This document shows, in pieces, positions 1 through 64,000 of a DNA stretch of 64,000 nucleotides; position 1 is the stretch's first letter, and each line of letters opens with the position of its first letter. Made by a program: the position numbers and the translations under genes. Origin of the DNA: Chitinophagaceae bacterium (GTDB lineage: Bacteria; Bacteroidota; Bacteroidia; Chitinophagales; Chitinophagaceae); assembly GCA_004173235.1 (NCBI GenBank), contig SEAC01000025.1, forward strand, positions 124,001 to 188,000, in the 5' to 3' direction. Below the pieces are notes generated by a model, which was not told the DNA's origin, ran no database searches, and saw only the letters and a list, made by a program, of their open reading frames with translations.

Positions 1-615
1 GAACGCCAGCGCGAAGGACGCAGCGAACGCTTGCCATGGCGCTGTATCCTGCCTGTGTACATATACAAGGGGAGCAACGGGGAGCTCCGTCCGCCTCGAC
101 CGTATTTCTACGGATTCGCCATCTTCCGACTCCTGTGTTTCGTCAACTTCCAGCGTAACCAGCATTTCCAGCAGCGCTTGCTCTGGAATCGTCGGAGCAA
201 CTACCGGCCAGGCCAGTTCCAATGCTGATGGAGGAGGCACTTCTGCTCCTTGCGCGCGCCCTTCGAGATAGGAAGTGATGCCGCGAAGGAATGCGCGCGT
301 CGCCTCAAATTCGTTTTCGCCGAACAAAAACGGCCCACCTGTTGCGAGTGTTGTGCGGACTGCTATGCTGATCGGCCTGGCAGTTGTTCCGAAAGTGTTC
401 CACTGCAACAACAAGGCTGCGTATTGCGTGGCATCCTGCTGCAACTGCATTTCCCACATCGTATCCGTTTCCGGGTCGTAGCGTGAGGCGTCCAGCCGCA
501 ACTGCAGCACAAGCCGTGGACCTTCCGCCAGGTAGTACCCGGCGTCCATTCCGGGCCAGGAATCAAACAAAAATTCTTCCGCTGGCTCGAAGCCTTCGCG
601 CAGGTTCTGGGACAT
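1..615 (-). CDS. Hypothetical protein, 3' end outside window
   Basis: An open frame reads leftward from an ATG at 615 and is still open at base 1, giving at least 205 residues. It begins MSQNLREGFEPAEEF and is acidic. It contains a stretch rich in Trp, Leu and Tyr (WEMQLQQDATQYAALLLQW) and a Pro/Glu-rich segment near residue 150. I do not recognise the family, and no signal peptide or membrane segment is visible. The next gene to the right (SMP-30-like) ends 64 bases upstream on the same strand, so the two may be co-transcribed. A palindrome of the GTA-N4-TAC type lies inside the gene at 100-113. Confidence 0.6.
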   Translation of the reverse strand, partial: MSQNLREGFEPAEEFLFDSWPGMDAGYYLAEGPRLVLQLRLDASRYDPETDTMWEMQLQQDATQYAALLLQWNTFGTTARPISIAVRTTLATGGPFLFGENEFEATRAFLRGITSYLEGRAQGAEVPPPSALELAWPVVAPTIPEQALLEMLVTLEVDETQESEDGESVEIRSRRTELPVAPLVYVHRQDTAPWQAFAASFALAF

Positions 616-678
616 TCAATGATGGTTTGTCGCAAAAGTTAGTCATATCTGCGGAAAGCGATCATCAGCGGTGGCGTA

Positions 679-1551
679 TCAGCGCAGCAGGTTGCGCAGG
701 CAATACACATGTTCGCGTGCAGTAACCAGCAGGTCTTTGCCGTTAGCGCCACCCCAGCAGCAATTCGCCGGCTCCTTCTCCAGCCGGATGTGCGCCAGCC
801 GCTCTCCCTGTGCGGAGAGTAGCAACAGCCCTTCCCGCGTGCAGAGCCATAGGTTGCCCGATGGATCGCACTTCAGGCCATCACAGTTTTCTTCGGCCAC
901 CAGTTCCTTCATTTGCAATGACGAAGTATCGTACGCAATCAGTTTGCGTTCGAAAATTTTGCTCGAACAAACGTAAAGTGTTTGCTCACCTGGCGCAAGA
1001 CAGAGTCCGTTTGGAAAGCGATACTCCTTGCAAAAAGCAGTGACCACACCGCCGCGCCACGCATAAAACGCAGCATTGCCTTGCCGGAGATCGGGACGCA
1101 GCACCTGGTCCTTGAGGCCGTAGGGTGGATCGCTGAAATAGACCGCGCCCTTTGCGTCCACAACAATGTCGTTGGGACTGTTGAACGGCCTTCCTTCAAA
1201 ATGCTGCAGGAGCATTTCCAACACACCATTCGTATAGCGCCCGATTGCGCCGTTCCCGTGCTGGCACAGGTACAAACGACCCGCACCATCATAGGCAAGC
1301 CCGTTCGAGCCCGTTTGCGCCGACAAAAAAGAACGGTCCTGCAATGAACATCCGCTATCCCGTATAAATACGGTCCGCGTGCCGGGCCCTTCAATCCGGC
1401 AAACAATGTTCGCGGGAATATCGCTGTACAGGTAATAGCCGGCGGCGTTCCAAACCGGACCTTCCGTGAACGTGTTATCGTCCGACCACAATTCGAGTTG
1501 GAAGCCGGGGTTGATGAATTGCTCCGCCTGCGGGCTATGATATTCGATCAT
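679..1551 (-). CDS. SMP-30/gluconolactonase-like beta-propeller hydrolase
   Basis: This 290-residue protein matches the SMP-30/gluconolactonase/LRE family, metal-dependent six-bladed propellers that open sugar lactones or related esters. Family landmarks are the TEGPVW motif near residue 30 (metal-ligand Glu), the NSPNDI motif near residue 125 and the NCDGLK motif near residue 223 that supplies the catalytic or metal Asp. No signal peptide is visible, so it is probably cytoplasmic. It follows ligD on the same strand with a 57-base gap and may be the last gene of that transcription unit. The substrate cannot be deduced from sequence. Confidence 0.85.
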   Translation of the reverse strand: MIEYHSPQAEQFINPGFQLELWSDDNTFTEGPVWNAAGYYLYSDIPANIVCRIEGPGTRTVFIRDSGCSLQDRSFLSAQTGSNGLAYDGAGRLYLCQHGNGAIGRYTNGVLEMLLQHFEGRPFNSPNDIVVDAKGAVYFSDPPYGLKDQVLRPDLRQGNAAFYAWRGGVVTAFCKEYRFPNGLCLAPGEQTLYVCSSKIFERKLIAYDTSSLQMKELVAEENCDGLKCDPSGNLWLCTREGLLLLSAQGERLAHIRLEKEPANCCWGGANGKDLLVTAREHVYCLRNLLR

Positions 1552-1608
1552 GTGCTGTTATAGGGATGCTACTGATTCACCCATCACAAACTACAACTTC
1601 CGCCGCAC

Positions 1609-4422
1609 CTACAGGCTTCCCAGGCGCTTCAACACCTTCGCGAGGTCAATGCCTTTGCCCATTACGGGTTTGAAGATGTCGCCCACCTCCTGCACCCGTT
1701 CAAAAACATTGTTGATGTTCCAGGTTTGGGGCGTGAGGCCCTTCTTTACTTCGTCCCAATACAAGGGCGTGCTCACCGATGCACCCGGCTTAGGGCGCAG
1801 CGAGTAAGGTGCAGCCGCAGTCTGCGTTTCCCTGTTCTGCAGGTAGTCGAGGTAGATGCGGTTCCTGCGTTTCGATGGACTCCGCTCCAGGCTGGTGAGA
1901 TCAGGAAGCTCGCGGTTGACGAGCATCACCATGAGCTCTGCCAGCTGGCGGCTTTGCGGATAGTCGTACTTCGCTCCCATCGGGATGAAAATATGTATTC
2001 CGGTCGACCCGGATGTTTTGGCGTAGCAATCGGCACCGATGCTATCACACACCTGTCGCACCACGTGCGCCGTTTCGATTACCTTGTCGAAGCCAACGCC
2101 CTCGGGGTCGAGATCGATGAGGCACCAGTCGGGGTATTCCCACTGCTGCGTTCGCGAGTGCCATGGATGCAGCTCGATGCAGCCCAGGTTGGCGAGGTAC
2201 ACCAGCGTTGCCGTGTCGTTGCACACGAGGTAGTCGACGTTCTTCCCGGTTGATTCGCTGAAGTCGCGGTGCGTCGGGATCCAATGCGGGATCTTTCCCT
2301 TCGTATCTTTTTGGTAGAAGCTCGGGCCGTTGATACCGTTGGGATGGCGGTGCAACGATTCAGGACGTCCTTTGAGATACGGAAGGATGTAGGGCGCCAT
2401 CCGCAGGTAATAGTTCACGAGATCGCGCTTCACCAGCTTCTCGTTGGGCCAATAGGGCTTGTCGAGGTTGGTGAGCGCCAGCACCTGGCCATCGATCTCC
2501 AACTGCACCTGTTTTCCTTCGGACGGTAGCAGCTGTCGCGCAGGACCATCTTTTGTGCCACTGCTCTTTTTTGAACCGCGCGGTGAGCCCGAACGAGCGG
2601 CGGGTGCAGCTTTCTTCGCACGTGGCGCGGACTTCTTAGGAGCAGCCTTCTTCGGCGCAACCTTCTTTGCAGTTTTTTTTACGGGTGCTTTCTCCGCAGC
2701 TTTTTTCACCATCGTCTTCGTTTTTTTACTGATCTCGATGACTACGTCTTTCGGCTTCTTATCGGTACGCAAACCCATGAAAATCGGGTGTCTGGCCATT
2801 CCTTCACGCGTCCATTCCGTAAACTTGATCTCGCACACGAGCCGCGGCTTCAGCCAGGTCACAGGAGCGTTGGCTTTGGGACATTCTTCGAAAGGACATT
2901 TTTCCGTGGCCAGCGGTTGCATCTTGTTGTACAACTCCTCAAGCGTCTTGTTGTCGAAGCCGCTTCCCGAGTGCCCCACATATACGAACTCCCCATCGCG
3001 ATAAGCGCCAAGCAGCAGTGCGCCAAAGAATTTGCGGGCATTACGCGGCTCCGTATATCCGGCGACTACCACTTCCTGGCGTTGGTTCACTTTGATCTTC
3101 AGCCAGTCGCCCGAACGTGCGCCTACCGTATAAATACTGTCTGCACGCTTACCCATGATTCCTTCCAGGCCCTGCTTCAACGCCGCGTTGAAAAAAGGAG
3201 TGCCCTTCTCTGTCACATGATCGCTGTAGTGCAGTACGGAATCGACTTCCGGAAGCAGCGCCTCCAGCAATTTCTTCCGCCCGACAAGCGGCACCTGCGT
3301 GAGGTCATAACCGCCGGCCCACATCAGGTCGAAGATGTAGTAGCGAAGCGATACCGGAGCGTTCTGCCAGTTCTGCAACAGCTGAAAGCTGGCAAGTCCG
3401 TGCTCGTCCACCGCTACGATCTCTCCATCAAACACCGCTTCGAAAGGCAAAGCAGCCAGCGCTTCGGCAACGGGCGTGTATTTTTCAGTGAACGACTTTT
3501 CGTTGCGTGAGATGAGCTCCGCCTTTCCTTCCGCCACGTAACCCACGGCGCGGTATCCATCCCACTTGATCTCATACAGCCAGCCTGCATCGTCGAAAGG
3601 TGCATCCACCAGCGTTGCCATCATCGGTGCAATCAATTGGGGCATCGCAGCAGGTCGGGCCAGCTTTGCGTATTCGCCCAGCAGCGATTGTATATCTACT
3701 GATTTTGTTTTCTTTCGGGAAGCTGTTTTTAATGCAGCTGCGCGCTTTCCGGCCACGGGCTTTGCTGCACTTTTTTTGGCCGCCGCTATAGGAGAAGCTT
3801 TCTTGCCGACAGCCCTCTTCTCTTCGGGATGCTTCGGTGCGGTGCCGTGCTCGAGTGCAACCTCCGCCAGCGTCTTGCCTGTTTTCACCGAGCGGTCTTT
3901 CAGCGTGATGTCCTTGTCCGAAGCGGTTTTGTCGCGGTGCTTGATGAGCAGCCACGAGCGATCGTCCTTCATTTTGTGCAGTGCAAATTCGCCCTTGATC
4001 TTTTCGCCATACACCACGATCTTGATGTTGCCCGATGCCATCATGCCGCGCATTACACGCTGCTGCTCCTTCCGATCCGCATCTTCAGTGCCAATCGGAT
4101 GGTAGGTGCCTTCATCCCACACGATGACCGTGCCCGCACCGTAATTTCCTTCGGGGATAATGCCTTCAAAGTTCCTGTAATCGAAAGGATGATCTTCCAC
4201 ATGCATCGCCAGGCGGCGATCGGCTGGATTCAGCGAAGGCCCCTTGGGAACGGCCCAGCTTAATAGCACGCCGTTGAGCTCCAGGCGAAAGTCGTAGTGC
4301 AGGTGCGACGCATCATGCTTTTGCACTACGAAGCGCAAGCCGCCCTTCGACTCCTTTTCCTTTCCGCCCGGCTCGCTCGTTTCGTTGAAGTTTCGTTTAG
4401 CATTGTACTCCTTGAGACCCAT
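1609..4422 (-). CDS. ligD: Multifunctional NHEJ DNA ligase LigD
   Basis: ATP-dependent DNA ligase D repairs double-strand breaks together with Ku. Domain order is phosphoesterase, ligase, polymerase, as in Pseudomonas. The N-terminal phosphoesterase shows the HDASHLHYDFRLE motif near residue 36. The ligase has the nucleotidyl-lysine motif EIKWDGYR near residue 286. The C-terminal primase-like polymerase has the DLDP acidic pair. Two Lys/Ala-rich linkers are notable, one near residues 205-240 and a longer one near 575-640 between ligase and polymerase, and both resemble histone H1 tails. I chose ATG 4422 (MGLKEYNAKRNF) because the upstream extension to 4488 is not family-like. Length is 937 residues. 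Ku lies directly upstream. Confidence 0.95.
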   Translation of the reverse strand: MGLKEYNAKRNFNETSEPGGKEKESKGGLRFVVQKHDASHLHYDFRLELNGVLLSWAVPKGPSLNPADRRLAMHVEDHPFDYRNFEGIIPEGNYGAGTVIVWDEGTYHPIGTEDADRKEQQRVMRGMMASGNIKIVVYGEKIKGEFALHKMKDDRSWLLIKHRDKTASDKDITLKDRSVKTGKTLAEVALEHGTAPKHPEEKRAVGKKASPIAAAKKSAAKPVAGKRAAALKTASRKKTKSVDIQSLLGEYAKLARPAAMPQLIAPMMATLVDAPFDDAGWLYEIKWDGYRAVGYVAEGKAELISRNEKSFTEKYTPVAEALAALPFEAVFDGEIVAVDEHGLASFQLLQNWQNAPVSLRYYIFDLMWAGGYDLTQVPLVGRKKLLEALLPEVDSVLHYSDHVTEKGTPFFNAALKQGLEGIMGKRADSIYTVGARSGDWLKIKVNQRQEVVVAGYTEPRNARKFFGALLLGAYRDGEFVYVGHSGSGFDNKTLEELYNKMQPLATEKCPFEECPKANAPVTWLKPRLVCEIKFTEWTREGMARHPIFMGLRTDKKPKDVVIEISKKTKTMVKKAAEKAPVKKTAKKVAPKKAAPKKSAPRAKKAAPAARSGSPRGSKKSSGTKDGPARQLLPSEGKQVQLEIDGQVLALTNLDKPYWPNEKLVKRDLVNYYLRMAPYILPYLKGRPESLHRHPNGINGPSFYQKDTKGKIPHWIPTHRDFSESTGKNVDYLVCNDTATLVYLANLGCIELHPWHSRTQQWEYPDWCLIDLDPEGVGFDKVIETAHVVRQVCDSIGADCYAKTSGSTGIHIFIPMGAKYDYPQSRQLAELMVMLVNRELPDLTSLERSPSKRRNRIYLDYLQNRETQTAAAPYSLRPKPGASVSTPLYWDEVKKGLTPQTWNINNVFERVQEVGDIFKPVMGKGIDLAKVLKRLGSL

Positions 4423-4498
4423 AGAAGGACAGACAAAAAGCATGTGCCAGAGGAATTCCATCGCCACCCCAAAAAAAATGGATCGCAACAGCGAGCCA

Positions 4499-4533
4499 AC
4501 TTCAGAACTTCAGACATCAGACATCCGACATCA
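4499..4533. repeat. Period-7 word repeat, CATCAGA family
   Basis: Five consecutive 7-mers (acttcag, aacttca, gacatca, gacatcc, gacatca) fill the gap between the Ku stop codon and the ligD start. The 17-mer at 4516-4532 is identical to 33648-33664, 29 kb away, so this belongs to a dispersed family. It ends 11 bases before the Ku stop codon. Confidence 0.75.
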
Positions 4534-4544
4534 GCCGCTCTCTT

Positions 4545-5324
4545 CTACGCTCGCTTCTTCCCTTTTCCCTCCAGGCTTTGTTTCAGCACGTCCATCAGGT
4601 CTTTCACCGTGGCGCTGCGTTCTTCGGGTTCGGCAATGCGGATGTTCTTTCCAGCCGCTTTCGCCTTGATCACTTTCTTCAGCGAGGCTATGTAGTTGTC
4701 TTTGAACGCCGCGGGATCGAAGGATTCGGTAAGCTGGGCGATCAGCTTTTTTGCAAGCTGCAGTTCCTTCTCGACAACCCGGCCGCTGGCGAGCTTCGGA
4801 ACTTCTTTCAGCTCTTCTTCGTACCGCATCTGATCCAGAAGGAGGAGGCCCTTATAAGGCTTGATGGCGCATACGTGCTCGCGGTTGCGCAACATGAACT
4901 CCGCGATGCCCACCACACCAGAGTCTTCGAGCGCCTTCACCAGCAGGCGATAGGTTTTTTCGCCGCCCTTGCCGGGCACCAGGTAATAAGGCTTTTCAAA
5001 ATAAATGGGATCGATCTCTTCTGCTTTTACAAACTGTGCGATGTCGATCGACTTCGATTTTTGCGGGCTGGCCCTGGCGAAGTCTTCTTCTTCAACCACA
5101 ACGAACTTGCCTTTTGCATATTCGTAACCCTTCACAATGTCTTTCCATTCCACTTCCTTTCCCGTCTTCGTATCAATGCGCGCATACTTGATGGGCGCCA
5201 TGTCTTTTTTCGCCAGCATATGCAGCGGCAACTCCTCCGATTGAACGGCGCTTTGGAGCTTCACGGGAATGTTGACCAGCCCGAAGGAGATCGTGCCAGA
5301 CCAGATGGACCGGGCGGTTGCCAT
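4545..5324 (-). CDS. ku: Ku DNA end-binding protein
   Basis: The 259-residue protein starts MATARSIWSGTISFGLVNIP, the hallmark N-terminus of bacterial Ku. Ku forms a homodimeric ring on broken DNA ends and recruits LigD. The full Ku core is present (LYxx-type segments, the RYEEELKEVP region and the Lys-rich C-terminus), with no truncation. The order PPOX-like gene, ku, ligD on one strand, with 12 and 122 bases between genes, indicates a single NHEJ operon. The ku-ligD gap holds a period-7 repeat. Confidence 0.96.
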   Translation of the reverse strand: MATARSIWSGTISFGLVNIPVKLQSAVQSEELPLHMLAKKDMAPIKYARIDTKTGKEVEWKDIVKGYEYAKGKFVVVEEEDFARASPQKSKSIDIAQFVKAEEIDPIYFEKPYYLVPGKGGEKTYRLLVKALEDSGVVGIAEFMLRNREHVCAIKPYKGLLLLDQMRYEEELKEVPKLASGRVVEKELQLAKKLIAQLTESFDPAAFKDNYIASLKKVIKAKAAGKNIRIAEPEERSATVKDLMDVLKQSLEGKGKKRA

Positions 5325-5336
5325 AAGCGCAGCTTT

Positions 5337-5840
5337 TTAGGACGCAGGGAAGAATGTATTCGATCCAACGTTGCCGGTGGGGCGGAAAAGAGCGGTTACG
5401 TAGTTGAGCGCATGCTGCCACCACGAGTGACGCGCGGGCGCCGTTTCGTAGAATTCAGCCTTTTGCATTTTTACCTTCACCAGTGCCATTTCCTGAAACA
5501 CCTGCGGGTTGATGTCCTCGTTCACTTCGAGGAAGGCGTACATCTCTTCTGGATCGGTTACCATCCAGCCTTTGCCGGACACTTGCAGGAAGCAATCGAC
5601 GCCCTTGCGGAAGAAGTCGAGGCGAACAGGAAAGTCCTGTTCGAATTGCCGGATGTCCTGGTTGGGTTTCTTTACAAAAAACCATACGTAACCATAATCG
5701 TCCGTTTTGATGCTGGAAACTACAGAGGTGGGCAGTTTGAGTACGGCATCGCTCTGATTGAAAAAGATGGCACTACCAATAAGGCGGATCTTTTCCTGGA
5801 GGAAGGCCAGCTGTTGGGGAGCGTGTTGATTGAGGGGCAT
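5337..5840 (-). CDS. Pyridoxamine 5'-phosphate oxidase-like (split-barrel) protein
   Basis: This 167-residue protein resembles the general-stress PPOX/FMN-binding split-barrel family. Typical features are a short beta-rich barrel with the YGYVWFFVKKP strand, an IRQFEQDFPV segment and a WMVTDPEEMYAF strand. No membrane segment is present. Its stop codon is 12 bases upstream of the ku start on the same strand, so it is probably the first gene of the ku-ligD operon. Members bind flavin or haem-type cofactors, but a role in end joining is not established. The association is inferred from position only. Confidence 0.7.
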   Translation of the reverse strand: MPLNQHAPQQLAFLQEKIRLIGSAIFFNQSDAVLKLPTSVVSSIKTDDYGYVWFFVKKPNQDIRQFEQDFPVRLDFFRKGVDCFLQVSGKGWMVTDPEEMYAFLEVNEDINPQVFQEMALVKVKMQKAEFYETAPARHSWWQHALNYVTALFRPTGNVGSNTFFPAS

Positions 5841-6026
5841 ACACTGAGTTTTGTTAACGGAATCGAAAAGAACTCAGGGATTGAGCTCCAAATAGAGTAC
5901 CAACAAAATTTCCGCTTTGACCGGCACGCCCGAGCCTGATCGATGGGGAAATCGCGCTACAACACGGCTGTAACCGTCTTTCGGCTGGTCTGATTTTTTC
6001 ATCTGTACGAACTTCAAATCCTAATT

Positions 6027-6683
6027 ATGGCAAAAGCAACGAAATCCTCCACAAGCCGCAAGAGCGCTCCCGCCAAATCCGCAACACGCTCCGGCGCAAC
6101 CAGCCGCAGTTCGTCGTCTACACCAACCAAGAGCAAAAGCAGCAACGCCACCAAGAGCAGCAAAGGAGCACCCAGCTTCGACGAGGCAACCCTCCTCCAC
6201 GAGCTGTTCATGGAAGAACTGAAAGACATCTATTGGGCAGAGAAGCACCTCACCAAAGCGCTGCCTAAGATGGCCAAGGCGGCCACTTCGGAAGACCTCC
6301 GCAGCGCATTCCAAACGCACCTCGCGCAAACCGAGGAGCAGATCAGCCGCGTAGAGCAGGTGTTTGAAACCCTTGGCCTGCCTGCACGTGCGAAGAAGTG
6401 CGAAGCCATGGAAGGCCTGGTGAAAGAGGCGCAGGAAGGCATTGAAGACACGCCCAAAGGATCTTCGGTGCGCGATGCGGCACTGATCATCTGCGCGCAG
6501 AAAGTAGAGCACTACGAGATCGCAGCTTATGGATCGCTGGTGCAACTGGCCAAGACGATGGGCCGCACCGAAGTAGCGAACATCCTCGCTGAAACACTCG
6601 AAGAAGAAAAGGAGACCGACCAGCTGCTCACCGAGCTTGCCGTGTCGGGCATCAACATCTCTGCCGAGCAGGAGTCTGAATAA
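6027..6683 (+). CDS. DUF892/YciF-type ferritin-like protein with basic tail
   Basis: A 218-residue protein with two parts. Residues 1-50 are low complexity (Lys, Ser, Thr, Ala) and resemble a histone tail. Residues 55-215 match the DUF892 (YciE/YciF) ferritin-like four-helix fold, with the LFMEELKDIYWAEKHLTKALP start, the HLAQTEEQISRVEQVF helix and the KVEHYEIAAYG helix that carry the di-iron Glu/His ligands. The family is induced by general stress and probably binds metal. It is transcribed away from the NHEJ operon and is followed by a strong terminator at 6702. Confidence 0.88.
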   Translation: MAKATKSSTSRKSAPAKSATRSGATSRSSSSTPTKSKSSNATKSSKGAPSFDEATLLHELFMEELKDIYWAEKHLTKALPKMAKAATSEDLRSAFQTHLAQTEEQISRVEQVFETLGLPARAKKCEAMEGLVKEAQEGIEDTPKGSSVRDAALIICAQKVEHYEIAAYGSLVQLAKTMGRTEVANILAETLEEEKETDQLLTELAVSGINISAEQESE

Positions 6684-6701
6684 GTATCCGGTCGTCGAAG
6701 G

Positions 6702-6736
6702 AAGCGTCCCGCACCGAGTGCCGGACGCTTTTTTTG
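6702..6736 (+). terminator. Intrinsic terminator after DUF892 gene
   Basis: The AAGCGTCC stem pairs with GGACGCTT across an inner GCAC/GTGC helix and is followed by seven T residues. It sits 18 bases after the stop codon at 6683. Confidence 0.85.
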
Positions 6737-6825
6737 TGCCCGTGCAGTCCCCAACGTGCGACGGTGCAGTTATGCACACCCAGTTTGGCCCGTCTTTTCG
6801 TTTATTGGGGAGGTAATACTTGTAT

Positions 6826-7395
6826 ATGTCAAAAAACAGCCAGCTACAGCAAGAAGTAGCGATCCTGCAGGCGAACAAGAAAGGAGTCAAAGCAAAGTTC
6901 GAATCCTTTGCCGAAGGCACTACACGCGCCACCGGTACGCCCATCGCATTCGGGGTCGCGTTCCTCATCATCATCGTGTGGGCAGTAACTGGCCCGATCT
7001 TTCATTATTCAGATACCTGGCAGCTGGTGATCAACACCGGAACCACCATCGTGACCTTCCTGATGGTGTTCCTCATCCAACAGTCACAGAACAAGGATTC
7101 GCTTGCGCTGCAGCTGAAGCTCAATGAGTTGATCGCCTGCGAGGAGCGCGCCTCCAACCGGTTGATAGATGTGGAAGACCTGAGCCAGGAAGAGCTCGAT
7201 GTGCTAAAGAAATTTTATGTGAAGCTTGCCGTGCTGGCCAAGGAGGGAGATGACCTCCATACCTCGCACTCGGTGGACGACGCTTCGGAAGTAAATCACA
7301 ACAAACGAAACTATCATGAGCAGCGCCGCCAGGAAAGGATCAAACGAAAGCTCCAGCAGGAAGCCCCTGGAAGCCGTCAGCAGCCTAAGTCATAA
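6826..7395 (+). CDS. Low-affinity iron permease family membrane protein
   Basis: A 189-residue protein with two close transmembrane helices (about residues 40-60 and 72-92) of the PF04120 low-affinity iron permease type, including the FESFAEGTTRATGTP entry motif and FLIQQSQNKD after the second helix. The C-terminal half is charged and probably cytoplasmic. Bacterial members are mostly uncharacterised, and iron transport is only suggested by distant fungal homologues. I chose ATG 6826, after a GGGGAGG sequence. Its last 80 bases overlap the start of the topoisomerase gene in another frame. Confidence 0.8.
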   Translation: MSKNSQLQQEVAILQANKKGVKAKFESFAEGTTRATGTPIAFGVAFLIIIVWAVTGPIFHYSDTWQLVINTGTTIVTFLMVFLIQQSQNKDSLALQLKLNELIACEERASNRLIDVEDLSQEELDVLKKFYVKLAVLAKEGDDLHTSHSVDDASEVNHNKRNYHEQRRQERIKRKLQQEAPGSRQQPKS

Positions 7396-8449
7396 GGAGT
7401 TCCTCAAGCTCGATCGCGACTACAGCAAGGCCGCGCACGCCGCCGACCTCGTATACGTGAGCGACCAGTGGCCGGGAATCAAACGATCAAAGAAAGGCAC
7501 CGGCTTCAGCTATACGTTGAAAGAGGCTGCGCTGACCGACAAGGCGCAACTCGAACGCATCCGCAAACTCGCCATTCCGCCGGCGTGGACGGAAGTATGG
7601 ATCTGCGTGCACGAGAACGGACACATCCAGGCAACGGGCAAGGATGTGAAAGGCCGCAAGCAATACCGCTATCATCCGCTCTGGCACGAGCTGCGCAACG
7701 AAACGAAATTTCACCGCCTCTTTGAATTCGGCAAACTACTCCCCTCGCTGCGCCTGCAACTGGAAGAAGATCTTTCGGTAAGAGAGCTGACCGACCGCAA
7801 GGTGATCGCAACCGTGATCGCACTGATGGAACGAACGTATATCCGGATCGGCAACAGCGACTATGAAAAGCAAAACGGATCGTATGGCCTTACGACGCTT
7901 AAAGACCGGCACGTGAAAGTGCAGGGCGACCAGGTACGTTTTTCATTCACCGGTAAGAAAGGTATCGGTCACGATATCTCGCTGCGCAACCGCCGGCTGG
8001 CCAAAGCTGTGCAGGCCTGTCGCGACATCCCGGGCAAAGAGCTGTTTCAATACTATGATGGCGACGGCAAGCGCAAGCCGATCGACTCGGGCATGGTGAA
8101 TCAGTACCTGAAAGAAGCCACGGGCGGCGACTTCAGTGCAAAAGATTTCCGCACCTGGGCAGGCACGCTCAACGTGTTGCGCGCCTTCAAAGCATTCGGC
8201 CCGGCCAATAGCGAAGCAGAGCGTCGGCGCAACACGCTGGCCGCCCTCGACGAAGTGAGCCACAAGTTGGGCAACACGCGCACCGTGTGCCGCAAGTATT
8301 ATGTGCACCCGGGTATCATCCGGCTGTACGAAGAACAGTCATTGCAGCGCTACCTCAAAGAGCTCGATGCCATCGAAGAGCCGGACAACCTTACGGGACT
8401 TACGAGCGAGGAAAGGGTATTGATGAAGATCCTGAAGGAATTGGTGTAG
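7316..8449 (+). CDS. DNA topoisomerase IB (poxvirus-like)
   Basis: A 377-residue type IB topoisomerase, which relaxes supercoils through a 3'-phosphotyrosyl intermediate. Visible landmarks are the YIRIGNSDYEKQNGSYGL motif (conserved Arg-x-Gly-Asn), the TTLKDRHVK strand with the catalytic Lys, the KDFRTWAGT motif with the second Arg, and CRKYYVHPGII near residue 330 holding the nucleophilic Tyr. The first 25 residues are Ser/Arg-rich and not conserved. The ATG at 7316 lies inside the upstream permease gene (80-base overlap). No later ATG exists before the core, so this start is likely unless GTG or TTG is used. Confidence 0.93.
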   Translation: MSSAARKGSNESSSRKPLEAVSSLSHKEFLKLDRDYSKAAHAADLVYVSDQWPGIKRSKKGTGFSYTLKEAALTDKAQLERIRKLAIPPAWTEVWICVHENGHIQATGKDVKGRKQYRYHPLWHELRNETKFHRLFEFGKLLPSLRLQLEEDLSVRELTDRKVIATVIALMERTYIRIGNSDYEKQNGSYGLTTLKDRHVKVQGDQVRFSFTGKKGIGHDISLRNRRLAKAVQACRDIPGKELFQYYDGDGKRKPIDSGMVNQYLKEATGGDFSAKDFRTWAGTLNVLRAFKAFGPANSEAERRRNTLAALDEVSHKLGNTRTVCRKYYVHPGIIRLYEEQSLQRYLKELDAIEEPDNLTGLTSEERVLMKILKELV

Positions 8450-8453
8450 AAGG

Positions 8454-8502
8454 GAGAGGTGAAATGTGAGATGTGAAATGTGAAATGTTAGATGTGAGAT
8501 GG
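8454..8502. repeat. Period-7 word repeat, GAAATGT family
   Basis: Seven consecutive 7-mers: gagaggt, gaaatgt, gagatgt, gaaatgt, gaaatgt, tagatgt, gagatgg. The array begins five bases after the topoisomerase stop codon and precedes a terminator hairpin. Confidence 0.8.
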
Positions 8503-8526
8503 CATATTTACGGAGGTAATCAAAAG

Positions 8527-8560
8527 GCAAAGGCTTTCTTCGGAAGCCTTTGCGTTTTGA
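8527..8560. terminator. Terminator hairpin between convergent genes
   Basis: GCAAAGGCTT pairs with AAGCCTTTGC around a TTCG-containing loop and is followed by GTTTTG. It lies between the topoisomerase stop (8449) and the convergent H1-like gene (8593) and may serve both. Confidence 0.75.
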
Positions 8561-8592
8561 AATAGTTCTCGTTTGAGGAATGCGAAGGGCGA

Positions 8593-9102
8593 TCATTTTG
8601 CTCGTCCGCCTTTCGATGCAACTTTCTTCCGCGTTGCAGGCGATGCAGATGCCAGGCCGCGCCTGGAGGAGCCGCTGGCTGAAGAGCCGCCGCTGCGGCT
8701 GACGGAAGTGCCGCCGGAGGAGCGCTTGCGGGAAGAGCCTGAAGATTTGGAAGCGGACTTTTTGGGAGCTGCTTTTTTTGCCGCCGCTTTCTTTGGTGCC
8801 GCTTTTTTTGCTGCTGCTTTTTTGGGAGCCGACTTGCGCGAAGCAGCCTTCCTGGGAGCCGCTTTCTTTGCAGCTTTTCTAGGCGCCGCCTTTTTAGCTG
8901 CTGCTTTTTTCGGTGCTGCTTTCTTTGCGCTTTTGCGCGGCACTTTTGCGCCCTCTTCGCGCGCTTCGGAGAGTCCGATGGCGATCGCCTGCTTGCGGGA
9001 AGTCACTTTCTTGCCACTGCGGCCGCTTTTAAGAGTGCCGGCTTTGCGTTCTTCCATCGCCCGTTTTACTTTGGCGCTCGCGCCTTTCGAATACCTGGCC
9101 AT
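8593..9102 (-). CDS. DUF6496-type protein with histone H1-like tail
   Basis: A 169-residue, very basic protein. Residues 1-50 form a short conserved head (MARYSKGASAKVKRAMEERK) of the kind found in Bacteroidota DUF6496 proteins. Residues 55-125 consist of repeated KKAAPKKAAAKKA blocks like the eukaryotic H1 tail, and the end is Ser/Gly/Arg-rich. It probably binds DNA non-specifically and compacts the nucleoid under stress; this is inference from composition. ATG 9102 was chosen because the preceding residues are unlike the family. Neighbours with similar tails are LigD and the DUF892 protein. Confidence 0.82.
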   Translation of the reverse strand: MARYSKGASAKVKRAMEERKAGTLKSGRSGKKVTSRKQAIAIGLSEAREEGAKVPRKSAKKAAPKKAAAKKAAPRKAAKKAAPRKAASRKSAPKKAAAKKAAPKKAAAKKAAPKKSASKSSGSSRKRSSGGTSVSRSGGSSASGSSRRGLASASPATRKKVASKGGRAK

Positions 9103-9202
9103 GATGGGGAGTTTAGGGGTTAGTAATGGAGGTATGTCGCAAAATTTTCGTACCACCCCGGAAGAGGTATGGTTTTTTCCTTACTCCAGCAAACCCTTAA
9201 TT

Positions 9203-9667
9203 ATGCCTAATTACGAAAAGATCACGGACCTGCTCAACGACCTGATCCGAATCAACAACGACCGGATCGTTGGCTACGAAAAAGCGATCGACGAACTGAA
9301 AGAAGAAACGACCGACCTGCGCCCGCTGTTTGAGCGCTATGCACAGGAAAGCCGCGAATATGCGCGCGAGCTGAGCACCGAGGTAGCACGCCTGGGCGGC
9401 ACGGCCGCCGATGGCACTACGAACTCGGGCAAAATCTACCGCGTGTGGATGGACCTGAAGGCCGTTGTTGCCGGCAAGGATCGCAAGGCCGTATTGGAAA
9501 ACTGCGAGTTCGGTGAAGACGCAGCCCAGAAGGCTTACGACATGGCGCTCAACACCGACGAAACATTGGAGCCTTCGCTCCGCGACCTGATCGTGCGTCA
9601 GAAAACCCAGCTGCGTGTGGGCCACGATGAGATCAAGCACCTGCGCGATCTGCAGAAGACCAACTAG
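9203..9667 (+). CDS. PA2169/DUF2383 four-helix-bundle protein
   Basis: A 154-residue, mostly helical acidic protein matching the PA2169/DUF2383 family (ferritin-like superfamily, stress-associated). Characteristic segments are LLNDLIRINNDRIVGYEKAI at the N-terminus, RPLFERYAQESREYARELS in the second helix, and QKTQLRVGHDEIKHLRD at the end. Start ATG 9203 follows the AAACCCTTAATT leader. A long frame upstream in the same phase is antisense to the H1-like gene and is not part of the protein. Its molecular role is unknown. Confidence 0.85.
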   Translation: MPNYEKITDLLNDLIRINNDRIVGYEKAIDELKEETTDLRPLFERYAQESREYARELSTEVARLGGTAADGTTNSGKIYRVWMDLKAVVAGKDRKAVLENCEFGEDAAQKAYDMALNTDETLEPSLRDLIVRQKTQLRVGHDEIKHLRDLQKTN

Positions 9668-9838
9668 CCTTTGGCATGCTGGGACTGACAACGGTCGTTA
9701 GCAGTCCAGGCGACGAGAGCATGAGCGCAACCGAAGCGAAAAAAATGGCCGCAGTGGAGACTGCAGCCTTGCTGATAGAATGGACCGTGTATAGAAAAAT
9801 TGAAATCGCTTCTCCACGATACAAAAATCCGATGCCAT

Positions 9839-9867
9839 GCAGCTGTTCCCCGAACGGGAACAGCTGC
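9839..9867. promoter_or_regulatory. Perfect 12-bp hairpin upstream of YihY-like gene
   Basis: GCAGCTGTTCCC and GGGAACAGCTGC form a perfect 12-bp stem with a CGAAC loop. There is no following T tract, so it is not a classical terminator. It sits 89 bases before the start at 9956 in an otherwise featureless 288-base gap, and could be an RNA structure or an operator. Confidence 0.5.
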
Positions 9868-9955
9868 CTGCGCATTCTGGAATCCGTTTGCCCCTCCGAT
9901 GGGTACTAATTTCCACATGGCGTACCTTGCAGAACCACCGCTTCTTTTCCACAGT

Positions 9956-10882
9956 ATGATCCAACGCATCCGCCGCTTCCTTTCCCTGTTTGCCAAAGCC
10001 GGCAACGGCTTCGTCAACGACAATGCTTTCAAGCTGAGCGCATCGCTTAGCTACTATACTGTGTTTGCGCTCGGTCCGCTGTTGCTCATCATCATTTCGC
10101 TTGCGGGCATCTTCTTCGGGCGCGAGGCCGTGCAGGGAAAGATCTACCTGCAATTGAGCGGACTCGTAGGCACGGAGGCAGCAGTCCAGATCCAGAACAT
10201 CATCAAGAACGTGCACCATACGCATTCGTCGACGGCAGGTGCCATCATTGGTGCGGTCATCCTCGTGATCGGTGCCACCGGCGTGTTTACCGAAATGCAG
10301 GATTCGATCAACTACATCTGGTCGGTGCGCGCGAAGCCTAAGAAAAGCTGGCTCAAATACCTGAGCAACCGCCTGCTGTCTTTCTCACTCGTTGTGGGTC
10401 TGGGCTTCCTGCTCCTGGTTTCACTTGTCATCAACGCCCTGCTCAACCTGCTGAGCGACCGCCTCACACACTACTTCCCCAACTTCACCGTTTTCGTTTT
10501 CAACTGGATCAACATCGGTATCATCGTAGTGGCCATCACCGGATTGTTTGCCGTCATCTACAAAGTGCTGCCCGATGCAGTGATCTCCTGGCGCGATGCG
10601 TTCACAGGCGCGCTGATCACTGCGCTGCTCTTCCTGCTGGGCAAGTTCGGCATCGGCTATTACCTCGCACGCTCCAATCTCGATGTAACGTACGGCACCG
10701 CGGCCTCTATCGTCATCATCCTCTCATGGATCTATTACAGCGCACTCATTCTTTTTTATGGTGCCGAATTCACGAAGATGTACGCGCTTCATCATGGCAA
10801 AGGGATACATCCGAAAGAAACCGCGGTGTTCATCATCAAGCGCGAATCGAAGGAAGTGCCTACGTCCTATCTCGATACCTGA
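9956..10882 (+). CDS. YihY/BrkB family inner-membrane protein
   Basis: A 308-residue integral membrane protein of the YihY/virulence factor BrkB family (formerly annotated as RNase BN). It begins with an amphipathic segment and then about six membrane helices, with family motifs NAFKLSASLSYYTVFALGPLL near residue 25, SINYIWSVRAKPKKSW near 115 and TAASIVIILSWIYYSALILFYGAEF near 245. The function is unsettled; the family is often found with stress genes. It stands alone on the plus strand, preceded by a perfect hairpin. Confidence 0.9.
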   Translation: MIQRIRRFLSLFAKAGNGFVNDNAFKLSASLSYYTVFALGPLLLIIISLAGIFFGREAVQGKIYLQLSGLVGTEAAVQIQNIIKNVHHTHSSTAGAIIGAVILVIGATGVFTEMQDSINYIWSVRAKPKKSWLKYLSNRLLSFSLVVGLGFLLLVSLVINALLNLLSDRLTHYFPNFTVFVFNWINIGIIVVAITGLFAVIYKVLPDAVISWRDAFTGALITALLFLLGKFGIGYYLARSNLDVTYGTAASIVIILSWIYYSALILFYGAEFTKMYALHHGKGIHPKETAVFIIKRESKEVPTSYLDT

Positions 10883-10951
10883 ATGTGCGCTCCCGTCGCC
10901 AACCTTTTCGGTGCCGGTTCGTTATGATGATGCACCAAGCGATACCCCTTC

Positions 10952-12157
10952 ATGCAGTTGCATACCCCTCAAACCTATTCTTTGCTTAGCAGCGGATCCG
11001 TTCCGCGCTATGCTCCACTTTCGCAAGACATCGATGCAGAAGTGCTGGTTATCGGCACTGGCATTTCGGGCGCACTCACCGCGTGGAAGCTGCAGGAGGC
11101 GGGCTTTAGCTGCACGCTCATCGACCGGCGCGAGGCAGCAACGGGGAGCACCGCAGCATCCACATCACTGCTGCAATACGAGATCGACACGCCGCTGTGC
11201 ACGCTCAGCGACCAAATCGGAAGCAAGGCCGCTGATGAAAGCTATATCCTTTGCCACGAAGCCATCGACCGCCTGCGGCAGGTATGCGTCGACGCCGGCA
11301 CTGCCCCACTCTTCGAGCCGCGGCACAGCGTGCAATGGGCAAGCAAACCCGCGCACCTTAAAAAACTGAAAGAAGAAGCGGCACGCCGCAAAGCCCTTGG
11401 TATCGATGTGCACTTGCTTGGTTCCGATGAACTGCAGCGCGACTACTTTCTCAACAAAGCGGGAGCGCTCTTCAGCAGCAAGGCCGGGCAGATCGACGCT
11501 TACCGGCTGACGCATACATTGCTCGCTGGGCTCGAGAAATCGGGTGCGCATATCTATGCACACACCGAAGCGGCGCACATTGAATGGAAGACCAAAGGCG
11601 TGACGGTGCAAACGACCGCGGGCAACCGCATCCGGGCGCGCCGCCTGGTGATCGCCTGCGGTTATGAATCGCAGCGCTACCTGCCTAAGGCGGTTGAGGA
11701 ACTCTATGTGACCTACGTCATGCTGACGGAGCCGCTGGCGCCTGAATATTTCTGGAAGGAACGCGCACTGCTGTGGGAAACGGCCCGCCCGTATTTATAC
11801 GTACGCACCACACCGGATGACCGCATTATCGTTGGCGGCAGAGACGATCACTGGGACGGCCGCCCCGGCTTCGCGAAGCTGCCGAAAAAAGCAGATGGCC
11901 TCGAAGCCGACCTGCGCGCACTGATGCCTGAACTCGGCTTCAGGCGCGCCTATTCGTGGGCAGGCATCTTTGCCGGCACCAAAGACGGACTGCCTTACAT
12001 CGGCAAGTTTCCAGGCCAGCCGCACACAGCCTATGCCCTGGGCTTCGGAGGCAATGGCATCCTCTTCAGCGTGCTGGCGGCCGACATCATCACGGCTGCA
12101 TTCAATGGAAAGAAAACGCGCGGCAGCGATCTCTTTTCTTTCAACCGGATCAAATGA
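10952..12157 (+). CDS. FAD-dependent oxidoreductase (DAO/glycine oxidase type)
   Basis: A 401-residue flavoprotein of the D-amino-acid oxidase (DAO) superfamily. A Rossmann dinucleotide fold opens at residues 29-60 (VLVIGTGISGALTAWKL, GxGxxG, ending with Asp in LIDRRE). A C-terminal FAD-contact motif appears near 360-385 (GLPYIGKFPG, ALGFGGNGILFS). Such enzymes oxidise amine substrates of small molecules or proteins; the substrate cannot be read from sequence. It has a strong terminator at 12178 and no operon partner. Confidence 0.88.
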   Translation: MQLHTPQTYSLLSSGSVPRYAPLSQDIDAEVLVIGTGISGALTAWKLQEAGFSCTLIDRREAATGSTAASTSLLQYEIDTPLCTLSDQIGSKAADESYILCHEAIDRLRQVCVDAGTAPLFEPRHSVQWASKPAHLKKLKEEAARRKALGIDVHLLGSDELQRDYFLNKAGALFSSKAGQIDAYRLTHTLLAGLEKSGAHIYAHTEAAHIEWKTKGVTVQTTAGNRIRARRLVIACGYESQRYLPKAVEELYVTYVMLTEPLAPEYFWKERALLWETARPYLYVRTTPDDRIIVGGRDDHWDGRPGFAKLPKKADGLEADLRALMPELGFRRAYSWAGIFAGTKDGLPYIGKFPGQPHTAYALGFGGNGILFSVLAADIITAAFNGKKTRGSDLFSFNRIK

Positions 12158-12177
12158 TGTAACAAGCATGCATCAGA

Positions 12178-12210
12178 AAAGCGTCCCTCGTGGGACGCTT
12201 TCATTTTTTT
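12178..12210 (+). terminator. Intrinsic terminator
   Basis: AAAGCGTCCC pairs with GGGACGCTTT around a TCGT loop and is followed by CATTTTTTT. It terminates the FAD oxidoreductase and lies just before the end of the convergent hybrid kinase. Confidence 0.85.
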
Positions 12211-12233
12211 ATGCAGATGCACTCATCGCGGCG

Positions 12234-13679
12234 CTAGGCAGCGGGAAAGGAGATCGTAAACGTAGTGCCCTGTTCGAGCACGGAGCTCACATCAATCTGC
12301 GCTTTGTGTGCCTGGAGGATGTTGAGCGTGGCCGCAAGACCGAGGCCCATGCCGTTGCGCTTCGACGTGTAGTAAGGCTCGAAGAGACGCGAAATGTTCT
12401 CCTCGGAAATGCCGCAGCCATTGTCGCGGATGACCGTTACATGGCGTCCGTCTTCACTGTAGCTCGTTACTTCGAGATGACCGGATCCGTCGTTGGGCAT
12501 CGCTTCCACTGCGTTGATGACGATGTTGAGGAATGCGATCTTGAGTTTCTCCTTGTTCGCATCGATGTAGCAAGGCTCTTCGGTGTATTTCACTTTCAGC
12601 TGTATGTGCTGCAGCGTAACGCGGTCCAGCGCTTCGCCGATGCTTTCGTCGAGCACGGCCTGCAGCGTGGTGCGCTCGAAGGTGAGCTCGGAAGGGCGGC
12701 TCGTATCCAGCAACTCGGTGATCAGGTCGCCGATGCGCTTGGAGTTGCGCTGAATGATGTCGAGGAAAAGACTGGACTCCTCGTTCACCTGGTCGCCAAT
12801 GAGCTGCTCCACCGACATGTTGATGTTGTTGAGCGGGTTGCGCACTTCGTGGGCGAGCGTACGCACAAGTCGGCCCGCGGCTCCAAGCTTTTCCACCATC
12901 AGGTTGGCTTTCTCCGCACGGCGCAGGTTGGTGATGTCGTGCATCAGTCCCTGGTAGTAGAAGTTGCCTTCGGTATCGATGGGTGCCGTGAGCGTGAAGA
13001 TGAAGATGCGGCGGTCGCCCGACTGCGTGTTGATCTCGAGCTCAAGGTCGTTCACTTCCCCTTCTTCTTCGAGGATGCTTTTCAACTGTTCACGGCCATC
13101 ATCATCGGCGAGCAGGTCGTATACCGAGCGCTGCTGCAGCTCGGTGGGCGTAAATCCGAGCAATTCCGACGTAGCGGCATTGACATCTTTGAAGAACAGG
13201 TCCTTGTCGGCGATGAACACCACGTCTTTCGAAAGCTCGAAGATGCTGCGGTATTTGCGCTCGTTGGAGCGCAGGGCCTTCAGGTAGGAAGTTCGCTCCA
13301 GCGCATACCGAATGCAGCGCTCCAGTTTATCGGCATTGAGGTCGGTTTTCACCAGGTAGTCGGTAGCACCGATCTGCATCGCTTCGATATCGATCTCCTT
13401 GTTGCCTTTACCGGTGAGCAACACGATGGGCTCCTCGCAGCCGAGGCGGATCGCTTCCTTGAGAAAGTCAATACCTGTTTTGGCACCAAGGCGGTAGTCA
13501 ACGAAATAGATATCGAAATGGCGCTTGCGCACCTGGTCGATGGCATCGGAAAACTTGTACGACCAGTTGATCTGGAGATGGTACTCTTCGATCTGACGGA
13601 GGTATTCGGAAGTGATGAAGTAATCGTCCTCATCGTCGTCGATGATCAGTATGCGGATCGTGGGCTTGTTGGAAGGCAT
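12234..13679 (-). CDS. Receiver-PAS-histidine kinase hybrid
   Basis: A 481-residue cytoplasmic signalling protein. The order is a receiver domain at residues 5-130 (IRILIIDDDEDDYF, phospho-acceptor Asp in FVDYRLG, Lys in YLVKTD), a PAS domain at about 145-265, and a HisKA kinase with LAHEVRNPLNNINMS as the H-box, then the N box (NIVINAVEAM) and the G boxes (DNGCGIS, GMGLGLA). No membrane segment is present. It is the third gene of a unit running from the NtrC-type regulator, with only 8 bases between it and the preceding small gene. It probably exchanges phosphate with that regulator. ATG 13679 gives the usual receiver start. Confidence 0.9.
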   Translation of the reverse strand: MPSNKPTIRILIIDDDEDDYFITSEYLRQIEEYHLQINWSYKFSDAIDQVRKRHFDIYFVDYRLGAKTGIDFLKEAIRLGCEEPIVLLTGKGNKEIDIEAMQIGATDYLVKTDLNADKLERCIRYALERTSYLKALRSNERKYRSIFELSKDVVFIADKDLFFKDVNAATSELLGFTPTELQQRSVYDLLADDDGREQLKSILEEEGEVNDLELEINTQSGDRRIFIFTLTAPIDTEGNFYYQGLMHDITNLRRAEKANLMVEKLGAAGRLVRTLAHEVRNPLNNINMSVEQLIGDQVNEESSLFLDIIQRNSKRIGDLITELLDTSRPSELTFERTTLQAVLDESIGEALDRVTLQHIQLKVKYTEEPCYIDANKEKLKIAFLNIVINAVEAMPNDGSGHLEVTSYSEDGRHVTVIRDNGCGISEENISRLFEPYYTSKRNGMGLGLAATLNILQAHKAQIDVSSVLEQGTTFTISFPAA

Positions 13680-13687
13680 GGGGGAAT

Positions 13688-14125
13688 TTACTTTCCTGCG
13701 AATTGTAGAAGGAACAGGCAATTGCTATCCGAAGGGGAAGGCGCCTGCAGGCGAACCTGGAGGCGGCGTGCCACATCGGCCAGCTGTGGGTTATCAAATG
13801 TGTGCGGCACTGCCGGTGCGGGAATGTTGCAACGTACGCTGAGCAGGAAGCGGCGATCACGCGCAGACCGGTCTTCACTGCACTGCACGTGCACATAGCG
13901 GTTTTGCGTTTCGGCGCCTCCAAGTGGAGAGAGCAGCCATTGCAGCAGCATCCACCATTCCTCTTCGGCACCCTGCGCCGCGGGCAGCGGGTCGCAGCGC
14001 AACGAAATGGGCGCAGCCATGCTTGCCAGCAGTCCGGCGAGGAGCACATTCAGGTCCGTAGCGGCGGAAGGCTCCGCAGAAACACGGAGCCTTCCATTCG
14101 GTAACGCAGAAGTTACATTCATCAT
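13688..14125 (-). CDS. Hypothetical protein resembling a degenerate GHKL kinase domain
   Basis: The 145-residue frame starts at an ATG that shares its A with the TGA stop of the upstream sigma-54 activator (TGATG), a strong sign of translational coupling. It ends 8 bases before the hybrid kinase. The layout of the sequence (DLNVLLAGLLASMAAPISL, then EEEWWMLLQWLLSPLGG, and a final CLFLLQFAGK strand) recalls a histidine-kinase ATPase domain, but the N box Asn and the glycine motifs are missing. It could be a decayed or regulatory pseudo-kinase. The likeness is my inference from sequence pattern. Confidence 0.65.
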   Translation of the reverse strand: MMNVTSALPNGRLRVSAEPSAATDLNVLLAGLLASMAAPISLRCDPLPAAQGAEEEWWMLLQWLLSPLGGAETQNRYVHVQCSEDRSARDRRFLLSVRCNIPAPAVPHTFDNPQLADVARRLQVRLQAPSPSDSNCLFLLQFAGK

Positions 14126-15666
14126 CACTGGTTATTTAACTCCTGGTATTGCTTCATTTTGTTGTAGAGCGTCTTGCGGTCGATGTTGAGCAGCTTGGCG
14201 GCCTTGCTCTTATTGAAGTTCACCTTCTTGAGTGCCTTCAGGATCATATCGTATTCCGCATCGATCGAAGCGCTCTTCAGCGTTCCGTCACCTACGGGGC
14301 GTGCAGCCTCGAAGGGATCTTCGGCAGGGCGCGACACCGACGGCATGGCAGGTGCGAAGGCCATAGGAGCCGGCTCGGCGGGCGTCTTGTCAAACTGCAG
14401 CTTGTCGTAGTGCGAGATCTCGAAAGGCAGCGACGAAGCTTCGATGGCCTCACCATCGCTCAGCAGCGTTGCGCGCTTGATCACGTTTTTGAGTTCGCGC
14501 AGGTTGCCATACCAAACGTAATTGCGGAAGATGTGCTCTACCTCGGCCGAGAAGCCACGGATGTTCTTGCCGAGTTCGGCGTTTGTGACACTGAGGAAGT
14601 GCGAAGCAAAGAGCATGATGTCGTCGGGGCGCTGGCGCAGCGGCGGCACATCGATGGAGAATTCGTTGAAGCGATGGTAAAGGTCTTCGCGGAACTTGCC
14701 TTTGCGGGCAGCATCCCACAGCTTCTCGTTGGACGCCACAACGATGCGTACGTCGATCTCGATATCTTTCAAACCACCCACGCGGCGGATCTTGCGCTCC
14801 TGCACCACGCGCAGCAGCGACACCTGTATGTCGTAGCCCAGGTTGGCCACCTCATCGAGGAAGATCGTTCCGCCGTTGGCAAGTTCGAGCGAGCCCACCT
14901 TCATGTTGAGGGCACCGGTGAACGAGCCTTTTTCGTGACCGAACAGCTCCGAGCCGGCAAGCTCTTTCGAAAGGGCTCCGCAGTCGATAGCGATGAACGG
15001 CTTGCCCTTGCGCTTGGAGCGCTTGTGTATTTCCTGTGCGATGGCTTCCTTACCGGAACCGCTTTCGCCGTAGATGATCACCGAATAATTCGTGGGTCCT
15101 ACGAGGTCGATCTGCTGCAGCAACTGGCGGAACACGGGTGTGTCGCCGAAGATGTAGTCGCCGGAATGCACAAGCGGTGCACCACCGCCTGCTGCAGGCG
15201 CGGGGCGGCTTGGGGCGGGCGCTGCCGATGACGAAGCAGGGGAAGGCGCCGACGAAACGGGCGCGGCGGGACGGGGTTGATGCACCGCACCGGTGTCCTG
15301 CGTGGAAGCCGCTTCGAGCGCCTTCTTGATGGTAACGAGGATCTCGTCGGGAAAGAGCGGCTTGGTGATATAGTCGTAAGCACCCATCTTCATCACTTCA
15401 ACGGCGATCTTGATGTCGCTATAGCCAGTGATGATGATCACGGGAACCTGCGGGTAGATATCCTTGATCTTGGCGAGGAGCACATTTCCTTCCATGTCCT
15501 CGAGACGGAAGTCGCACATCACCAGATCGGGCTCCACTGTCTCGAGCAGCTCCAGGGCTTTCTTGCCGCTGTACGCTTCCAGCACCTCGAAGTTGTGGCG
15601 CGTGAGGAAGCGCTTGAGCAAAAGGCACATGTCGCGGTCGTCATCAACAATCAGGATCTTTTTCAT
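14125..15666 (-). CDS. Sigma-54-dependent NtrC-type response regulator
   Basis: A 513-residue enhancer-binding protein. Receiver at residues 3-120 (KILIVDDDRDMC, acceptor Asp in MCDFRLED, Lys in ITKPL). A Pro/Ala/Ser linker follows at about 125-170. The AAA+ domain at about 175-400 has Walker A GESGSGKE, Walker B IFLDEVAN and the sigma-54 contact loop written GSFTGA (Ser in place of the usual Ala). A Fis-type helix-turn-helix ends the protein (NKSKAAKLLNIDRKTLYNKM). The gene for RpoN is immediately upstream on the same strand. The target promoters cannot be read here. Confidence 0.95.
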   Translation of the reverse strand: MKKILIVDDDRDMCLLLKRFLTRHNFEVLEAYSGKKALELLETVEPDLVMCDFRLEDMEGNVLLAKIKDIYPQVPVIIITGYSDIKIAVEVMKMGAYDYITKPLFPDEILVTIKKALEAASTQDTGAVHQPRPAAPVSSAPSPASSSAAPAPSRPAPAAGGGAPLVHSGDYIFGDTPVFRQLLQQIDLVGPTNYSVIIYGESGSGKEAIAQEIHKRSKRKGKPFIAIDCGALSKELAGSELFGHEKGSFTGALNMKVGSLELANGGTIFLDEVANLGYDIQVSLLRVVQERKIRRVGGLKDIEIDVRIVVASNEKLWDAARKGKFREDLYHRFNEFSIDVPPLRQRPDDIMLFASHFLSVTNAELGKNIRGFSAEVEHIFRNYVWYGNLRELKNVIKRATLLSDGEAIEASSLPFEISHYDKLQFDKTPAEPAPMAFAPAMPSVSRPAEDPFEAARPVGDGTLKSASIDAEYDMILKALKKVNFNKSKAAKLLNIDRKTLYNKMKQYQELNNQ

Positions 15667-15743
15667 GTCGGGGGTTGTCGTTAAGGTTCGTAATACGTTT
15701 AGGTCAGTTATTCGTTCTCGAAGTTAAAATTATTATGCCTGAG

Positions 15744-17165
15744 TTAGGCCCACAAACCACGCACGTGCGAAACGGGAATCTGCAGTTGTTCGCGGTACTT
15801 GGCAACGGTGCGACGGGCAACGGAAAACCCGCGCTGGGCAAGAATATTCACGAGTTGCTGGTCGGTGTAGGGGTTGTGCTTGTCTTCGCTTTCGATCACT
15901 TCTTCGATGGCGCTCTGGATCACTTTGTTCGAAATCACTTGTCCCTCTGCGTTAGCAATGCCTTCGGTAAAAAGATCTTTCAAAAGAAGGAGTCCGAACG
16001 GGGTTTCCACATACTTGTTGCAGGTGATGCGCGAAACGGTAGAAATGTCCACACCAACCATCTCGGCGATGTTCTTCAGGATCATCGGCTTCAGCAGGTT
16101 GATGTCGCCGGTAAGAAAGTAATCGTATTGCAGGTGCACAATGGCCTTCATGATCTTCAGCATCGTGGCCTCGCGCTGCTGCACGGCGTTGATGAACCAT
16201 TGGGCCGACTGCAGCTTGTTCTTCATATACTGCAGCGCGCTCTTGTCGGTGTTCACCTGGCCGCTGCCTTCGGCAAGTTGCTTCCAGGTGGTGTTGATGT
16301 TGAGGCTTTCCGAGCGGTTGCGATAAAGCTGCACATCAAGCTGGTCGCCGGTTTGCGTGATGATGAAATCGGGAAGGATATTCTTGTTGATCACGATGGA
16401 ATCTTCCTGCTCGCACACCGGCTTCATCTTCAGTGTTGCGATCAGCTGGAGCACGATCTTCAGCTCCTCTTCATCGATGTGAAGCTGGTGCTTGATCTTG
16501 TCCATGTTGCGGTTGTGCAGGTCGGTGAAGTGCTGCTCGAGCAGGCGCGTGGCCATCTTCACGTCGGGGCGCTTTTGATTATAGCGACGCAATTGGATCA
16601 GCAGGCATTCGCGGATGGAGCGGGCGCCTACGCCCACGGGCTCCAGCGTCTGGATCTTGGCCAGCACCGAGCCGATGAAGTCGGACTCTACCCACTTGCC
16701 CTGCTTGAACGACCAGTCTTCGGCAAGCGCTTCCACACTTTGTTCCAGAAGGCCATGCTCGGTGAGCGAGTCGATGATGAACTCGGCCATCTCGATCTCT
16801 TTCTCGTCGGTGGAGGCCACCTTGAATTGCTCCTTCAGCAGCGGACGGAAATCGAAGCCGCTCGTGATGGGGCGCTCCGGCATCTTTTCGTCAGCCAGGT
16901 AGTTGCAATACTCGGTTTTGTAGTCGGGAACGTCGTTGTAGCCATATTCGTCCCAATCCTGGTAATCCTGAACACTGTCCTTGCTGTACTTCTCAACGTC
17001 CGACTCCGAATCGTTGTTGTTGTCGTCGAGCAGGGGGTTGTCTTCAATTTCCTGAAGGATCCGCTGTTCGAGTTCAAGCGTGTTGAGGTGGAAAAAGTTC
17101 AGCAACTGAATTTGCTGGGGCAAAATTTTCAGCCGCTGCTTTTGCCCTAAATGCTGGTTCATCAT
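15744..17165 (-). CDS. rpoN: RNA polymerase sigma-54 factor
   Basis: A 473-residue sigma-54. The N-terminal activator-interacting region is Gln/Leu-rich (QKQRLKILPQQIQLLNFFHL). An acidic region II follows at about residues 45-75. The core-binding and DNA-binding regions then follow, and near the C-terminus is the RpoN box in the form ARRTVAKYREQL. Two adjacent ATG codons (17165, 17162) are plausible starts; a longer frame to 17195 is less family-like. The gene lies 78 bases upstream of an NtrC-type activator on the same strand, so factor and activator may be co-expressed. Confidence 0.95.
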   Translation of the reverse strand: MMNQHLGQKQRLKILPQQIQLLNFFHLNTLELEQRILQEIEDNPLLDDNNNDSESDVEKYSKDSVQDYQDWDEYGYNDVPDYKTEYCNYLADEKMPERPITSGFDFRPLLKEQFKVASTDEKEIEMAEFIIDSLTEHGLLEQSVEALAEDWSFKQGKWVESDFIGSVLAKIQTLEPVGVGARSIRECLLIQLRRYNQKRPDVKMATRLLEQHFTDLHNRNMDKIKHQLHIDEEELKIVLQLIATLKMKPVCEQEDSIVINKNILPDFIITQTGDQLDVQLYRNRSESLNINTTWKQLAEGSGQVNTDKSALQYMKNKLQSAQWFINAVQQREATMLKIMKAIVHLQYDYFLTGDINLLKPMILKNIAEMVGVDISTVSRITCNKYVETPFGLLLLKDLFTEGIANAEGQVISNKVIQSAIEEVIESEDKHNPYTDQQLVNILAQRGFSVARRTVAKYREQLQIPVSHVRGLWA

Positions 17166-17365
17166 TGTGGTGAGGTTTGGCGTACACGAATACACGGCAA
17201 GTGTGGAACCAAAAACACAACTTTTTGCAAATCGTTGAAAATGATGCTCTTAAAGATTAGCTTTTCTAGTTGAGTTTGGCCGGGGTCGCAAAACCAAGGC
17301 CACTAACTGCTGAACTGTGGAATTTGAACCCCAAAAGCACAGCATAGAGGGTGCTACAAACGTAA

Positions 17366-17389
17366 AACGCAACCGTTTGGGGTTGCGTT
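17366..17389 (-). terminator. Terminator hairpin for leftward transcription
   Basis: AACGCAACC and GGTTGCGTT form a 9-bp stem. Read leftward it is followed by TTTTACG. It lies 34 bases after the stop of the small gene at 17424, which supports that gene being real. Confidence 0.6.
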
Positions 17390-17423
17390 GATATCGGAAA
17401 CGAAATGAAATCAATTGCCTCGT

Positions 17424-17624
17424 TTAAACAAGGTAGCGGCTTCCAGGCTGCCAGCGCGACTCATGGAAAGCAGGAACCGGGTAGCTCGCACCGTTGCGGG
17501 CGGATGCCGGGTCGTAGCGACGCGGGCGCTCGTTGCCGGAGTTTACCGATTGGGGTAAAGTGGGGGCATTGAATCCGGCAGCAGCAGATGTGTTGAAAGC
17601 CGGGCGTTCGTTGTTGGAATGCAT
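17424..17624 (-). CDS. Small hypothetical protein (66 aa)
   Basis: A 66-residue frame starting at ATG 17624 (MHSNNERPAF). It is rich in Asn, Arg, Pro and Ser, with an NERP motif repeated at about residues 5 and 29, and is predicted to be disordered. I recognise no family. Support comes from the hairpin terminator positioned right after the stop. The rest of the 676-base interval between rpoN and the DUF1328 gene shows nothing else that I can support. Confidence 0.45.
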   Translation of the reverse strand: MHSNNERPAFNTSAAAGFNAPTLPQSVNSGNERPRRYDPASARNGASYPVPAFHESRWQPGSRYLV

Positions 17625-17841
17625 GGTTGGGAATATTCTGCCGTACCTGCTGCGAAAATCACACCAACAACCGTCTTTGTATATCCCCAAAGCACTGCTG
17701 CGCATCTGGTTGTCGTGCATCTATTTCCTCATCCAACCCCATCCACCACGGAATAATAATGAGCATTGCGCCAAATGGATTTTGGCACCATTCTTTGATT
17801 ATAGTGTTTAGAAAATTTATTAACTCCTAAAACCTATTGTT

Positions 17842-18009
17842 ATGTTACGTTGGACAGTAATCTTTCTGGTAGTTGCTATTATCGCAGCAATCTTCGGTTT
17901 CGGTGGTATCGCAGCCGGTGCCGCTTCTATCGCTAAAATCCTCTTCTTCATCTTCCTGGTTCTGTTTGTACTGAGCCTGATCGCTGGTGGTTTCCGCCGC
18001 GTAGACTAA
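17842..18009 (+). CDS. DUF1328 small membrane protein
   Basis: A 55-residue gene with ATG 17842 and TAA at 18007-18009. The protein [20 protein letters not shown]... has two transmembrane helices joined by a Gly/Ala-rich turn and ends GGFRRVD, the typical size and layout of DUF1328 (YtjA) proteins. Codon choice (GTT, GCT, GGT, ATC) differs from neighbours and suggests strong expression. A terminator follows at 18061. Members are linked to envelope or general stress; the mechanism is unknown. Confidence 0.88.
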
Positions 18010-18014
18010 GGAAA

Positions 18015-18035
18015 GTGAATCGTGAATCGTCAAGC
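18015..18035. repeat. Period-7 word repeat, GTGAATC family
   Basis: Three consecutive 7-mers (gtgaatc, gtgaatc, gtcaagc) begin five bases after the DUF1328 stop. The 14-mer gaatcgtgaatcgt is shared with the array at 21703. Confidence 0.65.
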
Positions 18036-18060
18036 TTGCATTGGCGATGCGCAGATAAAA

Positions 18061-18087
18061 AAGGGAACGCAGTGCGTTCCTTTTTTT
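18061..18087 (+). terminator. Intrinsic terminator after DUF1328 gene
   Basis: GGAACGC pairs with GCGTTCC around an AGT loop, with A residues before and seven T residues after the stem. Confidence 0.85.
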
Positions 18088-18090
18088 ATT

Positions 18091-18198
18091 CGTGAGCCGT
18101 CACCCGTGAGCCGTGAGCGCTGACGCCTATAATAAAAGAACGGATGACTAAGCCATCCGTTCTTTGTTTCTTTATGCGTTGCGAGCTCACGGCTCACA
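18091..18198. repeat. Inverted period-7 repeats flanking a hairpin, GTGAGCC family
   Basis: The left arm has four 7-mers of the form cgtgagc/cgtcacc plus gctgacg (18091-18125). The right arm (18185-18198) reads gctcacg gctcaca, the inverse. Between them lies a separate 12-bp terminator stem. The right arm ends three bases before the stop of the minus-strand 80-residue gene. Confidence 0.7.
18135..18165. terminator. Bidirectional terminator stem
   Basis: AAAGAACGGATG pairs perfectly with CATCCGTTCTTT around a 7-base loop, with T-rich sequence on both outgoing sides. It separates the convergent DUF1328 and 80-residue genes. Confidence 0.75.
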
Positions 18199-18201
18199 AT
18201 T

Positions 18202-18444
18202 TTATCGCGAGCTATCCACATCCTCGTTGCCACGCGGAGCTGCGTTGGCGCCGGCATCGCCGGGTGCGGGCGTGCGCTCCGATTCGGAGCGGGTGAGCAC
18301 TTTCTCGTCGTTGCGCGGATCTTCGGGGCGTGCTTCGGCCAGCGAATCGTCGCCGCCCTCGCGGCGGGGCGTGAGGTCGGGCGGGTTGCTGTAACCCGGC
18401 TCGTTGGGCAGGCCCATGTGATTGGTCAGGGGTCGTTCGTTCAT
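18202..18444 (-). CDS. Small hydrophilic hypothetical protein (80 aa)
   Basis: An 80-residue acidic, Pro/Arg/Glu-rich protein (MNERPLTNHMGLPNEPGYS at the start) without hydrophobic segments, predicted to be disordered. It is the last gene of a minus-strand run (YtxH-like, holin-like, 149-residue protein), with an 18-base gap to the gene upstream, and it ends just before a terminator. I do not recognise a named domain. Co-transcription with the envelope-stress genes is inferred from spacing. Confidence 0.6.
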   Translation of the reverse strand: MNERPLTNHMGLPNEPGYSNPPDLTPRREGGDDSLAEARPEDPRNDEKVLTRSESERTPAPGDAGANAAPRGNEDVDSSR

Positions 18445-18462
18445 ATGCTTCGTTTTTAGGGA

Positions 18463-18912
18463 TCAATGGCTTCCATCCGACTCCACGTCGGCGGCCTTCT
18501 TCATATCCGGCGGCGTGCCCGGTGGCTTGCCGAAATTGGCGAAGAAGTTCTTCAGTTTTTTCGAGAAGGCGGTCTCCTTTTCGCTGTTGAGGTAGCGGGC
18601 GATGAGCGTGCTGGCGGCCAGCGGCACGAAGGTGCGCGAGAACCAGCCGGCTTTGCGCAAGAGGTAGCGGCGCAGCACCATGTCTACCCCGATGTCGAGG
18701 CCCACGTTGAGCATCGGCGAAGTAGGCCGGTTGCGTTTGCCGATCCTGGTGAGGATACGCGTCACCACCAGCACGCCGTTGGTCACTGGGCGAACGTCTT
18801 CCTGTATGCTGTTGAAGCTTCCCTTGATCGCCGCTTTCTGCAGCCCGAGCAATTCCTCGAGGCGCGCCTTCTCCTCCATGAGGTCGTCGTAGCTGGCTAT
18901 CTTCTTACTCAT
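18463..18912 (-). CDS. Conserved hypothetical protein in YtxH/holin operon (149 aa)
   Basis: A 149-residue protein with a helical N-terminus (SYDDLMEEKARLEELLGLQK), a central weakly hydrophobic part with LDIGVDMVLRRYLLRKAGW, and a Lys/Pro-rich tail. It has one possible membrane-associated helix around residue 90-105. It overlaps the 3' end of the holin-like gene by 8 bases, indicating coupled translation. Function is unknown; the setting suggests an envelope or stress role. Confidence 0.7.
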   Translation of the reverse strand: MSKKIASYDDLMEEKARLEELLGLQKAAIKGSFNSIQEDVRPVTNGVLVVTRILTRIGKRNRPTSPMLNVGLDIGVDMVLRRYLLRKAGWFSRTFVPLAASTLIARYLNSEKETAFSKKLKNFFANFGKPPGTPPDMKKAADVESDGSH

Positions 18913-19246
18913 AGATCTTTTTGAGGATTGCTTTCTTGAGAATGGGGAACACCAATTTCTTGCGCAGGGCTACGATGAGTACCATCAGCAGAATGAAGAT
19001 TCCACCAACGATAAAAAAGCCCGCCGCCGTGCTGTGCAGCAGGTTGCCCAGCCACCAGGCCAGTCCCATGCCCAGGAAAAAGAGAATGAAAATGAGGAGG
19101 ATGAAAGCGGATAGTCCTGCTACCAGCCCCGAGGTTACGTTCGTTGCCTTTTGCGTGAGCGTTACCAGTGCCAGCTTGTAATAGGTGTCGAGGTAATCGC
19201 TAACGCTTTGGGTGAGAGTGCCGGTCTTCGATTTAAGTTCTTCCAT
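18905..19246 (-). CDS. Phage-holin-superfamily III type membrane protein
   Basis: A 113-residue protein with a short amphipathic head and two strong transmembrane helices (about residues 42-68 and 72-95), then a basic end (RKKLVFPILKKAILKKIYE). This fits the Actinobacteriophage holin superfamily III (PF07332) proteins that are common in non-phage stress operons of Bacteroidota. There is no phage gene nearby, so a lysis role is unlikely. It lies between the YtxH-like gene and the 149-residue gene. Confidence 0.8.
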   Translation of the reverse strand: MEELKSKTGTLTQSVSDYLDTYYKLALVTLTQKATNVTSGLVAGLSAFILLIFILFFLGMGLAWWLGNLLHSTAAGFFIVGGIFILLMVLIVALRKKLVFPILKKAILKKIYE

Positions 19247-19271
19247 AAGCTGGGTTCGATTCGTAAGAAAA

Positions 19272-19294
19272 GAACAGGCTCCGGGAGCCTGTTC
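19272..19294 (-). terminator. Hairpin after YtxH-like gene
   Basis: GAACAGGCTCC and GGAGCCTGTTC form an 11-bp stem. Read leftward it runs into CTTTTCTT. It lies between the YtxH-like gene and the holin-like gene, so it may attenuate rather than stop downstream expression. Confidence 0.65.
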
Positions 19295-19302
19295 CGTAAT
19301 AA

Positions 19303-19560
19303 TTAGCTATAGCGCTCGCGGGCTTCGTTGAAGCCGTCCACGGCATCGCCTGCCGACTTGCGTCCTTTCTTAGCCAGCGTTTCGAGCTCGCCTTTCGCAT
19401 TGGCGAAAAGGTCGGTCAGCGAATCGCCCCAGTCACCGGCAGTTTTGCCGATGCGCGCACGGAAGTCAGTACCTTTTTCAGGTGCCAGAAGGAGGCCCAA
19501 CACAACACCGGCAGCGGCAGCGCCCACCAGTCCGATTACCATCTTTGATTTCGTTGTCAT
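19303..19560 (-). CDS. YtxH-domain stress protein
   Basis: An 85-residue protein that begins MTTKSKMVIGLVGAAAAGVV. It has one Gly/Ala-rich membrane helix (residues 7-25) followed by LLLAPEKGTDFRARIGK, the classical YtxH signature, and a soluble helix ending in RERYS. It is the first gene of the minus-strand envelope-stress run. A second ATG six bases upstream (19566) is possible. Confidence 0.85.
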   Translation of the reverse strand: MTTKSKMVIGLVGAAAAGVVLGLLLAPEKGTDFRARIGKTAGDWGDSLTDLFANAKGELETLAKKGRKSAGDAVDGFNEARERYS

Positions 19561-19753
19561 AATCATCCCTGTTTTAAAGTTACGAATGCTCTCCCGTTAT
19601 GTTTGAAATAATCGTACCACCACAGCATGGCGCGGAAGTTGTGCGCTAAGCTAAAAAAAGGAGGCTGCCGGAGCGGCCTGAATGGGATTTCGTTTAATTT
19701 CCCCACCGAATGGTATAATAATTATAGCATTACCCCAGAATGGACTTAAGCTT

Positions 19754-20098
19754 ATGGTACTGCGGAAGAAGGTGCTGATCATTGACGATGAAGTGGATTT
19801 GTGTTTACTCATGAAGTCCTATTTTCTGCGTAAGAACTACGAGGTGTATATTGCGCATACGCTCAAAGACGGCGTGCAGCGCCTCGATGAGATTATGCCC
19901 GATTTCCTGTTCATCGATTACAACCTCCCCGATGGCCTGGGTTGGGACAAGCTACCGGATATGTACCAGAAGCATCCCGGCATCAACTATCATCTTATCA
20001 GCGCCTTCCGGCCCACCATCCCCTCCGACCTCGACGGGGCGAAGCTGACGATCTGGGAAAAGCCGATCAGTCTGAAGGCGCTGGATAACTTTTTTTAG
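19754..20098 (+). CDS. Single-domain response regulator
   Basis: A 114-residue stand-alone receiver (MVLRKKVLIIDDEVDLCLLM). It shows the acidic pair near residue 11, the acceptor Asp in FLFIDYNLPD near residue 54 and a Lys in IWEKPIS near 101. There is no output domain. The N-terminal extension of the open frame back to 19682 is not receiver-like. No kinase is adjacent; the nearest are in the sigma-54 block 4 kb to the left. A terminator follows within 11 bases. Confidence 0.85.
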   Translation: MVLRKKVLIIDDEVDLCLLMKSYFLRKNYEVYIAHTLKDGVQRLDEIMPDFLFIDYNLPDGLGWDKLPDMYQKHPGINYHLISAFRPTIPSDLDGAKLTIWEKPISLKALDNFF

Positions 20099-20108
20099 TC
20101 TAATAACA

Positions 20109-20130
20109 AAAAGGCCGCATTCGGCCTTTT
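20109..20130. terminator. Terminator after receiver gene
   Basis: AAAAGGCCG pairs with CGGCCTTTT around a CATT loop and is followed by T residues, 11 bases after the stop at 20098. Confidence 0.8.
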
Positions 20131-20174
20131 TCACGCAAAGGCGCAAAGACGCAACGCCGCAAAGACTGCGTTAT

Positions 20175-20213
20175 TATATGCAAAGCCCCGCCGATGGCGG
20201 GGCTTTGCATATA
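20175..20213. terminator. Long perfect hairpin between convergent genes
   Basis: An 18-bp perfect stem (TATATGCAAAGCCCCGCC and its complement) with a GAT loop. The same ATGCAAAGCCCC core appears in the hairpin at 38238, so these two terminators may be related copies. Confidence 0.75.
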
Positions 20214-20217
20214 AAAT

Positions 20218-20304
20218 TTCCAATTTTCAACAAACAATGCTCAATTTTCATCGAGGGTTTTCCCTTGAACATTGAAAATGGAGCATTGATTATTGACCAT
20301 TACT
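20218..20304. repeat. Inverted period-7 word repeats, TTTCAAT/CATTGAA family
   Basis: The left arm has five 7-mers (ttccaat, tttcaac, aaacaat, gctcaat, tttcatc). The right arm has five inverse 7-mers (cattgaa, aatggag, cattgat, tattgac, cattact). The arms pair imperfectly around a short spacer. The right arm ends two bases from the citrate synthase stop codon. Confidence 0.75.
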
Positions 20305-20305
20305 C

Positions 20306-21631
20306 TTAGTCTCCCCAAACATTATCCTCTCCCTTCAGCCACTTCTTCACCAGCTCGGTGGTCACCGATTTGGGGCGCTCGAGCGGGAAGTTGAGGGCAC
20401 GGTCCCAGCAAAGCGAGGACAGTACACCGAGGGCGCGGCTGACGGCAAAGAGTACCGTATAGAATTCGTACTCCACCATCCCGTAGTGCACCAGCAGGGC
20501 GCCGCTGTGGGCGTCTACGTTGGGCCAGGGGTTCTTGATCTTTCCCAGCGATTGCAGGATAGGCGGAACGGTTTCGTAGATGTTCCATACCGTTTGCACG
20601 AGCGGGTCGTCGGGCATGTGCTTCTTGCCGAACTCCATTTGCGCCGTAAAGCGCGGGTCGGTTTTGCGCAACACCGCGTGGCCGTAGCCCGGCACTACCT
20701 TACCGGCGGCGAGCGTCTTCTTCACGTATTCGGCGATCTGTTCGCCGGTGGGTGCTTCGGTGTTCAGCTCTTCGCGCATTTCGAAGATCCACTTGATCAC
20801 TTCCTGGTTGGCAAGGCCGTGCAACGGGCCCGCGAGGCCGTTCATCCCGGCGGCGTAGCTGAGGTAGGGATCGCTGAGCGCGGAGCCCACGAGGTGCGTA
20901 GTGTGCGCCGAAACGTTACCGCCTTCGTGGTCGGCATGGATGGTCATGTAAAGACGCATCAGCTCCTTGAACGAATCGTCGGTGAAGCCCATCATGTGCG
21001 CGAAGTTGCCCGACCAGTCGAGCAGGCCATTCGGCTGGATGTGGTCGCCGCCCTTGTATTTGCGGCGGTAGATGTAGGCTGCAATGCGCGGCAGGCGCGA
21101 AATGAGGTCCATCGAGTCGTCGAACACGGCTTCCCAATAGTCCTTCTTGCTCATGCCGGCGGCGTAGCGCTTGGCAAATTGGCTCTCCGTCTGCAGGGCC
21201 ATTACGCCCACAACGAACTGCGTCATCGGGTGCGTGGCAACCGGCAGCGCTTCGATGGTGGCAAACACGTGGTTGGGCACGTGGCTGCGGCGCTGCCATA
21301 CCGATGTAAGGTGTTGCACGTCTTCCTCTGTGGGAAGCTCGCCCACGAGCATCAGGTAAAACAGGCCCTCTGGCAACGGCTCGGAGCCGCCCTCGTGCTT
21401 CGGAAGCTTCTCCTGCAGCTCGGGGATGGTGTAGCCGCGGAAGCGGATGCCTTCCTGCGCGTCGAGAAGGGACGTTTCGGTAACGAGGCCGGTGATGCCG
21501 CGCATGCCCTGGTAGATCTGGGCCAGCTGCACTTCGCCGATGACCTTGTTGCCGTGTTCCTTGATAAGATCCTTGATCTCCGCGCCGACAATGTCCGCCT
21601 TCGCTTTGAACCTGTCTTTAATGATACCCAT
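20306..21631 (-). CDS. gltA: Citrate synthase, mitochondrial-like type
   Basis: A 441-residue citrate synthase, which condenses oxaloacetate and acetyl-CoA in the TCA cycle. Active-site regions are visible: NGLAGPLHGLANQEV (His), VPGYGHAVLRKTDPR (His and Arg) and NVDAHSGALL (Asp). These motifs and the overall length resemble the mitochondrial (eukaryotic-type) enzyme more than the hexameric proteobacterial type. A similar type is known from some Bacteroidota. It stands alone between two inverted word-repeat elements. Confidence 0.95.
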   Translation of the reverse strand: MGIIKDRFKAKADIVGAEIKDLIKEHGNKVIGEVQLAQIYQGMRGITGLVTETSLLDAQEGIRFRGYTIPELQEKLPKHEGGSEPLPEGLFYLMLVGELPTEEDVQHLTSVWQRRSHVPNHVFATIEALPVATHPMTQFVVGVMALQTESQFAKRYAAGMSKKDYWEAVFDDSMDLISRLPRIAAYIYRRKYKGGDHIQPNGLLDWSGNFAHMMGFTDDSFKELMRLYMTIHADHEGGNVSAHTTHLVGSALSDPYLSYAAGMNGLAGPLHGLANQEVIKWIFEMREELNTEAPTGEQIAEYVKKTLAAGKVVPGYGHAVLRKTDPRFTAQMEFGKKHMPDDPLVQTVWNIYETVPPILQSLGKIKNPWPNVDAHSGALLVHYGMVEYEFYTVLFAVSRALGVLSSLCWDRALNFPLERPKSVTTELVKKWLKGEDNVWGD

Positions 21632-21702
21632 TAGCTGAAATATTTCTTAAGATGAAAAGGATTTTTTAAGCGGCCTAAAGGTAGGGCATGGGCGGCATTC
21701 CG

Positions 21703-21866
21703 GAATCGTGAATCGTGAGCCGTCAGCCGTGAGGCGTGAAAGAGTGATGCACGGCAATGCGCATCCGATCGGGAACAATGCGATCCCATCCATCGGAACG
21801 TTTCGAACGTCGGCTGGCCCTGCTTCCGTATGCCGATCATGGCTCACGGCTGACGGCTCACGTCAC
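21703..21866. repeat. Inverted period-7 word repeats, GTGAATC/GTGAGCC family
   Basis: The left arm reads gaatcgt, gaatcgt, gagccgt, cagccgt, gaggcgt, gaaagag (21703-21744). The right arm is atggctc, acggctg, acggctc, acgtcac (21839-21866). The 20-mer at 21714-21733 is the exact reverse complement of 21843-21862, with 109 bases between. The right arm overlaps the stop codon of the LptF/G gene. Confidence 0.85.
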
Positions 21867-22951
21867 TTCGGTGCCTTCCGGTACAAGTACACCGCCAGCA
21901 GTGTAAAGAGGATGTTGGGAACCCATGCAGCCAGCATTGGCGGGAAGTTCCCCTTGACCGAGAACACCGTGGAAAAGCGGTCGAACATGATGAACACTAC
22001 GGAGATGACGATGCCCAGCGCAAGATGCAAGCCGGAGCCGCCGCGTGTTTTGCGGCCGGCGAGGATCGCCCCGATGAGCGTCAGTAGAATTACGGAGTAG
22101 CAGGTAGACGTGCGGCGGTACTTCTCCACCTTCAGCGTGTTGACGCCTTCATTGCCGCGCAGCTCCTCGGCAGCAATGTAGCGGTTCAGTTCGGAAGTAG
22201 TAAGCTTGTCTTTAAGGTATTGATCGCGGCGCAGGTCGCCGGGCTGCAGGTGCAGGTCCACGAGCATCTCGGGATGCTGCTCCAGCTGCTCACCAAGCGG
22301 ACCCACGTTGCGCACCTGCACATTGCGGAGCTTCCACTTGCGGCTCGCCGAATCCCACTGGATCATGTCCGCACGTAGATTGTACACGAGGTCGCGGCCC
22401 TTGATGCGGTTGAGGAAAAACGAATTGCCCATCTTCGAAGCGGTGTCGAAAAACTTCAGCCCGATGTAGGTATTCGAATCCGTACGCATATAGTACGCTT
22501 TCGGCTTCTTGATCTCTTCGGGCGAAGGCGAATCGATGTAGCGCGCCTGGAAAGATGCCCGCAGGTCGTTGGCCTTCGGTATATAATAAGCAGCGGCAAA
22601 CCAAAGCACCACGGCGAAGAAAGTGCCGCCGGCGAGGTAAGTGCGCAGCCAACGGTTGTAGGTGGTGCCCGTTGCCAGTATGGCGATGATCTCGGTGCGC
22701 ATCGCCATCCGGCTCGTTGAATAAATGACGCCGATGAAAACGAAGAGCGGGTACAACATCCCCCAGATGTAGGGAACGAAGGCGATATAGTATTGCTGGA
22801 TGATCTGCTTGCCGGTGAGGCCTGACTTTACGAAGTCATCCGTCTTCTCCGAACTGTCTACCGCCACCGCGATCACGGTGAAGATCAGCATGCACGTGAT
22901 GAAGGCCATCAGCACCTGCCGCAGTATGTACCAGTCGAGTTTTTTCATCAA
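21863..22951 (-). CDS. LptF/LptG family permease
   Basis: A 362-residue YjgP/YjgQ-type permease of the LPS transport system (inner-membrane part of LptB2FG). It has an N-terminal helix pair (LDWYILRQVLMAFITCMLIF), a large periplasmic region in the middle, and three C-terminal helices (VILLTLIGAILAGRKTRGG, GIVISVVFIMF, ILFTLLAVYLYRK). Only one member is present here, so the partner must be elsewhere. ATG 22951 or the next codon can serve as start. The stop lies inside a word-repeat arm. Confidence 0.9.
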   Translation of the reverse strand: MMKKLDWYILRQVLMAFITCMLIFTVIAVAVDSSEKTDDFVKSGLTGKQIIQQYYIAFVPYIWGMLYPLFVFIGVIYSTSRMAMRTEIIAILATGTTYNRWLRTYLAGGTFFAVVLWFAAAYYIPKANDLRASFQARYIDSPSPEEIKKPKAYYMRTDSNTYIGLKFFDTASKMGNSFFLNRIKGRDLVYNLRADMIQWDSASRKWKLRNVQVRNVGPLGEQLEQHPEMLVDLHLQPGDLRRDQYLKDKLTTSELNRYIAAEELRGNEGVNTLKVEKYRRTSTCYSVILLTLIGAILAGRKTRGGSGLHLALGIVISVVFIMFDRFSTVFSVKGNFPPMLAAWVPNILFTLLAVYLYRKAPK

Positions 22952-22970
22952 CGAGAGCGAAAATAGAATG

Positions 22971-23095
22971 TTTGTCGTTTGTCGTTTGTAGTTTGTCGTT
23001 GGCGTAACCGAAGGAATGCAAATTTTTAAGCTTTTGTTTCAAATTGTGCGAAACGACGGCCTCGAACTGCAAAAACCACAAACGACAAACCACAA
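22971..23095. repeat. Inverted period-7 word repeats, TTTGTCG family, between divergent genes
   Basis: The left arm reads tttgtcg, tttgtcg, tttgtag, tttgtcg, ttggcgt (22971-23005). The right arm reads accacaa, acgacaa, accacaa (23075-23095), the inverse. The spacer is about 69 bases. The element fills the gap between the divergent starts of the LptF/G and SDR genes. Confidence 0.8.
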
Positions 23096-23131
23096 ACTGC
23101 CCTCTGGCCCGTCCTTTGCCGCCCCATCGGG

Positions 23132-23860
23132 ATGCGATTCAGCAATAAGGTTTGCCTCGTTACGGGAGCGGGCTCGGGTATTGGCCGCGCCACTGCGCTG
23201 CAGCTGGCAGCCGGGGGCGGCAGCGTGCTCGTGATCGACCGCGACGAAGCCGGCGGGTCCGAAACGGTGCGGCTCATTGCCGAAGCCGGCGGCCGCGCCG
23301 CTTTTGCCCGTTGCGATGTGGGCGAGGAAGCGCAGGTGGCCGCCACCGTGCGCACTGCGCTCGACACGTGGGGGCGCATAGACGTGCTCGTGAACAACGC
23401 GGCGATGATGACCTTCAAAAAGATCGTCGACCTCAGCACCGCCGAGTGGGACACCCTGATGAATGTCAACCTGCGCTCGGTATTCCTGTTTTGCAGGTTG
23501 TGCATCCCGCACATGCAACGCGGTGCGATCGTCAACGTGAGCTCGGTGCACGCGCACGAAACAACGGCCAACGTTGTGCCTTATGCCAGCAGCAAGGGTG
23601 CCATGGAGGCGTTTACGCGCGGCGTGAGTCTCGAGTACCCGTGGCCCAGGCTCCGCATCAACTGCGTGGCACCCGGCGCGGTAGATACGCCCATGCTCCG
23701 CAACAACCCCAACATCCGCAGCGGCGCCGAAAAGCTGGAAGGCGCCATCGGCAAACCCGAAGAGCTCGCCGCGGCAATCTGCTTCATCGCATCCGACGAA
23801 GCATCGTATATCAACGGTACTACACTGGTGGTCGATGGTGGCCGCCTGGACATTCTATAA
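23132..23860 (+). CDS. Short-chain dehydrogenase/reductase
   Basis: A 242-residue classical SDR. NAD(P)-binding TGAGSGIGRA near residue 11, NNAAM near residue 89, the catalytic Ser in VNVSSVH and YASSKGAM (Tyr-x-x-x-Lys) near residue 150, and the C-terminal INGTTLVVDGG are all present. The Asp after the second strand (VIDRDE) favours NAD. It is followed after 15 bases by a GH1-like gene, so the pair may work on one sugar or glycoside; the substrate is unknown. Confidence 0.92.
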   Translation: MRFSNKVCLVTGAGSGIGRATALQLAAGGGSVLVIDRDEAGGSETVRLIAEAGGRAAFARCDVGEEAQVAATVRTALDTWGRIDVLVNNAAMMTFKKIVDLSTAEWDTLMNVNLRSVFLFCRLCIPHMQRGAIVNVSSVHAHETTANVVPYASSKGAMEAFTRGVSLEYPWPRLRINCVAPGAVDTPMLRNNPNIRSGAEKLEGAIGKPEELAAAICFIASDEASYINGTTLVVDGGRLDIL

Positions 23861-23875
23861 CGAAAGGCATTACTT

Positions 23876-25075
23876 ATGATCGGCTCAAAATTCATGTTCG
23901 CTACCGGTATCGAAAACTCCTACCCCACCATCCGCCTCGCGGACGGCACGATGAAGCGCATCGACGAGATGGAGAAGTGCCGCCACTACCAGAACATGGC
24001 GCTCGACTTCCAGCTCACGAAAGACATCTGCATCGACTTCCTGCGCTGGGGCCCGCCCTACTACCAGGTGCACACCGCGCCGGGTAAGTACGATTGGTCG
24101 TATACGGATGAAGCCATTGCACAAATGCGCGCGCTCAACATCACGCCTATCGTAGACCTGTTGCACTTTGGCGTTCCCGATTGGCTGGGCAATTTTCAGA
24201 ACCCCGAGTTCCCGAAGTTCTTTGCCGAGTATGCCTGCGCGTTTGCGAAGCGCTTTCCCGACCTCGACCTGTATACACCGATCAACGAGATCTTTATCAC
24301 TGCCATGTTCTCTGCGCAGTATGGATGGTGGAATGAATGCCTTACTTCGGACGTTTCGTTTGTGCGTGCACTGAAGCACCTCTGCCAGGCCAATGTGATG
24401 GCCATGCGCGAAATACTCAAAGTGCAACCCAACGCTACGTTCATTCAAAGCGAATCATCGGAATACTTCCATCCCGTGCGGCCCGAAGTGCAAGGCCTCG
24501 CGAACTTCCTCAACCAGAAGCGCTTCCTCGCGCTTGACCTCACCTACGGTTATCCCATCCGCGTAAATATGTTCGAATACCTGATGGAGAATGGTATGAC
24601 GCGCGAAGAGATTCGTTGGTTTGAGCAAAACCAGGTAAAGGCGCGTTGCGTGATGGGTAACGACTACTATGCCACCAACGAGCACATGGTGATGCCCAAT
24701 GGCACCTGGCAGGCGGCGGGCGACATCTTTGGCTACTACGTGATCACGCACCAGTACTACGCGCGCTACCGGCTTCCCATCATGCACACCGAAACCAACC
24801 GTGCCCACGACGGCGAAGACTGGCTGTGGCGGCAGTGGGCCAACCTGCACCGGCTCAAGCAGGACGGCGTTCCCATTCTTGGCTTCACCTGGTATAGCCT
24901 CACCCACCAGGTAGACTGGCACGTTGCCTTGCGCGAAGAGTTGAACCATACGCACCCCGTGGGGCTTTTTGACCTCGACCGCAACATCCAGCCTGTGGGA
25001 AAGGCCTACAAGCGGCTCATCCAGCAATGGGGTCCCGTGCTCGACGACGAGCGCTTCGGTCCCGTGTATCGTTGA
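23876..25075 (+). CDS. Glycoside hydrolase family 1-like protein
   Basis: A 399-residue (beta/alpha)8 protein. The acid/base Glu is in TPINEIF near residue 142 and the nucleophile Glu is in MHTETNR near residue 304, as in clan GH-A family 1. An N-terminal CRHYQNMALDFQLTKDICID segment and the WYSLTHQVDWHVAL end also fit. It is shorter than typical GH1 enzymes (about 450 residues), and the first strand lacks the usual GAATAAYQ motif. No signal peptide is seen. It is encoded 15 bases after an SDR gene, probably in one transcript. Confidence 0.8.
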   Translation: MIGSKFMFATGIENSYPTIRLADGTMKRIDEMEKCRHYQNMALDFQLTKDICIDFLRWGPPYYQVHTAPGKYDWSYTDEAIAQMRALNITPIVDLLHFGVPDWLGNFQNPEFPKFFAEYACAFAKRFPDLDLYTPINEIFITAMFSAQYGWWNECLTSDVSFVRALKHLCQANVMAMREILKVQPNATFIQSESSEYFHPVRPEVQGLANFLNQKRFLALDLTYGYPIRVNMFEYLMENGMTREEIRWFEQNQVKARCVMGNDYYATNEHMVMPNGTWQAAGDIFGYYVITHQYYARYRLPIMHTETNRAHDGEDWLWRQWANLHRLKQDGVPILGFTWYSLTHQVDWHVALREELNHTHPVGLFDLDRNIQPVGKAYKRLIQQWGPVLDDERFGPVYR

Positions 25076-25080
25076 CGCGA

Positions 25081-25200
25081 GCATCCTTTAGGACGTCATT
25101 GCGAGCGAAGCGAAGCAATCCCACCCAACCGCAGGACGCCTTCCGGCCGTCATCGCCAGCATCCTTCAGGACGTCATTGCGAGCGAAACGAAGCAACCCC
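25081..25200. repeat. Two direct copies of a 42-base dispersed repeat
   Basis: The 42-base units at 25081-25122 and 25159-25200 are nearly identical, and each contains CGTCATTGCGAGCGAAGCG followed by a CAATCC/CAACCC end. A further inverted copy is at 30096-30122 and a diverged, self-complementary relative is at 35052-35120. This word is known as a common intergenic repeat in many bacteria. Confidence 0.85.
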
Positions 25201-25228
25201 GCCCATTCCATTTTCTTAGCTTTACACT

Positions 25229-26173
25229 ATGCGCTTCCGATTCCTGATCCTCGCCCTGCTCATCGCAGGAAACTTGTTCGCCGCCGATTCGGCATACGTA
25301 GAAATACGGGATACCCTGCATACGCCAACCGGCGACCTCTATGGCTCACTGATGCTTCCAAAAAAGATGAAGGGCAAGGTGCCGGTAGCGCTGATCATTG
25401 CAGGCTCGGGCCCCACCGACCGCGACGGCAACACACCGGCGCTTCCCGGCAGGAACAACTCCTTGCGCTACCTGGCGGAGGCACTGGCGGCGAACGGTAT
25501 CGCCACGCTGCGCTACGACAAGCGGGGTATTGCAGCATCAGTGGCCGCGGGTGCGAAGGAGGAAGACCTTCGCTTTGATCAATACGTGCAGGATGCCGCC
25601 GGGTGGGTGCAACAGCTGAAGCGCGATAAGCAATTTTCAAGGGTCAGTATCATCGGGCATAGCGAAGGATCGCTGATCGGGATGCTTGCAGCCCGGGGCG
25701 CCGACCGCATCGCGTCGCTCTGCGGTGCGGGAGTGCCGGCCGACAGTTTGATCCGCAAGCAACTGGCAAACCTTCCACCCGTTGTCCGGGCCTCGGCCTA
25801 CCAATCGCTCGACAGCCTGAAAAATGGCTTGTTGGTGAAAAAACCGTCTATCTACCTGCTCAGTCTCTTTCGCCCCAGCGTACAGCCTTACCTGATCTCC
25901 TGGTTTCGCTACGACCCGCGCACCGCCATCGCTTCGCTGAAGATACCGGTGCTGATCGTGCAGGGCGACAACGACCTGCAGGTGAGCCTTGAAGATGCGA
26001 CAACTTTAAAAAAGGCCTGCCCGAAAGCGAAGCTGAAGATCGTGAAAGACATGAACCACGTGCTCAAGCTGGTGGAAAGCAGGGACGCGAAAGTGAACGG
26101 GGAAGCTTACAGCGATCCTGCGCTCCCCGTGGCGCCCCGACTGATAGAAGCCGTTGTCGCGTTCCTACGCTGA
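25229..26173 (+). CDS. Secreted alpha/beta hydrolase
   Basis: A 314-residue protein with a signal peptide (MRFRFLILALLIAGNLFAADS) and an alpha/beta-hydrolase core. The oxyanion region is IIAGSGPTDRDGN near residue 58, the nucleophile elbow is GHSEGSL near residue 149, an Asp lies in VQGDNDLQV and the final His in MNHVLK. It probably acts in the periplasm as an esterase or peptidase-like hydrolase; the substrate is not evident. It stands alone after the direct repeats. Confidence 0.88.
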   Translation: MRFRFLILALLIAGNLFAADSAYVEIRDTLHTPTGDLYGSLMLPKKMKGKVPVALIIAGSGPTDRDGNTPALPGRNNSLRYLAEALAANGIATLRYDKRGIAASVAAGAKEEDLRFDQYVQDAAGWVQQLKRDKQFSRVSIIGHSEGSLIGMLAARGADRIASLCGAGVPADSLIRKQLANLPPVVRASAYQSLDSLKNGLLVKKPSIYLLSLFRPSVQPYLISWFRYDPRTAIASLKIPVLIVQGDNDLQVSLEDATTLKKACPKAKLKIVKDMNHVLKLVESRDAKVNGEAYSDPALPVAPRLIEAVVAFLR

Positions 26174-26263
26174 CACCACCGCAGAGCTTGTTTAACTAAT
26201 ATCAGCATGCACGCGCAAAGCGCTCATCAAAAAGCGCCGTTTCTTATCTTCACGTACCCTATT

Positions 26264-26917
26264 ATGACCGATCCGAACAAGCAATTCCTCGACGCGCTGA
26301 TCCAGCTTTTCAACAAAGTGGTGCACACGCCGGCTTTCCCGGACAGCATGAAAGATTCCGAGGTGGACGTAGACGGCTGGGTAGCCTGGAAGCCCATTCC
26401 CGGCAGTCTGCAGCGTTCCGACTACGCCGCACTCGAGCAACGCTTTGGTGTTCAGTACCCCGGGAGCTTCATTGATTGGCACCGCTCCTATTACTTTATG
26501 GATGCGGACTGCACGATCCTCCGACTTCCCTATTCAAATCCCAACGAACCATTGCGTGAGCTGGAAGAACGGCTTGACTGGTACATCGGCGAAAAGCTGG
26601 TCGCCCAGAAAATCTATCCGTTTGGCGACGACGGCAACGACGCCGGCCCGCTGGTGTTTGATGCGCGCACTGCTGTTGCCGGAAACGAATTCCCGATCCG
26701 CGCATACGACCACGAGTTCGGCGGCGACCTCAAAGGGCTTACACCGATCCTGTTCTCGTCGTTTCCGAAACTGCTGGAATGTATGACGTATTACCTGCAG
26801 GAAAAGATGCGGCTGCACGACTACGAGATCATTCCCGAATTTTTCCGCATCGATCCGGATGGCGCCGGCAACACCGGGGTGGACTACTGGATGGGATTTG
26901 CGGGGATGCCGGGGTGA
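26264..26917 (+). CDS. SMI1/KNR4 (SUKH) family protein
   Basis: A 217-residue protein with a SUKH-type pattern: DYAALEQRFGVQYPGSFIDW near residue 70, then beta strands with hydrophobic and acidic residues, and LVFDARTAVAGNEFPIRAYDHE. SUKH proteins often serve as immunity proteins to polymorphic toxins or as general regulators, but no toxin gene is adjacent. ATG 26264 is preferred over an upstream start. Its stop codon directly touches the stop of the convergent tgt gene. Confidence 0.72.
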   Translation: MTDPNKQFLDALIQLFNKVVHTPAFPDSMKDSEVDVDGWVAWKPIPGSLQRSDYAALEQRFGVQYPGSFIDWHRSYYFMDADCTILRLPYSNPNEPLRELEERLDWYIGEKLVAQKIYPFGDDGNDAGPLVFDARTAVAGNEFPIRAYDHEFGGDLKGLTPILFSSFPKLLECMTYYLQEKMRLHDYEIIPEFFRIDPDGAGNTGVDYWMGFAGMPG

Positions 26918-28057
<1,140 letters not shown>

Positions 28058-28067
28058 AACCGCAAAG

Positions 28068-28183
28068 TAATGGGGTAATGGGGTAATGTGCTGATGGGGT
28101 GATGAAAGTGCACAAAAAATGGGCTGTTTTGAACGGTATCAATTCCCATTATCCAATTACCCCATTAGCACATTACCCCATTA
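28068..28183. repeat. Inverted period-8 word repeats, TAATGGGG family, between divergent genes
   Basis: The left arm reads taatgggg, taatgggg, taatgtgc, tgatgggg, tgatgaaa (28068-28107). The right arm reads tcccatta, tccaatta, ccccatta, gcacatta, ccccatta (28144-28183). The 24 bases at 28076-28099 match the reverse complement of 28160-28183 with one mismatch. The element occupies the divergent promoter region of tgt and the glycosyltransferase. Confidence 0.85.
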
Positions 28184-28189
28184 TCTTTG
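28182..28189 (+). promoter_or_regulatory. TAnnTTTG box adjacent to start codon
   Basis: TATCTTTG matches the Bacteroidota -7 consensus and ends three bases before ATG 28193, implying a leaderless or nearly leaderless transcript, or use of the next ATG at 28199. Its first bases lie at the end of the word-repeat arm. Confidence 0.5.
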
Positions 28190-28192
28190 CCT

Positions 28193-29311
28193 ATGCTTAT
28201 GAGCTGGGGCTTATCCCTATTCGTCGCCTTTTGTGTGGTTGCGGCGATCCAACTGTATTATTACCTGTACTTCTTTCGCCGCGTGGGCGCCTGGAAGCCG
28301 CGGCAGCGCGAAGTTTCGCAACAGCACCCTGTGTCGGTGATCATCTGCGCGCGCGATGAGGACGAAAACCTGGCCCGCCACCTTCCCGGAGTGCTGCTTC
28401 AGGAATACCGGTCCACCCACGAAGTGCTGGTGGTGAACGACAACTCGGTAGACGACACGCGCTACGTGCTGGAAGAATTCCTGAAAACGTACAAAGAGCT
28501 GCACATCGTAGAACTACAACAGGAAGCAAAGCTGATTGCCGGGAAAAAATACCCGCTTTCGATGGGCATCAAAGAAGCAAAGCACGAACTGTTGCTGCTC
28601 ACCGACGCCGACTGCGTGCCTGCATCGGAACACTGGATCTTCAAAATGCAGGACGCCTTCGATGACGGCATCGAGGTCGTTTTGGGCTATGGTGCTTATA
28701 AAAAGCAAAAGGGTTTCCTGAACAAGGCGATCCGATTCGAAACCTTTCACACCGCCCTGCAGTATTTCGGGTATGCGCTTGCAGGCAAACCTTATATGGG
28801 CGTGGGCCGCAACCTGGCCTACCGCAAGGCCACCTTCTTCCGCAACAAAGGATTTTCGAGCATCAACCACATCCCTTCCGGCGACGACGACCTCTTCATC
28901 AACAAAGTGGCCAACAGTAGAAATACGGCCGTCGTGATCGACCCGGAGGCCTTCACGCTTTCGCGGCCCAAGCAAACCTGGAAGGAGTGGATGCGTCAGA
29001 AAAACCGCCACTACTCCACCGGCAAATACTACCAGCGGGGCGTCAAGTGGATGCTCGGGCTCTACACCCTGAGCTTCGTGCTCTTTTACCCGCTGTTCGT
29101 GGCTTCGCTCCTGCTTTACGATTGGCGCTGGAGCCTTATCCCGCTGGCTTTGCGCTGGATCAGCATCGGCTTCGTTTGGGGCAAGGCGATGAAAAAGCTG
29201 CAGGAGAAAGACCTCTTCGGCGCCTTCATTTTCTGGGACATCTGGCTGTTCTTCTACTACGTCATCTTTGCACCTGCGGTGTGGAAGAAGCCGAAGAAAA
29301 TGAGCTGGTAA
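28193..29311 (+). CDS. Membrane-bound family 2 glycosyltransferase
   Basis: A 372-residue GT-A glycosyltransferase. One N-terminal membrane helix (LSLFVAFCVVAAIQLYYYLYFF) is followed by the catalytic domain with VSVIICARDEDENL, VVNDNSVDDT and LLTDADCVP (nucleotide-sugar and metal-binding Asp residues), then GDDDLFINKV and RQKNRHYSTGKYY. Two or three C-terminal helices follow. It probably builds an envelope or exported polysaccharide on the cytoplasmic face of the membrane. It may be co-transcribed with rsmG, 70 bases downstream. Confidence 0.9.
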   Translation: MLMSWGLSLFVAFCVVAAIQLYYYLYFFRRVGAWKPRQREVSQQHPVSVIICARDEDENLARHLPGVLLQEYRSTHEVLVVNDNSVDDTRYVLEEFLKTYKELHIVELQQEAKLIAGKKYPLSMGIKEAKHELLLLTDADCVPASEHWIFKMQDAFDDGIEVVLGYGAYKKQKGFLNKAIRFETFHTALQYFGYALAGKPYMGVGRNLAYRKATFFRNKGFSSINHIPSGDDDLFINKVANSRNTAVVIDPEAFTLSRPKQTWKEWMRQKNRHYSTGKYYQRGVKWMLGLYTLSFVLFYPLFVASLLLYDWRWSLIPLALRWISIGFVWGKAMKKLQEKDLFGAFIFWDIWLFFYYVIFAPAVWKKPKKMSW

Positions 29312-29368
29312 CAACGCACCTGCCCTATGGGCACTTCAACGCTGCGAAAGGGGTTGCGGGTGAGGTCG

Positions 29369-29376
29369 TACCTTTG
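29369..29376 (+). promoter_or_regulatory. TAnnTTTG box close to rsmG start
   Basis: TACCTTTG matches the Bacteroidota -7 element and ends five bases before ATG 29382, so a separate short-leader rsmG transcript is plausible. Confidence 0.45.
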
Positions 29377-29381
29377 CCCCG

Positions 29382-30026
29382 ATGGACATCCTGCTTAAAT
29401 ATTTTTCCGACTTCACCGAAAAGCAACTCGGCCAGTTTCGTGCGCTCGACGAGCTGTACCGCGACTGGAATGCGAAGATCAATGTCATTTCGCGCAAGGA
29501 TATCGACAGCCTGTATGAGAAGCATGTGCTCCATTCCCTTTCCATTGCGGCCGCCTTCCCGTTCCCCGATGGCATCGACATCGTCGATATCGGCACCGGT
29601 GGCGGATTTCCGGGCGTACCGCTTGCCATCTATTTCCCCAACGTGCGCTTTCACCTCGTGGATTCCATCGGCAAGAAGCTGAAGATCATCGAAGCCGTCA
29701 AGGAGGCGCTCGGTCTCGACAATATCACCACGCAGCACTCCCGCGCCGAGGAGATCCAGGGGCGCAAGTTCGACTTCGCCGTTTCCCGCGCCGTGGCCCC
29801 GCTCAGCGACCTCCTGCGCTGGAGCAAGCCGCTGCTGCGCAAGGGACAATTCACCGTGAAAGAAGGCGACGGCAGCGAGACGGTTTTTCGCTCCGGTCTC
29901 GTTTGCCTCAAGGGCGGCGACCTTGCCGAAGAAATCAACACCACCGGCACCCGGCCCAAAATGATCGAGCTCAGCGACTTGTTCGAAGAGGATTGGTTTG
30001 AAGGGAAGTATATTGTTTATGTTTAA
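29382..30026 (+). CDS. rsmG: 16S rRNA (guanine(527)-N7)-methyltransferase
   Basis: A 214-residue RsmG (GidB), which methylates G527 of 16S rRNA using S-adenosylmethionine. The SAM-binding motif DIVDIGTGGGFPGVPLA is near residue 68, VDSIGKKLKIIEAV near residue 94, and the VSRAVAPL motif near residue 131. N-terminal LYRDWNAKINVISRKDID also fits the family. Length is usual. It is set downstream of the glycosyltransferase with its own possible promoter box. Confidence 0.96.
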   Translation: MDILLKYFSDFTEKQLGQFRALDELYRDWNAKINVISRKDIDSLYEKHVLHSLSIAAAFPFPDGIDIVDIGTGGGFPGVPLAIYFPNVRFHLVDSIGKKLKIIEAVKEALGLDNITTQHSRAEEIQGRKFDFAVSRAVAPLSDLLRWSKPLLRKGQFTVKEGDGSETVFRSGLVCLKGGDLAEEINTTGTRPKMIELSDLFEEDWFEGKYIVYV

Positions 30027-30095
30027 TCGCCGATCGTAATAGCGAGAGTCACTTCCAGGGCGTGAAACACCAGACAAAACTCCGCCTCTTAAAAA

Positions 30096-30122
30096 GATTG
30101 CTTCGCTTCGCTCGCATTGACG
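30096..30122. repeat. Inverted copy of the CGTCATTGCGAGCGAAGCG repeat
   Basis: The 27 bases match the reverse complement of 25094-25120 with one difference. The copy sits alone in the 192-base gap between rsmG and the PDH E2 gene; I see nothing else supportable in that gap. Confidence 0.75.
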
Positions 30123-30218
30123 GAGCGATCGGTGGCAGGGCCGGGCTCGTTTGCGTGGTTTCCCTCAGTTTTCCTTGTTTTTGCGTTATTTTCGGCGCCT
30201 AAAAACCAAACTTAGATC

Positions 30219-31904
30219 ATGGCTGAAGTGATTCGGATGCCCCGACTGAGCGATACGATGACCGAAGGGGTGATCGCTGCCTGGCACAAAAAGGTAGGCG
30301 ACACCGTGAAGAAAGGGGATATCCTCGCTGATATTGAGACCGATAAGGCCACCATGGAGCTGGAGAGCTACAAGGACGGCACCATACTGCACCTGGGCGC
30401 CGACAAAGGCGGCAAGATCCAGGTGGACGACCTTCTGTGCATCATTGGTGCGCCGGGCGAAGACGTAACCTCGCTGGTATCGGGTTCGAGCCAAAGCGCA
30501 CCCGAGGCAAAAGCAGCCGGGCCTGCCGCTAAAACCGAAACATCCGCACCTCCGACGGCCGAAGCCCCAGCGAAACAGAATGCCTCGGTCGATATTTCAA
30601 AAATGGAAGAAGTGGTGCTGATGCCGCGACTTTCCGATACGATGACCGAAGGCGTGATTGCTTCGTGGCACAAGAAGGTGGGCGACGCAGTGAAGAAAGG
30701 CGACGTTCTTGCCGACATTGAAACCGACAAGGCAACGATGGAGCTGGAATCTTATAAGAACGGAATACTGCTGTATCAAGGCGGTCAACCCGGCGAAAAA
30801 GTGGCCGTGAACGACCTCCTCTGCATCATTGGCGAGCAGGGCAAGGTGGATGTGGATGCCATCGTTGCCGCGGCCAAAGGCGGGGCCGCACCCGCGGGCG
30901 CGGAACTGGAGAATAAAGAACAAGGAACACCAAATAACGAAGCAGCCAAAGCGGAGGCTTCGCCGGCAACTTCTTCTGCAAACAGCGACGGCCGCGTAAA
31001 AGCATCGCCGCTCGCAAAAGCGCTTGCCAAAGAAAAAGGTATCGACCTCGCACAGGTGCAGGGCTCCGGCGACGGCGGCCGCATTGTAAAGAGCGACGTC
31101 GACAACTTCCAGCCGCAGCAGGCTGCACAAGGCCAGGCTGCGTCGGGAGGCCAACCACAAACGACAAACAACAAACCGCAAACTTTCGTCGCAGGCGAAG
31201 AAGGCTTCAACGACACCAACGTATCGCAGATGCGCAGGGTGATCGCCAAACGCCTGGGCGAGTCGAAGTTTACCGCGCCGCACTTCTACCTCACCATGGA
31301 GATCAACATGGATGGGGCAATGGAAGCGCGTACGAAGATGAATGAAGTGAGCGAGGTGAAGATCTCCTTCAACGATATGGTGGTAAAAGCTGCGGCCATG
31401 GCACTGCGTAAGCATCCCGCGGTGAACAGCAGCTGGATGTCTGCCCGGCCAGGTACGGACGGGGGCGACTTCATCCGCACCTACCAGCACATTCATATCG
31501 GCGTTGCCGTGGCCATTGAAGACGGCCTCATCGTTCCGGTGATCCGCTTCGCCGACCAAAAGTCGCTGAGCCAGATCGGCGCCGAATCGAAAGAACTCGC
31601 CGGCAAGGCGCGCAACAAGAAATTACAACCGAACGAGTTTACCGGCAACACCTTCACCATCTCCAACCTCGGCATGATGGACATCGAAGAATTCACTGCC
31701 ATCATCAACCCGCCCGACTCGGCCATCATGGCCGTAGGCCGCATCAAAGAAGTGGTGGTGCGCAAAGGCGAAGGCTTCGGCGTAAGCAACGTGATGAAGG
31801 TGACCTTGAGCTGCGACCACCGCTCGGTGGATGGCGCCGTGGGCGCGGGCTTCTTGCAAACGTTCAAGAAGTTCCTCGAGAACCCGGTGACGATGCTCGT
31901 ATGA
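30219..31904 (+). CDS. Dihydrolipoamide acetyltransferase (E2) of a pyruvate dehydrogenase complex
   Basis: A 561-residue E2. Two lipoyl domains lie at about residues 2-78 and 130-206, each with the lipoylated Lys in ETDKATMELES. A Pro/Ala/Glu-rich hinge is followed by the peripheral subunit-binding domain (KASPLAKALAKEKGIDLAQV, about residue 263) and the catalytic domain ending in CDHRSVDGAVG, which carries the catalytic His. Pyruvate dehydrogenase is the best guess because of the motif set. No E1 or E3 lies next to it; a fused E1 lies about 30 kb away. Confidence 0.93.
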   Translation: MAEVIRMPRLSDTMTEGVIAAWHKKVGDTVKKGDILADIETDKATMELESYKDGTILHLGADKGGKIQVDDLLCIIGAPGEDVTSLVSGSSQSAPEAKAAGPAAKTETSAPPTAEAPAKQNASVDISKMEEVVLMPRLSDTMTEGVIASWHKKVGDAVKKGDVLADIETDKATMELESYKNGILLYQGGQPGEKVAVNDLLCIIGEQGKVDVDAIVAAAKGGAAPAGAELENKEQGTPNNEAAKAEASPATSSANSDGRVKASPLAKALAKEKGIDLAQVQGSGDGGRIVKSDVDNFQPQQAAQGQAASGGQPQTTNNKPQTFVAGEEGFNDTNVSQMRRVIAKRLGESKFTAPHFYLTMEINMDGAMEARTKMNEVSEVKISFNDMVVKAAAMALRKHPAVNSSWMSARPGTDGGDFIRTYQHIHIGVAVAIEDGLIVPVIRFADQKSLSQIGAESKELAGKARNKKLQPNEFTGNTFTISNLGMMDIEEFTAIINPPDSAIMAVGRIKEVVVRKGEGFGVSNVMKVTLSCDHRSVDGAVGAGFLQTFKKFLENPVTMLV

Positions 31905-31939
31905 GATATCTGATGTAGAATGTCTGATGACTGATATGG
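31905..31939. repeat. Period-7 word repeat, CATCAGA family (inverted orientation)
   Basis: Five consecutive 7-mers (gatatct, gatgtag, aatgtct, gatgact, gatatgg) start at the base after the E2 stop codon. The 20-mer at 31910-31929 matches the reverse complement of 33668-33687 with one mismatch, so this array and that at 33646 enclose the M1 peptidase gene. Confidence 0.8.
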
Positions 31940-31970
31940 GAAGCCCTTCGCATTGCGAGGGGCTTTCTCT
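31940..31970. terminator. Terminator hairpin after PDH E2
   Basis: AAGCCCTTCGC pairs with GCGAGGGGCTT (one G-T pair) around an ATT loop and is followed by TCTCTT. It lies between the convergent E2 and M1 peptidase genes. Confidence 0.7.
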
Positions 31971-31981
31971 TAGTAGCGACT

Positions 31982-33607
31982 TCAGCTGCCCTTCTTCCAG
32001 TAATTTCCACCGGCTCCGCGTACACCCCGGTGTAGCAGCTTTTTGTTTGGGTCCAGCATAACCGAAATATAATCGCTCCCGATATAGAAATCCGTCTCTC
32101 GATTCTCTACCCAAAAACTACGGATTTCCTTTGTCCCATCACGTTTGGTTATTTGAACTTCCACCGGGAACGTATAAACAGGCCCTTCCTGACGAAGCAC
32201 GAATGTATTGAGGCTGTTTCGTGAAGGATCAAATACAAGTTGTGGAATGCCCGGCCGGAAAAGCCACTGTTCGAAAAAGGTGGCAAAAGAACGCTTCTTC
32301 TTAAAATCCGGATAAGTGGCTGCATACACCGAATCAACAATTCGTTGGAAGTCGCGTGTTTCAGCGTTACTACCCTTATAGGTTTGATAATATGCTTGAA
32401 TAATCTTCCGGAAAACAGAGTCGCCCACCTCCTGCCGAAGCATGTGGAGCACCCATCCACCTTTGTCGTAGCTATTGGCATTTAGCAACGACATCAGATC
32501 ATTTGTTGAATCGACAACAGCGCGTGTAGGGTTCGCGGCGACAAATGCGATGATCTTTTTCCGATCAGCCTGCAGCCGCTTGCGCATGCTGTCCACACCG
32601 TACTTCTGCTCGATATACATGTTCGTCATGTAGGTGGCGAAGCCTTCGCTGAGCCACAGGTGGGCGAAGCTTTTTTCCGAGGCCATATCGCCGAACCACT
32701 GGTGGGCAATTTCATGAGCGATCACATCTTCCCACTTGCGGTCGCCGGTAACGCTTTCTTCCGCATAAAAGATGCACGAAGCGTTTTCCATGCCCCCGAA
32801 AATGGTCTTCGATTGCACGTTTGCAAGCTTGCCATACGGAAAGGGCGCGATATAGTCGCTGAAGTACCTGACGATCGAAGGCGCGAGCGCATAGTCGTAA
32901 AATCCGTTCGTACTGTCCTGCGGATATACCCACGCCGACACGGGAACTCCCTTCGGACTGTCCTCAAAAGTCTTGATGGCGAAGCGCGCAACGCCGATCA
33001 CCATCACCTTCGTCGGTTGCGGAAGGGTTTCCTCCCAATGGTATACGCGATGCGCAACGCCGCCGGGAGTGATGTCGACGGGGTGGCCCATGCTTCCGTT
33101 GCTGATGACGCTGTAGTGCGCCGGAACGGTTACGTTGAAGCCGAAAGCCGCTTTATCGTCGGGCCGGTCGTTGCACGGAATCCAATGATGCGCGCGGTTG
33201 GGCCAGTTGTCGGCAAAAAAGGTGCGGTCGCCATGCCGGTTCTTCGAAATGATAAGGCCATCTGCGGGGATGCCACTGTATTTGATCTGAAAGTGATAGG
33301 TATCCTGCGCATTGATCCCTTCTTTCAATAGCACCTCGATCTGGTCGCCCTGCTGCTTCCACGACTCCACGTTGTAGCCGTTGCACTGCTGCACGGTCAT
33401 TCCTTTTCCATTGCTCTTCAACCCCACAAGGTCGATAGTGAAGGCCCTGTTCGAGCCCGGAAAACGAATATCCAGCAAGGCCTCGCCTTCAATGCGATCG
33501 GTGCTGTCGCTCAGCCGGATATTGAACGTGTAGTGCTGCACGTCTATGTCCTGCGCGCCGGCAAGCAGCGGCAGCAGGCACAACAGCGAAAAAAACTGCT
33601 TCAACAT
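31982..33607 (-). CDS. Secreted M1 family metallopeptidase
   Basis: A 541-residue zinc aminopeptidase-like protein with signal peptide MLKQFFSLLCLLPLLAGAQD. The N-terminal beta domain is followed by the GAMEN-like loop GGMENASC near residue 268 and the zinc motif HEIAHQWFGD near residue 290, with the third ligand Glu in WLSEGFATYM 18 residues later. It lacks the long C-terminal helical domain of full-size aminopeptidase N. A TATCTTTC box lies at 33612-33619 just upstream of the start. Word-repeat arrays flank the gene on both sides as an inverted pair. Confidence 0.92.
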   Translation of the reverse strand: MLKQFFSLLCLLPLLAGAQDIDVQHYTFNIRLSDSTDRIEGEALLDIRFPGSNRAFTIDLVGLKSNGKGMTVQQCNGYNVESWKQQGDQIEVLLKEGINAQDTYHFQIKYSGIPADGLIISKNRHGDRTFFADNWPNRAHHWIPCNDRPDDKAAFGFNVTVPAHYSVISNGSMGHPVDITPGGVAHRVYHWEETLPQPTKVMVIGVARFAIKTFEDSPKGVPVSAWVYPQDSTNGFYDYALAPSIVRYFSDYIAPFPYGKLANVQSKTIFGGMENASCIFYAEESVTGDRKWEDVIAHEIAHQWFGDMASEKSFAHLWLSEGFATYMTNMYIEQKYGVDSMRKRLQADRKKIIAFVAANPTRAVVDSTNDLMSLLNANSYDKGGWVLHMLRQEVGDSVFRKIIQAYYQTYKGSNAETRDFQRIVDSVYAATYPDFKKKRSFATFFEQWLFRPGIPQLVFDPSRNSLNTFVLRQEGPVYTFPVEVQITKRDGTKEIRSFWVENRETDFYIGSDYISVMLDPNKKLLHRGVRGAGGNYWKKGS

Positions 33608-33645
33608 AGCAGAAAGATAAAGCGATTCGCCGTTTCCAAATTCTT

Positions 33646-33708
33646 AAATCAGACATCCGACATCCTCCATCAGACATCCTACATCAGACATCCTCCATCA
33701 GACATCCT
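33646..33708. repeat. Period-7 word repeat, CATCAGA family, nine units
   Basis: Nine consecutive 7-mers alternate between ccatcag/acatcag and acatcct. The array contains the stop codon (33698-33700) of the MutS-like gene, and shares a 17-mer with the array at 4499. Confidence 0.9.
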
Positions 33709-35026
33709 CCCCAAGGCTTTCGAGGAGGTCGACAACTTTTTCGCGCCGAAGGATCACATAACCTATGCGGTCGTTGGAAATACCCTCCAGCAGCTGGTAG
33801 CTGAACGAAAGCTGGTCGCTGTCCACCTTCGTTTCAAAATATTTGAAAGCAATATTGGAATGAACCCTCAACTCTTCGCCGATCTCGTATAAGTGCGTAG
33901 ACAGGATGAACAGCGAGTTGCGCATCTTCACCAGGCCTTTGATGACGGCCAGCGAACACTTCATCGCGTCCTGAACGTTCGTTCCCTTGAACAGTTCATC
34001 GATCAGCACAAGCCACTTCCGCCCATCGTTGATCTTCACGATCGTATTCTTTATCCGTTGCACCTCATTGTAGAAATACGATTCGCCTTTGACGATGTTG
34101 TCGGCCACGTTGATGTTCGAGAGCAAGCCATCGAAGATCGTAAGGGTCATTTGCCGTGCGGGCACGCCCATACCCAGGTGCGCGAGGTAAACAGAAACGC
34201 CGACGGCTTTGATCAGCGTGCTTTTACCGGCCATGTTGGCACCCGTGAGAAACACGAAATTCTGCTCGGGATTCATCAGCAACGCGTACGAAACAGGCTG
34301 GGGCAGCAGCACGTGGTACAGGCCTTCGGCACTGAACTGCGGCTGCGTACTTTCCATGAATTCGGGAAAGCGCAGGTTGAAGTGCTGCATCGCAAGCGCC
34401 ATCGAATGCCACGCTTCCAACCTGCCAAAAATGTCGATCAGCTCGAGCAGATTGCTTTTATAGCGGCCACGAAGAAAGAAGGCGAAGTACAGGTTCTCAC
34501 GGATCGTGAGCTTGTGACTTGCGGGAATCATCGACAAGATCCGCAGCGGCTCCTCCTGCAGCAGCGCGCCGATCCGCTCAAGGTAGAAGGACAGCTTCTT
34601 CGGCAGTTCGGTACCGGATAGCATTCCCTGCAACGTTTTAAGGCCGCGAAAAAAATCGGCAAAGTGCTTCACCGAATAGCGGATCATCGAATAGTCCTGG
34701 CTGTGCAACACGCGGTAGCTCAGTGCATTGATCTTGTTGAGCGTTTGAGGGATCGGATCGAGGTGGTAGTCGAGGAATTTGTCCATCACCAGCACCGTGC
34801 CATTGGTAATTTCAGACGGCCAGAGGTCGGCCTGCTGCAACAGTGCACGCAAAATGCTTTGCGTACCCAGGATCTTCGCACGATCATTCATCGGCTCGCT
34901 GAAGAAACGGCGCAGCCACTCCTTGCCCACTTCGGTTTGGGTGAAGTTGAGGCGGTGAAAAACGGAAAACTCTTCTTCCGGGTGAAAGATGGCGAGATCG
35001 GTCAGCGTTATTGTGTCTACAAGCAT
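33698..35026 (-). CDS. MutS-like ATPase lacking the mismatch-recognition domain
   Basis: A 442-residue protein with the MutS core (lever/clamp helices) and the C-terminal ABC ATPase. Walker A is TGANMAGKSTLIK near residue 275, and the Walker B region is KWLVLIDELFKGTN followed by THLYEIGEEL. The N-terminal mismatch-binding domain of true MutS is absent, which puts it in the MutS-like group of Bacteroidota with unclear function. I chose ATG 35026 (MLVDTITLTDL); the upstream frame crosses a dispersed repeat. Its stop codon lies inside the nine-unit word repeat. Confidence 0.88.
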   Translation of the reverse strand: MLVDTITLTDLAIFHPEEEFSVFHRLNFTQTEVGKEWLRRFFSEPMNDRAKILGTQSILRALLQQADLWPSEITNGTVLVMDKFLDYHLDPIPQTLNKINALSYRVLHSQDYSMIRYSVKHFADFFRGLKTLQGMLSGTELPKKLSFYLERIGALLQEEPLRILSMIPASHKLTIRENLYFAFFLRGRYKSNLLELIDIFGRLEAWHSMALAMQHFNLRFPEFMESTQPQFSAEGLYHVLLPQPVSYALLMNPEQNFVFLTGANMAGKSTLIKAVGVSVYLAHLGMGVPARQMTLTIFDGLLSNINVADNIVKGESYFYNEVQRIKNTIVKINDGRKWLVLIDELFKGTNVQDAMKCSLAVIKGLVKMRNSLFILSTHLYEIGEELRVHSNIAFKYFETKVDSDQLSFSYQLLEGISNDRIGYVILRREKVVDLLESLGEDV

Positions 35027-35051
35027 GTATCGTGTTTTAGGACAGCAGCGC

Positions 35052-35120
35052 CCGTCATTGCGCAACGGAGGAGATTGCCCGCCCGGATGGTCGGACGGGC
35101 TTCGCTGGGCTCGCAACGAC
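35052..35120. repeat. Self-complementary dispersed repeat
   Basis: The unit opens with CGTCATTGCG and closes with CGCAACGACG, nearly its inverse, and contains a GCCCGCCC...GGACGGGC hairpin in the middle. It fills most of the gap between the MutS-like gene start and the dihydroorotase stop, and resembles the repeats at 25081 and 30096. Confidence 0.6.
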
Positions 35121-35135
35121 GCTTCTGCCCTGCCC

Positions 35136-36485
35136 TCATCGCGCAAAGCGCATCCTTTGCCCCATTTGAGATTCATCCCACACACCATTTCCATAAACTT
35201 TATGACCATTCACAAAGGTGTGCGTGATGCGCGCAGGAAAGCGTGTTCCTTCGAAAGGGCTCCAGCCGCAGGTGTAGTAGAGGCTTTCCTTCGTCACTTC
35301 AGTGCTCCCTTCCAGGTCAACGACGACGAGGTCGGCCCAATAGCCTTCACGGATATAGCCGCGATCGCGGATGAGGAAGCAGTCGGCGACGGCGTGACTC
35401 ATTTTCTGCGCCACTTTTTCCAGTGAAATGCGCCCTTCCTTACTATACTGCAGCATCAGCAACAGCGGGTGCTGCACCAGGGGAAGACCAGCGTGGGCAT
35501 GCTCGTAGGGCCCCGTCTTTTCCGAAGGCAGGTGCGGCGCATGGTCGGTGGCGATCACGTCGAGGCGGTCGTCGAGGAGCGCCGCCCACAAAGCTTCACG
35601 GTTGTGTGGCGCCTTGATGGCCGGGTTGCACTTGATGTTGTAGCCATGCTGCGCGTAATCATCGGAGGTGAAGTGCAGGTGGTGCACGCACACTTCGGAG
35701 GTGATGCGCTTTTCTTCAAGCGGCAGCATGTTGGTGAATAGCTGTAGCTCCCGCTCGGTAGAGATGTGCAGGATGTGCAGCCGCGTGCCGTGCTTCTTTG
35801 CAAGCTGGATTGCTTTGAAAGACGACTCGAAACAAGCCTCTTCATCACGCACCAACGGATGGTCGGCGGGAGTGAGTTCGCCCTTCCCGGCTTTCAGCCG
35901 CTCGTAGTTGGCCTTGACGATGGATTCCTCTTCGCAATGCGTGGCGATGAGCAACTCGCTATCCGCAAAAATACGGTCGATGGTCAGGTAGTTGTCCACC
36001 AGCAGGTTGCCGGTGGATGCCCCCATGAAGATCTTCACGCCGCATACATCGCCTTTCTTCTCATTGGTACGCAGCACCTGCTCCAGGTTGTCGTTGGAAG
36101 TACCCATGAAAAAAGAATAGTTCGCCAGCGAGCTGCGCGCGCCGATGGCATACTTGTCTTCCAGCAGCTCCTGCGTAAACACGGGTGGCTTTGTGTTGGG
36201 CATCTCCATGAACGATGTAACGCCGCCTGCTACAGCAGCCTTCGCTTCGCTGTAGATCGTTGCTTTATGCGTTAGGCCGGGCTCGCGAAAGTGCACCTGG
36301 TCGTCGATTGCGCCGGGAAGGAGGTGCTTACCCGTGCCATCGATCTCCTCGTATGCGCCCGCAACCGCATCGATGCTGCCGGCGATCTTTTCAATGCGGC
36401 CCTTGCTGATCCATACGTCCTGCGTGCGGATGCTTCCTTCGTTGACGACCTGTATATTCCGGATCAGGTAATTTTTTTGTAGCAT
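35136..36485 (-). CDS. pyrC: Dihydroorotase
   Basis: A 449-residue amidohydrolase of class I dihydroorotase type, which closes carbamoyl-aspartate to dihydroorotate in pyrimidine synthesis. Metal motifs are DDQVHFREPG near residue 63, the later His in THCEEES and LHILHIST, and DVIATDHAPHL with the catalytic Asp near residue 320. The sequence PNTKPPV after the first motif is typical. ATG 36485 gives the natural start (MLQKNYLIRN); ATG 36494 is an alternative. The frame continues upstream, but that part is antisense to the barrel gene and was excluded. Confidence 0.92.
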   Translation of the reverse strand: MLQKNYLIRNIQVVNEGSIRTQDVWISKGRIEKIAGSIDAVAGAYEEIDGTGKHLLPGAIDDQVHFREPGLTHKATIYSEAKAAVAGGVTSFMEMPNTKPPVFTQELLEDKYAIGARSSLANYSFFMGTSNDNLEQVLRTNEKKGDVCGVKIFMGASTGNLLVDNYLTIDRIFADSELLIATHCEEESIVKANYERLKAGKGELTPADHPLVRDEEACFESSFKAIQLAKKHGTRLHILHISTERELQLFTNMLPLEEKRITSEVCVHHLHFTSDDYAQHGYNIKCNPAIKAPHNREALWAALLDDRLDVIATDHAPHLPSEKTGPYEHAHAGLPLVQHPLLLMLQYSKEGRISLEKVAQKMSHAVADCFLIRDRGYIREGYWADLVVVDLEGSTEVTKESLYYTCGWSPFEGTRFPARITHTFVNGHKVYGNGVWDESQMGQRMRFAR

Positions 36486-36506
36486 TGCTTCCATTAACAC
36501 TTGGTA

Positions 36507-38219
36507 ATGCAATATAAACAATGCCTCGGTGCAGCCTTCGTGCTGCTGCCGTTCCTGGGTTCGGCCCAAACCACCTACCTGCCGCAGGGCGCGCCCGAAA
36601 ACACGCTCATCGAGCGGATGGAGATCAAAGCGGGCCACGATTCGGTGCTCAACTTCTCCACTGCCAGACCCTTTAGCCGCAAGAATTTCATCCCGGCACT
36701 CCAGCGGCTCGACTCTACGCGGATGACGCGCGTGGATCGCTACAACCTTTACCTCGCCAAGGTGAATAACCTCGAGTGGGTGCAGGAGCCCTGGGAGAAT
36801 TTCCGCAGCAGGAAGCCCATTCTGCAGAACTTCTACCGCACGCCGGGCACGCTGTTCGAAGTGCACAACCCGGACTTCTTCCTCGCCGTTAACCCGGTTT
36901 TTCAATATACCGTGTCGAAGGAGCAGGACAACGACAACCACCTTTTCCTCAACACCCGCGGCTTTACGCTGCGTGGACGCATCGCCAATAAGATCGGGTT
37001 CGCGGCCTATGTGACCGACAATCAGGAGCGCGATCCATCGTATGTGCAGGCATTCACCGCCGCCCGCAACGCGGTGCCCGGCGCGGGCTTCTACAAAGAC
37101 TTCAAAGGCAATGGCGGCGTGGATTATTTCGATGCGCGCGGTTATGTAACCTTCAATGCAACGAAGTATATCGACATCGCCTTCGGCTACGACAAGAACC
37201 ATATCGGCGCAGGTTACCGCTCGCTGTTCCTCAGCGACTTCTCCGCTCCTACGCTGTTTCTCAAGCTCAACACACGCATCTGGAAGTTTCAGTACCAGAA
37301 CCTGTTTATGGAGCTCAACTCGGCCAACCGTCTCAATGCCGACAAGCTGCAGCCGAAGAAGTATGCGGTGATGCACCATCTCGATCTCAGCGTTACCAAA
37401 TGGCTCAACGTAGGACTCTTCGAAGGCATCGTATTCGGACGAACAAACCACTTCGAATTCGGCTACCTCAACCCGGTCATCTTCTACCGGTCGATCGAGC
37501 AGTCGAACGGCTCGTTCGACAACTCGGTTGCAGGCCTTGATTTCAAAGCAAATGTTGCGCACCACTTCCAGGTGTATGGACAACTATTACTTGACGAATT
37601 CAAACTTTCGGAGCTGAAGAGCAACCGCGGATGGTGGGCCAACAAACTCGGATGGCAGCTGGGCGTTAAATACATTGATGCCTTCAACATCCCCAACCTC
37701 GACCTGCAGGTGGAAGCCAACCGCGTGCGTCCGTTCACCTACTCGCACAACGATTCTGTGGCCAACTACACGCATTACAACCAGCCGCTGGCGCACCCGC
37801 TCGGCGCCAACTTCCAGGAAGTAATCGGCACGGCACGCTACCAGCCCTTTCCCAAGTGGCTGATCGTTGCAAAAGCAATGTACTACTACCAGGGCCGCGA
37901 CACTGCGAACGTTTCGTTTGGCAGCAACATCTTCCTGCCCAATCAGATTCCCGATCCCGCAAACGGACCTGCCAATGCGCGTCCGCACCGTACGGGCGAA
38001 TATGGCTACGGCGTTGGTTCGGGCTACAAAGTGACGGTTGCGCAGCTCGGGCTCACCGCATCGTACCAACTGCGCCCCAACCTGTTCATCGAAGCGAATG
38101 GCATTTACCGTCACGAAACAATGCCCTGGGGCAATACCGGTAATACGGCAGGCTCCGGAACCTTCATCGTGGGTGGTGGCATCCGTTGGAACGTATGGCA
38201 GCGCGCATTTGATTTTTAA
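36507..38219 (+). CDS. Outer-membrane beta-barrel protein (Wzi/RemB-like)
   Basis: A 570-residue protein with a signal peptide (cleavage likely after GSAQ) and long runs of alternating aromatic strands. It ends in an aromatic residue (AFDF), typical of outer-membrane barrels. The layout (VNPVFQYTVSKEQDNDNHLF, FNATKYIDIAFGYDKNHIG, FEFGYLNPVIFYRSIEQ) resembles the capsule-assembly Wzi/RemB group of Bacteroidota. A role in surface polysaccharide or motility is possible, but this is inference. It is divergent from pyrC with only 21 bases between starts, so the promoters overlap. Confidence 0.72.
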   Translation: MQYKQCLGAAFVLLPFLGSAQTTYLPQGAPENTLIERMEIKAGHDSVLNFSTARPFSRKNFIPALQRLDSTRMTRVDRYNLYLAKVNNLEWVQEPWENFRSRKPILQNFYRTPGTLFEVHNPDFFLAVNPVFQYTVSKEQDNDNHLFLNTRGFTLRGRIANKIGFAAYVTDNQERDPSYVQAFTAARNAVPGAGFYKDFKGNGGVDYFDARGYVTFNATKYIDIAFGYDKNHIGAGYRSLFLSDFSAPTLFLKLNTRIWKFQYQNLFMELNSANRLNADKLQPKKYAVMHHLDLSVTKWLNVGLFEGIVFGRTNHFEFGYLNPVIFYRSIEQSNGSFDNSVAGLDFKANVAHHFQVYGQLLLDEFKLSELKSNRGWWANKLGWQLGVKYIDAFNIPNLDLQVEANRVRPFTYSHNDSVANYTHYNQPLAHPLGANFQEVIGTARYQPFPKWLIVAKAMYYYQGRDTANVSFGSNIFLPNQIPDPANGPANARPHRTGEYGYGVGSGYKVTVAQLGLTASYQLRPNLFIEANGIYRHETMPWGNTGNTAGSGTFIVGGGIRWNVWQRAFDF

Positions 38220-38237
38220 TGCAACGCACGTATACTT

Positions 38238-38279
38238 AAATGCAAAGCCCCTCGCATGAATAGGAGGGGCTTTGCATTT
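38238..38279. terminator. Terminator between convergent genes
   Basis: AAATGCAAAGCCCCTC pairs with GAGGGGCTTTGCATTT around a 10-base loop. The core ATGCAAAGCCCC is shared with the hairpin at 20175. Confidence 0.8.
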
Positions 38280-38288
38280 GATAGCAAC

Positions 38289-38720
38289 TCACGCAACGCG
38301 CGAGGCTTCGATACCATAACGGATGGCTTCTTCAAGCGTGGAGAGGTCGATATCTTTCAGTGATTTGAAACGGATGCAATAGCCCGTGACCTTCGCCTTG
38401 CCGATGCGGTCGCTGTACGTTTTGGCGAGATAGGTTTTGTCGCTGATGCCGAGGATGTAAACGGAAATACCCGTTGCGTTGGCGCTAATGCCCACCTGGA
38501 AGAACTCTTTCGTTTTTCCATTGGCATACCTGAGGGTTTGCAGGCCGTAGCCCGCGGTCGGGTTGGTCACGATCTTTCCCGTTGCATCCTTTCCTTCATC
38601 AAACCAGATGCGTCCTTTTGGGAGCATCTGTTTCATCAACGCATGCAAGGCATGCAGATCTGCGCGCTTAGGCTCTGGCTGGCTCGCAAAGTGCCGGAGT
38701 GCTTCGTCTTCGGCTTTCAT
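38289..38720 (-). CDS. DUF1801 (YdhG-like) protein
   Basis: A 143-residue protein of the DUF1801 fold, with PKGRIWFDEG near residue 35, YGLQTLRYANGKTKEFFQVG near residue 57 and CIRFKSLKDIDLSTLEEAI near the end. Members are small cytoplasmic proteins of unknown function. It follows the dihydrofolate-reductase-like gene with a 1-base gap, so these are almost surely co-translated, together with the DinB gene further upstream. Confidence 0.8.
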   Translation of the reverse strand: MKAEDEALRHFASQPEPKRADLHALHALMKQMLPKGRIWFDEGKDATGKIVTNPTAGYGLQTLRYANGKTKEFFQVGISANATGISVYILGISDKTYLAKTYSDRIGKAKVTGYCIRFKSLKDIDLSTLEEAIRYGIEASRVA

Positions 38721-38721
38721 A

Positions 38722-39285
38722 TTAACGATTGACGGTGTATTTGAGCTCGATCACACCGCACTCGAATCGGTGCGTATCGTCGAGTACCAGTTTGGTCCGC
38801 TGTTCGGAGTCCTCGAAAAGGCGCGTGCCGCCTCCCAGGATGATGGGGTTCAGGAAAAGCCAATAGCCGTCAATCAGGCCGTGCTGCATCAGCGAGTGCG
38901 TAGCCGTTGGACTCCCAAAAACAAGGATCTCCTCCCCCGGCTGTTGACGCAGTTCGTTCACGCGCGCAACAAGGTTGCTATTGATCACTTCTGTGCGGCC
39001 GCCGCCCGACAGCGTGTTGGACAGAACGATCTTTTGAGCGTGCGCATACCATTTCGAATGATCCTTGTCGTGCTGCGATGCATTGGGCTGATCGCCGGCG
39101 GTGGGCCAATAACTTTCCATCATCTCGTAGGTTACGCGTCCATACATCGCCGTATCGGTGGTGCCGATGCGCTTGCCTACATGACTGAATATTTCTTCAT
39201 TGACCGTAACCCAGTTGAGTGCGCCACCCGGGACGGCTACGTAGCCGTCGAGTGAGAGGTGCATGAAAGAAATGATTTTACGCAT
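38722..39285 (-). CDS. Dihydrofolate reductase/RibD C-terminal family protein
   Basis: A 187-residue Rossmann-type reductase resembling the RibD C-terminal domain (MRKIISFMHLSLDGYVAVPG at the start, TAMYGRVTYEMMESYWP near residue 48, KIVLSNTLSGGG and EILVFGSPTATHSL later). Members are annotated as dihydrofolate-reductase-like, and the true substrate is unknown. ATG 39285 was chosen because the upstream frame is not conserved in type. It is the middle gene of a DinB, reductase, DUF1801 unit. Confidence 0.88.
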   Translation of the reverse strand: MRKIISFMHLSLDGYVAVPGGALNWVTVNEEIFSHVGKRIGTTDTAMYGRVTYEMMESYWPTAGDQPNASQHDKDHSKWYAHAQKIVLSNTLSGGGRTEVINSNLVARVNELRQQPGEEILVFGSPTATHSLMQHGLIDGYWLFLNPIILGGGTRLFEDSEQRTKLVLDDTHRFECGVIELKYTVNR

Positions 39286-39335
39286 AATTAATTGGTTTAG
39301 CTTTCTTAAATGGTTGATAGCCCGAGCTTCTCCGC

Positions 39336-39830
39336 TTACTTCCTGGTCCTCGTCCACATAATGTAATCGGTTGCAGGGATAGACGTTACACCCAGCTGCC
39401 GCAGCATCGTCACGAGCTGCCCGCGGTGGTACGTATTGTGGTTGAACAGATGCTGCAGCACCTGGGCCGTCACCGACTTGTGCGATTGCTTTTTCAGATC
39501 AACATAGATAAACTCGTGGGTCAGCACATGCTCGCCGGCCTTCTGCACAAACTTGAGCCACTGCTGGTCGAGCTTCGTCACCAATTGCAGCAAAGCTTCG
39601 GTGTCTCCATCAAAGCTATCACTCGGGCGAAGGATCTTTTCCTGCAGTTGCAGGCGTTGCCACCAGATGCTGGATGCATCAGCCATGTGCAGGATCGTTT
39701 GGCGCAGCGAAGGAAACGAGCTCGCCAGCTGCGACTCCAGTTGGGCTGCCGGCAACGGACGGAGCACCGGGAGCAATTGCTCGTTGGCCCAAGCGTTATA
39801 CTGTGCATACGAAACGAGAAGCTCCTTCAT
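39336..39830 (-). CDS. DinB family protein
   Basis: A 164-residue four-helix DinB/YfiT-type protein. The three metal His positions are plausibly in LRQTILHMADASSIWW (His near residue 48) and LQHLFNHNTYHRGQLVTML (two His near residues 130-138). Members often act as thiol-dependent or metal-dependent transferases in stress response, but the substrate here is unknown. ATG 39830 (MKELLVSYAQYNAWAN) fits the family start. It is the first gene of the unit with the reductase and DUF1801 genes. Confidence 0.88.
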   Translation of the reverse strand: MKELLVSYAQYNAWANEQLLPVLRPLPAAQLESQLASSFPSLRQTILHMADASSIWWQRLQLQEKILRPSDSFDGDTEALLQLVTKLDQQWLKFVQKAGEHVLTHEFIYVDLKKQSHKSVTAQVLQHLFNHNTYHRGQLVTMLRQLGVTSIPATDYIMWTRTRK

Positions 39831-39875
39831 AGTGATTCGTTCTACTTTTGGCACTGCTAATTAACGATAATTATT

Positions 39876-40337
39876 ATGGACATCAACATACGCCGTGCAA
39901 CGCGCCACGACTGCCCCCGCATCCTTGAGCTGGTGCGGGAACTTGCCCTGTACGAACGCGCACCCGCGGAAGTGACGGTGACGGAGCAGCATTTTGCAGA
40001 TAGTGGATTCGGCGCAAGCCCCGTATGGTGGGCATTCGTAGCCGAAGTGGACGGAGTAGTGGAAGGGTTTGCGCTCTGGTACGTTCGCTTCAGCACCTGG
40101 AAAGGTCAGCGCATGTACCTCGAAGATTTCTACGTGCGCGAAGAGTTGCGCCGCTATGGCATCGGGCGCGCTCTTTTCGAAAACCTCATCGACGAAGCGA
40201 AGCGCCAGCAATACAGTGGCATCGTGTGGCAGGTGCTTCAATGGAACGAGCCTGCCATCGGCTTTTATAAAAAGTACGCTGCAAAGTTCGACGGCGAATG
40301 GTTCAACTGCTCGATTGAAATAGAGCCGGGACAATAG
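39876..40337 (+). CDS. GNAT acetyltransferase, SAT1-like
   Basis: A 153-residue N-acetyltransferase. MDINIRRATRHDCPRILELV opens the fold; the acetyl-CoA-binding segment LEDFYVREELRRYGIGRALFE lies near residues 88-108 (Q/RxxGxG/A form). VLQWNEPAIGFYKKYAA near residue 125 resembles the spermidine/diamine N-acetyltransferase group. A polyamine or other small amine is the likely substrate; this is a family-level inference. It is divergent from the DinB gene and has a terminator at 40379. Confidence 0.88.
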   Translation: MDINIRRATRHDCPRILELVRELALYERAPAEVTVTEQHFADSGFGASPVWWAFVAEVDGVVEGFALWYVRFSTWKGQRMYLEDFYVREELRRYGIGRALFENLIDEAKRQQYSGIVWQVLQWNEPAIGFYKKYAAKFDGEWFNCSIEIEPGQ

Positions 40338-40378
40338 TGCTGTCTGTATGGAACAAAGCCATTACTGGTAAATAAAGA

Positions 40379-40408
40379 AAAGGCCGCTCCGATGGGAGCG
40401 GCCTTTGT
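40379..40408. terminator. Terminator after acetyltransferase gene
   Basis: AAAGGCCGCTCC pairs with GGAGCGGCCTTT around a GATG loop and is followed by GTTG. Convergent to the M43 protease gene. Confidence 0.8.
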
Positions 40409-40448
40409 TGCAATGTGTGTTCTGGCTATTCTTGTGAACCGCGACCCC

Positions 40449-40469
40449 GATTCACGATTGACGATTCAC
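40449..40469. repeat. Period-7 word repeat, GATTCAC family
   Basis: Three 7-mers (gattcac, gattgac, gattcac), the inverse form of the GTGAATC family. The array ends four bases before the stop codon of the M43 protease. Confidence 0.65.
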
Positions 40470-40473
40470 GCTC

Positions 40474-42759
40474 CTATTGCTTTACGAAGCGCGTCTGCCC
40501 GATGACGTTGCCTTGCGCATCGATCACCTGCAGGAAGTAGACACCGCGGGCAAGCGAATGCACGCCAACGGAGCCATTGCTCTTGAGCATGCTTTGCTGC
40601 AGCACGGGACGACCATTCATATCGATCACGCGGAGCTGACCACGTCCACCAAAATCGGCAGTGGCTACATTGAGCGTTTGCGCCACCGGGTTGGGGTAAA
40701 CATCCACCTTCACCTTGCCATTCACCATCAGCGGCCCGGCCTGGCGCGTAGCCGTGCCCAGTGCCACTTTCAGCGTGTAGCAGGTAGCGCTGTTAGCGCC
40801 GTTGTATCCGTACACATACGCATAATAGGTGCCTGCAGCAGCGGTGTAGCTGATCGTTTCGCCGGTAGTGCCACCGTTCTGCGAAATGCCCACCTGCGTG
40901 CCGGCACTGTTGTAGAGCTTCAGGTCGTAGTCGCCCGGAAGCGTGCCCAGCGTTAGGGTGATGCTGCCGCCGGTGGTGATCACGAACTTGTAGTAGTCTG
41001 CGTCCGTAGAACTACTGATCGTTCCTTTCACATCCGTGTTGAAAGGAACTTGCGCTGCGCCACTCATCGTGCCGTTCGTGCTGTTGTCATAGATGCCCGG
41101 GCATGTAGGAGCAGCCACCACGGTAGCGCCGATGGTGAGGCTGTAGCAGGTTGCGCTGTTGGCGCCGTTGTAGCCAAACACTTTTACATAGTAGGTGCCG
41201 GCCGGATCGTTGCTGCGCACGATGCTTTCGCTTGTAGTGCTGCCGTTCTGCGAGATGGCCAGCTGTGTGCCCGCGGAGTTATACAACACGAGGTCGTAGT
41301 CGCCTGCAAGACCGGTAAGCGAGATGTTGAAGTTGGAAGCGGCGGCCAGCGTCACTTTGAACCAATCCTGGTCGGTGGTGGTGGTGATAGCAGCCGAAAG
41401 CGCCGTACCTGTGCTTACGGAAGCAGCAGCAGCAAGGCTTTCGTTGGGTTCGTAAGCGGTACCGCAGCCCGATGCTACTGCGCTTGTGGTAAACGATGAA
41501 GCCGTAAATGCACTGCTCGAAGAAGAACAGTTAGTGCTTACCTGGAAATTGTAGGTAGTGGATGCGCTCAGGCCACTGAGTGCTACCGACGTAGCCGTTG
41601 TGGCGCTTGCCGCTGTGATCCATGTGCCCGACGAAGTGGCTTTGTATTGAACGGTGTACGAAACGGCGCCGCTCACTGCACCCCAGCTAACGGTTGCGCT
41701 GCTGGTAGTAATGGAGGAAGCACCCAATCCTGCAGGTGCGGCGCAGCTGCCCGTGGCGGGTGCCTGGCAACCAAGCGAAGAAGCAAGCGATGCACGTGCG
41801 CCGCCGCTTTGCAGCACACCATACATCCGCGTTTTCTGACCAAGGGTGAACATCATCATGCAGGCATCGTCCACATAGTCCATATAGTTCATGAACATAA
41901 CGCCATTGCCGCTGCTGCAGGCATCCACTTTCGGAAAGGAAGGGCAACCATAGTTTTCCGCTCCCTGCTTAGGCGTGTCGGTCACGAGATCGTCGGCGGC
42001 ACAGGCTGCCTCATCGCCCCAGATGTGGCGCAGGTTGAGCCAGTGGCCCACTTCGTGGGTAGCGGTGCGGCCCTTGTTGAAAGGTGCAGCGGCAGTGCCC
42101 GTGGTACCAAAATACTTGTGACCGATCACTACGCCATCGGTAGCGGCTGCTCCGCCCGGAAACTGCGCATAGCCAAGGATCCCGCTCTGTCCGCCCGAAG
42201 TGATGTCGGGAACAACCCAGAGATTGAGGTACTTCGTTGCATCCCATGCTGCGTCGCCACCGGTGCTGTTCGATTTGGCATCATCGGTGTCGGCGTCGAA
42301 GGCGGTCTTTGTAGTTTGCTTGCGCAGGATGCCCGAAGTAGCGTTGCCGGAAGGGTCGCGCTGTGCAAGGCAAAAGGAAACCTTGCAATCGGCAACGAGG
42401 CTTTTGAACGCCGCTGGTACCAGGCCTGTGTCGGAGTTGTTCAACTGGAAGTCGTTGTTCAGAACGGTAAGCTGGCTCAGAATCTGCGCATCGCTGATGT
42501 TCTGCGTGCTTGTGTTCCAGAGCACATGCACCACCACCGGGATGTTATACACGGGTGTTCCGCGCTGGGTTTGAGGCGCCTGCGGACGGGAGGCGAGTTC
42601 CTGCGTGAATCGCTCGATCGCTTCCTGGTTCTGCACCATCTGTGGGTTGCGGGCAAGCTGTTGCTGAAAGTGCTGGTGCGAAGCGCAGCGACGTTGTTGC
42701 TGTGCGCCTGCAGCGATGCCGAGAGCAAGGATGCCCCCGAGGAGTAAGGTTCTCTTCAT
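40474..42759 (-). CDS. Secreted M43 zinc metalloprotease with T9SS sorting tail
   Basis: A 761-residue secreted protease (signal peptide MKRTLLLGGILALGIAAGAQ). The cytophagalysin/pappalysin catalytic domain has HEVGHWLNLRHIWGD near residue 230 and a downstream Met-turn (FMNYMDYVDD). Next come a fibronectin type III domain at about residues 338-425 and two similar pre-peptidase C-terminal domains at about 435-545 and 555-665, each with a DYDLVLYNSAGTQ/DYDLKLYNSAGTQ strand. The last 75 residues (VDVYPNPVAQTLNV, GVYFLQVIDAQG) are a type IX secretion sorting domain. It is probably exported to the cell surface or medium. Confidence 0.94.
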   Translation of the reverse strand: MKRTLLLGGILALGIAAGAQQQRRCASHQHFQQQLARNPQMVQNQEAIERFTQELASRPQAPQTQRGTPVYNIPVVVHVLWNTSTQNISDAQILSQLTVLNNDFQLNNSDTGLVPAAFKSLVADCKVSFCLAQRDPSGNATSGILRKQTTKTAFDADTDDAKSNSTGGDAAWDATKYLNLWVVPDITSGGQSGILGYAQFPGGAAATDGVVIGHKYFGTTGTAAAPFNKGRTATHEVGHWLNLRHIWGDEAACAADDLVTDTPKQGAENYGCPSFPKVDACSSGNGVMFMNYMDYVDDACMMMFTLGQKTRMYGVLQSGGARASLASSLGCQAPATGSCAAPAGLGASSITTSSATVSWGAVSGAVSYTVQYKATSSGTWITAASATTATSVALSGLSASTTYNFQVSTNCSSSSSAFTASSFTTSAVASGCGTAYEPNESLAAAASVSTGTALSAAITTTTDQDWFKVTLAAASNFNISLTGLAGDYDLVLYNSAGTQLAISQNGSTTSESIVRSNDPAGTYYVKVFGYNGANSATCYSLTIGATVVAAPTCPGIYDNSTNGTMSGAAQVPFNTDVKGTISSSTDADYYKFVITTGGSITLTLGTLPGDYDLKLYNSAGTQVGISQNGGTTGETISYTAAAGTYYAYVYGYNGANSATCYTLKVALGTATRQAGPLMVNGKVKVDVYPNPVAQTLNVATADFGGRGQLRVIDMNGRPVLQQSMLKSNGSVGVHSLARGVYFLQVIDAQGNVIGQTRFVKQ

Positions 42760-42941
42760 GTGTGTTGTGTGTGTGTGTGAAAAGATGAACGTCTAATATA
42801 TTTCACTTTTTCAATACCGGATACACACATCGTACATCTACGAACAAATTGAGTAAAACCCCGCAAATGCTTGCAGGACGGGGCTTGCAGCGCACAGGCA
42901 TGTGTTGCGCGTACACAAAGGGGTGCCATAAGAAGCAAAAA

Positions 42942-42964
42942 AACGGGCGCCTTTTGCGCCCGTT
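42942..42964 (-). terminator. Terminator after fabD
   Basis: AACGGGCGC pairs with GCGCCCGTT; read leftward the stem is followed by TTTTTT. It lies 10 bases past the fabD stop codon. Confidence 0.8.
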
Positions 42965-42973
42965 CGAGAAGTA

Positions 42974-43864
42974 CTAGTTGAAGCCGTCTGTCTGCATCGT
43001 CTTGTCTATTTTGGCAACAAGCCCTTGCAACACTTTGCCGGGACCACATTCCGTGAAATGCGAAGCGCCATCGCGGATCATCGCCTGCACGCACTGCGTC
43101 CATTTCACCGCACCCGTCAATTGATCGATGAGGTTTTGCTTGATCTCGTCTTTATTGATGATGCCGCGGGCTGCTACGTTTTGATACACCGGGCAGGAAG
43201 GCGTGTTGAAATAGGTTGATTCGATTGCGGCCTTGAGCTCTTCGCGGGCAGGCGCCATCAGCGGCGAGTGAAAGGCTCCGCCTACGGGGAGCACCAGCGC
43301 GCGCTTGGCACCGGCGGCTTTCAGTTGCTCGCATGCAATCTCCACTCCCTTCAGGCTTCCGGAAATCACCAGTTGTCCGGGGCAGTTGTAGTTGGCCGGC
43401 ACCACCACCTCGCCACTATCCTTTTGCACCTGGCTACAGATCGCCTCTACCTGCTCGTCGGCCAGACCGAGCACAGCCGCCATCGTGGAAGGCGTTTTCT
43501 CACAAGCTGCCTGCATGGCTCGTGCGCGCAGGCTCACGAGGCGCAACCCGTCTTCGAAGCCAAGCGTGCCGTTGGCCACCAAAGCCGAAAACTCCCCCAG
43601 CGAATGCCCGGCGACCATATCGGGGCGGGCACTTTCGATGCCGCGAAACGCGATCACCGAGTGAAGGAAGATGGCAGGCTGCGTGATCTGTGTTTGCTTC
43701 AGGTCCTCCTCGCTACCTGTAAACATCACATCCGAAATACGGAAGCCGAGTTGTTCGTTGGCCTGTTCGAAAAGTTTCTTTGCAAATGCGCTGTTGTCGT
43801 AATGAGCTTTGCCCATGCCGGTGAATTGGGCCCCCTGGCCGGGAAAAACGAAAGCGTGTTTCAT
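42974..43864 (-). CDS. fabD: Malonyl-CoA:ACP transacylase
   Basis: A 296-residue FabD, which loads malonyl groups onto acyl carrier protein for fatty acid synthesis. Opening FVFPGQGAQFTGMG, the nucleophile Ser in GHSLGEFSA near residue 91, and the catalytic His in AFHSPLMAPAREEL near residue 200 are all present. No other fatty acid genes are adjacent. A period-8 word repeat begins 10 bases upstream of the start codon. Confidence 0.96.
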   Translation of the reverse strand: MKHAFVFPGQGAQFTGMGKAHYDNSAFAKKLFEQANEQLGFRISDVMFTGSEEDLKQTQITQPAIFLHSVIAFRGIESARPDMVAGHSLGEFSALVANGTLGFEDGLRLVSLRARAMQAACEKTPSTMAAVLGLADEQVEAICSQVQKDSGEVVVPANYNCPGQLVISGSLKGVEIACEQLKAAGAKRALVLPVGGAFHSPLMAPAREELKAAIESTYFNTPSCPVYQNVAARGIINKDEIKQNLIDQLTGAVKWTQCVQAMIRDGASHFTECGPGKVLQGLVAKIDKTMQTDGFN

Positions 43865-43873
43865 GAAGCTTGT

Positions 43874-43905
43874 TTATTGGTCTATTGGTCTATTCGTTAT
43901 TGGTA
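43874..43905. repeat. Period-8 word repeat, TTATTGGT family (left of four-helix gene)
   Basis: Four 8-mers: ttattggt, ctattggt, ctattcgt, tattggta. The array at 44450 is the inverse, so both form an inverted pair around the four-helix-bundle gene. Confidence 0.8.
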
Positions 43906-43985
43906 ATAGCGTCCGCTATTACGGTCTTGCTCAAAGGATGGAGGATACAGTGCAGTTGAGACGTCAAATGTAAGTCACTTTGCAG

Positions 43986-44357
43986 TTACTTGACCTTCCT
44001 CACCTCCTGCTTCAGCCTCTTCACATAGCTATTCAGTTTCTTATGAATCGTTCGCAAATCATTGACTAGCTCCTCCAATATCGCGTCGTCGATCAAATTA
44101 CGTTTTCGTGCCTTGAAAAGCCAGTTCTTGCTTTCCATCAACGAGCCCCGCGCGTAAAAACAAAACACGATTTGCTGTTTGAAAAAATAACGTCCATAAC
44201 CCTCCGCGATGTTAGAAGATATCGAATCGGCGGCTTCTGTAAATTGGCTTCCAATACGCCACTTGGGAAAAGGATCCCAACCATCAACGATCTTCCAGAT
44301 CTTATCGCTGTCTTCCTGCGCAAGATTGTAGATCTCCAGTTCTTCAAGAAGATACAT
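43986..44357 (-). CDS. Four-helix-bundle protein of the 23S rRNA IVP/Avd-like family
   Basis: A 123-residue helical protein (MYLLEELEIYNLAQEDSDKI). The family signature FTEAADSISSNIAEGYGR lies near residue 42, followed by FYARGSLMESKNWLFKA and a Lys-rich end. This matches the S23/four-helix-bundle family (TIGR02436). Its members are encoded inside intervening sequences of some bacterial 23S rRNAs and resemble the Avd accessory of diversity-generating retroelements. Related proteins are basic and nucleic-acid-binding. I took ATG 44357, not TTG 44375. The gene is enclosed by inverted period-8 word repeats (43874 and 44450). No rRNA or reverse transcriptase is nearby. Confidence 0.88.
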   Translation of the reverse strand: MYLLEELEIYNLAQEDSDKIWKIVDGWDPFPKWRIGSQFTEAADSISSNIAEGYGRYFFKQQIVFCFYARGSLMESKNWLFKARKRNLIDDAILEELVNDLRTIHKKLNSYVKRLKQEVRKVK

Positions 44358-44449
44358 TGTTCTTTTTGTGAACAAGCTATCTAAGGCTTGGCAGCAATCC
44401 TTGGGATTTTCCCCACTAAAAGGTGTTTTTTTCCTCGTCCTCGAACGTT

Positions 44450-44481
44450 ACCAATAAACCAATACACTGATAAACCAATAG
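44450..44481. repeat. Period-8 word repeat, ACCAATAA family (right of four-helix gene)
   Basis: Four 8-mers: accaataa, accaatac, actgataa, accaatag. It is the inverse of the array at 43874 and ends nine bases before the last codon of the broken folE. Confidence 0.8.
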
Positions 44482-44490
44482 CCCTCCCTC

Positions 44491-44987
44491 CTAGGAGAGG
44501 CTGGTTCCGATCAATTTCAGGAATTCGTTGCGGGTGACGTGGTTGTCGAGGAATTCGCCGTGGAAGGCGGAAGTGGTGGTGACGGAATTTTGCTTTTGCA
44601 CGCCGCGCATCATCATCGGCGGGCATACACGTCCACCACGCGTGCGAGCTTGCTGAGACCGGTTATGTAGCCATTGGGGATATAGGCGATGTGCGCCTTG
44701 CCGTAAAACGGATGAAGGTGGTGCTCGCACATCGAATACAGCTCGATGTCTTTCACGATCACCATCTCGCTTACGTCTTCGCGGAAGCGGGCGGAATTGA
44801 GTATGTGCACTGCATCGAGTGTGTAGCCCTGCGTGTTGTATTGCATTGCCTTCGCGGCGCGCTCCGGTGTTTTTACCAGCCCTTCGCGACCGACGTCTTC
44901 GCCGGTAAGCTCAATGATCTTTTTGTAGGCATCCATCATGCCTTCCGTTACATCCTGGTCGTAGTATTCTTTCTTGTGGTAAGCCAT
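44491..44987 (-). pseudogene. folE: Broken GTP cyclohydrolase I (internal deletion)
   Basis: The N-terminal frame (ATG 44987) encodes a normal FolE up to [14 protein letters not shown], with the zinc motif CEHHLHPF, and then hits TGA at 44613. The C-terminal part continues in another frame from [12 protein letters not shown] to FLKLIGTSLS (stop at 44491). Compared with intact FolE, about 34-35 codons are missing at the junction, including the QVQERL helix and the second zinc Cys that precedes MMMRG, and the frame is shifted by one. FolE would make dihydroneopterin triphosphate for folate and pterin synthesis. Either the gene is dead or the sequence has a local assembly error. Confidence 0.88.
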
Positions 44988-45053
44988 AACAACATCTAAT
45001 TATCTCGGATGCAGGATGCCGGATCGAAAGTATCAGACACCACACATTCGTCG

Positions 45054-45470
45054 TTAGTCAACTGGGTATTCAACGTAATTGCGCGGCGTTTCATAAAGCC
45101 GCAGCTTGAGGTCGAGTTCGCTGTCGATGTAGGGCCGAAGCAGGCGATAGATGACGATGGCGATGTTCTCGGCCGTCGGGTTCATCTCGCGAAACTCCTT
45201 TGTATCCAGGTTCAGGTTCTTATGGTCGAAGCGCTCTACCACCTGCTGCTGCACGAGGTCGGAAAGCACCTTCATATCCATCACGAATCCCGTCCGCGCG
45301 TTCACCTCGCCGGTCACCTTGATCTCCAGCTCGTAGTTGTGGCCGTGGTAGTGCGGGAGGCTGCACTTGCCGAACACCTTGGCGTTGAGCTCGTCGGTCC
45401 AGTCGCGGTTGTACAGGCGATGGGCGGCGTTGAAGTGCTCGCGGCGAAAAACGGATACTCTCTCTCCCAT
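45054..45470 (-). CDS. 6-pyruvoyltetrahydropterin synthase/QueD family, copy 1
   Basis: A 138-residue PTPS-fold protein. Zinc His residues are in FNAAHRLYN and HYHGHNYELEI; the catalytic Cys is in FGKCSLPH, the Asp-His pair in FDHKNLNLDT and the Glu in YETPRNYVEY. Motif order and spacing fit PTPS/QueD enzymes that act on dihydroneopterin triphosphate, either for pterin or queuosine precursor synthesis. It lies just upstream of the broken folE on the same strand. The second copy is 43 bases upstream. Confidence 0.9.
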   Translation of the reverse strand: MGERVSVFRREHFNAAHRLYNRDWTDELNAKVFGKCSLPHYHGHNYELEIKVTGEVNARTGFVMDMKVLSDLVQQQVVERFDHKNLNLDTKEFREMNPTAENIAIVIYRLLRPYIDSELDLKLRLYETPRNYVEYPVD

Positions 45471-45513
45471 GGGTGCTTCTTAAAACGAATAAATGTAGCA
45501 AAGGTTCGCCGCC

Positions 45514-45930
45514 TTATCGTTCCTCACCAAAATACTCAACGAAAATGCGCGGCGTTTCATACAGCTTGATGCAGTGCAACTGCACGCCTTCGGGAAGGTG
45601 CGGACGTAGCTGGTTCCAGATGCCGATGGCGAGGTTTTCGGTGGAGCAGAGCTGGTCTTGAAGAAATGCAACGTCGAGGTTGAGGTTACGATGGTCTACC
45701 AGTTCGACGACGTGCACGCGGATCAGCTCGCTGAGCTTTTTCACGTCCATCACGAAGCCCGTTTCGGTGCTGGGGCGTCCCTTTACCGTAACGTACAGCT
45801 CGTAATTGTGTCCATGCCAATTAGAATTGGCGCACTTGCCAAAAACAGCATCGTTCTGCTCCGGCGTCCAGTTGGGGTTGTACAACTTGTGCGCCGCATT
45901 AAAATGCTCCACACGCGTAAGAAATACCAT
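45514..45930 (-). CDS. 6-pyruvoyltetrahydropterin synthase/QueD family, copy 2
   Basis: A 138-residue paralogue of copy 1 with the same key positions: FNAAHKLYN, FGKCANSN, WHGHNYEL, VDHRNLNLDV and YETPRIFVEY. The STENLAIGIWNQL helix is close to that of animal-type PTPS. It is the first gene of the run copy 2, copy 1, folE remnant. A TAnnTTTG box (TATCTTTG read leftward at 45955-45948) lies 17 bases upstream of ATG 45930. Two paralogues suggest a split of labour, for example pterin versus queuosine; which is which cannot be decided. Confidence 0.9.
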   Translation of the reverse strand: MVFLTRVEHFNAAHKLYNPNWTPEQNDAVFGKCANSNWHGHNYELYVTVKGRPSTETGFVMDVKKLSELIRVHVVELVDHRNLNLDVAFLQDQLCSTENLAIGIWNQLRPHLPEGVQLHCIKLYETPRIFVEYFGEER

Positions 45931-45947
45931 CGATCCGATTATTTGCG

Positions 45948-45955
45948 CAAAGATA
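45948..45955 (-). promoter_or_regulatory. TAnnTTTG box upstream of PTPS copy 2
   Basis: Read leftward the sequence is TATCTTTG, matching the Bacteroidota -7 element, 17 bases before the start codon at 45930. Confidence 0.5.
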
Positions 45956-45966
45956 AACCGGTGGTG

Positions 45967-46006
45967 TTGGTTTATTGGTTTATTGGTTTATTGGTTTATT
46001 GGTACG
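45967..46006. repeat. Period-8 word repeat, TTGGTTTA family
   Basis: Five 8-mers: four perfect ttggttta followed by ttggtacg. It lies in the divergent gap between PTPS copy 2 and mqnB and is the inverse of the array at 44450. Confidence 0.85.
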
Positions 46007-46042
46007 CGTCAGGCTGAGCAAAGCCGAAACCTGTCCGGCAGT

Positions 46043-46050
46043 TAATTTTG
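46043..46050 (+). promoter_or_regulatory. TAnnTTTG box adjacent to mqnB start
   Basis: TAATTTTG ends three bases before ATG 46054, again suggesting a leaderless or nearly leaderless transcript. Confidence 0.5.
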
Positions 46051-46053
46051 CTC

Positions 46054-46701
46054 ATGGCCCGCATCCTCTTATGCTCCGCAACCGCCTTCGAAATCCAGCC
46101 CACGATCGATGTGATTGCACAATATAAAGATGCGATGGAAGTGCTGGTGACGGGCGTAGGGATGATGGAGACGGCGTTCGCCCTCGCCACCCGGCTGTCC
46201 GCCTCATCACACACGATCCTGCTCCAGGCGGGGATCGCAGGCTGCATGGAACCGGCGTTTGCCTTGAGCTCCGTTGTGGCCATTGGCTCCGACGGCATCG
46301 GCGACCAGGGAGTTTTCGAAAGGGGCGTTTTCCGCAACACGTTCGACCTTGGCTTCGGCAACCCCGATGATGGGATCTGGCGCGGCGGCCGGCTGCCGAA
46401 TGAAAGCGGCCTGCCCGAGCGCAGCGGCTTGCCCCTAGTGGCTGCGGTGAGCGTGAACCACATCAGCACCAATGCGGCCCAGATCGACCACTATCGGCAG
46501 TCGTGCGGCGCCGTAGCCGAATCAATGGAGGGCGCCGCATTTCACTATGCGGCACGAAAATGGGGGCTACCCTTCCTGCAGCTACGCGCATTTTCCAACT
46601 ACATTGGCGAGCGCGACAAAAGCAAGTGGCAGCTGCGCGAAAGCATCGCCGCATTGAACGAACAGCTACAAAACATCATCCCACAACTTCTTTCCCAATG
46701 A
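46054..46701 (+). CDS. mqnB: Futalosine hydrolase
   Basis: A 215-residue nucleosidase of the MTA/SAH nucleosidase fold, which releases hypoxanthine from futalosine in the alternative menaquinone pathway. MARILLCSATAFEIQPTI opens the protein, VTGVGMMETAFALATRL is near residue 32, the nucleoside-binding SMEGAAFHYAA near residue 155 and LRAFSNYIGERDKSKW near residue 175. The ATG of mqnD overlaps its stop (ATGA), so the two are translationally coupled, which strongly supports the assignment. Confidence 0.92.
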   Translation: MARILLCSATAFEIQPTIDVIAQYKDAMEVLVTGVGMMETAFALATRLSASSHTILLQAGIAGCMEPAFALSSVVAIGSDGIGDQGVFERGVFRNTFDLGFGNPDDGIWRGGRLPNESGLPERSGLPLVAAVSVNHISTNAAQIDHYRQSCGAVAESMEGAAFHYAARKWGLPFLQLRAFSNYIGERDKSKWQLRESIAALNEQLQNIIPQLLSQ

Positions 46702-47519
46702 AACTGACCCTTGGCTTTTCTCCCTGCCCCAACGATACTTTCATCTTCGATGCACTGGTGAATGGCGGCATCGATACCGGCGAGCTTCGCTACGAGCCTG
46801 TGCTTGAAGACGTGCAAACCCTCAACGAGTGGGCGGCACAGGGCAGGCTGGACATCAGCAAAATGAGCTTCCCTGCACTCTTCCAAAACAGCGGCGACTA
46901 TCGCCTGCTCAATGTGGGGGCCGCTCTGGGCAAGGGTGTGGGCCCGCTGCTCATCGCGCGACGCCTCGTAGATCTTCCCAGCCCGGACCATTGCCGCATC
47001 GCCATTCCGGGTGTCAACACAACCGCGAATTTTCTCCTCCATCATGCCTTTCCTACCGTGAGTCAGCTTGTGCCGATGTTGTTTTCCAACATCGAAGACG
47101 CCGTGCTCAGCGGCGATGTGGACATGGGCGTCATCATCCACGAGAACCGCTTCACCTACCAGCAGAAAGGGCTACTGAAAGTTGCCGACCTGGGCGAAGT
47201 GTGGGAACAAAAAACCGGCGCGGCGATCCCGCTTGGTTGCATTGCCATCCGCAGGGAATTAGGTGAGGAGCTTGCGCATACCGTAGAACTACAGATCCGC
47301 GAGAGCCTTATCCATTCCTTCAAACACTACCCTGCGGTTTCCAGCTATGTGAAGGAACACGCCCAGGCAATGGATGAAGCAGTAATGCGCCAGCACATTG
47401 AGCTGTATGTAAACGACTACACCATGGAGTTTGGTGAAAGCGGCCGTGCGGCGATCGATGGGTTCGCCCGTATTTATACGGATAAAGCAAAAACCGATGC
47501 GCCGCGGCTATGGGAATAG
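46698..47519 (+). CDS. mqnD: 1,4-dihydroxy-6-naphthoate synthase
   Basis: A 273-residue MqnD of the periplasmic-binding-protein-like fold, which converts cyclic de-hypoxanthine futalosine to 1,4-dihydroxy-6-naphthoate. The start LGFSPCPNDTFIFDALV is the family signature; ISKMSFPAL, GKGVGPLLI and MGVIIHENRFTY also fit. It overlaps mqnB by 4 bases. Its 3' end overlaps the convergent photolyase gene by 12 bases. A CCGTA-N4-TACGG palindrome lies near its end. Confidence 0.95.
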   Translation: MKLTLGFSPCPNDTFIFDALVNGGIDTGELRYEPVLEDVQTLNEWAAQGRLDISKMSFPALFQNSGDYRLLNVGAALGKGVGPLLIARRLVDLPSPDHCRIAIPGVNTTANFLLHHAFPTVSQLVPMLFSNIEDAVLSGDVDMGVIIHENRFTYQQKGLLKVADLGEVWEQKTGAAIPLGCIAIRRELGEELAHTVELQIRESLIHSFKHYPAVSSYVKEHAQAMDEAVMRQHIELYVNDYTMEFGESGRAAIDGFARIYTDKAKTDAPRLWE

Positions 47520-48830
47520 GTTGCCCTGGCCGGTGCGATCGAGCGCTTTTTTGTAGGCACCGATACATCGTGCGGTAGCGGTTTTATGATCCACGATCGG
47601 CGCGGGGTAAGCATCGGTGTCCCACTCGGGCACCCACCGGCGGATGTATGCGTTGTCGGGATCGAAACGCTTTGCCTGCAGCGCCGGGTTGAACACCCGG
47701 AAGTACGGCGCAGCATCACACCCGCAACCCGCAACCCATTGCCAGTTGCCGTTGTTGGCCGACAATTCGAAATCCATCAGCTTCTCAGCGAACCAGGCTT
47801 CACCCCATCGCCAGTCGATGAGCAGGTGCTTGCATAAAAAGGAAGCGGCCACCATGCGCACCCGGTTGTGCATGAAGCCCGTTTGCGCAAGCTCGCGCAT
47901 CCCCGCATCTACCAACGGATAGCCGGTTGTGCCGGCACGCCAGCGGTTAAAGCCTTCTTCATCATCGCGCCATGCGATCCGGTCATACTCGGGCTTGAAC
48001 GCCCTGTCCACCGAAGGAAAATGCCAAAGGATCTGCATAAAGAATTCGCGCCAGCAAAGTTCCTTCACAAACGTTTCGCTATGCAGCATTGCCTGCGACA
48101 ACAGTTGCCGCACGCTCACCGTGCCGAACCGAAGGTGCACGCCGAGGCGCGTGGTACCTGCCACCGCAGGCAGGTCGCGGTGATCGTGGTAGTTGCGGAG
48201 AAGCTGCGCAGACGGAACAGGTACTTCGAGCGGAGAAAGTGGCTCGGAAAAACCCATTTCGGCAAGCGTTGGCCAGCGCAGTTGGGGCCCCTTGTAGAAA
48301 TACGGGAACGCATTTTCAGAAGGGAACGAAGGAATGCCTTCCGCCAGTAACCGTGCGTACCACTTTTTGTAGAATGGAGTGTACACGAGGTACGGCTTAC
48401 CATCGTCTTTGGTTACTTCCGACTTTTCGAAAAGCACCTGGTCTTTAAAAGTGTGCAGCGGGATACCGTTTAACGAGAGCAACTGCGCCACCGCAGCATC
48501 GCGCTCCTGCGCGTAAGGTTCATAGTCGCCGTTGGTGTAGACAGCTCCTATTTTATAACGCTTCAAAAGGTCGGCGAAGGCGGCCAGTGGCTCGGCATGG
48601 AACACTTCGATGGGAGCGCCCAGCGCTAGGAGCTGATTGCGCATCGCTTCAAGGGCAGAATAAATGAAAGGAACCCGGCGGTCGTCGGCTTCCAGCCGGG
48701 AAAGGATCAAAGGGTCGAAAATAAAAACGGGCAGCAGGGGCCTACCGGCTTGCAGGGCCTGGTAAAGGCCGTGGTTGTCGTGCAGGCGCAGGTCGCGGCG
48801 AAACCAAAAGATGTTGATAGCGGAACTCAC
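47508..48830 (-). CDS. phr: Deoxyribodipyrimidine photolyase
   Basis: A 440-residue photolyase. The N-terminal alpha/beta domain (INIFWFRRDLRLHDNHGLY) is followed by the FAD-binding helical domain, with WREFFMQILWHFP near residue 265 and the tryptophan-rich WRAGTTGYPLVDAGMREL, FLCKHLLIDWRWGEAWF and NGNWQWVAGCGCDAAPYFR motifs typical of class I CPD photolyases. It repairs UV-induced pyrimidine dimers with blue light. GTG 48830 shares its first base with the TAG stop of the upstream aminotransferase, so translation is coupled. Confidence 0.94.
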   Translation of the reverse strand: MSSAINIFWFRRDLRLHDNHGLYQALQAGRPLLPVFIFDPLILSRLEADDRRVPFIYSALEAMRNQLLALGAPIEVFHAEPLAAFADLLKRYKIGAVYTNGDYEPYAQERDAAVAQLLSLNGIPLHTFKDQVLFEKSEVTKDDGKPYLVYTPFYKKWYARLLAEGIPSFPSENAFPYFYKGPQLRWPTLAEMGFSEPLSPLEVPVPSAQLLRNYHDHRDLPAVAGTTRLGVHLRFGTVSVRQLLSQAMLHSETFVKELCWREFFMQILWHFPSVDRAFKPEYDRIAWRDDEEGFNRWRAGTTGYPLVDAGMRELAQTGFMHNRVRMVAASFLCKHLLIDWRWGEAWFAEKLMDFELSANNGNWQWVAGCGCDAAPYFRVFNPALQAKRFDPDNAYIRRWVPEWDTDAYPAPIVDHKTATARCIGAYKKALDRTGQGNLFP

Positions 48831-49660
48831 TACGGTGCAACAAGCGCATTGTTAAAAGGTTGTCCAAGAAGCCCATAAAGTTCCTTACACACGGCGTGCG
48901 CATACGTGCGCTGGCGAAATCGCGCCACCCAGCGGATGCCTTTCACCGCGTTTGTGATGAACAGCTCCTCTGCTTCTAGAAGGTCTTCCATGGTGAGCCC
49001 CAGCTCCTGAACAGGCCTCCCGGCGGCAGCAAGTAACGACATCAGGTGCCTGCGCAGCACGCCGTCGATGGCGCCCTCCGAGAGCGGCGGCGTTTGCACG
49101 ATTCCTCCACGAACAACAAATACGTTGCCCCGGGCCGCATCGCAAACGTTTCCCTGCGCGTTGAGCAAAAAGCATTCATCCACGCCCGTGTCGGCAGCGC
49201 GCCGCGCCGCAAGGAGGTAAGGAAGATAGTTGGCGCGCTTCAGGCTCGAATAGGCATCAGGTGCGATCCGCGCATCGGCAAACACTTCGATGCTCCAGCC
49301 GCGCTCGTTCCACCCATGGTCAGCAGCTGCAAGCGGCGCCGCTTCCGCCACAAAGCCGAGGCCCGCACCTTCGCGGTACAGGTGCAGCCTCAGCCGACCG
49401 GCAGCCGCACACTCGTTACGAAGGGCAAGCTCTCGCAGGATATTTTCGAGCACGCTTCGTTGCAAAGCTGCGTCGTTCATTCCCAATCGCGTCAGCCCTT
49501 GTTGCAGCCGGGCCCAGTGTAAGTGCATCAGTGGGATCTCTCCTGCGGCCATCCGCATCGTCTCAAAAAGGCCTTCGCCCCATTTGAAGGAAGGATTGTC
49601 GCCCGCAAGCACAGGATCCAAAGTGTCGGCGAATCGTCCGTTATGGCAGAGAAGTGGCAT
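48830..49660 (-). CDS. Class IV aminotransferase (aminodeoxychorismate lyase-like)
   Basis: A 276-residue fold-type IV PLP enzyme. MPLLCHNGRFADTLDPVLAG starts the protein, WGEGLFETMR is near residue 27, the PLP Lys is in YSSLKRANYLP near residue 140, and DECFLLNAQGNVCDAARGNVFVV and SEGAIDGVLRRHL follow. The motif set fits both aminodeoxychorismate lyase and branched-chain/D-amino acid aminotransferases; the size and LFETMR favour the first. Its stop codon overlaps the GTG start of the photolyase, whose antenna cofactor can be a folate. That link is inference. Confidence 0.85.
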   Translation of the reverse strand: MPLLCHNGRFADTLDPVLAGDNPSFKWGEGLFETMRMAAGEIPLMHLHWARLQQGLTRLGMNDAALQRSVLENILRELALRNECAAAGRLRLHLYREGAGLGFVAEAAPLAAADHGWNERGWSIEVFADARIAPDAYSSLKRANYLPYLLAARRAADTGVDECFLLNAQGNVCDAARGNVFVVRGGIVQTPPLSEGAIDGVLRRHLMSLLAAAGRPVQELGLTMEDLLEAEELFITNAVKGIRWVARFRQRTYAHAVCKELYGLLGQPFNNALVAP

Positions 49661-49683
49661 CCCGCAAAATAGTATTTTCAAGG

Positions 49684-50208
49684 ATGCAATTCGATCAGTA
49701 CCGCATCCGCCCGTTGCAGCGCGACGATTTCGAACAATGGTTCGGACTGGTGCACCGCAACCGCGACCGGCTCGACTTCTTTGCCAGCACGGTTCAGCGC
49801 ACGCACACACCGGTAGCGGCGCGTGCCTTCCTCGACGAGCTGCTGCTCAAGGCAGATGATCGCAGCTACGTTCCGTTTGTGATCGAAGACATGCAGACGG
49901 TTGCGCTCGTAGGATTTCTCGACCTGAAGAACATCGACTGGCACATACCCAAAGCCGAAATGGGCGGCTACCTCGATATTGCCGTTGCGGGCCAGGGCCT
50001 TGCCACGCGCGCCTTTCGGGCACTCTGCGATCATTGCTTCGATACGTTGGGGTTTGCGAAACTGTTCCTGCGCACGCACGTGAGCAATGTGCCTGCCATC
50101 CGCGTTGCCGAAGGCGCGGGCTTCGAACGTGAAGGACTCATTCGGCGCGACTACAAGACCGCCACAGGGGAAGTAGTGGACCTGCTCTACTTCGGGCGCA
50201 TTTCCTGA
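49684..50208 (+). CDS. GNAT acetyltransferase, RimJ/RimL type
   Basis: A 174-residue acetyltransferase of the RimJ/RimL group (MQFDQYRIRPLQRDDFEQWF at the start). The acetyl-CoA motif lies in GGYLDIAVAGQGLATRAFRAL near residue 100; LFLRTHVSNVPAIRVAEGAGF near residue 132 and REGLIRRDY also fit the family. It may acetylate protein N-termini or small amines. It is divergent from the aminotransferase gene with 23 bases between the starts. ATG 49684 gives the natural start. Confidence 0.88.
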   Translation: MQFDQYRIRPLQRDDFEQWFGLVHRNRDRLDFFASTVQRTHTPVAARAFLDELLLKADDRSYVPFVIEDMQTVALVGFLDLKNIDWHIPKAEMGGYLDIAVAGQGLATRAFRALCDHCFDTLGFAKLFLRTHVSNVPAIRVAEGAGFEREGLIRRDYKTATGEVVDLLYFGRIS

Positions 50209-50262
50209 GATGCGTGCACCACTGCAAACACGCCTACTTTTACCTTTCTAAAATGCAACATT

Positions 50263-50706
50263 ATGGGCGCCTGGGGCACTGGCTATTTTGAAAACGATGC
50301 TGCTTTCGATTATATGGACGACATCGAAGATACGGATGACCCGGTTGATATGATCGAGGACATTTTTTCGGAAGCAATGCAGAGCGAAGAACTGGACTCC
50401 GACACAGGAAGCGCGGTCATTGTTGCTGCGGCCTACATCGATCGGCAGGTGAATGGCACACGTTACACCGAGGCCAGCGACGAAGAAGAATTCCCGATCG
50501 ACAGCTTTGCCGCGCGGAACCCGGATGTGGATCTTGCACCCTTTCGTACACAGGCAATGGAAGCGCTCCGAAAAGTGCTGGAACCCACTTCAGAGCTTCG
50601 CCAGCTTTGGGACGAAAACGCAACCGATGGCCCGATATGGCGGCAGTCGATCGAAGCGCTTATCGGCCGCCTCGATAAAAAATCTTCCCCTCTTCGATCC
50701 GTATAA
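50263..50706 (+). CDS. DUF4259 protein
   Basis: A 147-residue acidic protein starting MGAWGTGYFENDAAFDYMDD, the standard DUF4259 opening. It contains DSFAARNPDVDLAPFRTQA and LWDENATDGPIWRQSIEAL. Members are small cytoplasmic proteins of unknown function. A CCGTA-TAAA-TACGG palindrome spans the stop codon, and a terminator follows. Confidence 0.88.
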   Translation: MGAWGTGYFENDAAFDYMDDIEDTDDPVDMIEDIFSEAMQSEELDSDTGSAVIVAAAYIDRQVNGTRYTEASDEEEFPIDSFAARNPDVDLAPFRTQAMEALRKVLEPTSELRQLWDENATDGPIWRQSIEALIGRLDKKSSPLRSV

Positions 50707-50721
50707 ATACGGGAACGAAAA

Positions 50722-50740
50722 AGCCCCCGGATCGGGGGCT
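50722..50740. terminator. Terminator between convergent genes
   Basis: AGCCCCC pairs with GGGGGCT with A residues before and T-rich DNA after, lying between the DUF4259 gene and the convergent response regulator. Confidence 0.75.
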
Positions 50741-50762
50741 CGTGAGTTTTTAATGGCATGGC

Positions 50763-51431
50763 TCATTGCTCCTGGGTGACGATGCCTGCTTTTACGGCGT
50801 ACATCACGAGGCCGGCCATGGACTTCGCGCCCGTCTTCACTTTGAGCTTGTCGCGGATGGCCTCCACCGTGCGCGGCGAGATCTCCACCATTTCCGCTAT
50901 CTCTTTTGTGCTTTTCTCTTCGCACATCAGCTTCAGGATCATTTTTTCCTTGTCGGTGAGCGGCGCCTCGAGGTCCATATCGCGCGGCTCGTTGCGTGTG
51001 CGGAGCCGGTTGAGCAACGCTTTATTGGTAAGGTCGTTGAAATAAAATTCGTCTTCGAAGCAAGTCTTCACCGCCTGGTAGATCGTTTCGGAATCAGACT
51101 CTTTGGTGAGGTACGAGTTGGCGCCCAGCTCCATCATCCGGCTGATCATCGAATGGTCGTTGTGCATCGACAGCATGATCACTTTCACATCGGGGTACAG
51201 CTTCTTGATCTCCGGAAGCGTGGAGAGTCCGTCCATGATCGGCATCTGGATATCGAGAAGGATCACGTCGGGGTGAATGTGGCGAAGGAGGTTGAGCAGT
51301 TGCATTCCGTTCTCGGCTTCGGCAACCATCTGAATGTCACGGTAAGCAGACAGGGACGTCTTCACGCCGGTGCGGAAAAGGTGGTGGTCGTCGGCGATCG
51401 CCACTTTAATGCGTTCTTCAGGATTTTTCAT
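50763..51431 (-). CDS. LuxR/NarL-type response regulator
   Basis: A 222-residue regulator. Receiver at residues 8-125 (IKVAIADDHHLFRTG, acceptor Asp in VILLDIQMPIMDG), and a LuxR-type helix-turn-helix at about 155-215 (LTDKEKMILKLMCEEKSTKEIAEMV, PRTVEAIRDKL). The same end motif (AGLVMYAVKAG) recurs in three other regulators here. No kinase is adjacent, so it is an orphan. A palindrome with an ATCGTA-AAAA-TACGAT layout lies about 90 bases upstream and may be its own operator. ATG 51431 was chosen as the receiver start. Confidence 0.92.
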   Translation of the reverse strand: MKNPEERIKVAIADDHHLFRTGVKTSLSAYRDIQMVAEAENGMQLLNLLRHIHPDVILLDIQMPIMDGLSTLPEIKKLYPDVKVIMLSMHNDHSMISRMMELGANSYLTKESDSETIYQAVKTCFEDEFYFNDLTNKALLNRLRTRNEPRDMDLEAPLTDKEKMILKLMCEEKSTKEIAEMVEISPRTVEAIRDKLKVKTGAKSMAGLVMYAVKAGIVTQEQ

Positions 51432-51520
51432 AACAGTTATTGGTTGCGCAGAGAAGTAGTTTAACGATACAAAGGTACCTGCTCTGTTCCTACGGGGAAA
51501 GGGGTAATTACGTCTTTTCG

Positions 51521-51538
51521 CATCGTAAAAATACGATG
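51521..51538. promoter_or_regulatory. Operator-like palindrome upstream of response regulator
   Basis: CATCGTA-AAAA-TACGATG has 7-bp perfect arms and an A4 centre, and lies 90 bases upstream of ATG 51431. The arms carry the GTA/TAC core also seen in the palindrome at 58269. Confidence 0.5.
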
Positions 51539-51569
51539 GCTGCACTTCCAAAGCAATAGGAGCTTACAC

Positions 51570-52319
51570 CTAGCGGCTGCGGGAGGCGACTACATAGGCC
51601 ACCGAATCGCCGGGCCGGAAGGGGCGTTTGCGGAGTGTGCTCCACACGCCTTCCAGCCGTAAGCCCGCCCTTTCGAAAAAGCCTTCGATCTCGTTGAGAC
51701 TGTAGATGTAGTCCACGCCGGGTATGTTTTCCACCTGCTGATGCTCGTCGATCAGGATATGCTCCGACTCGATGCGTGCGGGCGAATGGCGCCAGCGGCT
51801 GGACACGAGGTATTTGTAGCCTTCAAGCTCGCTCCATACACGCTCCTGGAAGTGGCGCAGCGCGACCTCGGCGATGGTCCAGCTGTTGAAAATGAAGCGG
51901 CCACCGGGGCGGAGCGCCTCTCCGATGGTGCTGCAAAGCCGGGCCGTGTCGGCAGGATCGAAGAAAGCAAAGGAATTGCCCATGCAAAGCACGGCATCGA
52001 AGGCGGCGGGTGCCGGGCGATATTCAAGGGCGGATGCACAAACCGCTTCCACGGGCAGGTTTTCGGATGAAGCGCGGTCGCGGATCTCCTGGATGTAGAC
52101 GGACGAATTATCGACTGCGGTAACGTTCAGACCGCGACGTGCCAGCTCGAGTGCGTGCCGGCCGTAGCCGCACAACAGGTCCAAAACGGGAGCGCCGGGC
52201 TTGAGGCCAGCGAGCTCGCCAATGAAATCGCACTCCGCTTCCGTGAGCCCCGGCGGGATGGTGCGGCGCCACACCTCGCGGTACTGGCCATCAAAAAAAC
52301 GATCGTTGATATTTTCCAA
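51570..52319 (-). CDS. Class I SAM-dependent methyltransferase
   Basis: A 249-residue methyltransferase. The SAM-binding motif VLDLLCGYGRHALELARRG is near residue 45, VTAVDNSSVYI near residue 65, FDAVLCMGNSFAFF near residue 105 and LRPGGRFIFNSW near residue 136. No membrane segment is present. It begins 10 bases after the stop of an upstream LuxR-type regulator (52330), so they may be one unit. The substrate is unknown, and small-molecule methylation is a family-level guess. Confidence 0.88.
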   Translation of the reverse strand: MENINDRFFDGQYREVWRRTIPPGLTEAECDFIGELAGLKPGAPVLDLLCGYGRHALELARRGLNVTAVDNSSVYIQEIRDRASSENLPVEAVCASALEYRPAPAAFDAVLCMGNSFAFFDPADTARLCSTIGEALRPGGRFIFNSWTIAEVALRHFQERVWSELEGYKYLVSSRWRHSPARIESEHILIDEHQQVENIPGVDYIYSLNEIEGFFERAGLRLEGVWSTLRKRPFRPGDSVAYVVASRSR

Positions 52320-52329
52320 GAGAAAGGAG

Positions 52330-52992
52330 TTATTCGAGAAGGCGGTTCCGCATCGCGTACATCACGAGGCCAGCGATGGTTTTGGCGCCCACCTTTTCTT
52401 TCATCTTCTGGCGGATGGTTTCGATGGTGCGCGGGCTGAGGAATACTTCCTTTGAAATTTCCTCGGTCGTCTTGTCCTCGGCGATGCACTTCAGTATCTT
52501 GAGTTCCTTTTCGGAGAAATGCACCGTGTTGGGATAGTATTGCTTGACCTTCTTTTTGTATTGAAGCTTGAGCAGCACCGCCTTGTTCACCAGGTCGTTG
52601 AAATAGAACTCATCGTTCATCACGGTAAGAATGGCCTCGTAGATCTCGTCGGGGTCGGTGGTTTTGGTGAGGTAGGCGTTGGCGCCCATCTCCATCATCT
52701 TGGTGATCATCTCCTGGTCGTCGTACATGGTGAGCACGATGATCTTGACCTCCTCGTATTCTTTGCGAAGCAGGGATATGGCGTTGGCGCCGTCCATCTC
52801 GGGCATCCGGATGTCCATCAGCAGCACGTCGGGCTGCTTGATTTTCATCTTGTGGAGTAGGTCCTTGCCGTCTTCCGCTTCCCAATCGATCTTGATGTAG
52901 TTGCGCCCGGTGAGGGCCATCTTGATCCCGTCGCGGAAGATCTTGTGGTCGTCGGCAATGGCCACCCGGATCTGCTGCTGGTTGACCGTCAT
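52330..52992 (-). CDS. LuxR/NarL-type response regulator
   Basis: A 220-residue regulator with a receiver (IRVAIADDHKIFRDGIKMAL, acceptor Asp in VLLMDIRMPEMDG) and a LuxR-type helix-turn-helix (FSEKELKILKCIAEDKTTEEI, SPRTIETIRQKM). The end AGLVMYAMRNRLLE is close to its neighbour at 50763, suggesting duplication. No kinase is adjacent. It is followed by a methyltransferase gene after 10 bases. Confidence 0.92.
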   Translation of the reverse strand: MTVNQQQIRVAIADDHKIFRDGIKMALTGRNYIKIDWEAEDGKDLLHKMKIKQPDVLLMDIRMPEMDGANAISLLRKEYEEVKIIVLTMYDDQEMITKMMEMGANAYLTKTTDPDEIYEAILTVMNDEFYFNDLVNKAVLLKLQYKKKVKQYYPNTVHFSEKELKILKCIAEDKTTEEISKEVFLSPRTIETIRQKMKEKVGAKTIAGLVMYAMRNRLLE

Positions 52993-53148
52993 TTGTGGCT
53001 GGTTCTGGTTTTCTTAAGATTGAATTTGCTGGCTCGAGCGGGGTAAAGGTAGGCGTTTCAATGCTTTGCACTTGCCACATCCTGCGCGAGGCACCGCGAT
53101 TATACGAAATAAAATCCGGTTGCCTGATAACAGAACGGTCTAGGTAAA

Positions 53149-53175
53149 AAAGCCCACAGGGTTACTGTGGGCTTT
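53149..53175. terminator. Terminator hairpin after AT-rich island
   Basis: AAAGCCCACAG pairs with CTGTGGGCTTT around a GGTTA loop, with A-rich flank on the left giving a T tract for leftward transcription. It lies 18 bases past the end of the frameshifted gene at 53194. Confidence 0.75.
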
Positions 53176-53193
53176 GGAAATTTAATCTAACCA

Positions 53194-53917
53194 TCAATAG
53201 TCTAAAAGTACAGCTTTCACTTTCCCGCTAGTATCCAGTTTTTTTAGTGCCTTTCGTAGAAACAAGACACCTGCAGATCCTAAATCTAAATGCAATTGAA
53301 AACCGTCATCCGAAAAGCTTACACTAGCGTTATGTACTATCCCATTGCTTCGCGAATTGTTTTCGGATGAGACATTGTATTCCGCAATAAATTGGACCAA
53401 TCGCTGACTTGTTTCCTCGGCATCAGCCTTTTCAACTCGAACATACAAAGCCATCTCCGTCGCTATATTTTTCACGTACACGGGATATGAAAGATCGCTT
53501 ATCCGAATAACTGGCGAGATTTTCTTTTCCGTGAGGATACTTTGATAGGCAACTGGGTCTAATCCCACAATCCAACATTTTAAAGCGGTCGCATCGACGT
53601 TTTCATTTGAGGGTTCAACAATGGTTGAATCGATTGACTGCCCAACAGAACGTGATCCCAGAATTGTAATCAGGCAGAATGGAAATGGCTGTATGAATTT
53701 TTGAAATTCCCCCCCGTTCATACATTTTATTTATGCCTTCTGGCTTGAACAGCGACAGGCTCACTCTCTTGCTGGCTTTTAGTCCGGCTTCCCTCTCCAG
53801 GATACTCTGCACATTATCTGCGAAATACCTGCAAAACTGATTGCTAAAACGAATACCGTAGTTGGCCCAAACCTCAAGAAAAGGCTCCTCACAATACCAA
53901 AATTTGCAACCACTCAT
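53194..53917 (-). pseudogene. Frameshifted hypothetical gene B in AT-rich island
   Basis: Two overlapping frames read as one protein if a G6 run (53709-53714) is treated as G5. The first frame runs MSGCKFWYCEEPFLEVW from ATG 53917 to INKMYERG; the second continues EFQKFIQPFPFCLITI and ends GKVKAVLLDY. The joined product would be about 240 residues. I recognise no family. The region is clearly richer in A and T than its flanks. It may be a recent frameshift, phase variation or a sequence error. It follows gene A after 7 bases and is closed by a terminator. Confidence 0.55.
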
Positions 53918-53924
53918 ATTCAAA

Positions 53925-54614
53925 TTATAAAGCCCAGGCGTATCGTACAATGTTATAGGCAATCGCAAAACAAGGTCCATCGTCCACGGTGCCAACGCCT
54001 AACGTGCCAAAGTCCTCTACAATAGTGCAAACAACGATGCAAACGGCTGCGGCTATTGCCATACCCCGAATTAGGTTACGCAAATTAGGATGTTGTTGGA
54101 AATACTCGGCTACGATTCGTTTCATATTCGCTAGATTTCCCCGAATCCTAGACACTAACTCTGGCAACATGTTTCTCAATTCTTGAGGAAACGCCCCCTT
54201 TCGGCGCCCAACCTGTTTGCCAGCAAACAGTGTAGCCGACGGCTAATCGACCTTGATCAGTAGTGGCGGTTTCCATAGAGAAACCGTTTATTGTTATCAT
54301 ATCAGCACTCCAGTGCGGATCCCAAAAGAGAGATGTATCCAACATTTTGAAGTTCCGATACCCTTTCACTTTCATGTTAAGGCTCATAGGAACTAACGCC
54401 ATGGATTCGCGAGAAGTATGCAGGTTGCTCTGAACGGTTGTATCGTTGCGAACTTCAAGAGGAATTAGCAGTGCGGTATCCTCAATGTCACCTGAGCGGG
54501 CCAAAGGATTTCTTCTTGATCTCCGCTTTTTGCCAGCGTCCGTCTTTCTGCAAGCGTAAAAAGTACCAATAAAAAAATCAGACTGCACGATAACGCGATT
54601 TTCACTTTACTCAT
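53925..54614 (-). pseudogene. Frameshifted hypothetical gene A in AT-rich island
   Basis: Three frames join into one protein if two short homopolymers are corrected. They are an A5 tract after MSKVKIALSCSLIFLLVLFT...TLAK (a signal-peptide-like start at 54614) and a G5 tract at APKGG near 54202. The joined product would be about 230 residues. It has a lipoprotein- or secretion-type head, the middle part SRESMALVPMSLNMKVKGY, and a hydrophobic segment near the end (GMAIAAAVCIVVCTIVEDF). No family is recognised. Gene B follows 7 bases downstream in the same direction. Confidence 0.5.
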
Positions 54615-54708
54615 AAAATGAATTTGGTGGCCCGAAGCTAGCCAGCTCATCAAACATCTAACGATGGCCTTGCAGATCTAGTCCGGTCGGTCATTTTGGT
54701 GAGGTAGG

Positions 54709-55737
54709 TCAGCGGGGCAAAGCCTGCGTGCTTTGCACCAGCGCGTGGAGCCTTCCTGCGAGCGTGGAGAGGCGAAGGTTCAGCACATCGGCACGCGCAC
54801 TTTCGTTGTACAAGGTTTCCAGCTCACGCAAGGTGGCATCGGCCGTTACCGTATTACTACCGCCTCCCAGGCTTCGACCGCTTTGCACAATCACGCGGAT
54901 CTCGTTGTAATTGTCCTGGTATACCTTCTGGTAGTCGCGAAAGAGTTTATGAACATCGTTGCAAAGATCCTTCGCTCCTTTCACGCCGTCGGCGGGATAA
55001 AGAGGCAGTGAACGCGTACTGTCAATTCGTTCCAATATCGACACATCGAGGTATTGCAGCAACAGTTCCTCGATCGTTTTTTGCCGCAGCAGGCTCCGGG
55101 TTTCATCGGGGTGAAGCAGCATTACCATGTCGAGTGTGTATTCACGGATGTCGAACTGCAGTTCCGATAAACGCGCGGTAAGGCGTGTAAGCTGCTGCTC
55201 GAAGCGTTCGTTGGATTGCTGCAGTTTTTCGTAGGGGGCGAAGTAGCGCCCGGTGCGTTGCAAAAAAGAATCGAGGTCTTCACGGGTTACGCGTTTTTCC
55301 TGCACGGCGAGGTTGCCTACCAGTGCCGCCAGTGCCGGCATAAGGGACAGGCTCCCTGTTTTTTGTCCCTGGAGCAGCGCGCCAACCACGTTGGTAAAGC
55401 GGTTGGCGTTGACCGATTTGGTCTTTGCCAAAATAGGCTGAAGCCCCCCCTGGATTTCCCCTTCCAGTGAATAGCCCAGATCGGATGACGTGGGATTGTT
55501 GAGGGCATTCACGCGGTTGCGGTAGTTGTCGCGGCTCACGCTTGAATGGAGCGAATTAAGCGAGTTCAGCGCGGCATCGAGCAAGGCGGCGGTGGCCGCG
55601 TAGCTGCGAAGCACCGGCTGGGCGCCTGGCGCTGCGCCTCTACCCGTTGTATCGGAACGAAGCGCAAATTGTGCGTACTGGGCCGGCGCTGTTGCGGCCG
55701 CCAGCAGCCATGCGATGGTGAAAAGGTGTTTTTTCAT
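54709..55737 (-). CDS. Hypothetical exported helical protein (342 aa)
   Basis: A 342-residue protein with a signal peptide (MKKHLFTIAWLLAAATAPAQ). The rest is mainly helical, with heptad-like Leu/Gln patterns (YEKLQQSNERFEQQLTRLTA near residue 185) and a C-terminal ARADVLNLRLSTLAGRLHAL. It contains no membrane helix, enzyme motif or sorting tail that I recognise. It is probably periplasmic. It is divergent from the kinase-regulator module at 56005. Confidence 0.75.
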   Translation of the reverse strand: MKKHLFTIAWLLAAATAPAQYAQFALRSDTTGRGAAPGAQPVLRSYAATAALLDAALNSLNSLHSSVSRDNYRNRVNALNNPTSSDLGYSLEGEIQGGLQPILAKTKSVNANRFTNVVGALLQGQKTGSLSLMPALAALVGNLAVQEKRVTREDLDSFLQRTGRYFAPYEKLQQSNERFEQQLTRLTARLSELQFDIREYTLDMVMLLHPDETRSLLRQKTIEELLLQYLDVSILERIDSTRSLPLYPADGVKGAKDLCNDVHKLFRDYQKVYQDNYNEIRVIVQSGRSLGGGSNTVTADATLRELETLYNESARADVLNLRLSTLAGRLHALVQSTQALPR

Positions 55738-55873
55738 CGGGGCCGTTTCAGATCGGGTTATCCCTGCAAGGCCCGCTTGGGGCGAGTCCTCAGTTTTTCA
55801 AAACTACTTTGCCGGGCAGCCCGTTTCCAAGGGCAGTTCCCCGCTTTTTCACGCTTTTTTTCCGGCGGGGCGG

Positions 55874-55970
55874 TGGGAAAAACACCGGCAGAAATTGGGA
55901 AACACAAGCTCCGGCCGGGGTTTGACACCGCCATGGGAAAAATCCCATCAAAAACTGTTTTTTTTCCCAT
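55874..55970. promoter_or_regulatory. Cluster of TGGGAAA sites upstream of kinase-regulator module
   Basis: Within the 267-base gap before the kinase gene, TGGGAAA-type words occur at about 55874, 55899 and 55934 and inverted (TTTCCCA) at about 55961. The copy at 55933-55948 forms a perfect palindrome ATGGGA-AAAA-TCCCAT. This spacing is what one expects of an operator cluster for a regulator such as the adjacent LuxR-type protein. Confidence 0.45.
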
Positions 55971-56004
55971 ACGCCGAATAACAGGCCCGTGTAACTTTAA
56001 ATTC

Positions 56005-56859
56005 ATGCATACCATCGCTTCGCCCAGATATATCGCGGTGTTCCTGATAGCCACCATTATCGTGATTACGGGTATGCTGGGTGTGCTGATGACGCTGCTC
56101 TTCATGAACCAGAAGCGGCACCTTACCTACCAGGCTTCCATCCTCGCGCTGAAGTCGGAACACGCGCAAGACCTGTTGCGCTCACAGATCGAGATCCAGG
56201 AGCTGACCTTCAAGATCATCGCGCAGGAGATCCACGACAACATCAACCTGTCGCTGACATTGGCCAAGCTCACGCTGCACCAGATTACCGAGCTGGCGGC
56301 TGTAAAAGGGCTGGCGGAAAACGCGCAGCAGCTGATCACCGGCGCCATCAACGACCTGAGCGCTATTTCGCGCGGGCTGAACGCAGACATCATTCACCAG
56401 CAGGGCCTGTTCAATGCACTAAAAGCCGAGATCGACCGGATTGAACGCGTGTCGCAGTTGCGGATCGATTTCCGGATCGAAGGGGAAACCGAATTCCTGT
56501 CGGCGCCCGAGGAACTTCTGTTGTTCCGGTCGGTGCAGGAATGCCTGAACAATGTGCTCAAGCACGCGCAGGCGCGCCAGGCAAGCCTCCTCCTTTGCTA
56601 CGGCAATGGCCGCGTGCGCATGGAAATCCGCGACGACGGAAAGGGATTCACGCAACAGGAAGTGGCGGAGAAGCGCGGCCGGTCTACGGGGCTGCACACG
56701 CTCCGCAGCCGCGTGGAGCTGCTGGCGGGCACCTTCGATGTGCAGTCGAAGCCCGGTGAAGGAACCCATCTCATTTTGGAACTCCCCATAAGCGACCCCC
56801 ATGAGAAAGAACAAAACGATCCAGATCGCCTTGGCGGACGATCACATCCTGCTTCGTAG
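56005..56859 (+). CDS. Sensor histidine kinase (HisKA_3-like), module 1
   Basis: A 284-residue kinase. One N-terminal membrane helix (residues 8-34, IAVFLIATIIVITGMLGVLM) is followed by the dimerisation helix with IIAQEIHDNINLSLTLAKL, in which His lies in EIHDN near residue 76. The ATPase domain has LNNVLKHAQA (N box) and DDGKGFT, then STGLHTLRSRVELL. It has no large sensory domain. Its 3' end overlaps the start of the response regulator by 59 bases. The ATG 56005 was chosen because the frame upstream is not protein-like. Confidence 0.88.
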   Translation: MHTIASPRYIAVFLIATIIVITGMLGVLMTLLFMNQKRHLTYQASILALKSEHAQDLLRSQIEIQELTFKIIAQEIHDNINLSLTLAKLTLHQITELAAVKGLAENAQQLITGAINDLSAISRGLNADIIHQQGLFNALKAEIDRIERVSQLRIDFRIEGETEFLSAPEELLLFRSVQECLNNVLKHAQARQASLLLCYGNGRVRMEIRDDGKGFTQQEVAEKRGRSTGLHTLRSRVELLAGTFDVQSKPGEGTHLILELPISDPHEKEQNDPDRLGGRSHPAS

Positions 56860-57463
56860 CGCACTGGCCCGCCTGATCAACAACTTTGAAGGCTGCGCGG
56901 TGATGCACGAGTCGGGCGACGGCTCCGAGTTGCTGGGCAAGTTGCAGACCGGCAAGGTGCCCGACATCGTGCTGCTGGACCTGAACATGCCACACCTCAA
57001 TGGCTACGACACCGCTGAGGCCCTGCAAAAGCACTTTCCCACGGTGAGCACGCTCATGCTGACCATGTACGACTCCGAGCTGGCATTGATAAGGCTGTTG
57101 CAGCTGGGTGTCAAGGGATTCATCAAGAAGGACGCTTCGCCCACGGAGTTGCGCGCCGCCATTGAGTCGGTCGTTCACACCGGCTTTTATTATTCGTCGC
57201 AAACGGCGGGCAAGCTGGCCAACCTGTTTCGCCTTCAGCCCCATGAGCGGCCGCCGGGGCAGCATACGGTACTTTCCGAGCAGGAGCTTGCCTTCCTGCA
57301 CCTTGTTTGCTCCGATCGCACCTATAAAGAGATCGCCCAGGAAATGAAGCTGACACCCCGCGCGGTGGACGTGCTCCGCGACGCGCTGTTTTTCAAGCTG
57401 GATGTAAAGAGCAGGGTGGGTTTGGCGATGCTGGCGGTGAAGAATGGGTTGGTAACGGATTAA
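56801..57463 (+). CDS. LuxR-type response regulator, module 1
   Basis: A 220-residue regulator: receiver (IQIALADDHILLRSALARLI, acceptor Asp in VLLDLNMPHLNGYDT) and LuxR-type helix-turn-helix (LSEQELAFLHLVCSDRTYKEI, PRAVDVLRDALFFKL). It starts inside the 3' end of the kinase gene (59-base overlap). A 7TM-type membrane protein gene follows after 19 bases, so kinase, regulator and membrane protein appear to be one operon. Confidence 0.92.
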   Translation: MRKNKTIQIALADDHILLRSALARLINNFEGCAVMHESGDGSELLGKLQTGKVPDIVLLDLNMPHLNGYDTAEALQKHFPTVSTLMLTMYDSELALIRLLQLGVKGFIKKDASPTELRAAIESVVHTGFYYSSQTAGKLANLFRLQPHERPPGQHTVLSEQELAFLHLVCSDRTYKEIAQEMKLTPRAVDVLRDALFFKLDVKSRVGLAMLAVKNGLVTD

Positions 57464-57482
57464 AGAAGAAAAATTCAAACGA

Positions 57483-58241
57483 TTGGACTACTCTAAACTC
57501 GCGGTTGCATTGAATAAGCTCGTCAAAGTATGGGCAGAATCCTACTATACGAAGCCATTTATCGAAAGTGTATCCTTGTTCTGCATTTACAGTATTTGTC
57601 GATCGAAAAAGAACCATAATTTTCGGACAACCGCATTAACTTTTTGCATTGGAGTAGCGTCGCTATTTCTTTTGATAGACTTAAGTCTGGTGTTCTACCG
57701 CTATAACATTGAACGATTTGAATTCTATGATTTTGTAAAATATCAGGAATTCTTGAACGGGCTTTTCAGCTTCGTCGAATGGTTTACGATTTATAAAATC
57801 GTCAATTTCGGAATTGATAATCGAAGGTTAAGATCGTCCGGTCGATTACTACTCTTGATTCTGGTAGTTAAAGAAATTCTCCTTCGTACAATCCTTCACA
57901 ACAGCACCAATTTGGACACAATTCAAACTCTTGATGAATTCTCTTCAGGAATTTCGTTTGCCCTGTTCACCTTGTATTTCACTTTGTACTATGTCGAACT
58001 ATATAAAATGAACATTATGTCCACGTTCCTTGCACCGAGTGCGTACGTTATGTTCTGTTATGTGGTACTTTCCCTTCTCTTCTTCCCAACGGCGTACTAT
58101 CTCTTTATGTGTCACTACACACTTGGATACGCATTTTATGCCTATCATGACATTTTAGGAGCACTGGCCTGTTTGATCTTTCGCTATAACATCTTGAATC
58201 ACGAGTCTAAGCCAATTAACTATCTAACGTTCTACTACTAG
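57483..58241 (+). CDS. Multi-pass membrane protein (7TM-type), module 1
   Basis: A 252-residue hydrophobic protein with six or seven predicted helices (for example TALTFCIGVASLFLLIDL, SGRLLLLILVVKEILL and AYVMFCYVVLSLLFFPTAYY). It ends with a short polar tail (YNILNHESKPINYLTFYY). No enzyme motif is visible. The only plausible start is TTG 57483, 19 bases after the regulator stop. Its base composition is much more AT-rich than kinase and regulator. By analogy with module 2 it could be a sensor partner, but this is inference. Confidence 0.65.
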   Translation: MDYSKLAVALNKLVKVWAESYYTKPFIESVSLFCIYSICRSKKNHNFRTTALTFCIGVASLFLLIDLSLVFYRYNIERFEFYDFVKYQEFLNGLFSFVEWFTIYKIVNFGIDNRRLRSSGRLLLLILVVKEILLRTILHNSTNLDTIQTLDEFSSGISFALFTLYFTLYYVELYKMNIMSTFLAPSAYVMFCYVVLSLLFFPTAYYLFMCHYTLGYAFYAYHDILGALACLIFRYNILNHESKPINYLTFYY

Positions 58242-58268
58242 CCCCGCTCGTAAAAGCTTCAAACAACG

Positions 58269-58286
58269 ATAGTAAATTTACTATCT
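58269..58286. promoter_or_regulatory. 18-bp perfect palindrome upstream of module 2
   Basis: GATAGTAAATTTACTATC is a perfect 18-bp palindrome 193 bases before the small ORF at 58462. Its right half TTTACTATC reappears at 60861-60869, upstream of the frameshifted secreted peptide gene. The rest of the gap 58242-58461 shows no gene. Confidence 0.55.
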
Positions 58287-58461
58287 GAAGTACGTAAAAG
58301 TCCTCAATTTTCACAGTAAGGTTACGACCCTTGTTCGCGTAAAAAGCCCTCCCAAGCTAGCTTTTCAAGGCTAGCCGAACAACAGATAAGTGTTTATACC
58401 TATATCATTGTAGTTTTTGGATACCCACTTTTACAATACCTAAAAACGAAAACTCACTGGT

Positions 58462-58539
58462 ATGAAAACTAAAACTTTGCGCTCTATCCCTCCTCCTTCC
58501 GGCGACACTATAGGACTTGACTGGTGGGAAGTAGCTTAA
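58462..58539 (+). CDS. 25-residue ORF upstream of 7TM-kinase-regulator module
   Basis: ATG 58462 to TAA 58539 encodes MKTKTLRSIPPPSGDTIGLD followed by WWEVA. It has a basic head, a Pro-Pro-Pro-Ser-Gly turn and an acidic, aromatic tail. It is too short for a domain search by eye. Its place 40 bases before a 7TM protein that is coupled to a kinase recalls peptide-signal operons. The T-rich sequence GTAGTTTTTGG about 50 bases upstream is a loose match to the -7 box. The gene could also be chance; conservation would decide. Confidence 0.4.
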   Translation: MKTKTLRSIPPPSGDTIGLDWWEVA

Positions 58540-58579
58540 GTGGTAAAAAGATTCGAAAGGTTTTCTATATTTGGCCAAG

Positions 58580-59260
58580 ATGGCCAAAACGATAGAAAAC
58601 CTTTTCTCATTCCTTGGGACGTATAGTCCCGTTTTGCCGCCATTCCTTCTAATTATCCTTACCAATGTAGCCTTAAAAAGCAAAGTATTGCGAGTTGTTT
58701 CTCTTTACTCGCTTATTGAACTTTTTACAAACCTTGCAGCAAACGAGATTTCACCCAAAGGCATCATTTTTCTTTATTCTGTTTTCACGGTTTTCGAATA
58801 TGCTCTATTCGCATGGGTCTTTTATCTATTGATCGAAAATTCTAGGTTCAAGAACCTGGTTGTCGTTGCGAGTCTTCTATTTGCTGCGTTCTGGATCATT
58901 TACAAGCTCTATGGTAAGCACCAGAACCTAGATTCGATACCAATCGGCGTCGAAACAATCCTGATTCTCACTTTTGCATTTATCTTCCTCTTTGAACAGG
59001 TTGAGAATTTAGCTGGTAAATTGTTATACCAGCGATATTCATTTTGGATTACTTCAGGAATACTCATCTACCTAGCAGGATCGTTCTTTTCGTATTTGTT
59101 TTCGAATGAATTGGACGAGAGGACACTTGCGTTCTTTTGGACATTCACTAATATATGTTCGACTTTTAAGAACGTCTTGTTCCTAATCGCAATAGGCATT
59201 TACAATCGTGATTTATCGACGATTTCTCGTCCGCGGTCATTAGCCTTCAAATCGATGTAA
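58580..59260 (+). CDS. 7TM membrane protein coupled to histidine kinase, module 2
   Basis: A 226-residue protein with seven predicted transmembrane helices (for example LPPFLLIILTNVAL, GIIFLYSVFTVFEYALFAWV, GVETILILTFAFIFLF and FWITSGILIYLAGSFFSYLF) and little else. Its TAA stop shares the last A with the ATG of the kinase (TAATG), so the two are translationally coupled and probably form a sensor complex in which this protein supplies the membrane sensing part. Base composition is AT-rich and changes abruptly at the kinase gene. I know no family name. Confidence 0.75.
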   Translation: MAKTIENLFSFLGTYSPVLPPFLLIILTNVALKSKVLRVVSLYSLIELFTNLAANEISPKGIIFLYSVFTVFEYALFAWVFYLLIENSRFKNLVVVASLLFAAFWIIYKLYGKHQNLDSIPIGVETILILTFAFIFLFEQVENLAGKLLYQRYSFWITSGILIYLAGSFFSYLFSNELDERTLAFFWTFTNICSTFKNVLFLIAIGIYNRDLSTISRPRSLAFKSM

Positions 59261-60081
59261 TGAATCTGTTGCAAACCGTACCAATCTCTGCAGCGAGCAC
59301 TACGATCCTCTTAGGAACACTAGGCATGCTGGTACTCGTAATTGGCCTCATCCTCTTCATCATCTTCCACCAACGCAAGGTCATTCGCTATCAAACTACC
59401 CTGCAAACGATGGAGCAACAGCAGCAGCAGGTGCTCCTGCAGGCCTCCGTAAAGCTGCAGGAAGAGGAGCGCTCGCGCATCGCCGCCGACCTGCACGACG
59501 ATGCCGGCCCGCTGCTGGCCACGGCTCGCCTCTACCTCAACGAAAACCTGGTGAACCTCGACAAGGCGGCGCAACTCCAGAGCATCTTCCAGGCCCGCCA
59601 GATACTCGACGACACCATACAGCTGATCCGCAACATTTCGCACCAGCTGATGCCGCCCACCCTCCGCAACTTCGGCCTCGAAAGCGCTGTGAGCGATATC
59701 GTGCAAAAAATCGGCGGATCGGGACAGCTCAACGTCTCGAGCCGCTTCCACGAATACAAGGAGCGCCTCCGCCCCGACACTGAGCTGCTCATCTTCCGCG
59801 TGGTGCAGGAACTAATTAACAACATCCTCAAACACTCCAACTCGTCCTTCATCCACATCACCCAGCATATGCAGGGCGACAACTTCATTCTCCGCCTCCA
59901 CCACGACGGCCGCGGAATCGTACAGGCCGACTTCGAGCGGCTCAATAAAAGCAAAACCGGCCTCGGGCTCAAGAACATCAGCAGCCGCCTGCGCGTGGCA
60001 CACGGCAACATCCTCTTCGAAAAAGATGCGTCGCAGACCTACTACAAAGTGACTGTGGAAGTGCCCCGCGAAGAAGCCTGA
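59260..60081 (+). CDS. Sensor histidine kinase (HisKA_3-like), module 2
   Basis: A 273-residue kinase with one short N-terminal helix (ILLGTLGMLVLVIGLILFIIF), a Gln-rich coiled-coil (MEQQQQQVLLQASVKL) and the NarX-like core. The phospho-acceptor His lies in RIAADLHDDAGPLLATARL near residue 78. The ATPase domain has ELINNILKHSNSS, HHDGRGI and GLGLKNISSRLRVAHG. It has no sensor domain of its own. Its start codon overlaps the stop of the 7TM gene by one base, and the response regulator follows after 44 bases. Confidence 0.92.
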   Translation: MNLLQTVPISAASTTILLGTLGMLVLVIGLILFIIFHQRKVIRYQTTLQTMEQQQQQVLLQASVKLQEEERSRIAADLHDDAGPLLATARLYLNENLVNLDKAAQLQSIFQARQILDDTIQLIRNISHQLMPPTLRNFGLESAVSDIVQKIGGSGQLNVSSRFHEYKERLRPDTELLIFRVVQELINNILKHSNSSFIHITQHMQGDNFILRLHHDGRGIVQADFERLNKSKTGLGLKNISSRLRVAHGNILFEKDASQTYYKVTVEVPREEA

Positions 60082-60125
60082 CCCACTAAAAACCCTAACT
60101 TTACCGGCGAGGTAGCAAGAAGCGT

Positions 60126-60779
60126 ATGTCTGATGTTATTAAAGTGGCGATCGCCGACGACCACAAAATTTTCCGCAAGGGCGTGATTCTTTCGCTCCGC
60201 CCTTTTGCCAATATCCGATTTGTGCAGGAAGCCGAAAACGGTGAAGAACTCCTCGCAGGCATCGCACTCTCCGAACCCGACGTGGTGCTCATGGACCTCC
60301 GGATGCCCGTCAAAGACGGCATCGAAACGACCAAACAACTTTCGAAAGACTATCCCCACATCTACGTGATCGTGCTGAGCATGTACGAAGACGAGCGCTT
60401 CGTGTCGCACATGATGGAAAACGGCGCGCAGGGCTACCTGCTCAAGAATGCCGAGCCGCAGGAAATCCGAAAGGCCATTCTCGACGTATTCGAAAAGGGC
60501 TACTACCTCAACAACTTCGTCAACCGCATCCTGCTCAAGAAGGCGCATACCCGCCAGAAGGCCGTGCCCTCGCTTCGCAGTGAGATCGTGCTGAACGAAC
60601 GCGAGAAAGACGTACTGAAATATATCTGCATGGAATATACCGCCACGGAGATCGCCGACCGAATGGATATCTCCAACCGCACCGTAGAAGCCATCAAAGA
60701 CCGGCTGATGGAACGCTTCGGCACCAAGAACACGGCTGGACTCGTGTTTTTTGCAGTGAAGAATAACCTGGTGGACTGA
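60126..60779 (+). CDS. LuxR-type response regulator, module 2
   Basis: A 217-residue regulator: receiver (IKVAIADDHKIFRKGVILSL, acceptor Asp in VVLMDLRMPVKDGIE) and LuxR-type helix-turn-helix (LNEREKDVLKYICMEYTATEI, NRTVEAIKDRLMERF). The end TAGLVFFAVKNNLVD resembles the other three regulators. It closes the module peptide ORF, 7TM protein, kinase, regulator. A weak hairpin (AAAGCA-CAA-TGCTTT plus T tract) at 60819-60837 may end the transcript. Confidence 0.92.
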   Translation: MSDVIKVAIADDHKIFRKGVILSLRPFANIRFVQEAENGEELLAGIALSEPDVVLMDLRMPVKDGIETTKQLSKDYPHIYVIVLSMYEDERFVSHMMENGAQGYLLKNAEPQEIRKAILDVFEKGYYLNNFVNRILLKKAHTRQKAVPSLRSEIVLNEREKDVLKYICMEYTATEIADRMDISNRTVEAIKDRLMERFGTKNTAGLVFFAVKNNLVD

Positions 60780-60818
60780 TCGTAATTCACGAGGGTTTGA
60801 AACATTGACACCCCAGAG

Positions 60819-60837
60819 AAAGCACAATGCTTTTTTT
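60819..60837 (+). terminator. Weak terminator after module 2
   Basis: AAAGCA pairs with TGCTTT around CAA and is followed by seven T residues in all. The stem is short, so confidence is limited. Confidence 0.45.
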
Positions 60838-60884
60838 GATAATTCAACTGTGAGTAGCACTTTACTATCTAAACCAAATTGTTT

Positions 60885-61051
60885 ATGAAAAGAGTATTGT
60901 GTTAGCATTTGCGATTACAACAATCGCTTTTTCGGCCTCTGCATCCGGACGCACGGAAACTAATTCCAAGGAACAGAACTGTGCGACATCAACGACTACT
61001 TACGAGGGCATTTGCTGGACTCTCGAAATTTCCCCAAACATCTTGTTGTGA
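60885..61051 (+). pseudogene. Frameshifted small secreted protein gene
   Basis: ATG 60885 opens a frame that stops after six codons. One base later the frame reads VLAFAITTIAFSASASGRTE..., a typical signal-peptide core and cleavage site, and then a short mature part with two Cys (NCATSTTTYEGICW) that ends at TGA 61051. One missing base in the AAAAGAG stretch explains it. Upstream at 60861 is the TTTACTATC half-site shared with the palindrome at 58269. The product would be about 55 residues. No family is recognised. Confidence 0.5.
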
Positions 61052-61226
61052 ATGTAGTCCAGAGGAAGCATCTATTCAATCACAGGTGGACTTAGGCCGG
61101 TCAATTCGACAGAATGCGGCTTGGATTGCATCTGTAATGGAAGATGAAAGTTGTAACGTCGACTAATGCCAGCAACTTTTCCGAAATCAGCCGGTCAGCA
61201 GCCCCGGCAAGCAGCCCGAGCCAACG

Positions 61227-61526
61227 TTGGTACGCTCCCTTGCGCATTCCTTTGATTTATCCCTTAATACCGGTCGGAAAGGTTATTTCAACTTGCGAGG
61301 CGAAGGAACAACTATCAAGGTTTCGTCTGTGCCGGTTGGCATGACCCTCTTGGATTTAGGTTACACATTTCAATGGAAAGGGAAAAACAGGTGTGCATTC
61401 TTTATAAACAACATATTGAACCAGGATCAGTATGCTACAATCCAGTCATATGCAAACGGCGTTACTGTGCAATCGCTGCCCATTCGTTCACTACAGGGTT
61501 GCTTCCAGTTTAGTCGTGCGTTTTGA
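61227..61526 (+). pseudogene. C-terminal fragment of an outer-membrane beta-barrel
   Basis: A 99-residue frame with alternating strands (YFNLRGEGTTIKVSSVPV, LLDLGYTFQWKGKNRCAFF, INNILNQDQYATIQSYANG) and a terminal Phe, as at the ends of TonB-dependent or other outer-membrane barrels. No N-terminal part is found upstream; the interval 61052-61226 contains nothing I can support. It appears to be a remnant of a deleted receptor gene. Confidence 0.5.
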
Positions 61527-61573
61527 GCAACATGCCGGGCGCAATTTCGGGTATCAGCGTCTTTACCCTTCTT

Positions 61574-63634
61574 TCACGAGGCCAACAACTGACCTATCCG
61601 CTCCGCTACTTTCGCCACCGTAGGCAGCATCGCCGCCTCGAGCCCCATGTTCAGGGGAACAGCCGGCAGGTTGAGCGCGCCCAGTATTTCTACGGGAGCA
61701 TCGAGCGACCGGAAACATGCGCGGGAGATGCGTCCTGCAAGCGCTTCAGCAAACGAATTGTTCTGCTGCTCCTCGGTGAGCGCGAGGCATTTACCGTGCT
61801 TGCGCACGGTTGCAAACACCAGTTCCTCATCGAGTGGGAAGAGCGTCCGTAGATCTACAACTTCCACGCGGCCGGCAAATTGCTTCGCCGCGGCTTTCGC
61901 CCAATACACACCCATGCCATAAGTGATCACGCAGCAACTCTCGCCGTTGTCTACCGCATCGGCATCCGCCGCCAGCGCCACGGCACCTTTGCCGAACGGC
62001 AATACATAGTCTTCAGAAGGCTCGATGGTTTTCGCATCCTCCGTTCCAGGCACCTTACTCCAATAAAGTCCCTTGTGCTCGAGCATCACCACCGGGTTGG
62101 GATCGTAATAAGCAGCTTTCATCAACCCCTTCATATCCGCCGCATTGGAGGGATAGGCGATCTTGATACCCTTCACAGTCAGCAGGGTTGATTCAACCGA
62201 TCCGCTGTGATAGGGCCCGCCGCCGCCGTACGCACCAATGGGCACGCGTATGACGCACGACACGGGAAACTTGCCGCAGGAGAGGAAACAACTTTTCGAT
62301 ATTTCAGTTACCAACTGGTTGAAACCCGGGTAGATGTAATCGGCGAACTGTACTTCTACAATCGGCCTCGCACCAACCGCGCTCATGCCCACTGTGGAAC
62401 CAATGATGTATGCTTCCTGGATGGCAGTGTTGAAAACGCGGTGATCGCCAAACTGGTCACCCAGCGTAGCCGCTTCGCGAAAGACGCCACCCAGCCGCTT
62501 GCCCACATCCTGTCCATACACCAAACATTCAGGGTGTCGCGCCATCAACTCGCGGATGGCAAAAAGAGCGGCATCCACCATGATCACTTTTTCTTTGCCG
62601 GCAGGTGCACGCTCGCCTTTCTCCGTAGTCACCGGTGTGGGCACGAACAGGTGGTCTGAAACAGATGCAGGATCCGGATCTTTTGCAGCAACCGCTTTCG
62701 CAAATGCGTTGCCGATCTCCTCGGTCACTTCGGCTTCGAGCTTCGTAATCTCTGCCGGGTCGATCTTGCCCGCAAGCTGCTGGCGCAGCAGGATGATAGG
62801 ATCCGTGCAGGCGTGTTTGGCCAGGTCTTCTTCCGTTCGATAAAATTCTTTTCTTACCCCACTAGTGTGGTGATTGAGCAGGCAGGTCTTTGCATGCACC
62901 AGCCAGGGACGGCGTTTTGCACGCACATCGCTCACCACCTGGCGCATTGTATCGCACGAAGCTTCGAAGTCGGTGCCGTCCACGCGCACGCGGCTGAGGC
63001 CTTTGAAACCCGCCGCATATTCGTAGGCATCCATTGCGCGGCCTTCGGCTGCAGTAACGGAAATGCCCCATTCATTGTCTTGCACGAGGTAGATGACCGG
63101 CAGCCCCTTGAGCACCGCAAACTGGAAGGCTTCGCTTACTTCACCTTCCGTTACGCTGGCATCTCCGAGTGAGCAAATCACCACGGGCAGCTCGCCGTTG
63201 GGGCCATGCTCCAGCAGCGAAGATTCGATCTGCTCGAGGTAATGAATGCCCTGCGCAACGCCGGTTGTCGGGATGGTCTGCATCCCGGTGGCACTGCTCT
63301 GGTGAATCATCTTCGGCCGGTCGGCACGGCGACTGTTGGGGTGGCAGTAATACGACCGCCCGCCTGTGAAGGGATCGTCGGCCTTCGTGAGCAACTGGAG
63401 CATCAGCTCATAGGGCTCCCAACCCATACCGAGGAGGAGGCTTTCATCGCGGTAGTAAGGGCTCACCCAGTCGCATGGAAGAAGTTGCAATGCGGTGGCC
63501 AGCTGGATCGCTTCGTGGCCGCGCGAGGTGGAGTGCACGTATTTCGTGATCGTCCGGTTGGCCTCGTAGGTTTCGGCCATTTGTTTAACCCGGTACATCT
63601 GGCGGTAGGCGTATAGCAAGTGTTCGCGGTCCAT
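61574..63634 (-). CDS. Fused alpha/beta E1 of a 2-oxoacid dehydrogenase complex
   Basis: A 686-residue thiamine-diphosphate enzyme with E1 alpha (about residues 1-330) joined to E1 beta (about 345-686). The alpha part has RGHEAIQLATAL near residue 39 and the ThDP site GDASVTEGEVSEAFQFAVLK ... NEWGIS. The beta part has IREL, GQDVGKRLGGVFREAATLG, RVFNTAIQEAYIIGSTVGMS and VEVQFADYIYP. Branched-chain 2-oxoacid or related substrates are likely; the exact one is unclear. The E2 at 30219 is a possible but distant partner. Confidence 0.92.
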   Translation of the reverse strand: MDREHLLYAYRQMYRVKQMAETYEANRTITKYVHSTSRGHEAIQLATALQLLPCDWVSPYYRDESLLLGMGWEPYELMLQLLTKADDPFTGGRSYYCHPNSRRADRPKMIHQSSATGMQTIPTTGVAQGIHYLEQIESSLLEHGPNGELPVVICSLGDASVTEGEVSEAFQFAVLKGLPVIYLVQDNEWGISVTAAEGRAMDAYEYAAGFKGLSRVRVDGTDFEASCDTMRQVVSDVRAKRRPWLVHAKTCLLNHHTSGVRKEFYRTEEDLAKHACTDPIILLRQQLAGKIDPAEITKLEAEVTEEIGNAFAKAVAAKDPDPASVSDHLFVPTPVTTEKGERAPAGKEKVIMVDAALFAIRELMARHPECLVYGQDVGKRLGGVFREAATLGDQFGDHRVFNTAIQEAYIIGSTVGMSAVGARPIVEVQFADYIYPGFNQLVTEISKSCFLSCGKFPVSCVIRVPIGAYGGGGPYHSGSVESTLLTVKGIKIAYPSNAADMKGLMKAAYYDPNPVVMLEHKGLYWSKVPGTEDAKTIEPSEDYVLPFGKGAVALAADADAVDNGESCCVITYGMGVYWAKAAAKQFAGRVEVVDLRTLFPLDEELVFATVRKHGKCLALTEEQQNNSFAEALAGRISRACFRSLDAPVEILGALNLPAVPLNMGLEAAMLPTVAKVAERIGQLLAS

Positions 63635-63690
63635 AAGGTTGCTGGCTGAGCCGCAAATGTAAGCGAAAGCGAAGCAGCGTGCCCGTCAAA

Positions 63691-64000
63691 TCAAGCCTCT
63701 GCAACGGTTTGCGCCTCGGGTGCAGCCGCGCCCACAGCGTCTTTGTGTGTACCGCGAAAGTTGTACTGTCCGAGGAAAGCGCAAACAAGGAGGATTGCCA
63801 GGCTAGCATAACCCAGCCATCCGTAGCGCAGGATCTCGCCCTTCTCGCCTTTCAATACGAGCACGCCGGCTAGCAGCGATGCTGCACTCGTGCCGAGCTG
63901 CTGTATGCTACTGTTAAAACTCATAAAGGAACCACGGCTTTCGGGTGGCACCACGTTGCTCACCAGCGCCTGTGCGGCTACGCCGCGGCCGGTGGAAAGT
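63691..64000 (-). CDS. MFS transporter, C-terminal part (5' end outside window)
   Basis: The frame is open at the right edge of the window and ends at TGA 63691-63693, giving 102 visible residues. VVPPESRGSFMSFNSSIQQL is the typical segment before helix 11, followed by SAASLLAGVLVL and a last helix (WLGYASLAILLVCAFLGQY) and a polar tail. It is the end of a major facilitator superfamily drug or sugar transporter. It lies 57 bases upstream of the fused E1 on the same strand. Confidence 0.8.
   Translation of the reverse strand, partial: LSTGRGVAAQALVSNVVPPESRGSFMSFNSSIQQLGTSAASLLAGVLVLKGEKGEILRYGWLGYASLAILLVCAFLGQYNFRGTHKDAVGAAAPEAQTVAEA

What the first reader, a model, noticed from the sequence alone, without database searches (positions are those of the whole stretch)
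4499..46006. Dispersed intergenic elements made of strict 7- or 8-bp word repeats
At least fourteen intergenic arrays (4499, 8454, 18015, 18091, 20218, 21703, 22971, 28068, 31905, 33646, 40449, 43874, 44450, 45967) are built from near-identical words with a fixed 7- or 8-bp period, drawn from about six word families. Exact sharing between distant loci (17-mer at 4516 and 33648; 14-mer gaatcgtgaatcgt at 18016 and 21703) argues for a common origin, not chance. Most arrays start or end within about 15 bases of a stop codon, one contains the stop codon (33698), and two lie between divergent starts. They are neither CRISPRs, classical REPs nor terminators. They could be mobile elements, a 3'-end RNA feature or a nucleoid-protein binding ladder.
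Basis: seen in the sequence. Interest (0 to 1): 0.85.

Follow-up and report, generated by a model that had tools for sequence, protein, structure and literature searches.

The report
Word-array ends of tiny mobile elements
The strange stretches of repeated 7- or 8-letter words between genes look like the paired ends of very small jumping DNA elements, some of which still carry one short gene, and the same kind of element occurs in many unrelated groups of bacteria.

Summary
The arrays are real. In 864 kb of the genome, 110 of 512 intergenic gaps carry one; shuffled and coding DNA have almost none (stricter cut-off). Many are halves of inverted pairs, [word array X]-spacer-[X'].

Fuller copies hold one short ORF between the arms. 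All nine S23/four-helix-bundle genes (PF05635, the protein of 23S rRNA intervening sequences) found in this genome, one at window 43986-44357, are bracketed by such arms, each with its own word (one scored under 14). With 200-bp flanks, 44 of 56 S23 and 28 of 30 GxxExxY (PF13366) genes of other genomes score as bracketed, against 0 of 165 control windows.

S23 similarity tracks word similarity between genomes (Mantel r 0.35, 0/2000). Near-identical cyanobacterial plasmids show filled and empty sites: a 414-428 bp insert duplicating 5 bp across a stop codon, beside ORF-less, truncated and nested copies.

Best reading: terminal inverted repeats of small mobile elements plus their ORF-less derivatives, relatives of the 23S rRNA IVS. 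Mobility is shown by comparison only. Which protein moves them, and how, is inferred.

The parts
43986..44357 (-). S23 / four-helix-bundle (23S rRNA intervening-sequence protein) gene, the cargo of an ORF-bearing element
   Evidence: PF05635 E=4.8e-23 and TIGR02436 E=1.4e-23; own-genome hit G000:C16:168028-168345
43872..43907 (.). left arm (TTGGTCTA words) of the S23 element
   Evidence: inverted partner of 44450-44480, score 15.5
44450..44480 (.). right arm (ACCAATAA words) of the S23 element
22970..23097 (.). ORF-less inverted pair, GTTTGTC words, arms 22970-23000 and 23070-23097
   Evidence: inverted score 20; same word family in the same gap of G012
28067..28183 (.). ORF-less inverted pair, TAATGGGG/TAATGTGC words, arms 28067-28104 and 28144-28183
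   Evidence: inverted score 23; the G010 ortholog holds an S23 ORF between TAATGCGG arms
21703..21862 (.). ORF-less inverted pair, GTGAATC/GTGAGCC words, arms 21703-21739 and 21837-21862
   Evidence: inverted score 21
20217..20301 (.). short-loop inverted pair, AATTTTC/TTGAAAA words
   Evidence: by eye, right half by TRF; G010 ortholog has the same family
18015..18197 (.). GTGAATC array 18015-18033, GTGAGCC array 18091-18118 and inverted GGCTCAC arm about 18186-18197, the last two around an intrinsic-terminator-like hairpin
   Evidence: the score of 14 includes the terminator stem; arms in G010 use GTGAATC on both sides
20133..20166 (.). CGCAAAG 8-bp array (word type of the GxxExxY class)
   Evidence: same words in 117 loci, 80 of them listed by title, of at least 12 phyla
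4499..4534 (.). single array, CATCAGA words (GATGTCT family)
8448..8501 (.). single array, GAAATGT/GAGATGT words
31905..31938 (.). weak single array, GATGTCT family
   Evidence: by eye; G010 and G012 have same-family words in the same gap
33648..33710 (.). single array, CATCAGACATCCTC 14-bp higher-order repeat, contains the stop codon at 33698
40448..40470 (.). single array, CGATTCA words (GTGAATC family)
45967..46003 (.). single perfect array, TTGGTTTA x4.6
   Evidence: its 20-mer has 12 matches at 8 places in the own genome and occurs in 1 of 57 relatives

Best explanation
The arrays are the terminal inverted repeats of very small mobile elements, built as [array of about 4-5 near-identical words, X]-spacer or one ORF-[X reversed and complemented]. 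Two classes share this plan. Class A carries the S23/four-helix-bundle protein and has mostly 7- or 8-bp words. Class B carries a GxxExxY PD-(D/E)XK protein and has mostly 8- or 9-bp words of the type C[AG]CN[AG]AG. Most copies in the window are ORF-less, MITE-like derivatives or single arms; one (43872-44480) still carries its S23 gene. Elements insert mostly in non-coding junctions, often at a stop codon, and at the one site with a clear boundary they duplicate 5 bp.

Shown by comparison: pairing, bracketing, word-protein linkage, spread across phyla, filled and empty sites, ORF-less, truncated and nested copies.

Inferred: that the encoded protein reads its own words and drives or licenses movement. 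The solved relative 2gsc has five chains and the X. campestris S23p is described as a homopentameric ring (PMC4990558, passage); S23 arms hold a median of 4.4 words, so one subunit per word is my guess. Arms also drift by whole-word slippage (two filled copies differ by 14 bp). As in the rRNA IVS, RNase III would be expected to cut the hairpin out of transcripts, which would make insertions between genes tolerable.
For: Statistics. Orientation: of 117 CGCAAAG loci a partner lies downstream in 63 and upstream in 6, two loci counted in both; GT-rich arm on the left 88 against 37; left arm G>C in 47 of 53, one gene counted twice. Bracketing at score 14 or more: own 8 of 9 genes, the ninth 12.5, or 7 of 8 by my HMM; genus 20 of 27; other genomes 25 of 29. 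GxxExxY 28 of 30 elsewhere, 4 of 5 own. Controls 3 of 166 genes, 7 of 348 windows, 0 of 165 windows. Word-protein linkage: Mantel r 0.351, 0 of 2000; class-B words in 0 of 52 S23 and 24 of 32 GxxExxY elements. Filled and empty sites; nested ORF-less copy; class B fabD|fabG. Orthologous gaps. The Coxiella IVS paper reports heptameric repeats beside the S23p ORF and terminal inverted repeats (PMC4990558).
Against: No transposition event was observed and no known transposase is encoded. S23 has no known catalytic activity that I found. GTTTGTG and AATGAGT families have no cargo gene that I found in this genome (92% complete). Many gaps hold only one array. 7 of 27 genus S23 genes and 4 of 29 in other genomes scored under 14, and not all arms are periodic: both arms so in 18 of 27, 24 of 29 and, counted from the listing, 22 of 30 GxxExxY loci. 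One bracket (L289) is a 126-bp inverted repeat that could be an assembly artefact. Some elements share words but not proteins (L294/L323 25% identity, L302/L317 23%). Only 7 of 117 CGCAAAG loci hold a GxxExxY ORF and 2 an S23 ORF. The 8 duplication comparisons are 2 filled by 4 empty plasmids and probably one event. Site B duplication was judged by eye, site C shows none; the script gave no result for either. The fetched loci were the best-scoring ones, and genomes outside the genus were picked because they hold CGCAAAG arrays; both may inflate the rates.
Confidence: 0.83

Rival explanations
1. The S23 and GxxExxY genes are passengers or regulators. The arrays are substrates moved by another enzyme supplied in trans (a transposase, or a reverse transcriptase working with the S23 protein as DGR reverse transcriptases work with Avd).
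For: ORF-less copies outnumber ORF-bearing ones and one is nested inside an S23 ORF; PF05635 resembles Avd (PMC10053308, passage); two unrelated proteins occupy the same place between arms; some elements share words but not similar S23 proteins.
Against: Word similarity tracks S23 similarity across genomes and the two word classes largely keep to their own protein, which a shared outside enzyme would not require.
Confidence: 0.3
2. Ordinary simple-sequence repeats born by polymerase slippage, with inverted partners made by template switching.
For: Copy number varies by whole words (L380 against L383, 14 bp); higher-order 14-bp units; arms evolve together in place at the 18015-18197 gap while the terminator between them persists (by eye).
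Against: Same words recur at scattered loci and in at least 12 phyla with one prevailing orientation, 63 against 6; filled and empty sites with a 5-bp duplication; linkage to two gene families.
Confidence: 0.06
3. Functional RNA 3'-end or bidirectional terminator structures kept by selection.
For: Enriched beside stop codons; arms often enclose terminator-like hairpins (by eye).
Against: Present in divergent gaps (21 of 111); 11 of 21 array-bearing gap pairs with G010 have arrays in only one of the two genomes.
Confidence: 0.06
4. Binding sites of nucleoid or global regulators, as proposed for paired tandem-repeat sites in Geobacter metallireducens.
For: Similar paired sites were so read in PMC2700814 (passages).
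Against: Does not explain ORFs between the arms, word-protein linkage or insertion polymorphism.
Confidence: 0.03

Closest known systems
23S rRNA intervening sequences (IVS) with S23p ORF (Leptospira, Coxiella and others; PMC4990558)
   Same: 428-nt unit in Coxiella, terminal inverted repeats (28-bp stem), S23 ORF between them, heptameric repeats next to the ORF; called a selfish element
   Different: IVS sit in rRNA helices. These sit at protein-gene junctions, are many per genome, have many word families and many ORF-less copies. None of the 11 S23 loci checked holds a known RNA family; the other S23 loci were not checked
MITEs
   Same: short, paired inverted ends, no ORF, intergenic, short target duplication at one site
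   Different: ends are degenerate tandem word arrays; no parent transposon with a known transposase was found
REP/BIME elements
   Same: many small dispersed intergenic units, often paired
   Different: no single conserved palindrome; arms are word arrays; linkage to the REP-associated transposase was not tested
Paired tandem-repeat 'global regulator sites' of Geobacter metallireducens (PMC2700814)
   Same: heptanucleotide or octamer arrays on opposite strands at variable distance; class 2 word TCTCCGTS is the complement of the CACGGAGA type seen beside GxxExxY genes
   Different: that paper reads them as IHF/HU sites; no mobile unit or cargo in the passages I saw
TAACTGA repeats of Beggiatoaceae (PMC4679880)
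   Same: intergenic heptamer direct repeats, also in Bacteroidetes, some relatives without them
   Different: mostly just upstream of start codons; 169 direct sets and one indirect
Intrastrand triplex motifs (TMECO; PMC4666352)
   Same: short, intergenic in E. coli, some inverted pairs, widespread, variable surroundings
   Different: one G-rich motif able to form a triplex; similar sequences also occur here (C22 416046)
DGR accessory protein Avd
   Same: PF05635 resembles Avd (PMC10053308, passage)
   Different: the elements seen here have room for one short ORF only; no reverse transcriptase between the arms

Membership tests
23S rRNA IVS / S23 element | S23 (PF05635) ORF | tested here: met
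   (one of the nine own genes, L275, is under Pfam's cut-off)
23S rRNA IVS / S23 element | complementary terminal repeats around the ORF | tested here: met
   52 of 64 testable S23 loci score 14 or more
23S rRNA IVS / S23 element | located inside a 23S rRNA gene | tested here: not met
   0 Rfam matches in 11 S23 loci, among them the window gene (L268)
23S rRNA IVS / S23 element | excised from RNA by RNase III | not testable with these tools
   known for IVS (PMC4990558); needs RNA work
MITE | terminal inverted repeats | tested here: met
MITE | target-site duplication | tested here: inconclusive
   5 bp GTAAT in 8 of 8 comparisons (2 filled by 4 empty plasmids, one site); site B only by eye; site C none
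MITE | parent element encoding a known transposase with the same ends | tested here: not met
   ORF between arms is S23 or GxxExxY in the cases examined, neither a known transposase
CRISPR | repeats of 20-50 bp separated by unique spacers | tested here: not met
   contiguous 7- to 10-bp words
Intrinsic terminator | short GC-rich hairpin with small loop followed by T-run | tested here: not met
   in 36 of 37 periodic pairs the arms are 12-137 bp apart; the 37th (18106) includes a terminator hairpin
REP/RAYT | conserved REP palindrome with GTAG-type tetranucleotide and RAYT gene | not tested
   no search for the RAYT family was made; no such palindrome noticed by eye

The most novel reading that the evidence does not exclude
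A bacteria-wide superfamily of minimal mobile elements, with no recognised transposase, that move by a word-reading protein. A ring-shaped S23 oligomer binds one 7- or 8-nt word per subunit, perhaps on the RNase III-released hairpin RNA and with a borrowed reverse transcriptase (the Avd analogy). GxxExxY nucleases drive a parallel class. Words and proteins co-diversify into dialects, and the 23S rRNA IVS are rRNA-resident members of the same superfamily.
Probability: 0.35. Interest if true: 0.95.

Novelty: new variant of a known kind. Interest (0 to 1): 0.87.

Why it matters
S23/four-helix-bundle and GxxExxY genes are scattered through many bacterial phyla and, as far as I recall, have no established role. 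Dispersed 7- to 9-bp repeats have been noted piecemeal as regulator sites, triplex motifs or simple repeats. Joining them gives each a testable role: cargo and ends of one mobile-element plan. It would also give a source for the rRNA intervening sequences, whose origin PMC4990558 calls unclear. If the protein reads the words, it would be a new way for an element to recognise and move its own DNA.

Tried and rejected
Reading the arrays as 3'-end RNA, terminators or slippage repeats: see rivals. Gap-type bias: none strong. Rfam: no match in the window or in 11 S23 loci. Phylum search with GTTTGNN x4 found 11 of 198 genomes, but its control is void because that pattern reads the same backwards. 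The mechanical duplication finder failed on sites B and C. One search placed some ORFs wrongly (26 of 29); I replaced it by an HMM-based placement, (25 of 29). My S23 HMM (17 seeds) did not re-find L274, which scored 28; my GxxExxY HMM rests on 5 seeds only. L292 and L335 had flanks too short. L272 and L273 are two overlapping hits that I count as one gene. Near searches around two GxxExxY plasmid loci gave no empty plasmid site; a Sphingomonas genome 77-79% identical did, by coordinates only, its junction was not printed. RNA folding of three pairs failed on a length limit and was not repeated. Structure prediction, the reverse-transcriptase link and RAYT were not tried.
Full report
WHAT IS THERE. 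The window lies in a 3.76-Mb assembly, contig C16:124001-188000. I called genes with a home-made hexamer method. In the window plus 400 kb of contig C22, 276 gaps under 600 bp (39.6 kb) hold 45 arrays of period 7, 20 of period 8 and 8 of period 10 at score 12 or more. Twenty dinucleotide shuffles give a mean of 0-0.05 per period, and 411 kb of coding DNA gives 1, 0 and 0. In a larger sample of 864 kb, 110 of 512 gaps of 20-800 bp carry at least one array at score 10 or more, 148 arrays in all.

PAIRS, NOT LADDERS. Comparing the left half of each gap of 80 bp or more with the reverse complement of its right half, 57 of 356 gaps score 12 or more; pairing halves of different gaps gives 3.4, direct repeats 22 and mirror repeats 3. 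A full search finds an inverted pair of score 14 or more in 66 of 459 gaps and in 0 of 459 shuffled gaps. Some of the 66 are ordinary terminator hairpins; 37 have at least one clearly periodic arm and a spacer under 200 bp. The pairs are oriented: the GT-rich version is the left arm and the AC-rich version the right arm in 88 arrays against 37, with 23 undecided arrays left out (binomial p, not corrected for paired arrays). Array edges lie close to stop codons, 57 of 147 against 26.6 expected, while starts show no excess, 26 of 149 against 23.3.

SISTER SPECIES. G010 is syntenic with window 0.7-42.7 kb. Of 43 orthologous gap pairs tested (54 found, 11 dropped for length), 10 have arrays in both, 4 only here, 7 only there and 22 in neither; for G012 it is 4, 1, 1 and 8 of 14. 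Where both have arrays, words may be the same, shifted in dialect or replaced; by eye the two arms usually agree within one species. The gap orthologous to window 28057-28192 gave the key: in G010 a 125-aa ORF lies between the two arms.

THE CARGO. That ORF and the window ORF 43986-44357, which lies between the arms at 43872 and 44450, are both PF05635, the 23S rRNA-intervening-sequence protein or four-helix-bundle protein. The own genome has ten PF05635 hits, which I count as nine genes; nine hits are over Pfam's cut-off, L275 is under it. All nine genes are bracketed by inverted word arrays, scores 12.5 to 28 (one under 14), against 3 of 166 control genes at 14 or more. Each has its own word: AGTTTTC, GTGAATC, TTGGTCTA, GATGTCT, TAATGGGG, AATATTC, AATGGTC, TGATTACT and AAAAGTC. 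Most of these are also words of the ORF-less arrays: 84 of 148 arrays fall in families with a cargo gene in this genome, 32 in families without one (GTTTGTG, AATGAGT, and the 10-mer GAAGGTTCCT, whose related words flank S23 genes L295 of G010 and L293 of G012), and 32 were unassigned by my strict patterns.

OTHER PHYLA. An inverted partner within 600 bp lies downstream in 63 and upstream in 6 of 117, two loci counted in both, and the bases just outside the array share a TYTCA-like motif. Five loci had spacers of 347-432 bp; in four of them the ORF between the arms is GxxExxY (PF13366, TIGR04256). Over all 117 loci, 7 hold a GxxExxY ORF, six of them within 160 bp of an array, and 2 an S23 ORF, so ORF-less copies prevail. 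I then searched 26 of those genomes for both families. PF05635 occurs in 19 of 26 and PF13366 in 23 of 26; 30 loci of each, high-scoring ones spread over the genomes by the tool, were fetched, fewer than half of all matches. With ORFs placed by my own HMM, S23 genes are bracketed at score 14 or more in 25 of 29 testable loci there, in 20 of 27 in the genus (28 new loci fetched; 17 of the 18 genomes searched, own included, have a match) and in 7 of 8 own. Both arms are periodic in 24 of 29, 18 of 27 and 8 of 8. GxxExxY genes are bracketed in 28 of 30, with both arms periodic in 22 of 30 by my count from the listing, and in 4 of 5 own. With equal 200-bp flanks the figures are 44 of 56, 28 of 30, and 0 of 165 for control windows in the same loci; a looser control in the CGCAAAG loci gave 7 of 348. 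The two classes keep apart: words of type C[AG]CN[AG]AG occur at least twice in an arm of 0 of 52 S23 and 24 of 32 GxxExxY elements. The genomes of this set were chosen for having CGCAAAG arrays, so rates elsewhere may be lower. Among 14 well-known control genomes PF05635 is found in none and PF13366 in three.

WORDS FOLLOW PROTEINS. Over 55 S23 elements and 1442 between-genome pairs, arm similarity correlates with S23 identity (Mantel r 0.351; highest of 2000 permutations 0.12). AGGAGTC-type words go with S23 proteins 59-87% identical in Dolichospermum, a Pyrinomonadaceae bin, an Acidobacteriota bin and genus member G003. There are exceptions: L294/L323, L302/L317 and L328/L330 share words with only 23-34% identical proteins. 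The trend is what horizontal movement of word plus gene as one unit predicts. Relatedness of genomes was handled only by leaving out pairs within one genome.

FILLED AND EMPTY SITES. S23 genes occur on cyanobacterial conjugative plasmids. Trichormus variabilis ATCC 29413 plasmid C and a Scytonema plasmid carry one between two genes upstream of trbI/virB10. Four fetched plasmids with 97.5-97.9% identity lack it. The insert is 428 or 414 bp, duplication included, and duplicates GTAAT, which spans the stop codon, in 8 of 8 comparisons, two filled by four empty plasmids and probably one event. The two filled copies differ by 14 bp, two heptads. At the same junction a Nostoc plasmid has a copy that lost most of the ORF and the right arm, and a Brasilonema plasmid has an ORF-less pair. 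A second junction is filled in three plasmids and empty, with a 3-bp gap, in three (and L381); a duplication of about 5-6 bp is visible by eye but not by my script. In one of the filled ones an ORF-less copy sits inside the S23 gene. A third junction holds a different S23 gene with G-rich arms and no clean duplication. For GxxExxY, the fabD-fabG junction on a Sphingomonas parapaucimobilis plasmid holds the gene with CGCGAAG arms, 464 bp between fabD and fabG, while a Sphingomonas genome 77-79% identical has the two about a dozen bp apart by coordinates.

HOW IT MAY WORK. Shown by comparison: unit structure, joint presence and absence, short duplication at one site, ORF-less and truncated derivatives, word-protein linkage. 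Inferred: that the ORF product drives movement. The nearest solved relative by sequence is 2gsc (XCC0516, five chains; E 0.0036); the X. campestris S23p is described as a pentameric ring in PMC4990558 (passage). S23 arms hold a median of 4.4 words, so a ring reading one word per subunit is possible but unproved. PF05635 resembles Avd of diversity-generating retroelements (PMC10053308, passage), which makes an RNA step with a borrowed reverse transcriptase thinkable. The Coxiella IVS has heptameric GACAGAT repeats beside the S23p ORF, a 28-bp terminal stem and RNase III excision (PMC4990558, passages and one section). Its authors cite earlier views of IVS as mobile or transposition-derived.

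WHAT IS KNOWN. Paired tandem-repeat sites in Geobacter metallireducens were read as IHF/HU sites (PMC2700814, passages). Heptamer repeats in Beggiatoaceae and Bacteroidetes: PMC4679880 (abstract and two sections). Triplex motifs: PMC4666352 (passages). A MITE with a minisatellite in Porphyromonas: PMC4596501 (abstract). In the held library my ten searches showed no paper that joins word arrays with S23 outside rRNA, or with GxxExxY (listings, most of them capped). GxxExxY appears in two papers, of which I read passages of one (PMC8934634). Subscription papers and preprints are largely absent from that library.

Noticed in passing
window 31153-31183: A GTTTGTC-family array (AACCACAAACGACAAACAACAAACCGCAAAC) lies inside the coding region of a 2-oxoacid dehydrogenase E2-like gene, in the linker between domains; the G010 protein lacks it there.
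   Followed up: partly
window, about 25090-25210: Copies of CGTCATTGCGAGCGAAGCGAAGCAA fill the gap 25075-25228; inverted copies of a like sequence bracket spacers in two G010 gaps (output). Another dispersed paired repeat family, cargo unknown.
   Followed up: no
G000 C22 416046-416603 and 611105-611375: Inverted pairs of CCTCACCCCCTAACCCCCTCTCC-type sequence resembling the intrastrand triplex motifs of PMC4666352.
   Followed up: no
window 28040-28200 and C22 641685-641825: In divergent gaps the arms abut TAnnTTTG-like boxes (the Bacteroidetes -7 motif, recalled) right before the start codons, as if arrays fill all space up to the promoter core.
   Followed up: no
G010 C8 581632-581946: Apparently orthologous S23 element of window 43872-44480, with arms in each species' own word variant.
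   Followed up: partly
G214 contigs C2 and C50, G163 contigs C29 and C156: Perfect GTTTGCT or GTTTGGG arrays at or near the ends of contigs, possibly assembly breaks in longer arrays.
   Followed up: no
window 1609-4461: DNA ligase D (phosphoesterase, ligase, primase-polymerase domains) next to an array and near a topoisomerase IB gene.
   Followed up: no
L150, L186, L200, L204: CGCAAAG inverted pairs with spacers of only 33-48 bp in a Sphingomonas, a planctomycete bin, a Sorangium bin and a Sulfuritalea bin.
   Followed up: no
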